From: Allacma fusca
Taxonomy: Eukaryota; Arthropoda; Collembola; Symphypleona; Sminthuridae
Direction of reading: 5' to 3'
Length of the DNA stretch: 64,000 nucleotides
NCBI GenBank assembly: GCA_947179485.1
Contig: OX359245.1
Coordinates: 44,069,067 to 44,133,066 of the forward strand
Below are positions 1 through 64,000 of this stretch, piece after piece (position 1 is the stretch's first letter; every line of letters begins with the position of its first letter). The position numbers and the translations under genes are program-made. The notes beneath the pieces are model-generated. The model did no database searches and was not told the DNA's origin. It saw only the letters and a program-made list of their open reading frames with translations.

Positions 1-974
1 GAACCTGAATGTAAAATACCTGAACTTTCAGGTACTTCTCAGTTAATAATAATTTCGAAGTAACGCCTGTACAGGTGTTGTTGAGCTTTAAAAACTCATC
101 CGAATTTTTGACCATGAAACATGTTACATTAAAATGTATACGTATAAGCTCAGTCATGAAAACTAATTCCACGGAACACGTGGCTAGTTAACCAGCATTA
201 GCTGGAATGACCAGAGATTTTTTAGCAGTTCCTGGAACTGGAGTACGGATAGCGCAAGCCTTCTCCTATCGCCCAGATCCTCTGACGCATAAACGCTTAT
301 ATAAGAGTGTAGATGCGGTAGGAAATGTTTTTGTCTCAAAGCTTGGCTGAAGTTAAAATCTGAGGAGTTTCAATCTAAAAAAATGTCTTCCATTGCGAAA
401 GCAATTGCAGGTTGTATAACAATTTCTTAATCGTTTAGTTTCTCCGTATTATTGAACGTTTAGAAAATATTACACTGCAATTGTATTGCTGGATTGAACA
501 TTCATATAGTCGATTTTGCTATCTGTTACCTTTTGTAACCTTTATGTAATCATTTATAACTACTGATAATTCCAGAACTTGGTCATGCTTTCGAAGAATA
601 AAAAATAAAAATGAATCTAATATAATAAATAAATTTATTAAGTCAAAATGTCTTGGTCGCAAATATTTTTATTTTTTATTTCGTGTAATATATTTGGTAA
701 TCCTCTAAATTAGTGCAATCGAAAATACCTGGGTAGGTTCAGGTACTTTTAAAATATACCCGGGTACAGGTACTTTTTTGGGTACTTTTTGGGTACAGGT
801 ACTTTTCAGGTACAGGTACGCCTGATTTAGTTTGAGTACAGGTACAGGTTCAGGAAAATTGAACCCAGGTATTCAGGTCTAGGTACGGGTACAGGTTCGA
901 AAATTCCAAGTACCCATGATTCAGGTACAGGTTCAGGTACAGGTTCAACATTTTTGTACCCATGCGGGGCACTA
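1..974. mobile_element. hAT-like GTAC-rich element, right part, cut by window start
   Basis: Positions 720-960 are full of GGTACAGGTAC and GGGTAC motifs. The block ends in GTACCCATGCGGGGCACTA, which resembles the inverted end of the related element at 1450-3498. Directly after it comes GTCTTGTG, which in the other two units continues from the receptor 3' flank (23571 and 55107). The element therefore seems inserted in the 3' flank of a receptor copy lying before the window. The left end is not visible, and positions 1-720 show nothing else recognised. Confidence 0.55.
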
Positions 975-1449
975 GTCTTGTGTACCATGCATAGTCTTAA
1001 GCAACGTGTAAATTTTAGAGGTTCGGGAATCCTAGATTCCATAGATTCGAATTCTCCCTTAAAGCGAAGGTTTACTACACTTTCTTATTACTTATTGTTA
1101 GTTTTACTATTTTAACCATTTCTTATTATTTAACTAATACTTTTTAGTTTACTTATTTCTTTTTTCGAATGTATAAAAACTGAACTAGATTCCTAATTAT
1201 TCCGCAATAATTTATCAACTACTGTGCTATTAATTCACCAAAACATCTCAATAAATCATTTTTCTTTAATAACTGTCATAGACATAAGGATCATGAGGAT
1301 TGTTTCTAAACAAATAGCTCACTTGCCACGGGACCCTTTGAATTAAAAAAAAAATTGAAAACATATTTTTCTCCAGCCCTACTCAATTGTGCAGAATTCC
1401 ACTGGATACTTGGACAGCATACGGCTAAACGGAGTGACAACTATCACGA
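975..1449. other. Unit 1 copy of the receptor-gene 3' flank
   Basis: This stretch is closely similar to 23571-24002 and 55107-55570, which directly follow the two receptor genes. It contains no open gene. It marks the left edge of the tandem unit and implies another receptor copy upstream of the window. Confidence 0.8.
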
Positions 1450-2300
1450 CAGTGCATCGCATGGGTACGGGTAGTACCTGAGTATTTGGGTACAGGTACA
1501 GGTCCAGGTCCGAAATGGGTACCCTGTTTAAGTACCGAAACTGAATGTGAACTTTATGGGTACTAGCTATATGTACCCAAATTTTGGGTACAAAGCCAGG
1601 TGTTGGGTACAGGTACAAACTTGGGATTTTCTGGGTTGTACCTGACAGGAACAGGTACAAGGTTCCAATACACCTGGACCTGACAAATTAATACCTGAAA
1701 ATGTGGGTCCTTTTACGAACAGAAATCCATCTTACGATGCATCTAGTGTAGAATGTGGCTCTCTGTCTCTCTCCGACGTACAGGTTTATTTTGATTGTAT
1801 TTTGTAGATTGATTTTGATATTCAGCGTGTTTTCAGAAGTGCATCGTAATTTTTGAAAAAGCATACGGTTATGCAATAGAGATGGTTGACCAACTTAGCA
1901 CAACGCGCCATAAATAATAAGTACGTGTAATTACAAATTCCAATTGTGATTCAGTAAAAATGACGTTAAATGATATTGTGGTTAGGGAGGATGACCTAGA
2001 AGTGGAGAATTTAATTGAAGATGCAATACCGCAGATGGTTAAAGAAAGTTAAAGTTCCATTAAGATGTCTAGTAATCCAAAAATTATGACGAGGCAGAAT
2101 TTTTTCCAGCTTGTGATGTAAATCATTGAATGACATCATGTTAAATCATCGTGTTGAATCGTTTACAGTAATTCTTTATAAATTACCTGATTGGGTACGT
2201 AGGAAAAAATTTCAGGTACAGGTCCATATATTGGGTATATTTTGGGTACGGGTAAAATTCAGGTACAGGTACGCACTACTTGCAAAATAAGCAGGTCCAG

Positions 2301-3374
2301 GGGCCTATTTCACCAAGCGCTCTTCACTCCTCAATTTTCACTTTTCATTTGGTTTTGAAAAGTTTTTGTTCCACCATTGCACTTTGCATTTGTAAATTGC
2401 AAAATGCAAAGTAGTAACTTTTCACACCCGATTTTGCAATTTACGTTTCACAATACGCGCCGGGAAAATGCAAAAGTGCAGAGTTTTGCAAATTTCCATG
2501 AAATGAATGCAAAGGGTCTCCACCTTTTGCACTTGGTACATGTAGTATTAAATATATGTAGTTTCTCCACTTACCCGTTTAAAAATTGGTTTACTTATTT
2601 AAAATTCCAATCTAAACTCCAACTAAGTTGATTTTGTGCCCTGAAATTGCGTCATAACAATAAGGTACGTATCATATTACCATTTGTTATTATTGTCTAT
2701 AAGTGTAAATTTATTAAGACAAAATACGCATTTCCATAATTTTTTAAATGTTTTAGAAGAATCAAAATGAATCTGCTGTTTGATAGCAGTGACGAAGTAG
2801 ATGATGACACTGCGTATACCCTCAGAGTTTACCGAACCCAAATTAACTTTACCATCGAAAAGTTCCGAATGAGATCCTCCGAAATAGAACATATCCTAGA
2901 AAGAGTAGGGACCGTTTTAAGCCCAAAATAAATATGAATAATGCAATGTCGCCGGAGGAGCAGTTACTAATAGCGTTCCACTGGCTGGGTAATGGCCGGG
3001 CGGGGACAGTATCATGGCGTTGCTGACATGCATGGTATCAGCAAATCAATTGTTTGTCGTGTTGTCAAAAAAAAACTACTAAACTACAATAGTTTAAACT
3101 ACTCACCAACCATGATCCAGGATAAAACGAATGGTGATAACGAGATCTTCTGGGACTTTGTGAGGCAATATGATATGAACTTAAATATTCCATTGGGTGC
3201 TCATCATTGTATGTTTGCACTTGATGTTTACCGTTCGAAAATTTGCACTCCTCACTTTAAATGCAAAGTTGGTGAGTTTGCTTTGAGATTTGCTACGCAC
3301 TTTTCACTTTGCGTTTATCGCAAAGTGAAAAATGAAAATTGAAAAGTGAAGAGTTGAATTGGTGAAATAGGCCC
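2301..3374 (+). mobile_element. PIF/Harbinger element nested in the hAT element
   Basis: Terminal inverted repeats GGGCCTATTTCACCAA flank the insert, and the 3-bp duplication CAG lies at 2298-2300 and 3375-3377. The unit 2 copy of the hAT element lacks the insert and shows the empty site CCAGGTACC near 24886. Subterminal sequences are mirror-like repeats of the TTTTCACTTTTCATTT type. The interior holds a transposase remnant. The 3-bp duplication and the end sequence are typical of PIF/Harbinger. It arrived after the unit duplication because only unit 1 has it. Confidence 0.85.
2767..3120 (+). pseudogene. Harbinger transposase N-terminal fragment
   Basis: The reading contains F-R-M-R-S-S-E-I-E-H-I-L-E-R-V-G, then MSPEEQLLIAFHWLGNG, then Q-Y-H-G-V-A-D-M-H-G-I-S-K-S-I-V-C-R. 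This is the helix-turn-helix N-terminal region seen in Harbinger-type (HARBI1-like) transposases. Two stop codons (TAA near 2929-2931, and another a few bases later) break the frame before MSPEE, and the reading is lost after about 3110. The catalytic DDE part is missing. It is a remnant that identifies the surrounding element and is not a working enzyme. Confidence 0.75.
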
Positions 3375-3992
3375 CAGGTACCAACATTTATTTAGTGGGT
3401 ACTTTTAATCAGATACGGGTTTGGGTACGATTTTCGCCGGTACCCTTTATTTGGGTCCAGGTCCAGGTACAGCATTTTTGTAGCCATGCAATGCACTGTA
3501 TCACATATCGGATTGATGTTGTAAAGGTATATGTGCAGAAATTGGTAAATTAGTTGTTACAAGTTTTACAATTGAATCGGTTGGGTTCATAACAAATATT
3601 TTTTCATCGATCATAATTACTGTTGTAATAGTTAACTTCCAAGTTGCCATTACTTGCAATTACTTATACTGGAGCGACATTATTACCATTTGTCTGCAAT
3701 TGTATTACTAAATGCAAAGAGCACATAAGGGATATGCCAAAATTGACGTCATGCAGTTACTCAGTGATTCATTATGACCATGAGTGCTTTAACTTGTTGT
3801 AATCACTCAGTCCCGTCTTCATATCATGACGCTATCTTCCTCGCTTGCATAACATTACTCCTCAAAGCATCCCAGATATAAATTGTAATTACAATTTTAA
3901 TTCAGGAATCATCATTAAACGGTACAAGGAGTTCAGCATTGAATATCATTGTGACGAGCGAAATCGAAGTCACAAGGACGCGAAGTGATATA

Positions 3993-4694
3993 CACTCAAA
4001 CCTCTTTATAGTCACTACCGATATAAAAAACTAGTGGTCGGACCAATTCAATTCAGAATTGGAAATTTTCGATTCGATTCAGCAGTATTTCGATTCGATT
4101 TGCAATAAAGCCAAATCGAATGATTCGATTTGGGGTGTGAACTGAATTGAATCATATCATGTGAATTGCAATTCAAACAATTCATCAAAACCGCTTCGGC
4201 TGCGCACGGGGACCTTTTTTTTGCATATTTCGAAGTCCAAATACTACGTATACCACAACGTTTGTTATTTTAACGTAGCTTTTACTATGCCCTTTATAAA
4301 ATGCATAGTAATACATATGGCACTCCTGTGACATTAGGAAAATTTTGTATTTTCCCACTTGAATCGTTTGATTTATGATTCAATTCGATTCACTGAGTGA
4401 ATTGAATCAAATTGAATTGCTTTGGGGCAAATTGATTCGAAAATCGGTTTTTCGATTCAATTCAAACTTCAAATTGAATCAAATTGAAAAATCTGAATCA
4501 AATTGAATCGATCCGTTCACTACAAGAACTTCTCTCTAGTGACATTAAAATAATTTGACCCCAGCGATTCTCCCGCATACTGTAATGTTAACTAGTTGAC
4601 TACTCAGTAGTCAGTTCTACTCAGTACTCAACGTTCTCTATTGTTAACTTTTATATACGGTCCCCTACGATGTGACTATAAAGAGGTTTGACTG
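3993..4694. mobile_element. pogo/Tigger-like MITE (unit 1)
   Basis: The ends are CACTCAAACCTCTTTATAG and, inverted, CAGTCAAACCTCTTTATAG, flanked by TA on both sides (3991-3992 and 4695-4696). This end sequence and TA duplication are like those of pogo/Tigger elements of the Tc1/mariner group. There is no coding capacity. A hAT element is nested at 4032-4522. The same composite exists in unit 2 at 25791-26507. Confidence 0.75.
4032..4522. mobile_element. hAT-type MITE rich in AATTGAATC, nested in the pogo MITE
   Basis: The left end TAGTGGTCGGACC and the right end GGATCGATTCAATT-type sequence closing in CACTA form an imperfect inverted repeat. The interior is a run of AATTGAATC and GATTCAATT motifs. 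Flanks in unit 2 are TAAGAAAC and TAAGGAAC, an 8-bp target duplication with one mismatch; in unit 1 these are slightly decayed. A relative with better ends lies at 31622-32476. Confidence 0.7.
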
Positions 4695-5926
4695 TATCAA
4701 AAAGCACCATGATGGACTGAGTGGCTAATATGTCAAATGTAAGCAGATAATTGTGTCACATTTTCAGTAATGATATATTAAAACTGTTATACAGATAATA
4801 ATTTTTATCAAATTAAGAGTATATTAATGAACTAATATGGGATACTAAAGTACTTCACGGCATCTAACGATCGGTATTGTAACAATATTCATACAGTCAT
4901 ATATAGTGCAGTACGTATACTAATTGCGCAACTTTTCGGTGTCGTTATGTATTTGTGTTTATGTGACCTGTTGTTTTTCCTTCGGGTCATATGAATGACC
5001 CGATAATAATCTCTAAAATCAGTCGGTCCAATGTTCCACAGTAATATGTTTGGAATGTGTGGTGATATTTATGACGGTCATCGTAAGAAAGGGCAAACAT
5101 ATAATCATACGTCACATAGTAAAATTATGGAACATGCTTTTTGCTGATCAGTTATCAGGATAGCGGCCAAACCAATGTCACTATAGACAGCTAATAACGA
5201 CACATATGTGACCTTTTCACTGAGAAACATATTGTTTTGACAGAAGATAGGGTCATCCGTTTGACCTCAAACCAAATAAAAAGAGATATTATATAAAAAG
5301 ATACTAGCACAAAAGGCTCCGACAGGTGGCGCAGTCACCTGGAACTGCCCCTCACAACGCTGTAAAGGTTATTGTTACAATATCTAGAGTTGCTGTGCAA
5401 ACCCTTGATATTCAATATGAGCCTATTAATCCGAGGCTAATTTCAATTAAGTATGCCCGAGTAGAATTTAGTTGGTCAGTATACGTCAGTTAGTGGTTAT
5501 CAACGTCAGATTACGTTATTGTGACCACCTTCATATTATATAGTAATATTAGGACAGTACATACAACGTTCACAAGACCATCATTGCTGACACGTATTCT
5601 GGCAACGTTGAATGAACGTTGTAATGAACGGATGTTGATAACGTACCAATATGGTCAATAATCAACGTTAATTGGACGGTTTATGTCAACTCTTCTACAA
5701 TGTCCTCTCGGGTCTGGTAAATACAACGTAAATGAAACGAAATCAATGTTTCCCCAGGCATGCGCATTTTGAAACAGCCTCGAGGGAATTGGAAATCATG
5801 CTCCCATCCATTTTGAAATCTCCACTGCACTTACACCGGACTAAGCTCACTCGGAGTGTCTCCAGTTTTGTTTTACAAAGGTAAGAATTTATTCATACAA
5901 TTATCAATTTGTAAATTAATATAATC

Positions 5927-7963
5927 ATGACTGACCGAACTGTTTCTGCACGTCAATTCAGACGAATTGTCAAAAGATCTGTAGATCATCAAATTGTTAA
6001 TATTATTGAAAAACGGGAAAAGAAAAATAGTACCCAGAATAATTTCGCTTCTTGCAACACGAAAGAGCTTGAATTGAAAAGTAATGAATTCGACTGTTAT
6101 CCCGGGGACTTCCCCGATTGTGAGTCGGATGATGAAAGTACATTAATTAGTGATAGTGATGAAGAAACAGATTCTCAAGAATGTGTTAGTGAAACAATAG
6201 AAGAAGAACTTTTTAATTCTAGTGATCTGAAGACGTCCTTGAAACAATGGGCAGTAAGCGAAAATATTACTCATAAGGCATTAGATGGAATTTTAAAAAT
6301 CTTGCGTAATCTTCATCCAGATCTACCAAAATGTTCGAAGACGTTGCTATCTACACCAACTGAAAAAGTGGCTTACTCATGTGACAATGGTGAATTACTG
6401 TACATAGGTATTAAAGATGGACTTACAAGAAAAGTTAAAAGTGGTATGAATAAAGAAACCAATGTACTGACTCTCAAGTTTAATATTGACGGTGTGCCAA
6501 TTTACAACAGTTCAAATCAATGCATGTGGCCAATTTTGTGTATTTTAAACGAATCTGTTGATGACAAACCCTTCGTTATACAAGTTTTTCTTGGAAATTC
6601 AAAACCGAAATACATTAGTGCCTATTTTGAAAATTTTTGCCATGATGTAAAAATAATTCTCTCTGAAGGTATCCTCGTTGATGAAAGACCTTACACAGTT
6701 GATTTAAACAAATGTTTATTTATATGCGACGCCCCTGCCAGATCATTTGTCAAGTCTGTTAAGGGACACACCGGATATTTCTCGTGCGAAAAATGCACTG
6801 TTGAGGGAGAATGGAACAATAAAATTGTGTTTCCCGAATTAAATGCTCCGCTTCGCACAGATTTGGATTTTAAATTACGGCGAAATGAAGATCACCATAT
6901 ACGTCCATTCCAAGACTCTCCTTCTCCCCTAGAAACTCTGGAAATTGGAATGGTTTCACAATTTCCTCTCGATTATATGCATCTAGTTTGTCTTGGTATC
7001 ACCCGAAAATTAATTTCTCTCTGGACAAGCAAAGGTCCTCTCAGAACCAGATTGTCATCCCCAGAAATTTCTCAAATTAACGTATTCCTTGGTGCAATAA
7101 AACCCTTCATTCCTTCGGAGTTTCAACGGAAGCCTCGCGATATTAATATTTTCGAAAGATGGAAAGCCACTGAATGCCGACTTTTCTTAATCTATACTGG
7201 CCCAATCGTTCTAAAGGAAGTTCTGCAAGAGGAACCATACAAAAATTTTCTGCTATTAAGTGTTGCAATTAGAATTCTGCTGACGGCTGAATTTCAGAAA
7301 TATACTGGCGCTAAAAAACTGCTCAGCCATTTTGTGAATCATTTTAAAACTCTTTATGGTCAGGACCACGTTGTTTACAATGTTCACAACCTCGTTCATT
7401 TAGCCGACGATGCCCTAAGGCTTGGAAGTTTGGACAACTTTAGCGCATTTCCATTTGAGTCATATTTGGGAAATTTGAAGAAAAAAATTCGATGTGGTAA
7501 TAAGCCATTGCAACAGTTACAAAGAAGATTGGCAGAAGAAAATTCAACAGTTCCCGTTCAAATTCGAAAATCCAATACCTGGTCGCTTTCTCGACCTTTT
7601 GTGGAAACAATAAATTTTGAAGGAGCGAATAACATAACAACGTTTAAAAAGTGCTCTTGTTTGGATTATGTTCTAAGTGAAAATGGAAAGGATTCGTACT
7701 TTCAGACAAAGAATGGAAAACTGTTTAAAGTTGTTAAATTTTTTGAAATCAGTCACTCAAACAAAATTATATGTAAACCCCTACTTTATATAAGTGAATA
7801 TTTTAGTTACCCTGTAAATTCAGCTCAACTCGGTATAATTAAAGCTCGTGTCAGTCATGATTGTGAGGTTGTAGTGGACATAATTGACTTTGAAAAAAAA
7901 CTCTTTTGTTATCCACAATCCGATGAATATTTAATTATATTTCCCTTGTGTCATAAATTGTGA
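5927..7963 (+). CDS. TNP2-like transposase, intact 678 aa
   Basis: The product should cut and rejoin element ends in the nucleus. The N-terminus is basic (S-A-R-Q-F-R-R-I-V-K-R, possible DNA contact), followed by an acidic stretch at about residues 55-95. A helical part (K-Q-W-A-V-S-E-N-I-T-H) precedes the catalytic-like core. Candidate acidic residues are D188 in NIDGVP, D268 in CDAPAR, D349 in PLDYMHLVCLG, and the glutamate in FPFES. A zinc-binding-like H-T-G-Y-F-S-C-E-K-C follows D268. The same landmarks recur in the two broken copies of the window. The start is the first ATG, 45 codons ahead of the acidic region, and the frame is unbroken. The partner gene begins 44 bp after the stop. Assignment to TNP2/CMC is from recalled motifs, and exact catalytic residues are inference. 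Confidence 0.82.
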   Translation: MTDRTVSARQFRRIVKRSVDHQIVNIIEKREKKNSTQNNFASCNTKELELKSNEFDCYPGDFPDCESDDESTLISDSDEETDSQECVSETIEEELFNSSDLKTSLKQWAVSENITHKALDGILKILRNLHPDLPKCSKTLLSTPTEKVAYSCDNGELLYIGIKDGLTRKVKSGMNKETNVLTLKFNIDGVPIYNSSNQCMWPILCILNESVDDKPFVIQVFLGNSKPKYISAYFENFCHDVKIILSEGILVDERPYTVDLNKCLFICDAPARSFVKSVKGHTGYFSCEKCTVEGEWNNKIVFPELNAPLRTDLDFKLRRNEDHHIRPFQDSPSPLETLEIGMVSQFPLDYMHLVCLGITRKLISLWTSKGPLRTRLSSPEISQINVFLGAIKPFIPSEFQRKPRDINIFERWKATECRLFLIYTGPIVLKEVLQEEPYKNFLLLSVAIRILLTAEFQKYTGAKKLLSHFVNHFKTLYGQDHVVYNVHNLVHLADDALRLGSLDNFSAFPFESYLGNLKKKIRCGNKPLQQLQRRLAEENSTVPVQIRKSNTWSLSRPFVETINFEGANNITTFKKCSCLDYVLSENGKDSYFQTKNGKLFKVVKFFEISHSNKIICKPLLYISEYFSYPVNSAQLGIIKARVSHDCEVVVDIIDFEKKLFCYPQSDEYLIIFPLCHKL

Positions 7964-8007
7964 AGCCAGTTTCGTAAAATTCTTTATCGTGCGATTGTTC
8001 ATTCCAG

Positions 8008-9818
8008 ATGTTTGCGTTAGTAGACTTTCCCGAAGAGAAAGGAAAAGATGGATCCATTCCGTGCGAGATTGTACATTTTTCTTGGTTGAGTTCGGATTTG
8101 AAATATTGCTGGTGGCCTGGGAATCGTAGCTACGTAAGTGAATTTAAACTCGGGACCAAACCTAAAAAAGATAAGTGGAAGAAGTGTATTGTGAAGACAA
8201 AATGTGTTTCGGGTAAGATACGATTTTCAAAGAAACAAATCAGTTGTGTAATGAATTAGATTCCTTAATTTCAAACAATTTATTGTAGTACAGGATGCGT
8301 TTAAATCTGTAATCGCTATGATATGGGCATTAAACTGTTAGCTAATAATGTAAATTAATTCGAAGTTGATTTAGATGAGATACGCGAAGCCAGGGAAGAG
8401 CATTTGCAAACTGCAGCAACTGATTCGGAAGTTGAGAGGGTAACAACTGTACAAGAACATAGTGGAATTGTTCTAGATATAGTTCAACCGATTCATGCTA
8501 GAACTAAAGGAAAGTTAACGGGAAAGCAAGCTGTAAAACTTCCTCCAGCTCCAGTAATTCAAAATGTTTTTGACTTAGAACCTGAATCCGAAGAGGACTT
8601 GAATCAGAGCGATGTAGTCTTCCAAATATCAAATGAATTCGAAATTCCAACGGCGTCAACCTCAAGAGTTGTTTTGTCAAATGTAACAGAGCCTATGCTC
8701 ACAGCAGCTGACCTTTCAGGTAGTTGACATTTTATGTAGTACATACACACAGGGATCCATAATTTGCAATGTCTAATCCCGTATATTGCTACTTTTGGAT
8801 AAAATATATCTGCAAACGTTTCTGGGCCATCCCTGATTTTGTTAGCAAAAAATAGTTTTTAATCCCAGTTATACCAATTTCCCAGAATGTTCTCCAACCT
8901 GCTCCGTTAAAAATTATCTAATACCCGCTGTTTCTGTAAAACAGTTGTTTTCCTGAGCAGATTACTGAAAATTTGCAGGGGAACCTAATCTGTGAGAACT
9001 GATTCTGTAAACTTTGAAAATTCCCCTGTATTTATTCATGACATCATACCCTATGATGTTGTAATTAATACAACTTTAATCCAACCCATCCTCTTATTTC
9101 AGTCAGCCTGAAATCCATCCTGACTCGCTTAACCAGCATTGAATTGAAAGTTGACAATCTGTTGAAGGATGTCAAATCCATCAGGAAACTTCCAAGTCAA
9201 CCGTTCGAAAAACCTGAGGGGTCACCGGCTTTACCCCTGCAGGAGTTGGATGAATTGTCTGTATTTGACGAATATTTGGAAGATGATAAACAATTCATTT
9301 ACTTTGTAATTTCATAACTCACTCCCATTTCTATTGCTGTGTATAAGTACGTTTCCTAGTACTAAATAACAACGGCGAAAAATTCATATTTTGCATCATT
9401 ATTACAGCAAAGGGTTCTGGCGCTAACTGGAGCAAATGGGGAGAAGGAGGCAACAGATCGGGTACTCGCCCAAATTATTTCGAATACACTTGCTGTGCAG
9501 CTCAACTGGAAAGGAATGGTCAAGCAAACCTGTCCCACCAAGGTTGGTTTGAGTAAATACGGAAGAATTGTGAAACTCGTTAACCGTAAGGAATTTATAT
9601 TTACGTTACCGTTTCATTTTAATTCAAACATAGCAAGTAGTTATACTAATTTACATGAATACGGAACTAATTTTACAATTTATGTAGAGACGGTCCGAGT
9701 TCTAGCTAGTGGGGCTACCGACAAGGTCATTCAAGATCGGATTCAGTACTGGCTGAAACACGCTAAAAATCGTATCCGGCCATTCCAGGTGGAATTAGTT
9801 GATTCGCAGGCCACCTGA
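8008..9818 (+). CDS. Transposon partner protein with DUF4806-like domain, 5 exons
   Basis: A consistent model is exons 8008-8212, 8375-8719, 9103-9305, 9408-9585 and 9688-9818, all with GT-AG borders and matching phases, giving about 353 residues. Exon 1 has the conserved start F-A-L-V-D-F with W-W-P and a K-W-x-K-C region, shared with partners in the other two elements. Exon 2 is low-complexity. Exon 3 has a short coiled stretch (L-T-S-I-E-L-K-V-D-N-L-L) and L-P-L-Q-E-L-D-E-L. Exons 4-5 have RVLALTG, L-N-W-K-G and the closing D-R-I-Q-Y-W-L-K-H-A. This order is that of DUF4806 proteins, whose function is unknown. Its constant pairing with the transposase suggests a helper or DNA-binding role, which is inference. 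No stop or frameshift was found. Confidence 0.75.
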
Positions 9819-10207
9819 ATTTATACATTTTATTATTTCTACGTCTACTATGCTACCATTTGCTTGATTCTTGTTTGTTTGAAATAATTTCCGTTTTAAC
9901 CAATAAATGCACTCATATGGGAGTCGAATAAGTGACAATTTGTTTCTTTTAGTGCCGTTTCAACATGCTAATAATTATAAATTCAAAATAATAGTTCAAT
10001 TCGTACGTCAAATTTACAGTCTCATATGACGTCTCGGTGACGAAACATTTGTAGTTCAATTAGCGACAAAACTCAACGTCCGATAGACCGACATTACCGC
10101 GGACATTTTTTACTCAGAATAGCGTCGAAGTTCAACGTTCAAATGACCACTTCACGTTAAATTATTACCTTTATTTAACGTTGGGTTGACCTAATTTTCT
10201 ACTCGGG

Positions 10208-11679
10208 TGATTTCATCAATACTCGCTTGCTAACAAGGCGCTCTGCCTGTTACTGTTTTATGTATTGCACTTCAATAATGTATGTATATTATATTTCTTA
10301 TAATATATTTCTTATTTATATTATATTTCTTCATTTTCTTTAGTAAGCAGTCAGTCATCTTTGTGTATGAACGATGAATGGCATTGCAGTCAGTCAGTCG
10401 TAATTTGCATCAATTTTGGATGACGCCATTGATGGTACATTCATAATAAAATTGTTATGCTCATAGTTGCATAACTATTCGGGGGCATATATCAGGATAT
10501 ATACTAATAAAAGCGCATCAAAACGATTACTGTTTTTAGAAAAGCATATGCCAAAAACCGATACTTCAAAAATATTTTATCCCCCTCCCCCAATTTGTAG
10601 GAGATTTAGTCCGGTGTATTTAAAAAGCTTCCTCACTCAACTATACATTATTATTTGGGGAACACGAGTTATGAACATAAGCAAAGTTGGATTATCCATG
10701 GATCGAGATATCGATATAAATTATTATCTTTTCATTTAAACTGGTTAGGTTGGTTCTAAAGAAAAGTATTAAGTCACTAATTGAAATGTAAGCTAGAAGT
10801 CGCAAGCAATTTGCGATAATGTAATTCAGAAAGAAACGTTTAAATTATTTTCCTGTGGGACTATCTGATACTGACGTACACAGTGGTTAAAACAATTCTT
10901 AACCTTAAAACACTTCTCGTGGAAAATCATACAATAATTACTCCCATGAACCGTGTGTAATTTCTCCGAATAACAAATTTCATTACTGTATAGTTTCATT
11001 ATCCTACATTCCTGCACTGTATAAGCAGTACAGTATGTATATAACAAATTTATAGTGCAGTACAATAAGTACATCTTAGCTTTAATTCATTTCCGGCTGC
11101 AACAATACGCAGTTTGTAGGAATTACAGTACTAACTACTTTTATATTTTTTATCACAGCATCAATTGTACATGGTGACCAATGTGCCATGATTTATTTCC
11201 TCCCCCAATAGCCCATATGGACAACTGATTCATAAAATATTTGAATTTTTCGGTTTATAGCAAATTTATTTTCACTTCATTGGCCTGGTTTAGCTTTTGA
11301 TGCCACAATGTTAAAAAGCGGGAAGCAAACTGCAGGATTATTTTAGAATACCTGGAATACAAACTTTTGCTACAAAAAGCAGGAAATAGAAGGTTTGAAT
11401 CAATGCCGTAATTATATATGTATGTATGTGACCTGAGCGATATGAATAATAATGTTCACTCTGTAAAAATGTGTAAAATTATAAAAGCCAATAGTTTCAT
11501 ATAAGTTTACGGAAATGCTAGTTGATACGTCGAGAGTACCTAAAAAGTCAACAACTATTGCAGAATAAAAATCACTAGCGTTGAATCTAGCTTAAGCTCA
11601 TGTACCCTGTATAGTTCCGTTCATTCGGCTGGAGAAAAAGTTACAATCAAGTTCTTGGTGTTAATTGTACGGTGGAAAA
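10208..11679. other. Region upstream of TIGAR-like gene A
   Basis: It aligns with 27161-28814 (unit 2) and 57591-59311 (unit 3), so it is part of the tandem unit and should include the TIGAR promoter. A small AT-rich duplication of the TATATTATATTTCTT type lies at 10280-10340. An open stretch at 10467-10739 is partly shared with unit 2, but the frame is not kept in unit 3, so it is not called a gene. No promoter element could be fixed. Confidence 0.6.
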
Positions 11680-12947
11680 ATGAGTCTTATTTACTTCGTT
11701 AGGCAGTACGGTTTTATTCTTTTTTTAAATGTAAATTACTAAAAATAATTTTTATTCTAATGCTAATGAAGTCCCTTGTTTTTATTTCAGTGGAGAAAGT
11801 ATTGGAAATACCCAGCTTAAGAATCTCACACCGGACGAGAACGTGCTATCTGAAACAGGTGTTGTCCAGGTATTTAATAAAACTAAAGTCAAATATCCAA
11901 CGAAAAATTATCATTCCCCAAACTATATTATTATGAGTTGTAGGATTTAGAAATGCCCCGACATCCAGTGTTTATGAATTAATTCCACTAAAGAATGCAC
12001 ATCAATATTAGCATCAGTTTTGTAACTCCGTTTGTTTTCACAGGCAAAAAAATTGGGAGCCCATTTGGAAAATGTAGTATTTACGCATGTTTTTTCAAGT
12101 CCTTATATAAGGGCTATTTCCACAACCCAGCATATTCTCTCGGAATCAAAAACTTTGTACAGCGATGATGTCATAGTTGTGGATTCTGACATTCGTGAGC
12201 GAGTAAGTCAAACCTGGGGTAAAACAATACTGACATAACTGAAGTAATTAAAAAATTCAGCATGATCAATATATCGGATTTTTTTGCTCCCCTAGCAAGT
12301 CGTTATTTATTCCTCAAAAATTTAACCCATTTATATCATAAATCTAATAATTAAAGTATATCCCACAGTTGTACATTCAAACTGTGCCTATTTCTAGTAT
12401 TTGGGCATATACGAGCAAAAATGCACCAAAGAGTTGGCCCATGCCTTCAAATCGACGGGTGTTGACTTTGACTGGACTCCAGAAGGAGGGGAAACAAAAC
12501 AAGAGGTTGAATTAAGGCTCGAATCGTTTTTACAAGTAAGGTATCCCACGTTAAATTAAAATTTGTTTTTGATGACAATTATTAAAGTTTAAGTAATTAT
12601 CTTACGTATCCCAGAAAGTTGGTAATATTGTGGATACCGGCTCTGAAAGGAACACAATTCTTGTTGTGACTCATGCCGCTCTAATGATACATCTATGGTG
12701 CTATTTGCTGGAAAGAAACGAGAAATATAGATTAAAAAATTGGAAATCGGATTTCCTGAAAGTATCGAAAAATGCAAATTATTTCCTGCTTGCCGTGGAG
12801 AAGTTGGAAGGGGCTGCCCAACCCCGTGAGTTCGAGGTTAAAGTGGCTCATGACAGCGAGCATTTGGTATCGCAAAAGGATGCCTTTAGTGGTTTGGCAA
12901 AGGATAGTAAATCCCTGGATTCAATGAAGAATTGCATGCAGCAATGA
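11680..12947 (+). CDS. TIGAR-like fructose-2,6-bisphosphatase / histidine phosphatase, copy A
   Basis: Exons 11680-11705, 11791-11869, 12044-12202, 12398-12535 and 12615-12947 join in phase to a 244-residue protein. The intron after base 26 splits the catalytic histidine codon: CA plus T gives R-H-G-E-S at residues 8-12. Further family marks are L-S-E-T-G-V-V-Q-A, F-S-S-P-Y-I-R-A, the acid in D-I-R-E-R (E87), T-P-E-G-G-E-T at about 115-121, and the second histidine in V-V-T-H-A-A (H154). This is the order in TIGAR, which removes phosphate from fructose-2,6-bisphosphate and so lowers glycolysis in the cytosol. At 244 residues it is a little shorter than vertebrate TIGAR (about 270). All splice sites are GT-AG and the frame is clean. 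Other histidine phosphatases remain possible. Copies B and C are in units 2 and 3. Confidence 0.82.
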
Positions 12948-15135
12948 CGAAGGATACATTTTAATTATAATTTTGAATGATGTTAAATATAATAGTGTCT
13001 GGGGTCCTAATTAAATGTATTTACACATATGTGTACAGGTTCTTACCTTACATTTTTATTAATATTTTAATCAAACTCAAATTACGAATTTTGTCGTCAT
13101 GAACAGTAATCACTCGGAACTTTTAGATGCTAACTTGTTTCCTATGTTGATATGGTTTTTAAATGTACTTGGTGCATGAAGATTAATGCAGTGACCTTTC
13201 TATATAGTGGTTAGAATTTACATTTCACATGGAATCCATTATATTGTGTGCACTGTGTATGAAGTATATGTATTGTACTGATAGTATGGTATAATTAATT
13301 AAACTTAGGAACTCGACGCTTAATATTGTTGTGTTTAAATTTTCCTTATGATTACATTTACATTATTTATAGTACCTAATAAGATATAGTAGATATTGGC
13401 AGGTATTTTCCATCCCTTGGGAACCACTATGTAGGAAATTCATTTCACTTTCCTTGAATTTAGGTTGCCACGAAGTTTCACTTCCAATTTTCAAATGACC
13501 CTGAGAAGCCGTCCACACTAAAATGTATGCTGATATTTTACCTACAGATGCCTGAAAATGATTTAAAAATGGTTTTGCAAGAACGGAATTGAAAATAATT
13601 TCTTAGAGTGCTATTTTAAAACCGAAATGAAAAACTTCCTGTAAATAAGGAAAACACTGGAAGCTTTGTAGAAACTTGCACTGGCATTATTTAGAGCAAA
13701 TTAATCCGGAAGGTATTTGGTGTCGCTAGGTAAAAAACTTATTCGGGGAAAAGTGAAAAATAATTCGTGGAAAAATAAAAGAATGAAAACAATATTACTT
13801 TTGTTTTTGACTATATTTGGGTTTGCATATTTTGGCTGAATTTGGTATCTTCCATTGACAAGAAATTCCCTGTTTTAAGTAAATCAATATCATTATAATT
13901 TTTCAATTTTCAGGATGAAAATCTTTAGATTTTTGGGTAAAACGACAAATTCATAAATTATTTCATAAATATAATTTTAGGAATAATTTATTTACCTAGT
14001 AATTTCTCTTGCGAACTGGAGAAAACTGACAAAATAGGATTTGAACATCAGTTTGTATTTTTGAAGTACAGGGACAATTCAACGGTGCTAAAACACAACA
14101 TGCCTCCTGAACCCGAGTCAAAATGTTTCATATTTTAGCTTTGACCATAGATTCGAAGATTAATTGACAATTTGGTTGTTATTTCAATAACTCACGGTTA
14201 GCTTATTTTTATTTTGTTTATTCTTTACTCCTGTAGTTATTTTTGGTTTTAAAAATTCGTCACGAAGGAAAATGTTGCCACTGTAAAGGGATAACCCTTG
14301 TAAGGAACTTCTTAAGGGGTTTCACATTTAGGAATTGCCCTCCATAGCTGCGCAAACCGTATAAATGTATTCACCTCAGCGGTCATAAAAACCACGTTTG
14401 GATAGCTAAAACGGAAATGAGTCTGAATTGATTTACGGGCGAGTTTTTAAACATTTGTCACCGTTGTCCCATGTGGACGAAGATAAAGGAAATTATTGGG
14501 CAGAATACCAACATTGTCACATGCATAGTTGATAATTTAGACTAAATACATAAAAGTTTAGAATATAACAATCCCGCCGGTAGACACGACTGTTCCCTGC
14601 CAATTCCCAGTAAAATTGGCTTTTTGTTTGACGAATAATACGGATTTGAATTCAAATGTTTAAGCCCTCATTAAAGAATTATGTTTGTATTTGTACAACC
14701 TTAATCTCTAGTGGCAGTTCAAAAACTGAATTCCAGCTTGAACTCCAAATTTGACTCGAACCAAAACAAAATCCAAATATCCACAGTAGTTCTCCATATC
14801 CCCTTCAGAGTATTTTCATATGTCGCCACTGAAGTAAATAAAATGTTACAAGGAACTGTTAAATTGAGATATTGATTGTTTCATAGAAATGTTGGACAAC
14901 CCAAGAGCGAGACTTTTCCAATTTGAAGATCATTGGGGTAATGTGATCAATTCGATAATATTATTGTACCCTCTAGAATTGAAAACAATTCTGGCCCAAC
15001 ATTCCAGAGTGAACAAAAGCTCGGGTCATCTCGCCTGATTTGCGCAGGAAATAAGGGTTTCAAATTTTAACTCGTCGCTAGAGGGCCACCCCTGTAAAAT
15101 TTAAATTTGTCACTGTTAAATCCCATAAGGGAGTG
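12948..15135. other. TIGAR copy A 3' flank, duplicated in unit 2
   Basis: The stretch matches 32572-33305, 37732-38226 and 39365-40235. Unit 2 is interrupted by transposon 2 and by a hAT element, so the unit 1 sequence gives both empty sites (13791-13792 for transposon 2, and GTTGCCAC near 14274 for the hAT element). Unit 3 shares it only to about 61560. No gene was recognised. Confidence 0.8.
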
Positions 15136-15534
15136 TGCACATATTACGTTATTTTTTGGGGGACGGAGGGGGTCTTGAAGCTGATGATATTGTGTAAACC
15201 AAGGGGGGGTGGGGGTAATCTTGCTGATTACGTTTCACCGATTCTCACAAAAATGTAAGGAATAAACCCGGATAATTGTTAGACTCTAGTGTTTTTAGTA
15301 ACAAACTTTTACTGCTGAAAGACCACTTATACATTTTATAAACATACTCAAGCAGTACATTAGTCCAAATGTCTTACAACCATGAGCAATCCGAAAACTC
15401 ATGGCTTACGCAGGAATGGCTACAAAATCACGTCCGTCAATTTCAGTTTCGCAAATAATTTGTTCTCATGATCCCAGTTGATGTCGCCCTTGGCGATGAC
15501 ATTTGGACGCAGTTTTAATATCAGGAGTTGTTCA
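15136..15534. other. Unique stretch after the duplicated flank
   Basis: Homology with unit 2 stops near 15130. The stretch contains G-rich runs at 15158-15215 but no gene or paired ends were recognised. Confidence 0.5.
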
Positions 15535-16060
15535 CAAAAGAATTTCAAGGGGCACGTACTTGAGTTTAAATTTAATTAGCTTCATATGGAGAATAAAATG
15601 ATTTTAAGATGTGTTATGATGTAAATTCCAAACAAATATATGTACATTTGTGAGTTACGAGCCGGATTCGCTTCTCGTTTCTACAAGTACACAGGGTTGG
15701 CCATTTTTAAATGCCAAGGTATTGGGCATTTATTGCAGTAAAATTACAAGAATTTTTAATAATATATGAAATTTTGGGCAACATAACTCCTTGCAGGCAA
15801 TATTTGGATTATTGTTGTTAATTTTGACGTTAATAGCGGAAGCATCTCTGCTTGTCTTCGAAAGCTCTCATGGGTCTACATTTGAGTTTAATTTTACCCG
15901 GCAGGGTCAGAAATTGCCGTCTCAGTCACCAAATGTATATTCAATTTTTCCCTCTGTATCTACAACCTGAAACCACAATATTTAACTGGGAAAAACGAGC
16001 TTCAATCAATCAAATTCTCAGTCATATTTTCTACTTTACGAATTTTTCTTAACTGGAAAT
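15535..16060. repeat. Degenerate relative of the interior of the hAT element at 29328-30943
   Basis: Several blocks match 29735-30320 in the same order: AGAATTTCAAGG with TTTAATTAGCTTCAT, a block ending GCCAAGG...TTTATGCAG-like, and CCTGAAACCxCAATATTT followed by a TTGGGAAAAA-like run. The GGGTAC-rich ends of the hAT element were not found here. It is probably an old, end-less copy or the source sequence of that element's interior. Confidence 0.5.
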
Positions 16061-16767
16061 TAGATTAAATCTCTACAATAGAGTTCTGGAGGTATGCTAT
16101 TGGGAACATAAGTTTAGAATCTAAAGGGCTGAACTGAAAATGCTTACTTTGGTCTCGTAATTTTCTAATCGATATTTACGTGGGGACAGGCGGAACGTAC
16201 TGGCTCCTTAAAGGTATGCTTGGGTTATAAATTTTCTCACTAATTGTAAGTAAGTACCTTAATTATTTTTTGATTTGATTTCATTACTTATTAGTAAGTA
16301 AATAGAAAGCATATCCTATATACTATACTATGCTACTATATTTTGAAAGTAGATTGTTTGGAGTGTACGGTTCATAACAATTTAAGTAACGTTGTCGCGC
16401 CTGATTGACAAGCTCATACCAATATCTCACTACTTCCGCAACTTGTATAGTTGCCTAATTGTCAAGACAGCGTAGTTTAATGGGTATTGTACTGTTGATT
16501 TGAAAATTTTAGTATACTACAAGTCGAGTATACTTTTAAAGAAATTCTTAACAACAGTTGCAAAAAACTGCTAAAGTGAATGCAAATTTGTCTGATGAAC
16601 TAGTGCAATTCATCCCTCAATCGAAATTTGTAGTAGCAACAACATTAGCAAATTTATGACAAACAGAGAGACGAAAAAATTCAGAATGATGTCACAACTA
16701 GACAAAATGTGATTGCAAGTTTCAAACCGTACTTGTAAATGACAATATTGACAGGAACTTAATCACA
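16061..16767. other. Intergenic region before the desaturase
   Basis: It is AT-rich sequence without recognised genes or repeats. Part of the desaturase 5' end may lie here if the first visible exon begins at the acceptor near 16816. Confidence 0.4.
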
Positions 16768-17776
16768 ATGAAGCAAATGTATTGGTTTTATAATCGTATT
16801 GCTTTTGTAATTTTAGAGATTAAAGGCCCCAAGTCTACCATCACTTTGGCCGTGGGAAAAAACGTTGCCGCTTTTGAGGAGAGATTCCAACGGCTCTTGT
16901 CCTTCCAATCAAAAATAATTTGGTCTCGGGTTTTTTTATTCTCGGTCGTCAACTTAGTAGGCTTGTACGGGTTATGGGTTCTGATTCGCGGTGAGGCCAA
17001 ATTGCAAACCGTGATTTTTCTGCTCTTCATGGAGTCTGTCCTTGCAGTAGGCGTAACAGTTTCTGCACAGATACTGGTCTCATAAGACATTCAAAGCAAC
17101 ACCGCTGTTGAAGATCCTGCTTACCATAATGCATACGTGTACATTTCAAAATTCCATTCGACATTGGGTCCGAAACCATCGTTTGCATCATAAATATAGT
17201 GACACGGATGCGGATCCCCATAATGCCTCAAGGGGGTTCTTCTTCTCACACGCTGGTTGGCTCCTTTGCGAAAAACATCCTATGTTGATAGAAAAAGGGC
17301 GGGAGATTAACTTCGCGCGGTTTCATCAAAGATATTACCTTCCTTTGGGAATTGTGCTGGCGTTTGTGGCACCGACGGCCATTCCTTGGATGTTCTGGGA
17401 CGAGCTTATCACCGTCGCCCTTTCGGTAACATTCTGCAATTATGTTTTGAGCCTACACCGGTCCAGCTTGGTAAATAGTGCGGCCTATATGTGGGGCAAC
17501 AAGCCTGATGACAAGTCCATTCAGCCTGCCGAAAATTGGTTTGTGTCATTGGTAGCTGCTGGTAAGGGTTGGCACAACTACCACCATGCGTTTCCATGTA
17601 ATTACAAAACTGAGGAGTTTGGTGTTATTCGATACAGTCGAACAACAGCCGCCATTGAACTTTTTGCGGCCCTTGGAATGGCGTATGATTTAAGAACTGT
17701 AGGGGACAATGTTGTTGAGTCAAGAGCTTTAAGAACGGGTGATGGTTCCAGGAAAATTCGAATTAGGAATAATTAA
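16768..17776 (+). pseudogene. Acyl-CoA delta-9-type desaturase with one frameshift in histidine box 1
   Basis: The product would be an ER membrane di-iron enzyme adding a double bond to acyl-CoA. Two frames join into one protein: the first ends V-S-A-Q-I-L-V-S-stop and the second begins in the same codons. Inserting one base near 17069 gives A-H-R-Y-W-S-H-K-T, the first histidine box (HxxxxH). Box 2 is N-H-R-L-H-H-K-Y and box 3 W-H-N-Y-H-H. Further marks are T-D-A-D-P-H-N-A and R-G-F-F-F-S-H-x-G-W-L-L, and about four membrane segments. The rest of the frame is clean to the final R-T-G-D-G-S. The start is uncertain: an acceptor TTTTGTAATTTTAG ends at 16815, so an upstream exon may carry the true ATG. 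The single lesion could be real, or a sequencing error. Unit 2 has a retrotransposon tail at this place. Confidence 0.85.
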
Positions 17777-20700
17777 ACAATGTCTTTAGAAATTGTATTA
17801 TGTAATTTGTAGTTGCTGTTGAGGTGTGTGTAACTGATAAATAGTATAATCCCGATGTTTTTTGATTTACTATGGCAAGTTATGATTATACTTATAACAA
17901 AATAATTGATTACCTATCGTAGCATATGATTGAACCATTTTTTAAGAGTATACCACATGTAAAAACAATTATAATCTTTAGCACTCAGGTCAAGTAATGA
18001 TTTTAGTAATTTTATTTAGTGAGTGAAAATTATGACTCAGAAGTGTGAACTACTGTTTATAAATCATTATCCACAAAATTATTCTAGGACAAGCACAGAA
18101 TTGTTAAAACATCACACCCCCTTATTATGCTTCCGATGGGGACGTTTTACCTCATGCTTTTTCTGGCCAAATAAAACCATATTGCATCAGTTTGGTTAAA
18201 AAGCTTCATTCATTACACAAATTCTACTTACAATTAGCACCGTTAGTTCTGGGCTTGCCATTATGATAACTTGTACTGGGTTGTATATGCATTCTTTATT
18301 AAATTTTGTGGGATTTTCTTCTGCCGCTGTAATTGTTCAATTTAAAATTTTAAGAGACAAAATCTAAAAAATAGACAAATCAATCAATTTGTACGGTAGT
18401 ACTAGTGTGGTACTAAAGTTCGAGTAGGTCATGAGTATAGCAATAATCAAAGGGGTTATGGCAATGAATGCGGTGGTAATAATATAAAGCACAAACTGAG
18501 TGAAACTAGGATTTTGCTCTAATGTACTTGCGAAGCTAATGTCGTTAGTTTATTAATGTCAAAAAATAATGATTAAAAGTTAAGTTGAGGATTGTAGACA
18601 ATAAAAAGGGCGCAGGAAAAATCAAGGAACAAATTGACGTGAGCAAAGCTTCAGGTGAAAAATGCAAGTACCCTTCACAAAATAGAATTGGCTCTATTTA
18701 TACAAATTGCATGAGCAAGTTCAACATACAAGTGTGGATATTTGTGAGTGTCAAAATGTAAAACACTAACGGTATCGTTATTTTTACCTTAGTACAGAAA
18801 TAAAAATTATACAAATGCAAGGGTCGACATAAATATACAAATGTTAGAATAGATGTCTAGAAATATTCACATAGGCCTAAACGCAATTATCTATGTATTT
18901 TCGTTCTTTTTATAATGAGATTGTGTATAGGATATTCTAATACGTATCAACTTGCCAGATGACATTATTCCTGTTAGAATTAGAAAACATAGAAATATAT
19001 AAACAATAATTTGTTGATTACTGTCCATAAAACTTGTGCAAATCTTGATTGAAAAGGTTGTAGTTAAATTACTACACTCATATTTTTTGCCTGTTAGAAG
19101 TAAATATAGTTATTAAATATGAAGTTTGTTTCAATAAAAATATATACGTACATATTTGGATTTACCTATAGATTAAAATTCAGGAGTGCAAAATATTTTT
19201 TGAAATGGAGCTCACGTTGATTGCATAGAGGTCGAACCACAATATGCATATGCATTTCATAGGCATTGTCCATATGGATGTACTCATAATAATGACAAAT
19301 AAATAAATAATCATGACAATTAAATATGCTGCCAATACATAATTCTATTCACCTGATATAGTTGATTATTTTATTTGATACCTTTATAGCGAAATTCTTT
19401 TATTCAAGTTTGATATGTTATCAATCCTTGCACTAAAATTTGCGAAGATACAAATTCAATACTTACAGTAGCCAATAGGATTTCAGGTCGAGAAGCTTAA
19501 AATCCGAGCAGCTGACAGATGTGTGCAATGTTTTGGAATACTCTTTTACGAATAGTATTGGAAATATACACCTTATTTTTTATTTCATATTTTCTTGTAA
19601 TACAACTTTGTATGGAATTGTATAACTGATATCTTGCTGTCATTTATTCTGTTTGGCACTTTGTACATTTTGAGTATGTAACTATTGATCTTGTTGTACA
19701 TTCGTGTATTCTGTGCATCAAACACAAAATTATGCTTCAATATATATGTAAATACCTAGTTCAAGCAGCTGTCCACAATATGCATTAGAACATCTCCCCG
19801 TGTAGTGTTTCTGGACGGTACCAAAACATGGAATCGACCCGACTAGTTGTCCCAAACAGAAAAAAATCCCATCTCTGTTCCCGAAACCACAACCGATATG
19901 CTCGAGTCCGGTGTATTTTAAGAAATCGCATTTTATTCAGCATAGCTTACACGACGCTTGACCCGAAATTGAAATTCAACGAGAAAGCCCGGCCCGGCCC
20001 GCAAAGTTAAAAAAGCCCGTCCGTAAATATCAGTTCAGTTTGTAAATCCTTATCTAGACCCACAACAATTTGCTCCATCAGTTTTGAATTTTCCACATTT
20101 TTTGAATGAAATAGGGGTTGCTTCCACTGCAGAATTCTTGAAATTATGTTTGACCAGAGTTGATGTCCCTCCTTGGCCTGATTGCCTGCTAAAAATGTTC
20201 CTGTGTGAGTATACATATATATGTACATACATGTATCATGAATTTGAGTAAGCCATGTAGTTACCATCTGAGTTTAATCATCAGGTTTAGTTCTATTATT
20301 ATCTCAACACTCATGTTGTTTACTCAGTAAATCCGAAGGTTCAATCCTTTCATTTTGATATTCAATCCCTTTCTGTTTTAATAAATTCACCATGGGTATA
20401 CGTAATCATTTGCCAAAGCTACTTCAGTTGAAGCCTCCTTCCATGTGTGCCCATTTTGTGAAAAAAACATTTTCTTATACTTAACATATAATTTTGTGCT
20501 GGTACATTAGTGCGTCATACACGGCACACCCTTTACATTTTACTAACAAAAATCAAATCTGTTTTACTGTTATGACTCTACAGGCTGAAACGTCAGAGTT
20601 GGATATTACGTAAAAATTGACAAGAAATGAATTAACTGTCACGAAAGTTATTTGTAAAATGCTTGTAAATTTCTATAGTTGCTGAATGAGAGAGAGAAAG

Positions 20701-21360
20701 TACTAAACAATGTTTACGATTAAAGTAATGAGAAGACAGGCATGATCTTAAATAAACTTCACAGAGGCAAATTACAAACAGTAATAACCGTAAGCACTCT
20801 GTTAGCTTTATGAAATCATGTATTTAATAACGATGTTCAGTTCCTACTGCTGTATTTTACTACTCCGGGTTTTCAAAATATTCAACAATGAATGGCTTTT
20901 GTATGATATCTAGGCCGTAGCAAAAATTTGGATTTAAAAACACCTCATTTTGAGTACCGGATTGATGATTACATGTTGAACTTTTCTTATTTACTTTGTC
21001 ACTTGTCTTTCTCAATTATATTACTGAAATTATCTGATGTTTAAAGTAATTCCTCAAAAGATGCTTAAATGAAATACCATTTTCCGACTGGTTTCGAGCA
21101 TCTGGGGAAATGCTCAAAGAAATTGATTTTGTTCAATGTATTTTTTAATTTGATTTCCAGGGTGTGTACATACATCTTCATGCTGGCAAATTTGAAGGAT
21201 GTCGTATTCAGTAGTAAAAGGGGGGAGTAAATAGAATAATGTCAATTTATATTTGACAGTTGGTAGGTGAAATGACCAACAATTATCGGGCGCCACAGGC
21301 ACAGGCTGTTTTTACAATTCTATAGTGGATTTTAATGGGCAGCCCAATTTACGGCAAATA
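17777..21360. other. Intergenic region between desaturase and receptor copy 1
   Basis: Parts align with 49366-52927 in unit 2: about 17850-18120, 18121-18355, and 19735-21360. A block at about 18357-19735 is absent from unit 2, while unit 2 has an extra block at about 50340-50970. Neither block showed clear paired ends. The last 1.3 kb before the receptor is well conserved between copies and should contain its promoter. No gene was recognised. Confidence 0.6.
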
Positions 21361-23550
21361 ATGTCAAAAATTTGTGCTTTACAAGTTTTAATTATCCCAC
21401 TCATAATTTTTACAGATCACGTAATTTGTAATCCGTACGTGACCCCTATCAATTCCAGGGCCGTTGACTTGCAAGGTTTACTACAATCTTTATCAAACTG
21501 CTTCGTTCGAATCTTCGCCCTTCAAACCGCCTTTGACTTTTCCTCATCAAACGTTCCATTTGTTTTGACAAATGTCAATAATTACGACTTCTGCCCAAAA
21601 AATTCCGAGGGTTTCCACTATATGTACCTGCCGGATAAATTTGTAGAAAACATTGCAGTGTTAAAGCTATCATCAATAAAATGCTTTGCTGGTGTAATTT
21701 TGCAAGAAAATGAATACACAGATGAAAGGATTTCTACTTCTACTACTCCCGACGATATTAACTGTTTGATATCAATTTTGTCCCTAGAAGGCTCTCTGAG
21801 ATATTTCAGGATAGTCAATTACGAAGCAGTACATGCGCAGGAACTTAGAATATATCCACGAACGTATTTCGTCTTTACGAATTCAATCAGAGAAAAAACT
21901 GTTTCGGAATCCCATAAAGGCTACATAACAGCTCTTCTCAAGCATGACAACACATTTTCGTATTTCATAATCGAGTACAGCCCTGTTCTTGGAGCAGACT
22001 TATCAGCCTTACAGGACACAAAGGAGTTGTATTATATTCTGCACAACTGTGACTGGGGTTACTTAATTCGATCAAAATGCCCTGATGTGCAAGGTTCTTC
22101 AATTTACCAGTCTCTAAGCACTTGCTACAAGAAGGCGACCGGGAATGGCAGACATTATTATGCTTGGGCTGCTTATGAGATTGGAAATTTGGATTTTGGA
22201 TTGAAATTTTGCCCAAACAGTGTGACGGAGGAAGATTTTTCGCTTAGTTCTATGACAGCGCTAGGATTTTTCCTTAGGGAAGACTTTAACGGTACTTTAA
22301 GGGAAACAATTTGCTCACAAAAAATGATGGAAGTTAAATGTCGAACGCGATTTGACTATGAATTCATTCGGACCAGTGACATTTCAGACGGATATCAGTT
22401 CTACATGGTTGGCTACAATGACTTTATTTTCTTTACCACTGACGGGGTTTACGAGGTCAAAAATGCCTTCCATGAATATTTGGCACCATTCGATCCTAAC
22501 GTCCGATTTACACTCGCTACTGCTTTCATTACGGTTGCTCTCATACTGACCGGCATTACATTACAGCATGGAATTGTCTCCGGGGTATTGATTCAAATTC
22601 TATTTCAACTTTTCAGCATTATGATTGAACAAGGAACAAAACTGTCAGTTTCTAAATCCGCAAAGTCAGTTTTGACAACATCCAGGAAGATTGTGCTGAT
22701 TTCCTTTATTCCAGCTGCAATGATTCTATCAATTTATTACAAAAGTTTCCTCAAATCCGACTTCACCATACCAACACCCTACAAAACTGAATGGGGCACA
22801 CTGAAACAGCTGGTTGACGAAGGATTTGAAATATTGGTTCCCATGGAAAATTGCCGATTACGATGTAGACACAGACCTCACGAGATAATAGTAGTAGTAA
22901 TTTGTAAACCTGATCAATCAGATGATTTGGCGGCAGCTGTCATGTGTCAACAGCTTATAAAATACCAAAAATATATTTCGTATTACCAGGCTGTCTCTCG
23001 TTACGACTCGGAAGTGGAGAAATTTGGAATTGAGCACGTTCCGGAGCATTTCTCGACAGTTTATGCTCTTGGAAATCAATCCACATACTTTTGCCTGGAA
23101 TTTATCCAGGAATTCTTGCCATTACGTTTGAACATTCCCAAGACTGCTTTAGTAGTTTTCAGGAGACACTTTAACTATTTTTGGAGATTGTTTCAAGAGG
23201 GTCAAGGAAATGGGAAAAAGATTGCTCATAATTTGGATAGCAGAGACAGTTTGCTGAACACACCGAGGGGATATTACATTGCGACTACTGGTGACGACAA
23301 CTATAATTGGGTACACAAACGAATGAACGTTCTCTTAAGCTCAGGTATTTACTGGTTTTGGGAAACGATGGAGAAAATGGATGATGATGATGTGAAACCT
23401 ACTACAATTCCAGTGAAGGCATTAACAATCCCAGACTTTGAGCTAGCTTTAAATGGATGGATGCGTTTGTTGATTGTTTGCACAGTTGTGCTTGCACTGG
23501 AATTAATTTTAGCTTGTAGGACTTATTACAGGAGGGAAATATTTAAGTAG
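21361..23550 (+). CDS. Divergent ionotropic-receptor-like membrane protein, single exon, copy 1
   Basis: The frame encodes 729 residues from the ATG of M-S-K-I-C; in-frame codons run 12 further upstream but start only at GTG. Residues 1-23 look like a signal peptide ending before N-P-Y-V. A long cysteine-containing extracellular part follows. Y-L-A-P-F-D-P-N-V leads into membrane segment 1 (about 383-402), a hydrophobic pore-like segment (404-422), and segment 2 (442-460). Then comes YYKSFLKSDFTIPTP with T-L-K-Q-L-V-D-E-G-F, and a last segment (about 700-718) before a short basic tail. This order (split ligand domain around two segments and a pore, then a third segment) is that of insect-type ionotropic receptors, which are ligand-gated cation channels of chemosensory cells. 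Key ligand residues could not be confirmed, so the ligand is unknown. Confidence 0.72.
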   Translation: MSKICALQVLIIPLIIFTDHVICNPYVTPINSRAVDLQGLLQSLSNCFVRIFALQTAFDFSSSNVPFVLTNVNNYDFCPKNSEGFHYMYLPDKFVENIAVLKLSSIKCFAGVILQENEYTDERISTSTTPDDINCLISILSLEGSLRYFRIVNYEAVHAQELRIYPRTYFVFTNSIREKTVSESHKGYITALLKHDNTFSYFIIEYSPVLGADLSALQDTKELYYILHNCDWGYLIRSKCPDVQGSSIYQSLSTCYKKATGNGRHYYAWAAYEIGNLDFGLKFCPNSVTEEDFSLSSMTALGFFLREDFNGTLRETICSQKMMEVKCRTRFDYEFIRTSDISDGYQFYMVGYNDFIFFTTDGVYEVKNAFHEYLAPFDPNVRFTLATAFITVALILTGITLQHGIVSGVLIQILFQLFSIMIEQGTKLSVSKSAKSVLTTSRKIVLISFIPAAMILSIYYKSFLKSDFTIPTPYKTEWGTLKQLVDEGFEILVPMENCRLRCRHRPHEIIVVVICKPDQSDDLAAAVMCQQLIKYQKYISYYQAVSRYDSEVEKFGIEHVPEHFSTVYALGNQSTYFCLEFIQEFLPLRLNIPKTALVVFRRHFNYFWRLFQEGQGNGKKIAHNLDSRDSLLNTPRGYYIATTGDDNYNWVHKRMNVLLSSGIYWFWETMEKMDDDDVKPTTIPVKALTIPDFELALNGWMRLLIVCTVVLALELILACRTYYRREIFK

Positions 23551-24002
23551 CACCATCGTATCTCACAGGTCTTGTGTACCATGCATATAGTCTTAAGCAA
23601 CGTGTAAATTTTAGAGGTTCGGGAATCCTAGATTCCATAGATTCGAAATCTCCCTTAAAGCGAAGGTTTATTACTTTCTTATTACTTATTGTTAGTTTTA
23701 CTATTATAACTATTTCTTATTATTTTACTAATACTTTAGTTTACTTATTTCTTGTTTCGAATGTCTAAAAGCTGAACTAGATTCCTAATTTTTATTTTGC
23801 AATAATTTAGCAACCGTGCTATTAATTCACCAAAACATCTCAATAAATCATTTTTCTTTAATAGCTGTCATAGACATAAGGATCATGAGGATTGTTTCTG
23901 GGCAAATAGCTCACTTACCAAGGGACCCTTTGAATTAAAAAAATGAAAGCTTATTTTTCTCCAGCTCTACTCAATTGTGCAGAATTCCACTGGATACTTG
24001 GA
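23551..24002. other. Receptor copy 1 3' flank
   Basis: It is nearly identical to 975-1449 and 55091-55570. A short piece present in units 1 and 3, between two GACAG motifs and including TATCACGA, is missing before 24003. No gene was recognised. Confidence 0.75.
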
Positions 24003-25275
24003 CAGTGCATCGCGAAGGGTACGGGTATTACCTGAGTATTTGGGTACAGGTCCAGGTTCGAAATAGGTACTCTGTTTAAGTACCCAAACTAAATAGGAAC
24101 TTTATGGGTACTATCTATATGTACCCAAATTTTGGGTACAAAGGCAGGTGTTAGGTACAGGTACAAACTTGGGATTTTGTGGGTTGTACCTGACAGGAAC
24201 AGGTACAAGGTTCCAATACACCTTACAAAATAATTAATACAAATTACTCCAATACAAATTAAAACCTGAAAATGTGGGTACTTTTACGAACACAATCCAT
24301 CTTACGACACATGTAGTGTAGTATGTGGCTCTCTCTCTCTCCGACGTACAGGTTTATTTTGATTGTATTTTGTAGATTGATTTTGATATTCAGTGTGTTT
24401 TCAGAAATGCATCGTAATTTTTGAAAAAGCATACGGTTATGCAATAGAGATGGTTGACCAATTCAGCACAACGCGCCATAAACAGTAAGTACGTGTAATT
24501 AGAAATTCCACCTGTGATTCAGTAAAATTGACGCTAAAGGATATTGTGGTTATGGAGGATGACCTTGAAGTGGAAGATTTAATTGAAGATGCAATACCGC
24601 AGATGGTATAGAAGTTATAGTTCCCTTAAGATGACTAGTATTGCAAAAATTAGGACGAGACAGAATTTTTTCCAGCTTGTAATTGCTGTGATGTAAATCA
24701 TTGAATGTCATCATGTTAAATCATCATGTTGAATCGTTTACAGTAATTCTTTATAAAGTACCCGATTGGATACGTAGGAAAAATTTTCAGGTACAGGTAT
24801 AATTATATATTGGGTATATTTTGGGTACGGGTAAAATTCAGGTACAGGTACGCACTACTTACCAAATAATCAGTTCCAGGTACCAGCATTTATTCAGTGG
24901 GTACTTTTAATCAGGTACGATTTTCGCCGGTACCCACTATTTGGGTCCAGGTCCAGGTACAGCATTTGTGTACCCACGCGATCCACTGTATCACGACATG
25001 TCGGATTGATGTTGTAAAAGTATACGTGCAGAAATTGGTAAATTAGTTGTTACAAGTTTTACAATTGAATCGGTTGGGTTCATTACAAATATTTTTTCAT
25101 CGATCATAATTACTAGCATAATAGTTAACGAAAAATAATCACGTCCGAGTACCAACATTTATTTAGTGTGTACTTTTAATCAGGTACCGGTTTGGGTACG
25201 ATTTTCGCCTGTACCCACAATTTGGGTCCTGGTCCAGGTCCAGGTACAGCATTTCTGTACCCATGCGATGCACTG
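24003..25275. mobile_element. hAT-type GTAC-rich element, unit 2 copy
   Basis: It begins CAGTGCATCGCGAAGGGTAC and ends in the inverted match CATGCGATGCACTG, followed by TATCACGA. The left target duplication has been lost in a deletion. It is the same ancestral insertion as 1450-3498, without the Harbinger insert. The right end is present twice because of an internal tandem duplication. Confidence 0.78.
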
Positions 25276-25400
25276 TATCACGACATATCGGATTGATGTT
25301 GTAAAAGTATAAGTGCAGAAATTGGTAAATTAGTTGTTACAGGTTTTACAATTGAATCGGTTGGGTTCATTACAAATATTTTTTCATCGATCATAATTAC
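24888..25400. repeat. Tandem duplication of about 262 bp
   Basis: The segment 24888-25136 (hAT right end plus flank) is repeated at about 25150-25400 with scattered differences. Units 1 and 3 do not show it, so it formed in unit 2 after duplication of the unit. Confidence 0.75.
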
Positions 25401-25790
25401 TACTGTAATAGTTAACTTCCAAGTGCAAATTACCACTGTACTTGCAATTACTTCTACTGGAGCAATATTATTACCATTCGTCTGCAAATGTATTACTAAA
25501 TGCAAAGAGCACACAAGGGATATCCCAAAAGTGACGTCATGCATTTAGTCAGTGATTCCTTATGACCATGAGTGATTTAACTTGTTGTAATCACTCAGTC
25601 CCGTCTTCATATCATGACGTAATGTTTTTTCTTCTTCCTCGCTTGAATAACATTACTCCTCAAAGCATCCCAGATATAAATTGTAAACACAATTTTAATT
25701 CAGGAATCATCATTAAACGGTACCAGGACTTCACCATTGAATATCATTGTGACGAGCGAAATCGAAGTCACAAGGATGCGAAGTGATATA
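25276..25790. other. Unit 2 spacer before the pogo-like MITE
   Basis: It matches 3499-3992 of unit 1 closely, including the shared run ACGAGCGAAATCGAAGTCAC just before the MITE. No gene was recognised. Confidence 0.65.
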
Positions 25791-26507
25791 CACTCAAACC
25801 TCTTTATAGTCACTACCGATATAAGAAACTAGTGGTCGGACCAATTCAATTCAGAATTAGAAATTTTCGATTCGATTCGATTCAATTCGATTCAGCAGTA
25901 TTTCGATTCGGTTTGCAGCAAAGCCAAATCGAATGATTCGATTTGGGGTGTGAACTGAATTGAATCATATCATGTGAATTGCAATTCAAACAATTCATCA
26001 AAACCGCTTGTGCTGCGCACGGGTACTTTTTTTCGCATATTTCAAAGTCCAAATACTACGTATACCACAACGTTTGTTATTTTAACGTAGCTTTTACTAT
26101 ACCCTTTATAAAATGCAAAGTAATACATATGACACTCCTGTGACATAAGGAAAATTTTGTATTTTCCCACTTGAATCGTTTGATTTATGATTCAATTCGA
26201 TTCACTGAGTGAATTGAATCGAATTGAATTGCTTTGGGGCAAATTGAATCGAAAATCGGTTTTTGGATTTAATTCAAGCTTCAAAATGAATCAAATTGAA
26301 AAATCTGAATCAAATTGAATCGATCCGTCCACTATAAGGAACTTCTCTCTATTGGCATTAAAATAATTTGACCCCAGCGATTCTCCCGCATACTGTAATG
26401 TTAACTAGTTGACTACTCAGTACTCAGTTCTACTCAGTAGTCAACGTTCTCTATAGTTAACTTTTATATACGGTCCCCTACGATGTGACTATAAAGAGGT
26501 TTGACTG
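25791..26507. mobile_element. pogo/Tigger-like MITE (unit 2)
   Basis: This is the unit 2 counterpart of 3993-4694, with the same CACTCAAACCTC / CAGTCAAACCTC ends and TA flanks at 25789-25790 and 26508-26509. A hAT element is nested at 25830-26334. Confidence 0.75.
25830..26334. mobile_element. hAT-type AATTGAATC-rich MITE, nested (unit 2)
   Basis: It starts TAGTGGTCGGACC and ends GGATCC-like CGTCCACTA. The flanks TAAGAAAC (25822-25829) and TAAGGAAC (26335-26342) are an 8-bp target duplication with one difference. It is the same insertion as 4032-4522. Confidence 0.75.
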
Positions 26508-27243
26508 TATCAAAAAGCACCATGATGGACTGAGTGGCTAATATGTCAAATGTAAGCAGATAAATGTGTCACAATTTCAGTAATGATATATTAAAGCTGT
26601 TATACAGATAATATTTTTTTATTAAATTAAGAGTATATTAATGGACTAATATGGGATACTAAAGTACTTCACTGCATCTAACGATCGGTATTGTAACAAT
26701 ATTCATGCAGTCATATATAGTGCAGTACTTACGTATACTAATTGCGCAACTTTTCGGTGTCGTTATGAATTTGTGTTTACGTGACCTGTTTTTTTTTCTT
26801 CGGGTCATATGAATGACCCGATAATAATCTCTAAAATCAATCGGTCCAATGTTCCACAGTAATCTAAATACTATAATTTGAAGATGATGACGATGACAGA
26901 GGAAGTGGAAGTGGGGTATTTTTAAATCTTCGCTCTCTCCTCAACGCGCCTTTTAGGTTTGGGAGTACACATTTCCATAAAGCGCTTTTTATAGCATGCA
27001 GCATGATATGTGTAATGCAATGGAAGAGCACACGGCACGCAGCACACTTTGGCTTCAGCTAGAATTAGAATTGTCGCTCAGCGTACTTACTCTTGCATTG
27101 CATTACATAGCATGCTTCCACCGACGCAGGCGGTGGCTATGCTGCTCGTTTTAATTAAGTATGATTTCATCAATACTCGCTTGAAAAACAAGGCGCTCTG
27201 CCAGCAGTTACTGTTTTATGTATTGAACTACAATAATGTATAT
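26508..27243. other. Unit 2 spacer with a unit-specific block
   Basis: Positions 26508-26865 match units 1 and 3, including the CGGGTCAT palindrome at 26801-26820. From about 26866 to 27150 the sequence differs from both other units and contains GATGATGACGATGACAG and several GCATGC/GCAGCA motifs. Homology resumes at TTAATTAAGTATGATTTCATC. No gene was recognised. Confidence 0.55.
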
Positions 27244-27494
27244 CGTCGGCTAAACTTCCTAACCGGTTATAATTTAAAATGCCTAAAATGAAAACCGGCT
27301 GTAGCGCTCCCGCTACAAACTCTAAAGTGAAACCCGGCCATAATTCCCCTGTGCTGTAGAGCATAAACCCCGGTCCGCAGAGAGGAGAGGAAGCGGGAAA
27401 TTATGGCCGGTTTTCACATTTGAGATTTTAGCTTTATAGCCGTTCTTCGTCCTAAGCATTTTAAATTATAGTCGGTTAGCAAGTTTAGCCGACG
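27244..27494. mobile_element. Long-inverted-repeat MITE of unknown family
   Basis: The ends CGTCGGCTAAACTTCCTAAC and, inverted, CGTCGGCTAAACTTGCTAAC continue matching for about 40 bp. Inner arms (CCCGGCCATAATTCCC and GGGAAATTATGGCCGG) also pair, so the element can fold into one long hairpin. Flanks are AT repeats (ATAT on both sides), so the target duplication is not certain. Units 1 and 3 lack it. Confidence 0.7.
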
Positions 27495-28814
27495 ATATAT
27501 ATCATTTCTTCCTTTTCTGGAGTAAGCAGCCAGTTATCTTTGTGTATCAACGATAACCGGCATTGCAGTCAGTCAGTCATAATTTCCATCAATTTTGGAT
27601 GACGCCATTTATGGTACATTCATAATGTATGTATGTATAAAATTGTTATGCTCATAGTTGAATAACTATTCGGGGGCATATGTATATCGAGATTAAGTAC
27701 AAATAAGTGCAACAAAACGATTACTGTTTTTGGAAAAGCAAATGCCAAAAGCCGATACTTCAAAAATATTTTATCCCCCCTCCCCCAATTTGTAGGAAAT
27801 TTAGTCCAGTGTATTTAAAAAGCTTCCTCACTGAACCATACAATATTATTTGGGGAACACGACTGATGAACATAAGCAAAGTTGGATTATCCATGGATAT
27901 AGATATCGAAATAAATTATTATTTTTTCATTTAAACTGGTTAGGTTCGTATTATAGAAAAGTATTAAGCCATTAAATTTAATGTAAGCTAGAAGTCGCAA
28001 GAAATTTTGCGATAATGTAATTCAGAAAGAAACGTTTAAATTTTTTTCCTGTGGGACTATCTGATACTGACGTACATAGTGGTTAAAAATATTCTTAACC
28101 TTAAAACACTTCTCGTGGAAAATCATACAATAATTACTCCCATGAACCGTGTGTAATTTCTGTAAATAACAAATTTCATTACTGTATAGTTTCATTATCC
28201 TACATTCCTGCACTGTATAAGCAGCACGTATATAACAAGTTTATAGTGCAGTACAATAAGTACCTCTTAGCTTTAATTCATTTCCGGCTGCCACAATACG
28301 AAGTTTGTAGGAATTACAGTACTAACTACTTTTATATTTTTTATCACAGCATCAAGTGTACATGGTGACCAATGTGACCATGATTTATTTCCTCCCCCAA
28401 TAGCCCATATGGACAACTGATTCATAAAATATTTGCATTTTTCGGTTTATAGCAAATTTATTTTCACTTCATTGGCCTGTGTTAGCTTTTGATGCCACAA
28501 TATTGAAAAGCGTGAAGCAAACTGCAGGATTATTTTAGAATACCTAGAATACAAACTTTTGTTACAAAAAGCAGGGAATCATAATGTTTACTCTGTAAAA
28601 ATTTTTAAAAATTATAAAAGCCAATAGTTTCATATAAGTTAACGGAAATGCTAGTTGACACGTCGAGAGTACCTAAAAAGTAAACAACTATTGCAGAATA
28701 AAAATCACTAGCGTTGAATCTAGGTCTTAAACTCATGTACCTTGTACAGTTCCGTTCATTCTGCTGGAGAAAAAGTTACATTCAAGTTCTTGGTGTTATT
28801 TGTACGGTGGAAAA
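27495..28814. other. Region upstream of TIGAR-like copy B
   Basis: It corresponds to 10350-11679 in unit 1 and 57670-59311 in unit 3. A short open stretch at 27707-27934 resembles one at 10467-10739 but is not kept in unit 3. No gene was recognised. Confidence 0.55.
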
Positions 28815-29327
28815 ATGAGTCTTATTTACTTCGTTAGACAATACGGTTTTATTCTTTTTTTTAAATATAAATTACTAAAAATAATTTTTATTCTAATGCT
28901 AAAGAAGTTCCTTGTTTTTATTTCAGTGGAGAAAGTATTGGAAATACCCAGCTAAAGAATATCTCGCCGGACGAGAACGTGCTATCTGAAACAGGTGTTG
29001 TCCAGGTATTTAATAAAACTAACTTCAAATATCCAACGGAAAATTATCATTCCCCAAAACTATAGGATTATGAGTTTTAGGATTTAGAAATGCCCCGACA
29101 TCCAGTGTTTATGAATTAATTCCATTAAAGAGTGCACATCAATATTAGCATCAGTTTTGTAACTCCGTTTGTTTTCACAGGCAAAAAAATTGGGAGCCCA
29201 TTTGGAAAACGTAGTATTTACGCATGTTTTTTGAAGTCCTTATATAAGGGCTATTTCCACAACCCAGCATATTCTCTCGGAATCAAAAACTTTGTACAGC
29301 GATGATGTCATAGCTGCGGATTCTGAC

Positions 29328-30943
29328 CAGTGCTCGGACTGGGTACGGGTAATACTCGGGTAAATGGGTACGGGTACAGGTATGGGTACTACCCGGGTAC
29401 AAAAGTTGCGTACTCGCAAGTACGCGGGTACTACCTACGTGGATTTTAGGCAATAAAGTGGGTACAGGTACGGGTATGGGTACTCACTCAGTGGCAATCG
29501 GGTAGTACCCAATGGATACGGGTATCACTATGTAAAATGCCTGTACCCGTGGGTGCTGTACCCGAGTATTTTTGGGTACTTCAAGGATTAGAGCCAAGTG
29601 GCATCGTCTCATTTATGATTACGGGGTAGTTGCAATCTAACGCTTCTAATAATTCATCCAAGGAATCTAATAAAGAAATAGAGCGTAGAGTCAGTGAAAT
29701 CATCTGTTTATCGACTTAAAAAGTGAAGCTCATCAACGAAGAATTTCAAGGGGGAGGTTCTTGGGATTCAATTTAATTAGCTTCATTGGGAGCGTAACAT
29801 TACAATTATTTGAAGACGTATTACGAAATAAGATCGGAATAAATATACATTTATTAGCAGATCCATTTCTTAACGTTACAAGTACCCAGGATTGCCCATT
29901 TGAAAACGCCAAGGCATTTTATGCAGGCAATTTGAGCATTTTCAATTCTGGGTATTTATGACACTTTGAGTATTTATTGAGGTGAATATTTATAACATTT
30001 TAGAATGAAATGAATATTTATATTTCAGTCCCTTTGATTATTCTTGATAATTTTGATGTTAAAAAAACTTGACAGACATCTGAACTTGGCGTTCAAAACT
30101 TCCATGGGGTTGCATTTTAGCCCTATTTTACCTGCATTTTTCGAAAATCTCCGCCTCGGGCTTCATAAATGTGAGAGACAGTTTTCGAATGTTTGTTTTA
30201 TAAAGCTGTAATATAAAATGAATATTCAATATTGCCTCCCACATTTATTTCCTGAAACCGCAATATTTGACTTGGAAAAATTATGATCAACTCAATTTTT
30301 CCGTATAACATTTTCTATACACAGTGTTCGATTAGCCGTAAACGATTAGCCAGGAAAAAAAATTGTTTCTTGTTCTCCAAGTTGAAAAGCAAGTTATGGA
30401 GAGTTTAGTATTGAAGAATCCGTCCCAATTCCAATTAGCGAGAACACATTTCATTTCATTCAGCAAGTTATTATTTTGGGGTAGTAGGATTTGAATTTGG
30501 TCAGTGTTTATTAAAAAAATCACAAAATGCCTTAAATATTTTTTTTCAAAAAATTCAAATAGGATGTCTTTAACGCCAAGGGAAAATACCCAAAATCCCG
30601 GACACTTTTAATGGAGGTCAAAAAATTGACAAATTAAAATTTTTCAGCTGGGCAGGCTAATGTCGTCGGGGATTTTAAATCGGCCAAACTTCCAGTACCC
30701 GAGTAATACCCGGGTACACACAATAGATACTCGGGTACGGGTACTGGTTTTGGGTACAATATGGGTACGGGTAAATTGTGGGTACAGGTACTACATTGTA
30801 TTTTCAGGTACGGGTACGGGTACTGAAATAATTTACCCTGGTACTCGGGTATGGGTACGGGTATAACAGCATTTTGTAGTACCCGATATTCGGGTACGGG
30901 TATGGGTACGGGTACACGGTTTCTGTACCCAGTCCGAGCACTG
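29328..30943. mobile_element. hAT-type element with GGGTACGGGTA repeats inside TIGAR B exon 3
   Basis: Perfect inverted ends CAGTGCTCGGACTGGGTAC are flanked by the exact 8-bp duplication ATTCTGAC (29320-29327 and 30944-30951), which is exon sequence in copies A and C. Both subterminal parts (29328-29570 and 30690-30925) are dense in GGGTACGGGTA. The middle (29735-30320) is related to 15535-16060. No hAT transposase was recognised, so it is non-autonomous. Confidence 0.92.
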
Positions 30944-31621
30944 ATTCTGACTTTCTTGAGCGAGTAAGTCAAACCTGGGGTAAAACAATACTGACGCAAC
31001 TGAAGTAATTAAAAAACGCAGCATGATCAATATGTTAGACTTTTTTGCTCCCCTAGCAAGTCATTATTTATTCCTCAAAAATTAAACCCATTTATATCAA
31101 AAATCTAATAAATAAAGTATATCCAACAGTGGTACATTCAAACTGTGCCTAATTCTAGTATCTGGGCATATACGAGCAAAAAAGCACCAAAGAGTTGGCC
31201 CATGCCTTCAACTCGACGGGTGTTGACTTTGACTGGATCCCAGAAGGAGGGGAAACAAGACAAGAGGTTGAATTAAGGCTCGAATCGTTTTTACAAGTAA
31301 GGTATCCCACTTTAAATTAAAATTGGTTTGTGATGACAATTATTAAATTTTAAGTAATTATCTTACGTATCCCAGAAAGTTGGTAATATTGTGGATACCG
31401 GCTCTGAAAGGCAAACAATTCTTGTGGTGACTCATGCCGCTCTAATGATACATCTATGGTGCTATTTGCTGGAAAGAAACGAGAAATACAAATTAAACAA
31501 TTGGAAATCGGATTTCCTGAAAGTATCGAAAAATACAAATTACCTTCTGCTTGCCGTGGAGAAGTTGGAAGGGACTGCCCAACCCCGTGAGTTAGAGGTT
31601 ATAGTGGCTCATGGCAGCGTG

Positions 31622-32476
31622 TAGTGGTCCCAATCTTTCAATTCAATTCAAAAAATTCGTTTTGATTCAATTCAAATTATGAATTGAATGAAATTCAATG
31701 ATTCGATTCATTTCACGATTCACAGGATTCACTTTGATTCATTTCTGCGTGCTGAATTGAATCGAATGGTGATTCAAATCATTCAGACAGTAAAAGGTGG
31801 TTACATAAACATTTTATTTCAGGATTTTATAATGACTACATAAAACCGCGAAAGATTATAATTCAAAAAATTTCACTATCACTAAAATTGGCAATACAGT
31901 GTACTCCCGCTATAAGGGATACCCTTAGAAGGGATTATTTGATATAAGGGATTGGGATTTCCAGTCCCGATTCCCATTTACACAATGTATTACACACTAT
32001 GGTCAGAAGGGACAAATTTTGCAAATTGAGCATCGATTATAGCGAGAGTTGACTGTAACTTTAGCAAATTCGAGTTGCATATCCTGCCAATTAATTGTCA
32101 CATTATGATCTAAATTGGACGGTTAGTAAATGCTGTAATAATAAATTATAATAATTTGTATTTGATGTATAAAAATTATTATTTACAAAGTAATTGATAA
32201 GTCGGTTTCCCAACAAAAATCAAAAATGTCTCTCGGAAACACGTACGAAATTTTTAATGCGATGCGTTACTAGCTGCGTTATGCAAACAAATTCGTTGGA
32301 AGTGAATCATTTGAATCGTGATTCAAGGCATTTCGCGTGATTTCATTCATGAAGTGAATTGAATGAAATGATTCAATTCATGCTTTGAATTGAATCGAAA
32401 AATGATGATTCAGAATTGAATTGAATCAAATTGAATCGAGTTTTTTTGATTCAGAATTGAAAGATCGGGACCACTA
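31622..32476. mobile_element. hAT-type AATTGAATC-rich element inside TIGAR B exon 5
   Basis: The ends TAGTGGTCCCAATCTTTCAA and, inverted, TAGTGGTCCCGATCTTTCAA match well. The flanks GCAGCGTG (31614-31621) and GCAGCGAG (32477-32484) are an 8-bp duplication with one change. The ends are full of AATTGAATC motifs. It carries a nested MITE at 31897-32055. It belongs to the same broad family as 4032-4522 and 25830-26334. Confidence 0.88.
31897..32055. mobile_element. Short pogo/mariner-like MITE nested in the hAT element
   Basis: The ends CAGTGTACTCCCGCTATAAG and, inverted, CAGTCAACTCTCGCTATAAT are similar, with TA at 31895-31896 and 32056-32057. At 159 bp it has no coding capacity. It makes a three-level nest: MITE in hAT in exon. 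Confidence 0.65.
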
Positions 32477-32571
32477 GCAGCGAGCATTTGGTATCGCAAA
32501 AGGATGCCTTCTGTTGTTTGGCAAAGGATAGTAAATCCCTGGATTCAATGAAGAATTGCATGCAGGAATGA

Positions 32572-33305
32572 CGAAGGATACATTTTAATTATAATTTTGA
32601 ATGATGTTAAATATAAGTGTTAAGGGGTACTAATTAAATGTATACATATGTGTACAGTTTCTTACGTTACATTTTTATTAATATTTTAATCAAACTCAAA
32701 TTACGAATTTTGTCGTCATGAACAGTAATCACTTGGAACTTTTAGATGGTAACTTGTTTCCAATGTTAATATGGTTTTTAAATGTTGTTGGTACATGAAG
32801 ATTAATACAGTGGCCTTTCTATATACTGGTTGGATGTTTAAATTTTCCTTAGGATTACATTTACATTATTTATTGTACATAGTAAGATATAGTGGCATCA
32901 CCATATTTTGATAGGTATTTTCCATCCCTTGGGAACCACTATATAGGAAATTCTTTTCACTTTCCTTGAATTTAGGTTGCCACGAAGTTTCACTTCCAAT
33001 TTTCAAATGACCCTGAGGAAGCCGTGCACACTAAAATGTATGCTGATATTTTACCTACAGATGCCTGAAAATGCTTTAAAATTGGTTTTGCAAGAACGGA
33101 ATTGAAAATAATATCTTAGAGTGCTATTTTAAAACCGAAATGAAAAACTTCCTGTAAAAAAGACACTAGAAGCTTTGTAGAAATTAATTGTTTGTAGAAT
33201 TATTTAGAGCAAATTAATCCGGAAGGTATTTGGTGTCGCTAGGTAAAAAACTTATTCGGGGAAAAGTGTAAAATAAATCGTGGAAAAATAAAAGAATGAA
33301 AACAA
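32572..33305. other. TIGAR copy B 3' flank, left part
   Basis: It aligns with 12948-13792 of unit 1 and with 60826-61560 of unit 3, with short deletions. It ends at the insertion point of transposon 2. No gene was recognised. Confidence 0.75.
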
Positions 33306-33644
33306 CCCAGTCAGAAAAAAATGGGTGGGCGATAGCAGTTTGATGTTCGCTTCGTGACATTATTTCAATGCTAGCCGTGGGACTGCCTGCGGGTCAGGAT
33401 TGCATATGCCCAGCAGATAGTCGCCCCGGGATCAGAACGAGATCATTTAACCGTCGCTACCAGAACGGGGATATTGTAACGGCGCTGAAATATATCTGTC
33501 GCCTGGGTATTGATTATTAGTACAGAAGGCGCTTAATTTTTGTAATGCTGGCGCAGAAAATGCAATTTGTGGGCGATTCATATTTATATATGCACTTGTA
33601 TGCTGAGGCGAGGCTAATAAGAAATTGCAGAAATAATGGTAATT

Positions 33645-35622
33645 TTACTTTACAACGCGTTTATTTAAACAATTAGCAACCATAGGAATACAAACAAAAT
33701 GATGTGGATCTTCTAGCGGTACAAAAACACATTTTCTTACCAGATTAACGGTATTTAATGTTAACAATGATGTAACTGTAGTATGGTTTACTAGATAAAT
33801 GGAGAGCAGAGAGCTGGGTACAGGAATAATGAACAGATCTTTTAGATTTAAAAATTTGACCCCTTTCACAAGTTTAGTGTTGTTCGTATTGGTCACATAA
33901 CTTTCTTTAATTTGAACCACATCACCATTATGGTCTAAAAATGTATTTTCTCCCTGACGATTTGACATTTCTGGTTGACACGATGTAATCTTGCAAGACT
34001 GAATACCTAGTTCAGATATCCGGCGTATGCACTGTGCTTAATGGCTATGCCGCCCTCTAATCATCCGTTTTAACCCTTGCAAAAAGTTTTCAAAATTAAA
34101 AGCACTAATATTGTCCAGTGGCCCAAATTTTAAAGCGTCATCTGCTAGATGTATTAAACTATGCACGTTGTACACGAGCCACTCTTTTGAGTAAAGTCTA
34201 CTAATTCTGGAAACAAATTTGAGCAAGAGGGTTTTAGCTAGATCATTCCATACTTTATCCTGCGCCTTTTCACTCAGAAGTATATAGGTTGCAACGCTCA
34301 ACATCATAAAATGTTCATACCTTTCTGCGCACAAAACTTTTTGTAAAACCACTGGGCCGTAATAACGTAAAAAAGAACGGAGTTCTGTAGCCTTGTACCT
34401 ATATACTTCAAAAACAGTTCTTGGCTTCCTATGAAATTCTCTAGGAATAAAAGGTTTAATACGTTGTAAACCTCTGTTTAAAATTTTAAACTTCTACGGT
34501 TTAAGCCAATTGGTTTTGACAATTTTACCCATCCTCGTAGCAATCTGCGCATAACTCCTCAGCAAATCATATGCATGTAGTCAAGAGGAACTTGGGAAAC
34601 TAAATCAATATTGAGACGAGCAAGTGGAGATTCTCCATTATGATGGCCCGAATCTAGTAGCAATTTAAAAGAAGAGCCCGTTCGTTTGCGGCACTTATTA
34701 TCAGAAAAAATTACTTTTCCGCAAAATTTGCCTTTTACCACACATCTCTCACAAAGTACCCATTGTAAGCAGCGCAACATTTTAGAAACAATCTGGCAGG
34801 TGCGTCAGCAATTAAACAATCAAATATAATGTTGTACTTTTTCCCATTCAACAAGATTCCCTGTGTTTGAGTGTCTATGAATTCTAAGCAAAACTGATAC
34901 AAGAAATCGTCCACACTATTTGGTTTCGACTCTCCATAATAAATACCAATAACGAAGGTATGGCAAAAGCTTAAACTTTTAACCCAACCAAGTATTGGCC
35001 AAAAACACTTGGGACTGCTATGACTCAGTGGAAGACCATCAATACCCACAATCAAATTAATTTGGTTGGCTGTATAATTTTGAAAACATTTTTCAACCGA
35101 TTGGAGACTGCTTTTTAGACCAAAATGGTAGTATTGCCCGCCAGCTACTTCTTGTATATTATATTTTACCTGGGTTTTAAGCAGTGTTACAGCTGATTTA
35201 GGGAGATTTCGAGCAGGAAAATGTTTTATTAAAACACCGAGAAGGTTGTTAACGAGGTCACAAGAAATATTTCCTTGAACTGCCCAAATGCGCAGATCGT
35301 CTCTTAAATCGAACTTTTTGTGTGCAATATCGCTGTCACTGCTCGATTCGTTGACATCATTGCTACTAGATTCAACCTCCAATATTTTCTCATTCGAATC
35401 CGTTACAGAAGCAGTGTCAGATTCTAGATCTACAGCATGAAAATTCGAATGGTCAACAAAATCTTCGATTTCACTTGCCTTTGTGCTACAGACTAAATCC
35501 GGTTTCTTTGCTGCGGCTATGCATAGGAGTTTGCTTTTTGGCTTAGAACCTAATTCGCTTAACATTGACTGATATAATGCAGATACCTTTCTGTACTTAA
35601 CACTTCTAGAAAATCCTGCCAT
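33645..35622 (-). pseudogene. TNP2-like transposase of element 2, broken
   Basis: The first 270 or so residues are open from the ATG at 35622 and include G-I-D-G-L-P, Y-Y-G-E-S-K-P-N and A-D-A-P-A-R. A frameshift near 34750 falls in the zinc-like part (the other frame gives C-E-R-C-V-V-K-G). The second frame runs to P-L-D-Y-M-H-M-I-C and then a TGA at 34561-34559. Further readable parts are R-K-P-R, V-Y-N-V-H-S-L-I-H-L-A-D-D-A-L and N-F-E-N-F-L-Q-G. Several lesions make it non-functional. It aligns end to end with the 678-residue protein at 5927-7963. Confidence 0.85.
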
Positions 35623-35682
35623 CTAAGACCATTTTTAATCACTAATAATTATAACTACATGTCAATTAATAACCACTGGAAG

Positions 35683-37372
35683 TTATTCTCCTTTCTTCTT
35701 GTGTGATGTTCCTGTGGATCTATCTTTTGCCAAACGCAACCACTCCGCTATATTGCTATTAATCTGTTCCAAAGTTGCGCTCTGGTAACAATCGTGCTTC
35801 CGGGTTGCTCCTATGATAGCATAAATATAAATAATGTATTATGGTCAAATTATTTAGGAGGTATTGGGCATGAATAACCTCCAGCAACTGCTATAATAAC
35901 AATTCTAGCGATAGTAAAAATAATCTCGTTTAAAACTATTAAAATTTTAACATACTTATCACCGTTTGATGAACATTTACAAAATGTTCAAATGCCAGCT
36001 CAGCTTTTCCTCTTCCCGAAAAACTCACACTGATGGCAAACGTATCCGTCAGAATCCGTTTTAGAATGCTATTCACTGTTTTCTTAAGAGTAGCTCCACC
36101 CAGCAACGCGAGATACCTTTCCTACAAATATTCCAAAACAATTTCCAGATTCCATTGATTCCAATAAATGTGCATAATTAACGAACTTTGGCACAAAAAT
36201 AGTATGAGGCATTTACGAGAGTAATAAAGACTAACACGTTTACTTTTTTCTTCTTTATGTTCCACAAATTGCAAAAGCATCAAAATCTTCTTTTGAGTTA
36301 CATGGGATCGGCAGTGATTCAAAATCTTCAAGATTAACTGTCTTGTTTTGGCCAACAACTACCAGAATCCTTTCCTGTGTCAATTGAATATCTGCTAGTT
36401 TTTTCAGTACCAACTCCTGGAACTCTGAAAATAAAATTAGCCCCCTAATAATTATTTATTATTAGTGAGTACTACAACTGCTTTGTTTATTTACAATTTG
36501 TGGGCTTACTTTCATGAGAATCCTACCCAGTAGTCTGAGTACATGCATCAATTTTCTCCTCTGATGAATTCACACAATCATTTTGAGAGAGTATTTGAAA
36601 CAAGATCTGGTCACTTTGCAAATCTCTTGTCAAGAATACTGGCGCTGAGCCTGGAACCTCGTTTGTGCTTGTAGAAGCTTCAGCTTGTTCCTAGCACCAC
36701 TCGAATTTCCAGAAAAATTACCTGAGAATGATTGGATTCATATGAAATCTTATCGTAAAATTTTGTACTGCTTCACATAGTCTTCACAAGTAAATACTTA
36801 CTTTGAAATAACCCTAGATCAGGGATTACAAGAGGTTGGTTAATAAGATTATCCGGTTCCTCTCCGTATTCCCGTTTTTCCGAATCGACTCGCAGGTTGT
36901 GCCGACGATGACTTCTGGTTCTGGCCCTGGATTTCGTTGAGGGAGATACATCCGCACTTTCCGTTTCACTCGAATCACTCTCAACAGCAGAAGTGTACAG
37001 GGACTTCTCCTCAGCTTGTCAAGCAGACTTTAAAGTCTCTGCAAAAATCAAGCAAAGTTTAAAATTATGATTTTAATGCATTATATATATACATATATAT
37101 AATATGAGTTAAATGTGACGTGTATTTGTTTTAAAGAACTTACTATATTTACCGCGAACTTGAACGTTGTGCAGTTCCCAGCTTTTATGCGGAGCTGAAT
37201 TGGGATTCACGACTGCTTTTTGCAATTTGGATCCAACAAAATCTGGCCAATAACACTGTAAATGGTCATGAGTCAACCAACGGACCGGCACAATTGATGC
37301 CTCGTCACTGCCACCAAATATAACTACTGCAAATTTTTTGTTTCCAGTGCTTTTTGAAATACTGGAGGACAT
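35683..37372 (-). pseudogene. DUF4806-like partner gene of element 2, broken
   Basis: Exon 1 (37372-37144) encodes F-A-V-V-I-F, V-P-V-R-W-L and Y-W-P-D-F, ending at a strong GTAAGT donor. The next exon, starting near 37030, has a TGA at 37021-37019 between K-S-A and Q-A-E-E. Later pieces are the coiled K-L-A-D-I-Q-L-T-Q-E-R-I-L, Y-L-A-L-L-G-G-A-T-L-K-K, F-S-G-R-G-K-A-E-L-A-F, and the closing T-L-E-Q-I-N-S-N-I-A-E-W-L-R-L-A-K. A frameshift or stop also lies near 36240. The final TAA is at 35685-35683, 60 bp before the transposase ATG. This is the clearest DUF4806-like match in the window. Confidence 0.78.
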
Positions 37373-37729
37373 GTTGTTAGCCTTACGTTCACCAGACCAA
37401 TACTGTCTAATTTAAAGTGAGCGTTGAAAGCTGCATGTTTGGCTTATGTCGCCTAGATATCATTTTATTGTGCGTCTGTTGTGGTAGCCCTTCCGTATCA
37501 CGGGGCGGTATGATTTTGGAAGCAATATGCAAACATTGGGGCGACATAAGAAATTCCGAAGCATTTTGACGTCAATGTGACGCCAGCAGGCGACCAATAT
37601 TTATGCTTGACCATAATAGACGCTTTGACATCGCCTGTACTGTAGTAGCTTACCCATGGGCTACGGCGAACACTGAAATGACGGGCGCCCTAAACGTGAT
37701 ATTTGGGCGCTTGAGTTTTTCAGACTGGG

Positions 37730-38226
37730 AATATTACTTTTGTTTTTGAATATATTTGGAATAGTATATTTTCGCTGAATTTGGTATCTTCCATTGACAA
37801 GAAAATCCCTGTTTTAAGTAAATCAATATCATTATAATTTTTCAATTTTCAGGATGAAATTCTTTTCGGGTAAAACCACAAATTATTCATAAATTCTTTC
37901 ACAAATAGAATTTTAGGAATAATTTATTTACGTAGTAATTTCTCTTCTGGCTCAGCGAACTGGAGGAAAGTTACAAAATAGGATTTGAACATCTTTTTGA
38001 GTTTTTGAAGTACAGGGACAATTCAACGGTGCTAAAACACAACATGCCTCGTGAACCCGAGTCAAAATGTTTCATACTTTAGCTTTGACCATAGATTCGA
38101 AGAAAAATTGACAATTTGGTTATTACTTAAATAACTCACGGTTGGCATATTTTTAGTTTGTTTATTCTTTACTCGTATAGTTATTTTTGGTTTTAAAGAA
38201 TTCGCCACGAAGGCAAATGTTGGCAC
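37730..38226. other. TIGAR copy B 3' flank, middle part
   Basis: It continues the unit 1 sequence from 13791 to about 14280 and ends at a hAT insertion. No gene was recognised. Confidence 0.7.
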
Positions 38227-39356
38227 CAAAGGTGTCCAAATGACTCGGAATATCTTATATCCTTCCTATTTATAAAATTCGAACCGAGCCTACATACATG
38301 CCTACATTTTAACCACCGAATAGATCAGCCTATCCTACATCCTTCCTATATTGTCGTGAACAGCAACCACTCCAAGTTGCTGTTTGTCCATCATCAATAT
38401 TTATAGTTTTGAAAATTTTAGATTATTGCTTCCTATTTTATGCAATGCTTAATAATGCTTCCCATAACTTAACACTACTGAATAGATTCATTACGTTCTG
38501 GGACTCCCTCTGGATAAGACGTAGTGCGTTACTGTCTACCTTTGTGATTACCATTGCCACTTCTACACTAGTGCTATTTCTATTATTATCACTACCACTA
38601 CTTCCATTATTATCATTATTACTAACGAAGTTATCTTTTGGAAGTTACTTTTACACTTGCTGAGCTACGTCACCCCACTTGATTGTTACAATATAGGGAC
38701 CACCAACCCTACATATTAGCCCAAACTTCACTGACAAATTTGCTCAACGAATTTTACACCCTACCTAAATCTCATGTGCTTTTCGTAACTGACAGACTCT
38801 TTAAGAGCATTCTACTCTAATAAATTAAAAATCCTTTTTCAAGTAAATGGGGTTGAAATAAAATAGTTTTAGTTTAGTAACCTTGGCCAAAGCCCTAAGA
38901 GCAAAATATTATGGATATTGATTTGGTTTACGCCGGAAATAGTTCCGAAATTTTAAAATTGGTCAAAAGGGATATATCGCACTTCAGATTTCCTTAAGTT
39001 CCCACTTTACCGAATATTTAGAAGTTTTAATTTCACTGAGGTTTCAGCACATATCAAGGCAAGATAACACACATTTTTACGCTTGAACCGTCCCATAAAA
39101 CAATCTGCAAGTACCGGGCGGGGATTATTCTTTAATTTTCATTTTGTCCATTCAATTAATGAAGATGACATGCTTCAATAGCCTACATATAATTATGCCT
39201 ATAATTCTACAACGGCTGAGCCTACCTATTTTGTAGGCTCGGTTTTAAGTGTATATTCTTGCACCTTATTTTGCCTACAAGCCTCTTTAATAAAATCCTC
39301 GCACCCTATAAATAGCCTACAAATAGGCCTATATGTAGGATAGGCGGACACCTTTG
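38227..39356. mobile_element. hAT-type element with CCTACAT repeats
   Basis: The ends CAAAGGTGTCC are perfect inverted repeats, flanked by the exact 8-bp duplication GTTGGCAC (38219-38226 and 39357-39364). Unit 1 has the empty site GTTGCCAC near 14274. Subterminal repeats are of the TATCCTACATCCTTCCTAT type on one side and its complement on the other. No transposase was recognised. Confidence 0.88.
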
Positions 39357-39364
39357 GTTGGCAC

Positions 39365-40240
39365 TGTAAAAGGATAACCCTTGTAAGGAGCTTCTTAAGG
39401 GGTTTCACATCTAGGAATTTCCGAAAGAGAAAATTTGCCCTCCGTAGCTGCGGAAACCGTCTATATGTATTCACCTCAGTGGTCATACAAACCACGTTTC
39501 GATAGTTAAAATGGAATTGAGTATGAATTGATTTACGGACGAGTTTTTAAACATTTGTCACCGTTGTCCCATGTGGACGAAGATACAGGAAATTATTGGG
39601 CAGAATACCAACATTGTCACATGCATAGTTGATAATTTAGACTAAATACATAAAAGTTTAGAATATAACAATCCCGCCGGTAGACACGACTGTTCCCTGC
39701 CAATTCCCAGTAACATTGGCTTTTTGTTTGACGAATAATACGGATTTGAATTCAAATGTTTAAGCCCTCATTAAATAATCATGTTTGTATTTGTACAACC
39801 TTAATCTCTAGTGGTAGTTCAAAAACTGAATTCCAGCTTGAACTCCAAATTTAACTCGAACCAAAACAGAATCCAAATATCCAGAGTAGTACTCCATATC
39901 CCCTGAGAGTACTTTCATATATCGCCAGTGCAGTAAATAAAATGTTACACGGAACTGTTAAATTGAGATATTGATTGTTTCACAGAAATGCTGGACAACC
40001 CAAGAGCGAGACTTTTCTAATTTGAAGATCACTGGGGTACTGTGATCAATTCGATAATATTATTGTACCCTCTAGAATTGAAAAAAATTCTGGCCCAATA
40101 TTCCAGAGTTAACAAAAGCTCGGGTCACCTCCCCTGATTTGCGCAGGAAATAAGGACCGAAGTTTCATATTTTAACTCGTCACTAAAGGGCCACCCCTGT
40201 AAAATTTAAACTTGTCAATGTTAAATCCCATTAACAATTC
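39365..40240. other. TIGAR copy B 3' flank, right part
   Basis: It aligns with 14285-15130 of unit 1. Homology ends at about 40235. No gene was recognised. Confidence 0.7.
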
Positions 40241-40334
40241 CATTTTTGAAAGCCCGTGATGTAAGGTAATATATGCAAAAGGACATATTTTGGCATGCAT
40301 TCATTCGAAGTGCTTCCAGGGCTCACATACTAAT

Positions 40335-40590
40335 ACTAACCACTATTGGTCACCATTGGATTTTTTGTATCAGATTGTCCAATATTGGTCGCAATTGGTT
40401 TCCTGGTCTCAGATTGACCCATATTTGTCCCCACTGATTTCTTGGCTAAAGGATTGTCAATATTGGTCACTATACTGATTTCTTGACCGCAGATGCGTTC
40501 ATATTGGTGAAAACGGATTTTTTTGGTTTCGGATAGTTTATTATTCGCCATTACTGGCTTCTTGGCCACAGATGGACCAACGTTATTTAA
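40335..40590 (-). repeat. Minisatellite with units of about 39-41 bp
   Basis: Six diverged units of the ATATTGGTCxCxATTGG / CAGATTGxCC pattern follow one another. On the minus strand a frame stays open across them (40569-40336) because most units are multiples of three, giving a repeating S-E-T-R-K-P-I-A-T-N-I-G-Q peptide. The frame has no recognised domain, so it is not called a gene. Confidence 0.75.
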
Positions 40591-40679
40591 TGATTTGACT
40601 TACACAGTTTTTCTTTGGTCAGGAGGTCACTGTGTTGAGAAGTGTGGATAAGGTTGGGGAAAAGGATAAAAATTCCAAA

Positions 40680-40990
40680 CTAAATACATATGTAAATAAT
40701 CAAAATTCCCAAAATATTGAATTAACTTATAATTATTTCTACATTCTGCAGAAGCCCAAATGCACAGACAAAACGAACCTTTATAGCAAGATTCATTTTG
40801 GGAGAAGTTCTGCTAGTCGGATGTGCACTCTGAAAAACCCCTTGTAACCACCGGCTTAGCAAATGCTTTCCTTCAATTGTGGTACTTGCATTGGTTTGTT
40901 TTGTGACCCGCGATTTATAAACATAAACAGACAATACTCAGTCCCGGAGGTTAAAACGTGGTTGCTGTTTGCAAGTAGATAGCAGTTTAT
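40680..40990. repeat. Segment shared with 63290-63714
   Basis: About 300 bp match the right end of the window, for example CAAAATTCCCAAAATATTG, GCCCAAATGCACAGACA and CAATACTCAGTCCCGGAGGT. It indicates that unit 3 continues in the same order as unit 2. A minus-strand frame is partly shared but broken differently in each copy. Confidence 0.75.
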
Positions 40991-41619
40991 AGTGTTCATA
41001 GTAAACATTGGTTTTAAGTGTCTATGCAAATGTGAATACTATAGGAATTTACAATTTTCTAAAAATTAAACCAACTGGAATACAAATAGTTTTGTAGATT
41101 CAATTGATGGCGAAAATTTAGTAGAGATAGAGATTTATACTAATAATTTTTTGTTTTGAGTTGGAGTGTTGTAAGCACCAGTAGTTACTAACCTGCAGAC
41201 CGAAACTTCTTGTAAGCAGAAACTTAAGGTTTGGTCTTACAGAAAATGCTTTGAGATTTAAGGATTTCCGGATTAGATCAACATCTTGTAAACAACGACA
41301 CTATATACGCACAAAAATTCCATAATTTTTTACATGAAAGAAATACATATGCGTACAATTTTTGTATTCAACCGTAGCTTCCGAACCTAACCAGCATTAT
41401 TGGAGCATATTTGGATTTTAATTAATCGAACCTTTTGGGTGGCTTGCTTCCCGAAAGTGGTAGATGACCAACAACCAGAATTTTTATCTAAAAGAAATAT
41501 AGCAAACCTTGTTTTTCAAAAATTGAATAATATTTTCTATCAAAAATATCAATAAGACCGAGTGGTAAATTAAATGGATTGTTTTTAGCCCGATACAAGA
41601 TTTCAAATTCAATAACCAG
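40991..41619. other. Intergenic region
   Basis: AT-rich sequence with no gene, paired ends or repeat recognised. Confidence 0.45.
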
Positions 41620-41900
41620 AATAGGGCTCCTCACAACTTCAAGTAGTAGTTGCAACTTACAATTTCAATTTCAACTTCAAGTCAACTTCAATTTATAAAA
41701 AAAAATTAATTGTAAATTGAAGTCAACTTCAATTTGAAACAAAATATTTATTAGTTGAACATGCAAGTCCAACTTCAATTCAAGTTAAAAATAAAGCGTT
41801 TCGAAAATAATTCATTTGAGAAGCTTAGTCAATTCAACTTCAAGTTGCTGAAATACAAATAAGTGACAGCTGAAGTTGATCAATCACAATTTCTGAACGA
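41620..41900. repeat. Low-complexity TTCAACTTCAAG region
   Basis: Repeats of AACTTCAA and its complement TTGAAGTT fill the stretch. It resembles the subterminal repeats of the hAT elements in the window, but no matching ends or target duplication were found. Confidence 0.5.
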
Positions 41901-42009
41901 ATTAAACATGCGCGTTGGGAAAAACTTTGTAGTAAATTGCGGAAATCCACCGATTGTTAGCAAAAGATACTGCCACGCTCCTGGCAACGCAAAGTTTCTG
42001 ATATCTAGT

Positions 42010-42560
42010 TAGGGTGGCGTCAGCCCCCTAGTAAAATAGCCATGTCCTTACGTCCGTGCGTCCTTCCGCACGATTACGCAAAAACTGCTGGTCCGATTTC
42101 AATGTCAATTTTTATGGTTATTATTTGTGTCAAAAGTAAAGCTGAGTTTGTAGTTGGTTGAAATCGGCCGGATAGTTTTTGAGAAACAAATTATTGAAAT
42201 TTTGGACTTCAAGTCAAATGACAGTTATCTCCAAAACTACTGAATGTATTTCAGTGAATTTTTTGTGAATATTGCTTACGTAAATAGTAATAGTTGTTGG
42301 TTATGTTGTTGAAATCTGCCTTATAGGTTTTTCGAAAAAAAATTCTTGAAATTTTGAACTTCAAGTCAAATGACAGATATCTCTAAATCTACTGAATCGA
42401 TTTCAATGAAAGTTTTTGTGAATATTGCTTATGTATTAAATCAGAATGGTTATTCCTCATGTAGTTGAAATCGGCGCGATAGGTTTTTTTTAAATTCAGA
42501 AATTTTGCCAAAAACCCCAAAATTCATCCTACTTTGACGGCAGTGGCTGACGCCACCCTA
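42010..42560. mobile_element. MITE-like element with ends TAGGGTGGCGTCAGCC
   Basis: Perfect 16-bp inverted ends enclose about 550 bp. The interior contains nearly three copies of a 153-bp direct repeat (compare GAAATTTTGGACTTCAAGTC at 42195 and GAAATTTTGAACTTCAAGTC at 42348). No target duplication is obvious, and the family is unknown. Confidence 0.65.
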
Positions 42561-42775
42561 CGCAGAGCCTCAAAATTATCGCGTAGCGATGATTTTTCAT
42601 ACATAAAGCTACCAGATTCAAATGAGCAAAATACATAGTAGGCTTTTTAATTTTATGTCAAAATTAATTTCGTTGTATAAAAGCTATTTATCTATTCTAC
42701 CGTTAGCATTTTCTAAAAGCGATTTAACAACCATTCTCTGAGAATAACTGCGGTATATTGCTTATTGGTAAATAC

Positions 42776-43582
42776 TAGGCATTGGCACATCGGTCATTTT
42801 TTAAATATCGTTAATATCGTTATCGTTCAACCTAAAAATGACGATAACGATATCGAAGGACGATATAACGATATTTTTTATTTCAATAAACGCATCGGTT
42901 AATAATATAAAATACAAAAATAATCCACCAACACTGGCGAAGTATTGATGATTAATTAAATACTGACCTTATTACTACTGTTCAAACAAAAAGTGTCACA
43001 AAAATGCATTGTTCGGAAAATTATCAAAGAACTTTTCTTTTTACTGATCCCATTCGGAACACCGAGAATACAGTTGGTATTAATTGAATGAGAACTGGTA
43101 CTGAGAACGAGGATGTACGTATGGCAAACCAAGTTTATTTTAACCCCACTGACAGCATAATTGGCATAAATTTTTCTGAAACTGGTGAGAACAATAAGGA
43201 ATCACGGTTCCACCAATTATGTTTTGGTTCCAGCAGAAACAAACGTGATATTAATTACAGAAAAACTGTTTCTAACAATGAGCAAATCCCGTAAGTTACA
43301 CCTATGTTTTAACGTATATGTTTTTACATACGTATGTTTTGAGGAAACCAGGAATTTACATGGTATTATTATGAGCTGACTGACATGATGTTTTGAATTA
43401 GTTAATATACATTAAAATGTTGGGGGTAAATCATTATTTGGGGAATTGGACCACGTATTACGATATGGAAACTGACCAATATATCGTTCAAAGTTTACGA
43501 GAATTATCGTTCAATTATCGTTTCGAAAAATGTACGATATGGACGATAATATCGTGTGGCTATATCGGTATGCCAATGCCTA
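42776..43582. mobile_element. hAT-type element with ATCGTT/CGATAT repeats
   Basis: The ends TAGGCATTGGCACATCGGT and, inverted, TAGGCATTGGCATACCGATA are flanked by the exact 8-bp duplication GTAAATAC (42768-42775 and 43583-43590). Both subterminal parts contain runs of ATCGTTATCGTT and AACGATATCG. No transposase was found. Confidence 0.88.
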
Positions 43583-43889
43583 GTAAATACGTCTGCTATA
43601 TGTTAATATTAGTAACTAATACTTGTCCATGGAATTGAAGTTTCAACAAATTTGTGTCACCACATTGCATATTTTCAAATGATACACAAATCCATTCTAG
43701 AATAACTTTTGTAGCTCATTGCTTCCAGAATTTCAACTGCGTTCACAGTTTATTAATAAAAACGAATACGCACTCAGTGGCAGTGTTGGCTCCTCAAACG
43801 AAGCAGAGCCCTGTTTCTGTTGACAAAATTATTTCTAGCAAGAAAATTTACATAAGCCAGGCCTTACTGGTTCTGAATGGGTTTCAGTA

Positions 43890-44420
43890 TTGAAAATGTC
43901 AACCAATGTTTTCCCTGTAAGAGATCTTCCGGGTAGGAGTCAGGACGGTTACGATGCAGACATAATGGATGCTTTCGGAGAGAAACCTTTGCGCACGTCC
44001 TTGGTTCCTGTGATAAGGGTAGTCTTTTACGCAATAACAGACATAATGACATATGTAAGGTCAATAATTGCTAAATATCTGAGAGACAGCAAGCAATGGA
44101 TGGTAGTTGAAGAAGTACATTGTATTGGAGAGAATGATTCTACTAGGCGAATTGACATTTTGTTTTAATGAAGTAACCAAAGTAGGTTACATAATAGACC
44201 CAACTGTCAGATGGAAAAAAAGTCAACCAATTGACATGGACCATGAAAAAGCAGATTTATCAACCTTGTGTTCCTTTCTTTACGCAGAAATACAATTTGA
44301 AAACCATTGAAGTTATTGGACTAATAATCGGAGCTCGTGGAACTATTTTTGAACATTTTGAACAATATAGACAACGACCTTATTTATCTAAGCAGTTTAT
44401 ATATATATATATCCAAGTTT
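43890..44420 (+). pseudogene. C-terminal tail of an R2-type non-LTR retrotransposon
   Basis: In three frames one can read the end of a non-LTR polyprotein: C-R-H-N-G-C-F-R-R-E-T-F-A-H-V-L-G-S-C (a CCHC zinc motif) near 43952, V-V-E-E-V-H-C-I and R-R-I-D-I-L near 44105-44165, G-Y-I-I-D-P-T-V-R-W near 44185, and I-E-V-I-G-L-I-I-G-A-R-G-T-I near 44310. The order, with the restriction-like endonuclease motif R-x-D...D after the zinc finger, is that of R2-like elements. There is a TAG before the zinc motif and at least two frameshifts. The reverse transcriptase domain is missing. It is a 5'-truncated dead copy located where unit 1 has the desaturase. Confidence 0.68.
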
Positions 44421-45087
44421 ATAACAAATATTTTTCTGTTAAGAAATGCTTGAAAACATTATGTACTGTGTCGTAAGGCAAATACCATTGTGGTATCAGT
44501 GAAATAAATTATTTCTTTCTCTCTCCCGATGTTTCTTAATTTACTATGACAGTTAGTGATTGCACATCCCACGTAGCACAAAAGTTTCAATTAACGTGAA
44601 TTGCCGGTTCAAAAGGAGGTTTCGTTATTTTTAAACCGTAATATTGAAGCAAAATTTGTGTTCTACAATTAACGAAAATATGCATGCCAAGATAATACGT
44701 TTTTTAACGCTTCAAAATGTTCCCTTTAAAAATATAATCAATCATCGTTAATTTAACGCTAAATTTACGACAACGCTTCAACCAGTAATGCTAGTTTAAC
44801 AGTAGAGCCATCTCTGCAGTTCTATGAGACGCAAGAATGTATGCCGAAATAAAAGGCTGAACGACAACAACCGTCACAAACACCGATACCATTCAACCGC
44901 GAAACGATACTGTAACCGCCACAGTGATAGGAACATTGAAAGACAGCGTGCTCAATTCACGTGCTTCGGGGAGGAATTCATCAAGAAATTAGGATTCAAT
45001 TTAATTAAACGTATTCTAAATATTGAATCTCTACAAATAACAACATTTGGATTGTCTCAGGTGAGCGTAATTTGATTTTTTGTAGTT

Positions 45088-47038
45088 ATGGCTCATAAAT
45101 ATAGTTCCAGGCACATTAGGAGGCTGGCGGCTCAGTCTGCTGAAGAATGCAGAGTAGCTGTGTTCGATTTTGCCCTCAATCAAAATTCTCCCAATGAAGT
45201 TTTTTCAGACTATGTACCTTCTGTGGAAGGATCTTTTAGTGACAACATAAATGAACTTGAATTGACCCATGATCAATGTTCCTTAGAACGTAAGAACCCG
45301 GAAAAAGAGCAGGAAAGTGAAGCATGCCATAGTTATAACTTCCGTTCAGCTTTACAAAAATGGGCGGTTGAAGAAAATATTACACACAAATCTTTATCAA
45401 AATTGCTTAACCTTTCAAGGGGAGGAATAAAGGAATGTGAATATTTGCCAAAAGACAGTCGGACGTTTCTACAAACTTCGAGATCCACAGAAGTTCGCAA
45501 AGTTCAACCTGGTTATTACTTCCATTTTGGTATTCTCAAAGGCCTTCAAAAATCTGTGGGAAGCATTTCTGTGATACCGGACCCCATTGAAATGGATGTT
45601 AGTGTTGATGGACTCCCTTTAACAAGAAGCAGTATCAGTGAGGTTTGGCCAATACGGTGGTGAAACGAAGCCCCATGACAGCAATGACTTTTTATTCGAT
45701 TTTGTCAACGAAATGAAAAGTCTTCAAGAATCTCAGATTAACTTGAGTAAGAAATTGACAAGTTTAAAAATAAGAACAATATTGTGTGATGCCCCAGCAA
45801 AATCAATGATACTCAAGACAACTGCTCACACGGGGTATTATTCATGCAGTAAATGTGAACAACGGGGAAAGTATATAGAACGAAGGGTTACATTTTTCTC
45901 TTGCACAAATATTTTGAGAACTGATGAGTCCTTTCTGTTACAGAGTCAAACAAAATACCACAAAGGAGTTTCAATTTTAACAAAACTGAATGTCGGACTT
46001 GTTACACAGGTTCCTCTTGATTACCTTCATCTTGTGTTAGTTGGAGTTACTAAAAAACTTTTGCTTCTTTGGACCAACGGTAAACGACGAAATTACAGAA
46101 TTTCAAGAACACAAGTCATTACACTTTCCAAACGATTACTAGCTTCTAGAAAATTAATTCCAACAGAATTTGCCCGTAAGCCTAGAGCACTTTCAGAACT
46201 AAGAAGATGGAAATGTACTGAATTTCGCCTGTTTTTACTATATTTATCACCCACGGTACTACTTGGAATCCTACCTGTAAATGTGTATAAGCATTTTATG
46301 TGTTTTTACTGTGCCATCTACATACGGTGTTCCGGAGATTTAATTAAAACATATATTACTTACGCAGATAATCTTCTGCTGTATTTCGTATCAAGATTTT
46401 ATGTCATCTATGGAAATGAACATCTGTCCCACAACGTGCACTGTCTACTACATTTAGCAAACGATGCGCGTAGCTTTTGTCCATTGGATCAGTTCAGCAC
46501 ATTTCCTTTTGAAAATAAACTACACGACATTAAAAAGCTTTTTAAAGGTGTTAAGCATCCTCTGGAGCAGATATGTAGGCGTTTGGAAGAAAGAGACAAA
46601 ATTCAGGAAGCAAGTCCTCTGACATTTACAACATTTCCCCATTTATCTTCAGAACATACTATTGGGCCATTAATAAATATTGTTGATGCTGCTCAGCAGT
46701 TTCAAAAGTTGAAATTTCTAGATGTTACTATTTCTAAAACAACTGGAAATAATTATATTCTTTCCAAGTGCAACGAGGTTTATAAGGTTCAAAATATAAT
46801 TAAAGCTACCGGTAGCATTACCATTATTGGAAATAAGTTTTTTCACAAATCACCGCTTTTTACTTCACCCTGCAAATCAACAAAACTCGATATTTTTCGT
46901 GTGAATAAAAACAATAAAACTGAGTTAATTAGCTTACCAATTAGCGAAATAAAAGCTAAACTTGTTATCATTTGCGACTACAACGATACGATAACAGTGA
47001 CACCACTACCTCATTCAAGAAATAGTACTTATGTTTAA
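45088..47038 (+). pseudogene. TNP2-like transposase of element 3, broken by a short deletion
   Basis: The first frame (45088-45663) runs to S-V-D-G-L-P and S-E-V-W-P-I. The second frame (to 47038) starts with Y-G-G-E-T-K-P-H. Compared with copy 1, about 17 residues between W-P-I and G-E-T-K-P are missing together with a frame change near 45650. The rest is open: C-D-A-P-A-K, H-T-G-Y-Y-S-C-S-K-C, P-L-D-Y-L-H-L-V, H-N-V-H-C-L-L-H-L-A-N-D-A and F-P-F-E-N. This single lesion removes the first catalytic region. Confidence 0.85.
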
Positions 47039-47172
47039 TTACCGTCAGTATTTGAGATTCTGGATGTTAGTTCAACCTTACATTTTTACGCTCGGTTTCA
47101 AAAATGATTTGTGTACAATGATTAGAGTTACAAATGAAATTATTAATAAGAACTAAAAATGTTTTTTATAGG

Positions 47173-48758
47173 ATGAGCTTCGCAGTTATTGAGTTTGCAA
47201 TCGACGAGAAGATAGACATTGTCCCAACCAAATGGATTTTTGAGAAGAACTCATTGACAAGGACGAATTGGCCTTCCTTGTCAAAATCTAAATTCACAGC
47301 AGCTGTCAACCGCGCTTCTAACCCTGAATCAAAGTGGGATTCCTTTGAGGTAAAAAAGATTCTCGGGTACTATATATGGTAAGTACCAAAAGTTTAAATG
47401 AATATGTAAAATATTTTTCCGTTACAATGTTTGGAAATATCACATGCTATAAGAAATTCCTCAGAAACTGTTTTGGCAGCCCGAGGTAAGCTCAAAAGAC
47501 TAGAGAACGACACAGAAACCAGTGACGGCACAGGTCGTAGAAAGCGCAAACCCAACAGCCGATACGGTGAATGTACCTTTCTTCCACCAAGGAAAGTTCG
47601 GAAAATTATGCTTCAAGTGCATCCAGTATGTCGATTTCAGAAACTAGTAGTTTAAACTCTGCTTCACGGATGCCTAAATCAATTCAGTCTGATGGTGAGA
47701 GATGAATTTTAAATAATGTCTGAGCTTTAACATCTAGTTTTTCAAAAAATAATTATGTTACTATATAGTCAAGTTTTCGCTAATGTTTTAGCAAATGCTT
47801 CATCTCCAACTAAAATGCCATGCTCGGGGTCGTTGGTATGTGTAAATAATTCGCGCAGCTTGTCTCCTAAGAATAACCAGGTCGACCTCACTAATGTCAG
47901 CAAATCCTCGAATATCGAAGAAAGGCCACCAACGCAATGTATTAAAGTGAACGCAAGATTCTCCTTCCACGTCTGGTGCGAGCACAAGGTTCATGGATCT
48001 GGTTTTTAGCAACTCCGACCAAGGTATTTAATACGAACGTGCACTCAATATTTTTGTGAGTCTAATTTTATTTATACCATTGGCATTATTCAAATCCAAA
48101 GTGATTTCATCGTTGTCATATTTGAAGATGAAAGTAGATCAACTCTCTCAAAGTCAGGAAGTTATTGCTGAGAAACTTGCACAGACGCCAAAACTACCAG
48201 TAAACTTTCGTATTGCGCTTCTCGTAAAGACCATCACTGAATTTTAAGACCTTGAGTCACGTGTTGCAAATGATCCGGATTTGTACGCGGAGTTGGTAAG
48301 GTAGATTAAGGTGTGTAAGATAGTAAGTATTACTATCTTACACATCTGGACCACAATTACTAAATAAACAGGCTTTGTTGGTATTGTAAATGAGTTCATG
48401 TTTCGATATTTTAGGCAAGTAGACTAGATTGGATTGGAGGTAAGGATACTCGTGATTTCACCTTTAAAACTATGCAGAAGGTCATCAGCAATGAGGTGGC
48501 TGCAGGATTAAATTGGGCGGGGCACAATAATAAGCTTGGTTTTAAAAACTTTGAGCTTGCAACGATAATTAGCAGTAAAGTTTCAAATACAACGATCTTG
48601 TTAATATTTTTGCTTAAAGTAACATATTAAACTATGATGGTTATTTTGCAGATTGTGTGCATGGATTTTTCAAGAAACAAGGAAGTATGTCAGAAATTGA
48701 GAGAGCCATGAAAGATTGGTTAAAGGCAGCAATTACTCGTGTTTTGAATCAATCGTAA
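47173..48758 (+). pseudogene. DUF4806-like partner gene of element 3, broken
   Basis: Exon 1 from ATG 47173 reads MSFAVIEF, then V-P-T-K-W-I and T-N-W-P-S, up to a GTAAGT donor near 47382. Later parts are R-R-K-R-K-P-N-S-R-Y, the coiled S-Y-L-K-M-K-V-D-Q-L, K-T-I-T-E-F, then a TAA at 48245-48247 just before D-L-E-S-R-V. Next come L-N-W-A-G with F-K-N-F-E-L-A-T-I-I, and M-S-E-I-E-R-A-M-K-D-W-L-K-A-A-I-T-R ending at TAA 48758. A frameshift near 47590 is also likely. The domain order equals the intact partner at 8008-9818. Confidence 0.75.
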
Positions 48759-49365
48759 GTTGCTTATGGCTGTGCATGTTAGTTTGAATTGACCTGATCG
48801 AGAACTATTTAATCCATTTTTTGTGATACTACGATGTTTTATTTGCATTCTACAGAACCAAATCTAGCAAGTAAATTGCTTCCAGCCAGATGGACAACTG
48901 ACTGGTATGTGCAAGATTTAACATAATCTGAAAACGTGTTCAATTTACCCTCAACTATAACAGGCAGATGTTTAAGTAAATAGTTATATTGTTTGAATCA
49001 CACAAATTACATTTTACTTAATTAAAATGTAAGCTGCGTAAATCAAAACTGTCAAATAAAAGTTGCGTTGTAATACAAACTTTTGATGAATATGCAATTA
49101 TTATAGTGGATACTATCGTTTGATTGGTTTCTAAAAATATTTAGTTTCAAAAAGGTAAACATTAAGGTAAAATTTGGTAAAGCCGTTTACCCGGCAGACG
49201 CTATAGTTACGTTATAGCATTCACGTTATATTTCCCGGACATTTTTACCTTTAGTTTCCCTATTCTTAACTCATGATTGCCGTTAAGTTTCCGTTAAAAT
49301 TACGTTGGAGCGTTTCCTCGGTTGCGTTTATTTGTCGTGAAATTAACGCAATAGTGCTACGTGGG

Positions 49366-52300
49366 ATATGTATAACTAAATATTGGACTTGCCCGTAGTA
49401 GATGATTGCACTATTTTTTAATAGTACTATATGTAACGAAAAAATATATAATCTTTAGCACTAATTTTATTTAGTGAGTGACAATTATGACTCAGAAGTG
49501 TGAATTACAGTTCATATCTGTATTTCATTATTCACAAATAAATTGATTCAAATGTCTCCATAAAATAATCTCGCAAAAATTTTGAATCCTTTGCATTTTG
49601 CATAAAATTCTGTTGGTATGGGGAACCAGTGAAGTAGTCTAATGCCAATTGTCGATTATCCATTAAATCAGGTGTAGTAGCTGACTATTGAGGACCTAGT
49701 AAGCACCAGAATGAGAAACAGTCCGACTTAGTACACCAAATGACGACTACTGGCCTGTGACCAGTCTAATCGCTTTTACCTACAGTATGCTCGTTGGACT
49801 TGGAATCAGGAGTCGGATTTTTATGGGAAGACGAGAAGATTCTTCCCAGGGAGAAAAAATATCTGGCAGGGGAATAAAATTAGGCAGGGAAAATTTCAAG
49901 GAGAAGGATGTTTTTTTTGCTGAAACAATATTTTGAAATTTAGCTCACCTCTTTTAAGAGATTTTCAAAAACTATTGTCGTCTATTAGAGGGAAATTTCC
50001 CCAGCGTGCAACACGTTTAAATTTACTGATTTCTTCCCTCCGGTAATATTTCAACAAGAACGTGCAAACTTCAGAAAATTGACCTTCAAAGGGATGGAAG
50101 ATGGAATAACTATGTACGTTAGTAAGGAAATGGTATTTATTTTACATGCTGATAATTATGTACCCCCAGCTAAAGAGCTACAACAGAGTCATGTCAGGTC
50201 CAATCAGATTTTTTATATAATTATATACATTATCATATAGTCAAAACAGTGAAAATATTTCCCATCATGAAATTTATTCTGTGCAATGGAAACAATTATT
50301 CTAGGACAAGCACAAAATTATTAAAATAGCCCCCCCCATTACTTTTTATGTTTTACATTTTTTGCACATTATTCGTGATGTAAATTACTTTAGATTGCAT
50401 TATATTATCTTCTTGTAGGATTCCAGGTAATGTCTGATAGTCCATAATTACTGCAACAGAATGTACAATATGTATGAATATAAGTTTAGCATAATACAGT
50501 AGTACAATATACTTTATCACATGCTGTTTTCACGTAACAATGCAATTATATAATGCATTAATATTGAAGTAGTTAGAATTTTAAACTGTTTATTACTAAT
50601 TTATCTGCATACCGTTTCAGAAAAATGACAGGTCCTTGGTGTACTTTTTGCAGTTATTTCCATCACGTTTATTGTGCTTACTGACAAATGGAATTGGATA
50701 ATTGATAATTTTGTTTTCGTTTGTTCTCTCACTTGGCTGGGTGCTTCACTGCATTCAGAGGTCCGAGTAAAACAGTAATATTTTTCACGTGTGATGGTAC
50801 TGCTAGTTTACTTAAATAATTAGCCCTAAACTTAAGCATAGTTGTATTAATTACTGCAATCTATTTTAAAGTGGGCATTATTGTTTTCAATGACGTAATA
50901 TTGAATTAAATATTTACGGAGGTCAACCTGCCTGATCCGAACATTTCTGTGGATGATTTTCAGTATCCCCGTGATTATGCTTCCGATGCGGACGTTTTAC
51001 CTTAAGATTTTTCTGGCCAAAGGAAACCATATTGCATCAGTTCGGTTAAAATGCTTCATTCATTACACAAATTCTACTTAGCCCCGTTAGTTCTGGGTTT
51101 GTGATTATTGTGATTATGATAACTTGTACTGGGTTGTACATCCATTCTGTAGTAAATTTGGTGGAATTTTCATTTGCCGATGTAGTTGTTCAATTTAAAA
51201 TTTTAAGCTTTAAATCAAAAGCAAAAATATGCTTCAATATACCTAGCCCAAGCAACTGCCAACAATATGCATTAGAGTATCTCCCCGTGTAGTATTTCTG
51301 AACGGTGCCAAAACATGGACTCGACCTGATTAGTTGTCCGAAAAAAATCCCAACTCTGTTCCCGAAACCCGAGCATTTTTTGCCTTTCGGGAACCGATTC
51401 CAAAAATAAAACCGTTTCCCGAACCAGTTTCGACCACGGTGCATAAAATATGGTTCAGTTAAGCTCGAAATTAAACTGACAATTATATATTAAAATAAGA
51501 AATCACATTTTATTCAGCATAGCTTACACAACGCTTGACCCGAAATTGAAATTCAACGATGAAGCCCGGCCCGGCCCGAAAAATTAAAAACGCCCGTAGC
51601 CCGGTTTCAGTTTGTAAATCCTTATCTAGACCCAGAAGAATTTGCTCAATCAGTTTTGAATTTTCGACATTTTTTGAATGAAATTGGTAATGCTTCCACT
51701 GCAGAATTCTTGAAATTATGTTTGGCCAGAGTTGATTACCCTTCTTGGCCTGATTGCTGCTAAAAATGTTCCTGTGTGACTATACATATATGTACATACA
51801 TATGTCTCATGAATATGAGTACGCCATGTAGTTACCATCTCAGTTTAATCATCAGGTTTAGTTCCATTATTATCTCAACACTCATGTTTTCTACTCAGTA
51901 AGTCCAAAGGTTCAACCCTTCCTTTTTGATATTCAATCCCTTTCTGTTTTAATAAATTCACCATAGGTATACGTAATCATTTGCCAAAGCTACTTCAGTT
52001 GAAGCCTCCTTCCATGTGTGCCCATTTTGTGAAAAAAACATTTTCTTATACTTAACATTTAATTTTGTGCTGGTACATTAGTGCGTCATACACAGCACAC
52101 CCTTTACATTTTACTAGCAAAAATCAAATCTGTTTTACTGTTACCAATCAACAGCCTGAGACGTCATAGTTGGATATTACGTAAAATTTGACAAGAAATG
52201 AGTTAACTGTCACGAAAGTTATTGGTAAAATGCTTGTAAATTTCTAATGTTGCTGAATGAGAGAGAGAAAGTACTAAACAATGTTTACGATTAAAGTAAT

Positions 52301-52927
52301 GAGAAGACAGGCATGATCTTAAATCAACTTCACAGAGTCAAATTACAAAGGGTATTAGCGGTAAGCACTCTGTTAGCTTTATGAAATCATGTATTTAATA
52401 ACGATGTTGAGTTCCTAGTGCTGTATATTACTACTCTGGGTTTTCAAAATATTCAACGGTGAATGGGTTTTCTATGATATACAGGGCGTAGTAAAAATAT
52501 GGATTTAAAAACACCTCATTTTGAGTACCGGATTGATGATTACATGTTGAACTTTTCTTTTTTACTTTGTCACTTATCTTTTCTCAATTATATTACTGAA
52601 ATTATCTGATGTTTAAAGTAATTCCTCAAAAGATGCTTAAATGAAATACCATTTTCCGACTGGTTTCGAGCATCTGGGGAAATGCTCGAAGAAATTGATT
52701 TTGTTCAATTTATTTTTTAATTTGATTTCCAGGGTGTGTGCATCTTCATGCTGGCAAATTTGAAGGATGTCGTATTCAATAGTTAAAGGGGAGAGTAAAT
52801 AGAATATAATGTCAATTTACATTTGGCAGTTGGTAGGTGAAATGTCCAACAATAATTATAGGGTGGCACAGGCTGTTTTTACAATTCTAAAGTTGATTTT
52901 AATGGACAGCCCAATTTACCGCAAATA
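49366..52927. other. Region upstream of receptor copy 2
   Basis: It aligns in blocks with 17890-21360 of unit 1, and very closely from about 51230 to 52927. A block at 50340-50970 is absent from unit 1. No gene was recognised; the last kilobase should hold the receptor promoter. Confidence 0.65.
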
Positions 52928-55090
52928 ATGTCAAAAATTTGTGCTTTACAATTTTTAGTTATCCCACTCATAATTTTTACAGATCACGTAATTTGTAACC
53001 CGTACGTGATCCCCATCAATTCCAGGACCAGTGACTTGCAAGGTTTACTACAATCTTTATCAAACTGCTTCGTTCGAATCTTCGCCCTTCAAACCGCCTT
53101 TGACTTTTCCACATCGAGCGTTCCATTTGTTTTGACAGATGTTAATAATTACGATCTCTGTCTAAAAAATTCCGAGGGTTATTAGAAAATACACTTGTAT
53201 GATCAAAATTTAGAAAACATTGCAGTGTTAAAGCTATCATCAATAAAATGCTTCGCTGGTGTAATTTTGCAAGAAAATGATTACGCAGATGAAAAGATTT
53301 CTACTTCTACTACTCCCGACGATATTAGCTGTTTGACAATAATTTTATCCACGGAATACTCTCTGAGATATTTCAAGATAGTCAATTACGAAGCAGTACA
53401 TGAGAAGAAACTTCGAATTTATCCACGAACGTATTTCGTCTTTACAAATGCAATCAAAGAAAAAACGTTTCCAAAATCCCATGCAGACTACATAATATCT
53501 CTTCTCAGGCACGACGACACGTTTTCATATTTCATAATCAAGTACAGCTCGTCAGCCTTACAGGACACAAAGGAGTTATACTATATTCACCACAATTGTT
53601 TCCGGGGTTCCGAACTTCGATTAAAATGCCCTGATTTGCAAGGTTCTTCAATTTACCAGTCTCTAAGCACTTGCTACAAAACGTTGACCGGGAATGGCAG
53701 ACATTATTATGCTTGGGCTGCTTATGAGATTGGAAATTTGGATTTTGGGTTGGAATTATGCCAAAACAGTGTGATGGAGAAAAATTATTCACCATTTTCT
53801 ATGAGAGCGCTAGGAGTTTTCCTTAGGGATGACTTTAACGGTACTTTGAAGGGAAAAATGTGCCCACAACAAACGATGCTAATTGAATGTGACCCGACAT
53901 ATCACTACGAATTCGTTCGGACTAGTGACATTTCAGACGGATTTCAGTTCTACATGGTTGGCTACAATGACTTTATTTTCTTTACCACTGACGGGGTTTA
54001 CGAGGTCAAAAATGCCTTCCATGACTATTTGGCACCATTCGATCCTAACGTCCGATTTACACTCGCGACTGCTTTCATTACGGTTGCTCTCATACTGACC
54101 GGCATTACATTACAGCATGGAATTGTCTCCGGGGTATTGATTCAAATTCTATTTCAACTTTTCAGCATTATGATTGAACAAGGAACAAAACTGTCAGTTT
54201 CTAAATCAGTAAAGTCAGTTTTGACAACATCCAGGAAGATTGTGCTCATTTCCTTTATTCCAGCTGCAATGGTTTTATCAATTTATTACAAAAGTTTCCT
54301 CAAATCCGACTTCACCATACCAACACCCTACAAAACTGAATGGGGCACACTGAAACAGCTGGTTGACGCAGGATTTGAAATATTGGTTCCCATGGATAAT
54401 TGCCGATTACGAAGTCTTGACGGGATAATATTAGTAGCATTTTGTAAACCTGATCAATCAGATAATATTATGGCATCTCTCATGTGCCAACAACTTATAA
54501 AATATCAAACATACATTGCTTATACTCAAGCTGTGTCTCGTTACGATTCGGAAGTGGAGAAAGTTGGAATTGAGCACGTTCCGGAACATTTCTCGACGGT
54601 TTATGCTCTTGCAAATCAATCCACATACTTTTGCATGCAATTTTTCCAGGAATTCTTGCTATTACGTTTGAACAAACCCAAGACTGCTTTAGTAGTTTTC
54701 AGGAGACATTTTAACTATTTTTGGAGATTGTTTCAAGAGGGACAAGGAAATGGGAAAAAGATTGCTCATAATTTGGATAGTAGAGACAGTTTGCTGAACA
54801 CACCGAGGGGATATTACATTGCGAGTACTGGTGACGACAGCTACAATTGGGTACACAAAAGAATGAACGTTCTCTTAAGCTCAGGTATTTACTGGTTTTG
54901 GGAAACGACGGAGAAAATGGATGATGATGATGTGAAACCTACTACAAGTCCAGTGAAGGCATTAACAATCCCAGACTTTGAGCTAGCTTTAACTGGATGG
55001 ATGCGTTTGTTGATTGTTTGCACAGTTGTGCTTGCACTGGAATTAATGTTAGCTTGTAGGACTTATTACAAGAGGGAAATATTTAAGTAG
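52928..55090 (+). pseudogene. Ionotropic-receptor-like gene copy 2 with one in-frame stop
   Basis: The frame is the same from the ATG M-S-K-I-C-A-L-Q-F-L to the final R-R/K-R-E-I-F-K, except for TAG at 53183-53185 after S-E-G-Y. The readings before and after are in phase, so only one codon interrupts a 720-residue protein. Near the stop the sequence differs from copy 1 more than elsewhere (E-G-F-H-Y-M-Y in copy 1). The membrane and pore region is almost identical to copy 1, while the extracellular part is more divergent (for example a 6-residue deletion before S-A-L-Q-D-T-K-E-L). It may be a recent pseudogene, or a receptor read through its stop as reported for some insect chemoreceptors. Confidence 0.8.
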
Positions 55091-55570
55091 CACCATCCTA
55101 TCACAGGTCTTGTGTACCATGCATATAGCCTTAAGCAACGTGTAAATTTTAGAGATTCGGGAATCCTATAGATTCCATAGATTCGGAATCATCTTAAAGC
55201 GAAGGTGTACTACTTTCTTATTACTTATTGTTAGTTTTACTATTTTGACCACTTTTTATTATTTAACTAATACTTTTTAGTTTACTTATTTATTTTTTCG
55301 AATGTCTAAAAACTGAACTAGATTCCTAATTATTTCGCAATAATTTAGCAACTACTGTGCTATTAATTCACCAAAACATCTCAATAAATCATTTTTCTTT
55401 AATAGCTGTCATAGACATAAGGATTGTTTCTGGACAAGTAACTCACTTACCACGGGACCCTTTGAATTAAAAAAAAATGAAAGCATATTTTTCTCCAGCT
55501 CTACTCAATTGTGCAGAATTTCACTGGATACTTGGACAGCATACGGCTAAACGGGGGACAACTATCACGA
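55091..55570. other. Receptor copy 2 3' flank
   Basis: It closely matches 23551-24002 and 975-1449, ending with TATCACGA, the target duplication of the hAT element that follows. No gene was recognised. Confidence 0.75.
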
Positions 55571-56859
55571 CAGCGCATCGCATGGGTACGGGTGTAGTAC
55601 CTGAGTATTTGGGTACATGTACAGGTCCAGGTCCGAAATGGGTACTCTGTTTAAGTACCCAAACTGAATGGGAACTTTATGGTTACTATCCAGAGATGCG
55701 CATCCACAGTTTCGTTACGTTACGTTACACTATTACGATAGGTTTTAAAATTGACGTTAATTTTCATTACATTACTAAATATCATATGAAAAATTCAGCG
55801 TTACCGTTCCGATGCTACAAGACAACGGTAATACTCCAGCGTTAATTTTCGTTACCATTAAAAAATATAAAATAGCCGTTACTTTCCGTTATCGTTACTA
55901 TTATTGTCCGCTCGTTATAAACTAAGAAACAACGTCAAACAACTAGTGTTGCCAGACGTACCTGGTATGCAGAAAATGTAGTGAAAAGGCAATTTACAGT
56001 TTCTGAGTAGTTCTTGATTCACCTGCAATGTGATCCGCATCCCGACTACCCGGTGTGGTAATCTCAAAATTTGTCCTTTTTTCAAATTCAATTTTCTCCT
56101 TTTAGTAGCAGCAGTATTCTCCATGGTTAGTTGTTATCTACTAAAAACTTCGTTAGAACCAAAACTTAATTCGTAAGCCTATCACACATCGCTTGTTTTT
56201 AGCAAAAGCGTGTGGATTGAGCAAAATAAAGGGTCAAAAACTTTTAAAACCTATTGAAACTTGCCATGTTTTCAATAACGTACATAATGATGCTCATGGA
56301 TCAGGGTGTCCACATCCAACTCAAGTTGGTAATATTTCCCCGTAAATTTCATATTTATTTGATAGGATTACGTTACGTTACAATATCGTTTTATGTTTAC
56401 ACACGCTGGAACGCTACAGTTATTCCGATATACGTTTAGCACAACCTAGTTCCGTTATCGTTACGTTATTGCCTGCTCCAGATATAGGCCGTTACGTTAA
56501 AAACGGCGTTATTCCGTTATTGTTGGGTAAAAGTAACGTAACGGGCGCATCTCTGGTACTATCTATATGTACCCAAATTTTGGACACAAAGCCAGGTGTT
56601 GGGTACAGGTACAAACTTGGGATTTTGTGGGTTGTACCTGACAGGAACAGGTACAAGCTTCCAATACACCTGGACCTGACAAATTAATACCTGAAAATGT
56701 GGGTACTTTTACGAACAGAATCCATCTTACGACACATCTAGTGCAGTATGTGGCTTTCTCTTGCTCTCCGACGTACAGGTTTATTTTGATTGTATTTTGT
56801 AGATTGATTTTGATATTCAGCGTGTTTTCAGAAGTGCATCGTAATTTTTGAAAAAGCAT
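55571..56859. mobile_element. hAT-type GTAC-rich element, unit 3 copy, right part deleted
   Basis: It starts CAGCGCATCGCATGGGTAC after TATCACGA. The right half is missing: sequence corresponding to 1870-4725 of unit 1 is deleted at 56859/56860. A different hAT element is nested at 55691-56555. Confidence 0.75.
55691..56555. mobile_element. hAT-type element with GTTACG repeats, nested
   Basis: The ends CAGAGATGCGC and, inverted, CAGAGATGCGC are flanked by TTACTATC-type 8-bp repeats (TTACTATC at 55683-55690, GTACTATC at 56556-56563). Units 1 and 2 keep the empty site. Subterminal regions carry CGTTACGTTACG and TTACCGTT motifs. No transposase was recognised. Confidence 0.85.
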
Positions 56860-59311
56860 AATATGTCAAATGAAAGCAGATAATTGTGTCACATTTTCAG
56901 TAATGATATATTAAAACTGTTCTAATATTTTTTTGTTAAATTAAGAGTATATTAATGTACTCATATGGGATACTAAAGTACTTCACGGCATCTATCGATC
57001 GGTATTGTAACTAAATTCATGCAGTCATATATAGTACAGTACCTATATTATTTGCGCAACTTTTCGGTGTCGTGAAGTAATTATTTGTGTTTATGTGACC
57101 TGTTTTTTTTCCTTCGGGTCATATGAATGGCCCGATACTCTCTAAAATCAATCGGTTCAATGTTCCACAGTAATATGTTTGGAATGTGTGGTGATATTTA
57201 TGACGGTCATCGTAAGAAAGGACAAACATATAATCATACGTCACATAGTCAAATTAGGGAACATGCTTTTTGCTGATCCGTTATCATGATAGCGGCCAAA
57301 CCAATGTCACTAGACAGCTAATAACGACACATATGTGACCTTTTCACTGAGAAGCATATTATTTTGAGAGAAGATGGGGTCATCCGTTTGACCTCAAAAC
57401 AAATAAAAAGAGATCTTATATAAAAAGATGCTAGCACAAAATGCTCGAAAAGGTGGCGCAGTCCGCAGTCACCTGGAACGGCACCTCTCAACACTGTAAA
57501 GGTTATTGTTACAATATCTAGAGATGCTGTGCAAACCCTTGATATTCAATATGAGCCTATTAATCCGAGGCTAATTTTAATTAAGTATGATTTCATCAAT
57601 ACTCGCTTGCTAACAAGGCGCTCTGCCAGCAGTTACTGTTTTATGTATCCATTGAACTTCAATAATGTGTATCTATGTATAACATTTCTTCCTTTTCTGA
57701 AGTAAGCAGACAGTTATCTTTGTGTATGAACGATGAATGGCATTGCAGTCAGTCAGTCATAATTTGCATCAATTTTGGATGACGCCATTTATGGCACATT
57801 CATAATAAAATTGTTATGCTCATAGCTGCATAACTATTCGGGGGAATATGTAATTATATCGAGATTAAGTACAAATAAGTCCAACAAAACGATTACTGTT
57901 TTTAGAAAAGCATATGCCAAAAACCGATACTTCAAAAAAAATTATCCCCCCTCCCCCAATTTGCAGGAAATTTTGTCCGGTGTATTTAAAAACTTCCTCA
58001 CTGAACTATACAATATTATTTGGGGAACACGAGTTATGAACATGAGCAAAGTTGGATTATCTATGGATATAGATATCGAAACAAATTATTATCTGTTCAT
58101 TTAAACTGGTTAGGGTAGTTCTAAAGAAAAGCATTAAGCCACTAAATGAAATGTAAGGTAGTAGTTGCAAGGAATTTGCGATAATGTAATTCAGAAAGGA
58201 ACAATTAAATTATTTTCCTGTGGGACTATCCGATAATGACGTACATTGTGGTTAAAGCAATTCTCAACCTTAGAACACTTCTCGTGGAAAATCATACAAT
58301 AATTTTATTACTCTGTAATGTAGAGATCCCATGAACCATGTGTAATTTCTGTGAATAACAAATTTCATTACTGTATAGTTTCATTATCCTACATTCGTGT
58401 ACTCTATAAGCAGCATGTATATAACAAAGTTTATAGTGCAGTACAATAAGTACATCTTAGCTTCAATTCATTTCCGGCTGCCACAATACGCAGTTTGTAG
58501 GAATTACTGACTATTTTTATATTTTTTTATCACCGCATCAAGTGTACATGGTGACCAATGTGACCATGATTTATTTCCTCCCCCAATAGCCCATATGGAC
58601 AACTGATTCATAAAATATTTGAATTTATCGGTTTATACAAATTTATTAAATTTCACTTCAATAATTTTAAGGGTTAATTTTTGAGGAAACAATATTAAAA
58701 AGCATGCAGAAAAACAGGATTCTTTTGGAAGGACAATTTATTTATTTTTAAAATTCTTACACAACATTTTCAAAACTATTTTCCACTCGTTTGTCGGAAA
58801 CATGGGCTTTTTGGGTAATTTGAATTGTCCCTACGTTTTAACACCTTTAAAAGCATTTCCTTGTCAATCATTTTGTGAGAATAAAAACAATTATGAATTT
58901 GATAATGATGAAGTTCGAATTCGTTTTAAGGTTTTAAGGCGACTCCACACTTACTGTTTGGTTAATAAAGAAAATTTTAGAATACCTGGAATACAAACTT
59001 GCTACAAAAGACAATAAGTTTGAATCAATGCCGTAATTATATATGTATGTATATATATGACCTGAGCGGCGAATCATAACGTTCGTCCTTATAAATTTGA
59101 AAAAAAATATAATAGCCAATAGTTTCATATAAGTTTACGGAAATGCTAGTTGATACGTCGAAAGTATGTACCTAAAAAGTGAACAACTATTGCAGAATAA
59201 AAATCACTACCGTTGAATCTAGCTTAAGCTCATGTACCTTGTGGAGTTCCGTTCATTCAGCTGGAGAAAAGATTGCATTTAAGTTCTTGGTCTCATACGT
59301 ATGGTGGAAAA
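56860..59311. other. Unit 3 spacer and TIGAR copy C upstream region
   Basis: It aligns with 4726-5455 joined directly to 10210-11679 of unit 1, giving the empty site of transposon 1 at about 57589. Positions 58650-58985 differ from both other units; an open stretch at 58802-59017 there has no recognised domain. No gene was recognised. Confidence 0.65.
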
Positions 59312-60825
59312 ATGAGCCTTATTTACTTCGTTAGGCAGTATGGTCTTATTCTTTTTTTAAATATAAATTATTAAAAAGGTTTTTTATTCTAATGCCGTAA
59401 CTTTTTTGATTTCAGTGGAGAAAGTATTGGAAATACCCAGCTTAAGAATCTCACACCGGACGAGAACGTGCTATCTGAAACAGGTGTTCTCCAGGTATTT
59501 AATAAAACTAACGTCAAATACCCAACGGAAAATAAGCATTCTCCAAATTATAGGATTATGAGTTTTAGGATTTAGAAATGGCCCTACACAAGTTTTTCCA
59601 CGTTGATCCTTTTCTTACAATTTAATTTTCCAAATATTCAAGTAAATAGATGAGTTAAATATTATGTACCTTTTTCCAGCACGAAGCTGGCTTTTATCCA
59701 TAAAGCTGGTTCTAGTAACATTTCCTGTAGTTTTACATTAGCATCCTTTTGATATACTGTCAAGTCATACTTGTTAACTACAACCCTGCGTTTCGGCCCC
59801 TACAGTAGAGCAAGTCTTAGGGAAATTTTCAGTAATCTAATTGTTAATAAATTTTCCAAAATACATACATCCATTGTTTATGGATTAATTTCACTAAAGA
59901 GTGCACATCAATATTACCATCAGTTTTGTAACTCTGTTTGTTTTCACAGGCAAAACAATTGGGAGCCCATTTGAAAAATGTAGTGTTTACGCATGTTTTT
60001 TCAAGTCCTTATATTAGGGCTATTTCCACAGCCCAACATATTCTCTCGGAATCAAAAACTTTGTACAGGGATGACGTCATAGTAGGGGATTCTGACATTC
60101 GTGAGCGAGTAAGTCAAACCTGGGGTAAAACAATACTGACGTAAATGGAGTATCCAAAAAAGGCGGCATGATTAATATGTCGGATTTTTTGCTCCCCTTG
60201 CAAAGTCATTATTTATTCCTCAAAAATTAAACCCATTTATATCAAAAATCTAATATTTAAGTATCCAACAGGTGTACATTCAAAATGTGCCTATTTCTAG
60301 TATCTGGGCATATACGAGCAAAAAAGCACCAAAGAGTTGGCCCATGCCTTTAAATCGACGGGTGTTGACTTTGACTGGACCCCAGAAGGAGGTGAAACAA
60401 GACATGAGGTTGAATTAAGGATCGAATCGTTTTTACAAGTAAGGTAACCCAATTCACAATAAAATTCGTTTTTGATGACAATTATTAAATTGTAAGCATC
60501 TTACATATCCCAGAGAGTTGGGAATATTGTGGATACTGGATCTGAAAGGAAAACTATTCTTGTGGTGACTCATGCCGCTCTAATGATACATCTATGGTGC
60601 TATTTGCTGGAAAGAAAGGAGAAATACAAATTAACAAATTGGAAATCGGATTTCCTGAAAGTATCCAAAAATACAAATTATTTCCTGCTTGCCGTGGAGA
60701 AGTTGGAAGGGACTGCCCAACCCCGTAAGTTAGAGGTTAAGTGGCACATGGCAGTGAGCATTTGCTTTCGCAAAAGGATGCCTTCAGTGGTTTGGCAAAG
60801 GATAGTAAATCCCTGGATTCAATGA
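59312..60825 (+). CDS. TIGAR-like fructose-2,6-bisphosphatase, copy C, altered C-terminus
   Basis: Exons 59312-59337, 59416-59494, 59950-60108, 60301-60438 and 60514-60825 join in phase to about 237 residues. R-H-G-E-S, F-S-S-P-Y-I-R-A, D-I-R-E-R, T-P-E-G-G-E-T and V-V-T-H-A-A are all kept, so the catalytic set is complete and all donor and acceptor sites are GT-AG. One base is missing after L-E-V-K near 60742, which changes the last 28 or so residues and ends the frame at TAG 60825, 20 bp before the position of the original stop. The tail lies outside the known catalytic motifs, so function may survive. Intron 3 is longer than in copies A and B because of extra sequence at about 59582-59865. 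Confidence 0.72.
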
Positions 60826-61689
60826 AGAATTGCATGCAGCAATGACAAATGCTACATTTTAATAATTGTAATTTTGAATGATGTTGAATATAATAATTTT
60901 TGGGGTCCTAATTAAATGTACATATGTATGTGTACACGTTCTTACCTTACATTGTTAATAGTTTAATCAAACTCATATTACGAATTTTGTCGTCATGAAC
61001 AGTAATCACTTGGAACTTTTAGATGGTAACTTGTTTCCAGTGTTGATATGGTTTTTAAATGTAGTTGGTGCATGCAGATTAATACAGTGGCCTTTCTATA
61101 TAGTGGTTAGATGTTACATTTCCCTTGGAAACGATTATATAGTGTGTAATGTGTATTGTGTATATGTACTGTACTGATAGTATGTAATAATTACTTAAAC
61201 TTAGGAATCCGACGCTTAATATTGTTGTTTAAATTTTGCTTAGGATTACACTTACATTATTTATAGTAGTAAGATATAGTGGCATCACCATATATTGGCA
61301 GGTATTTTCCATCCCTCGGGAATCACTACGTAGGAAATTCACTACACTTTCCTTGAATTAGGCGGCCAAGACGTTTCCCTTCCAAATGTTATTCACAAAA
61401 AAAATAAGCGAGAAAACATTTTCCTGCAAATGACCCTGAGGAAACCGTCCACACTAAAATGTATACTGAGATTTTATATATAGATGCCTGAAAATATTTT
61501 AAAATTGGTTTTGCAAGAATGAAATTGAAAATAATTTCTTAGTGTGCTATTTTAAAACATTTTGTGATTAGGTTTTTCGAAACGTGGTGTTTTGTGCCAT
61601 GCACGGTTTTTATAAGTATTCCTAGATCCCGCTAATAATACCACATTTTTTACAGTATGGTGTGACATTTTAAGTACGGTAAGTAAGAC
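60826..61689. other. TIGAR copy C 3' flank
   Basis: It aligns with 12930-13620 of unit 1 up to about 61560, after which homology stops. No gene was recognised. Confidence 0.65.
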
Positions 61690-62340
61690 CTGGCCTCAAG
61701 TTCAGTTCAACTAATGATTCGCACTTGAACTTGACCATGAACTTGAACATGAGCATGAATTTCAAGTTATAGTAATTATTTTATGTATACTTATAAATAG
61801 AAAGGCTCGAAAATTACCTGAGATTTTATTTTGATTAATTCTTTACAATTAAATATCAAAATTTAGAATAAGTTTTATGCTGTACTTTTTTTGTAGAACC
61901 ACAAAATGTTTGTGAACCTTCGACAATTGTTTCTGCCTTCTTAATAGGGTTTGACTTCCAAGATCAACATTTTTGCACTGTTGAGATTCTTCGAATGTGC
62001 GCCTTAAACTAAATTAAATAAAGACATCGGGAAAGATTTTGCTTCTAATAATTGAGCACGGAGCACGTTGTGGGATGAAAATCCCGAATTAACAGTTTCG
62101 AAATTTCAAGCAAATACGTTAAGATTTAAATTAGCGGTTTAAAAATGTAGTAAGGACGTCTGCATTTTGACTACTATCTATAACGTAGTATAAATAAGAA
62201 TAGGAACTTGACACTTTATTATTATTATCTATTTTCTGATCGAGCCCTTGGCTCTTAGTTATTTTCGTCACATTTATTACATCGCTTATACAATTAAATC
62301 ATATGCTGTCCGACCGAACTAAATTAAATTAAACTCAAGT
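61690..62340. repeat. Region bounded by AACTTGAAC-type repeats
   Basis: CAAGTTCA and GAACTTGAAC motifs cluster at 61698-61760, and ACTCAAGTTCG lies near 62333. This resembles the hAT-type subterminal repeats, but no convincing terminal repeat or target duplication was found. Confidence 0.35.
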
Positions 62341-63289
62341 TCGTGTGATTGATCAGTATTTTTGAACACTAAATGCATTCTGCCAGCTTCCTTTTAAACC
62401 CCATCACAGTCTCGTTCGTGATACAAATCACGGGTTGTGAATAATCATTTATTTCCGTGTCAATCGAAATACGCCCATTAATTAATCAAATGAGAAATAA
62501 CGCTTACAATTAGCTTTTCCATTTTTTAGGCAAGAAGCGAAGCTTAATTAATTATATGCAGGCTGGGCTGCTAAATAACCTTTGCGCCTCTAGGTTCTTC
62601 AAGATTAAACCAAGCAACACAGCTTCTTGTAAAGAATTTCATTTTGGATGAAAAAACGCATTATTCAAAGCGATCAGTCAACAATTACGAACGTTACGAC
62701 CATGAAGCAAACAAAACTTCATCAATGACAAAAAATTAAATAACACGAAGCGATACACCAAGTGATAATAAACTTTTGCCAAGACACTGGTGAATTTCAG
62801 AAGCTCGTGTGGTTATATCCACGAGGATTGTACGAATTTTAAATCGAATGATAAATTCACAAATTACATTTTAGTAAATTGGCATTCGCAATGCCCTGTT
62901 TGATCGTGCTTCTACTAAGTTTGCTCAATGTGATCAATTCATCTAGAGTAATCATTCTTTTGGCCTCAAACAAAATACCAGCCCAAAAAAGCATTTAGTT
63001 TTTAACCAAAAGCAAACATACATATATTGGGTCTAACCGGAAGAGGTTCCAATCAGAAGAAATTATTTATGAACGGTATAAAGTAACACAACTAAACTCA
63101 TGTCGCACAGTTTGAACGTGGGAAAAATAAAACGTAGTTAATGCTAACGTGTATATGATGATGTTACTATATTAATAGCGTAATTAACAACTAAGTAATT
63201 TTGCCAAGGGGCACCAAATATTCTTGAATTTTAAAATTAATGTTATTCACGCTTGTGTTGTAACAAGCCATTCCTATAAATCACAAACC
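62341..63289. other. Intergenic region
   Basis: No gene, paired ends or repeat was recognised here. Confidence 0.4.
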
Positions 63290-63714
63290 TGAATTTCAAA
63301 TTAAACAGATAAATAAGCAAAATTCCCAAAATATTGGAAAAATGATAATTATTTCTACATTCTGTTGTAGCCCAAATGCACAGACACGACGAACTTTTAT
63401 AGCTTTATTCATTTTTGGAAACGTTTTGCTAGTCGGATGTGCACCCTGAAAGAAGTAGCTTGTCCCATTATCATGAATGTCTAAATTATTGTTATGGGTA
63501 GAGGTACAACTCAACGCGAATCTGAACAACAAGGTACCCCTTGTAACCACCGGAGGTTTAGCAAATGCTTCCCATCAATTGTGGTACTTGCATTGGTTTG
63601 TTTTGTGACCCCCGTTTTATGAATAATTATAGGTAGACAATACTCAGTCCCGGAGGTTAAAACGTGGTTGCTGCCATCCAGTAAATGGAAGTTTATAGTT
63701 TTCAAAATGAACAT
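63290..63714. repeat. Segment shared with 40680-40990
   Basis: It matches unit 2 with one insertion of about 110 bp at 63450-63545. Its presence downstream of TIGAR C indicates that the array continues past the window. Positions 63715-64000 show nothing recognised. Confidence 0.7.
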
Positions 63715-64000
63715 TGTTCCTACATGTAATTATCCTCGTACTTTACGAAGACAAGATTAAATATCAGTTCATCCAGAAAAAGCTTCTGAATCAAGGGCCT
63801 AAGGTATTTGGGCATGAAATAGTCGTGTAAGATGTCTCAGAATGCACAGGCTCACAGAAAAAAATCTACCGGAAATGTTTAAGATTGCGCTTGATGTAAT
63901 TGCAACGCCCACGGAAGCGTAGGATAGTTCCCTTCGATCCCACGGTATTCTGCGATAAGGATTATGCTCCTAGTAACACATCGTCTTCAACGTTAATGAA

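Follow-up and report, generated by a model that had tools for sequence, protein, structure and literature searches.

The locus on contig OX359245.1 of Allacma fusca carries three copies of a block that holds genes for a desaturase, an ionotropic-receptor-like protein and a TIGAR-like protein. All coordinates are positions in the window, the whole stretch of 64,000 nt that was analysed, and negative values lie to its left. Self-BLAST of the window and of the surrounding 264 kb revealed three colinear units in the same orientation, visible as parallel series at 975-15126, 23569-40231 and 55107-61558. This self-comparison of the window and its surroundings, proposed as a check by an earlier sequence-only reading, bore out the claim that three same-order blocks lie head to tail and confirmed a spacing of 31.6 kb between the two receptors inside the window (19919-24115 versus 51496-55690, 89.9%). 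The contents of the unit had also been named correctly (receptor, TIGAR-like gene, desaturase and a shared GTAC-rich element), but the gene order had to be amended to desaturase, receptor, TIGAR-like. Colinear same-strand homology was found in the genes as well as in the non-coding flanks, which is the pattern of a tandem segmental duplication.

Each unit is roughly 30 kb long. Unit 1 begins some 15 kb to the left of the window, and its part inside (975..15126) runs from the receptor 3' flank to the TIGAR 3' flank and chains to 23569-40231. Unit 2 (16275..43849) chains to units 1 and 3; unit 3 (50016..64000) chains to units 1 and 2, lacks the desaturase interval and extends past the window edge to about 65414. 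Colinearity of units 2 and 3 runs to 43849/65414, beyond the window edge, and the last part common to both has no match in unit 1. Because unit 1 lacks this part, and because no repeat that would delimit the units turned up in a limited BLAST of their edges, the breakpoints cannot be called clean. In a genome search with positions 1000-2000 of the window (40 of 918 candidates scored, so that match counts are lower bounds), the unit flank, from query position 1 to about 440, was found at these three places only among the matches listed. The other 38 of the 41 listed matches covered query position 440 onward only, which is the GTAC-rich element, and one of them lay again in unit 3. No further copy of the array was thus found elsewhere in the genome among the matches listed. 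A search of the window against Rfam at gathering scores gave 0 matches.

The receptor gene of unit 2 (21361..23550, plus strand) is a single open frame of 729 aa, with ionotropic glutamate receptor (iGluR) matches of both the family profile and the model. The unit 1 copy, at -2825..-225 just outside the left end of the window, has an identity of 92.1% to unit 2 and 91.0% to unit 3. In unit 3 (52928..55090, plus strand) one frame runs throughout except for an in-frame TAG at codon 86 (53183-53185), and the receptor frame is therefore open in two of the three units (1 and 2). As judged by profile comparison, the protein is a divergent ionotropic receptor, apparently intronless. Using a profile of 20 family members, all 32 PDB sequences at E <= 1 were glutamate receptors (best 0.0016), which points to a relation to the iGluR channel core; an earlier profile from 8 members had retrieved one iGluR at E 0.59. 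Lig_chan was matched in 4 of the 20 members (best 5.3e-4) and 12 other families matched one member each, while the array receptor alone had no match in Pfam. The first structure model (8 sequences) was poor, with a pLDDT of 39.7, and was left out of the fold search; in the VIA-align rows, unrelated proteins rank close below the iGluRs. From the family to which they belong, a function as divergent, ligand-gated sensory channels is probable for the receptors that were retained.

The receptor copies differ by 4 indels, each of a length divisible by three, where about 40 would be predicted from the flanks (P about 4e-13). So few indels, none of them shifting the frame, suggest that the coding sequence of the copies was constrained through most of their history. 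The dN/dS values of 0.67-0.75 are high, so that relaxed constraint is inseparable from diversification.

The TIGAR-like gene of unit 1 (11680..12947, plus strand) consists of five exons (11680-11705, 11791-11869, 12044-12202, 12398-12535 and 12615-12947) with GT/AG at all four introns and encodes 244 aa. Its assignment is based on the RHG motif, a match to PF00300 (His_Phos_1) at 5.7e-26 and a top PDB match to 3dcy (2.4e-16), first of 18 PDB sequences. PDB 3dcy and 3e9c are human and zebrafish TIGAR. The feature shared with 3dcy is a histidine phosphatase of branch 1 with the RHG motif, and fructose-2,6-bisphosphatase activity of the array gene is putative. The strong match of the unit 1 model to 3dcy stops at residue 134, and all three array copies read THAA, in contrast to SHGA in 3dcy and THGA in a paralogue at 46.14 Mb. 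At least 15 additional loci, of which 12 are on C1, hold relatives of the last exon. Only the unit 1 copy is fully intact (one of three). In the unit 2 pseudogene (28815..32571, plus strand) the donor GT of exon 1 reads AT, exon 3 carries an in-frame TGA and a hAT-like insert, and exon 5 a second insert; in the unit 3 gene (59312..60845, plus strand) a one-base deletion in exon 5 alters the C-terminal tail.

The desaturase is likewise intact in one of three units, namely in unit 1 (-13806..-12742, left of the window), where its protein matches Acyl-CoA desaturase 1 (PDB 4ymk) at 5.5e-89. Compared to 4ymk, the array gene is a single open frame of 355 codons, and its desaturase activity is putative. 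The acyl-CoA desaturase-like copy of unit 2 (16702..17776, plus strand) is split over two frames, has a 24-base deletion in comparison to unit 1 and matches PF00487 (3.7e-12) with its second piece. In unit 3 the desaturase-bearing interval is absent between 50210 and 50456. A search of the TIGAR and desaturase proteins against NCBIfam, a bacterial and archaeal library, returned 22 families, all far under the cut-offs.

That units 1 and 2 each hold all three genes, in unit 1 without damage, would fit a functional cassette that was co-amplified under selection for linked dosage. To compare this with the rest of the genome, we used 55 receptor positions from 79 listed matches, after setting aside 3 that belong to the array and 21 that are second pieces of a gene already listed, together with 24 TIGAR-type loci from elsewhere in the genome and the nine closest outside desaturase loci among the matches listed. 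The TIGAR-type set comprises 15 of 21 last-exon rows, the remainder being 5 from the array and 1 second piece, and 9 of 26 further rows; left out of the latter were one row from the array, fragments of genes counted before and other histidine phosphatases. A listed receptor match lay within 50 kb of 0/24 TIGAR-type and 0/9 desaturase loci, and within 150 kb of 2/24 and 1/9, respectively; these lists are lower bounds, the receptor and desaturase searches scored part of the candidates, and missed receptors could alter the 0/24 and 0/9. The nearest listed outside relatives sit apart, with the TIGAR at C1 46.14 Mb (78-79%), the desaturase at C1 42.79 Mb (80%) and the receptors at C1 45.46-45.58 Mb (about 43-45%). 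Moreover, unit 2 has a desaturase with a broken frame and a broken TIGAR-like gene, and unit 3 has no desaturase and a TIGAR-like gene with a frameshift close to its end. With no listed co-location elsewhere and with genes damaged independently, in two of three units each, we rejected the cassette as highly improbable, and the earlier suggestion that receptor and TIGAR form a meaningful amplified unit found no support. Segmental duplication of the ordinary kind accounts for the array, rather than amplification of a dedicated cassette.

A dispersed GTAC-rich element (1450..2301) occupies the same site in all three units, with only the left part kept in unit 3, and is therefore older than the duplications. 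The other insertions that were characterised are private to single units. An 8-base target duplication and inverted ends are the hallmarks of hAT elements, and both were found for a GTAC-rich hAT-like insertion in unit 2 (29328..30943; target duplication ATTCTGAC, 19-base perfect inverted ends), another hAT-like insertion in unit 2 (38227..39356; GTTGGCAC) and one in unit 1 (-226..974); in the hAT-like insertion of unit 3 (55691..56555) the target duplication agrees at 7/8 bases. In Pfam searches of ten further ORFs, one gave a sub-threshold DUF4218 match, and a frame of 94 aa at 831-1112, a candidate for transposase sequence, gave none. The units abound in hAT-like elements and in others with such weak DUF4218 matches, which could suggest that a mobile element bore the block as cargo. 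However, the characterised insertions are private and break up the block, and the copies are adjacent, on one strand and found nowhere else among the matches listed, so that we regard transposon-mediated copying as scarcely credible.

Across 7,625 shared columns, divergence between the units amounts to 6.8-8.7%. Synonymous divergence was comparable in all three genes (dS 0.07-0.15), as in a segmental duplication, with values of 0.092-0.128 for the receptor, 0.070-0.150 for TIGAR and 0.121 for the sole existing desaturase pair. Curation removed 23 haplotypic duplications according to the assembly note, and errors that set alleles side by side did occur in this assembly. For the array, however, the copy number is three and not two, the 264 kb examined contain no N, and the assembly was built from 80-fold HiFi data with a QV of 58.7. 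Another study gives 28,070 and 235,301 heterozygous variants, filtered and anchored, for two individuals, counts made low by the filtering; even the larger number is no more than about 0.06% of 392.8 Mb, in contrast to the divergence between the units. Given this divergence, the private insertions and the uninterrupted sequence, alleles or a misassembly are an unlikely, indeed very improbable, source of the copies.

Taken together, we consider it very likely that the array arose by tandem segmental duplication, in which TIGAR and desaturase were passengers, followed by birth-and-death and probably local gene conversion. One desaturase/ionotropic receptor/TIGAR-like block was duplicated twice in tandem, as the copies themselves display, most likely by unequal exchange. 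Desaturase and TIGAR presumably came along as passengers and are being lost independently, with the damage plain in both. The units are probably kept alike in places by local gene conversion or exchange, as suggested by a closest pair that shifts along the block and by an identical run of 340 bases shared by receptors 1 and 3 (reached in 0/2000 permutations). A test for mosaic ancestry gave a chi-square of 65.3 (8 df, p 4e-11), which pools blocks of differing constraint and alone cannot tell conversion from unequal rates. Receptors 2 and 3 share a 140-base run in the conserved channel region (also 0/2000 permutations) and receptors 1 and 2 a 108-base run (p 0.03), indicating that constraint alone can yield such identical runs.

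Since the unit 3 receptor has one in-frame stop and is otherwise open, readthrough is possible. It might then be a functional pseudo-pseudogene translated through the TAG at codon 86, in which conversion would keep the C-terminal part matched to unit 1 while the ligand domain diverges; by analogy this is conceivable, and we give it a small chance. For Drosophila sechellia Ir75a, an olfactory receptor pseudo-pseudogene, a review describes a similar premature stop in an otherwise open ionotropic receptor frame (PMC5615767); readthrough is reported there, whereas in unit 3 it is a possibility.

A close known counterpart is the expansion of intronless ionotropic receptors in the dipluran Campodea augens, for which 2,424 such genes are reported, in arrays often on both strands (PMC6938034). 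Compared with that account, the springtail has one three-copy array on one strand with two identified passenger genes. A literature search for springtail tandem duplication with TIGAR returned nothing relevant among the matches listed. In this globular springtail, an array of ionotropic receptors offers a clean case of birth-and-death, in which the passenger genes help to separate what was selected (the receptor frames) from what was hitch-hiking (desaturase and TIGAR). It also cautions that gene linkage inside segmental duplications should not be taken as functional clustering.

The reading of this region as three copies of one block lying head to tail, made from the sequence alone, was borne out by self-comparison of the window with its 100-kb flanks. 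Within the window, we found 27 repeated pairs (at least 200 bases, E ≤ 1e-20), including a local tandem repeat, and the array was seen entire once 100 kb had been added on each side. It consists of three same-strand units with the gene order desaturase, ionotropic-receptor-like gene (receptors 1 to 3) and TIGAR-like gene, which in unit 1 are located at -13806..-12742, -2427..-253 (negative positions lie left of the window) and 11680-12947. Unit 2 carries a desaturase remnant (16702-17776), a receptor (21361-23550) and a TIGAR-like remnant (28815-32571); unit 3 carries a receptor (52928-55090) and a TIGAR-like gene (59312-60845), and a desaturase is absent. The best colinear chains comprised 14,152 aligned bases at 89.8% (units 1-2), 9,733 at 87.8% (units 2-3) and 9,849 at 87.9% (units 1-3). 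For the last part common to units 2 and 3 (40671-43849, 63292-65414) there was no match in unit 1, and therefore either different breakpoints or a later deletion are indicated. A 152-base tandem repeat of about two copies is present at 42157-42488. Left of the window, contig C1, on which the window occupies 44069067-44133066, is dense in minisatellite-like tandem repeats with many self-matches (about -94 to -28 kb), and on the right a 1.2-kb direct duplicate (126248-127464 / 132934-134148; 99.3% identity) is much younger than the array.

In searches of the genome (392,743,791 bases, 91 contigs), the query 1000-2000 gave 41 listed matches, with 40 of 918 candidates scored. Among these, its non-element part was matched at the three units only; the other 38, one of them inside unit 3, were the GTAC-rich element alone, a dispersed hAT-like repeat. 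Among themselves the receptors show a similarity of at least 84%; the nearest further relative among the matches listed reached 45% (59 of 584 candidates scored).

It is unlikely that the units are alleles. Over the 7,625 columns common to all three, units 1-2 differ at 521 positions (6.8%), units 1-3 at 639 (8.4%) and units 2-3 at 663 (8.7%). Against allelism also stand insertions confined to single units, namely -226..974 in unit 1 (target duplication GTCTTGTG), 29328-30943 and 38227-39356 in unit 2 (ATTCTGAC and GTTGGCAC) and 55691-56555 in unit 3 (7 of 8 target bases agree), as well as the absence of N bases in 264 kb around the array. A published study gives 28,070 and 235,301 filtered and anchored heterozygous variants for two A. 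fusca individuals (PMC9630974).

These private insertions are younger than the duplications. The GTAC-rich element at 1450-2301 occupies the identical location in every unit. It is about 86-88% alike to dispersed copies, which are 97.7-98.8% alike among themselves (three pairs compared); from the common site and these similarity levels it follows that this element is older than the duplications. Three further stretches, at 5456-10207, 33306-37729 and 45076-47038, resemble transposons and match DUF4218 weakly, below threshold; inverted ends of the form CCC..GGG occur in the first two, and a 682-aa open frame in the first.

The unit 1 TIGAR-like gene has five exons with GT/AG introns and encodes 244 aa, matching His_Phos_1 at 5.7e-26 and, as best PDB match, 3dcy (2.4e-16), which we take to be human TIGAR. 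Outside the array, relatives of its last exon (12615-12947; paralogue C1:46138787) occur at 15 loci, of which 12 lie on C1, and the second histidine motif is THAA in the array copies versus THGA in the 46.14 Mb paralogue. The desaturase matched PF00487 at 5e-16 and acyl-CoA desaturase 1 at 5.5e-89. The array receptor alone gave no Pfam match. With a profile built from 20 members of the family in this genome, all 32 PDB sequences at E ≤ 1 were glutamate receptors, the best match (0.0016) spanning the first to third membrane segment, and 4 of the 20 members matched Lig_chan (best 5.3e-4). A moderate model (pLDDT 59) retrieved iGluRs at Foldseek ranks 1 to 22, with low TM scores and E ≤ 0.001 in one match only. 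We read the array receptor as a divergent single-exon ionotropic receptor.

The probable passengers, i.e. the co-duplicated TIGAR-like and desaturase genes, are damaged or missing in units 2 and 3. In the unit 2 TIGAR-like copy, the exon 1 donor GT is replaced by AT, exon 3 is interrupted by an in-frame TGA and by an insert of 1.6 kb, and exon 5 by one of 0.86 kb; exon 5 of the unit 3 copy has a one-base deletion. The coding sequence of the unit 2 desaturase falls into two frames. The desaturase interval (unit 1: -14723..-11224) is missing from unit 3 between 50210 and 50456; two short out-of-order matches (40 and 53 bases), at 44524 and 49372, correspond to sequence just 3' of the desaturase. 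Receptors 1 and 2 have open frames, and receptor 3 a single in-frame TAG at codon 86 (53183-53185) in an otherwise open frame, for which readthrough is possible. Downstream of the TAG, its own indels (18 and 9 bases) stay in frame. Further near full-length relatives (C1:43948685, C1:45490631, C8:71072884) have one to three in-frame stops inside a single long match.

In the non-coding flanks, 2,288 bases hold 42 indel events, of which 8 have a length divisible by three; in about 2,190 bases of receptor frame there are 4 (expected about 40), and all have such lengths. Lineage-specific changes (silent/replacement) numbered 13/39 in receptor 1, 28/65 in receptor 2 and 25/63 in receptor 3, which thus seems unlike a long-dead gene. 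Whole-gene dN/dS was 0.67-0.75. Summed over the three pairs in 90-codon windows, replacement differences were fewest at codons 631-720 (about 12) and at codons 361-450 (about 14), where the model places the first membrane helix and the pore region; they peaked at codons 271-360 (about 82).

The closest pair shifts along the block, from 2-3 upstream of the receptor to 1-3 in its 3' flank and 1-2 in the TIGAR exons (chi-square 65.3, 8 df). An identical run of 340 bases near the 3' end is common to receptors 1 and 3, and one of 140 bases in the conserved channel region to receptors 2 and 3 (each 0/2000 permutations); a 108-base run there in receptors 1 and 2 had p 0.03 (permutation test). We infer that local conversion or exchange took place in the 3' tract of receptors 1 and 3 and, less firmly, in other parts of the block.

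Receptor and TIGAR had been proposed as one amplified unit. Among the loci listed in the genome searches, none of 24 TIGAR-type loci outside the array (nearest 113 kb) and none of the 9 closest desaturase loci (nearest 77 kb) had a listed receptor within 50 kb, and so the linkage seems particular to this block; a receptor duplication plus passengers is the best description of the unit. For the intronless receptors of Campodea augens, a published report describes segmental duplications and single-mutation pseudogenes of a comparable kind (PMC6938034).
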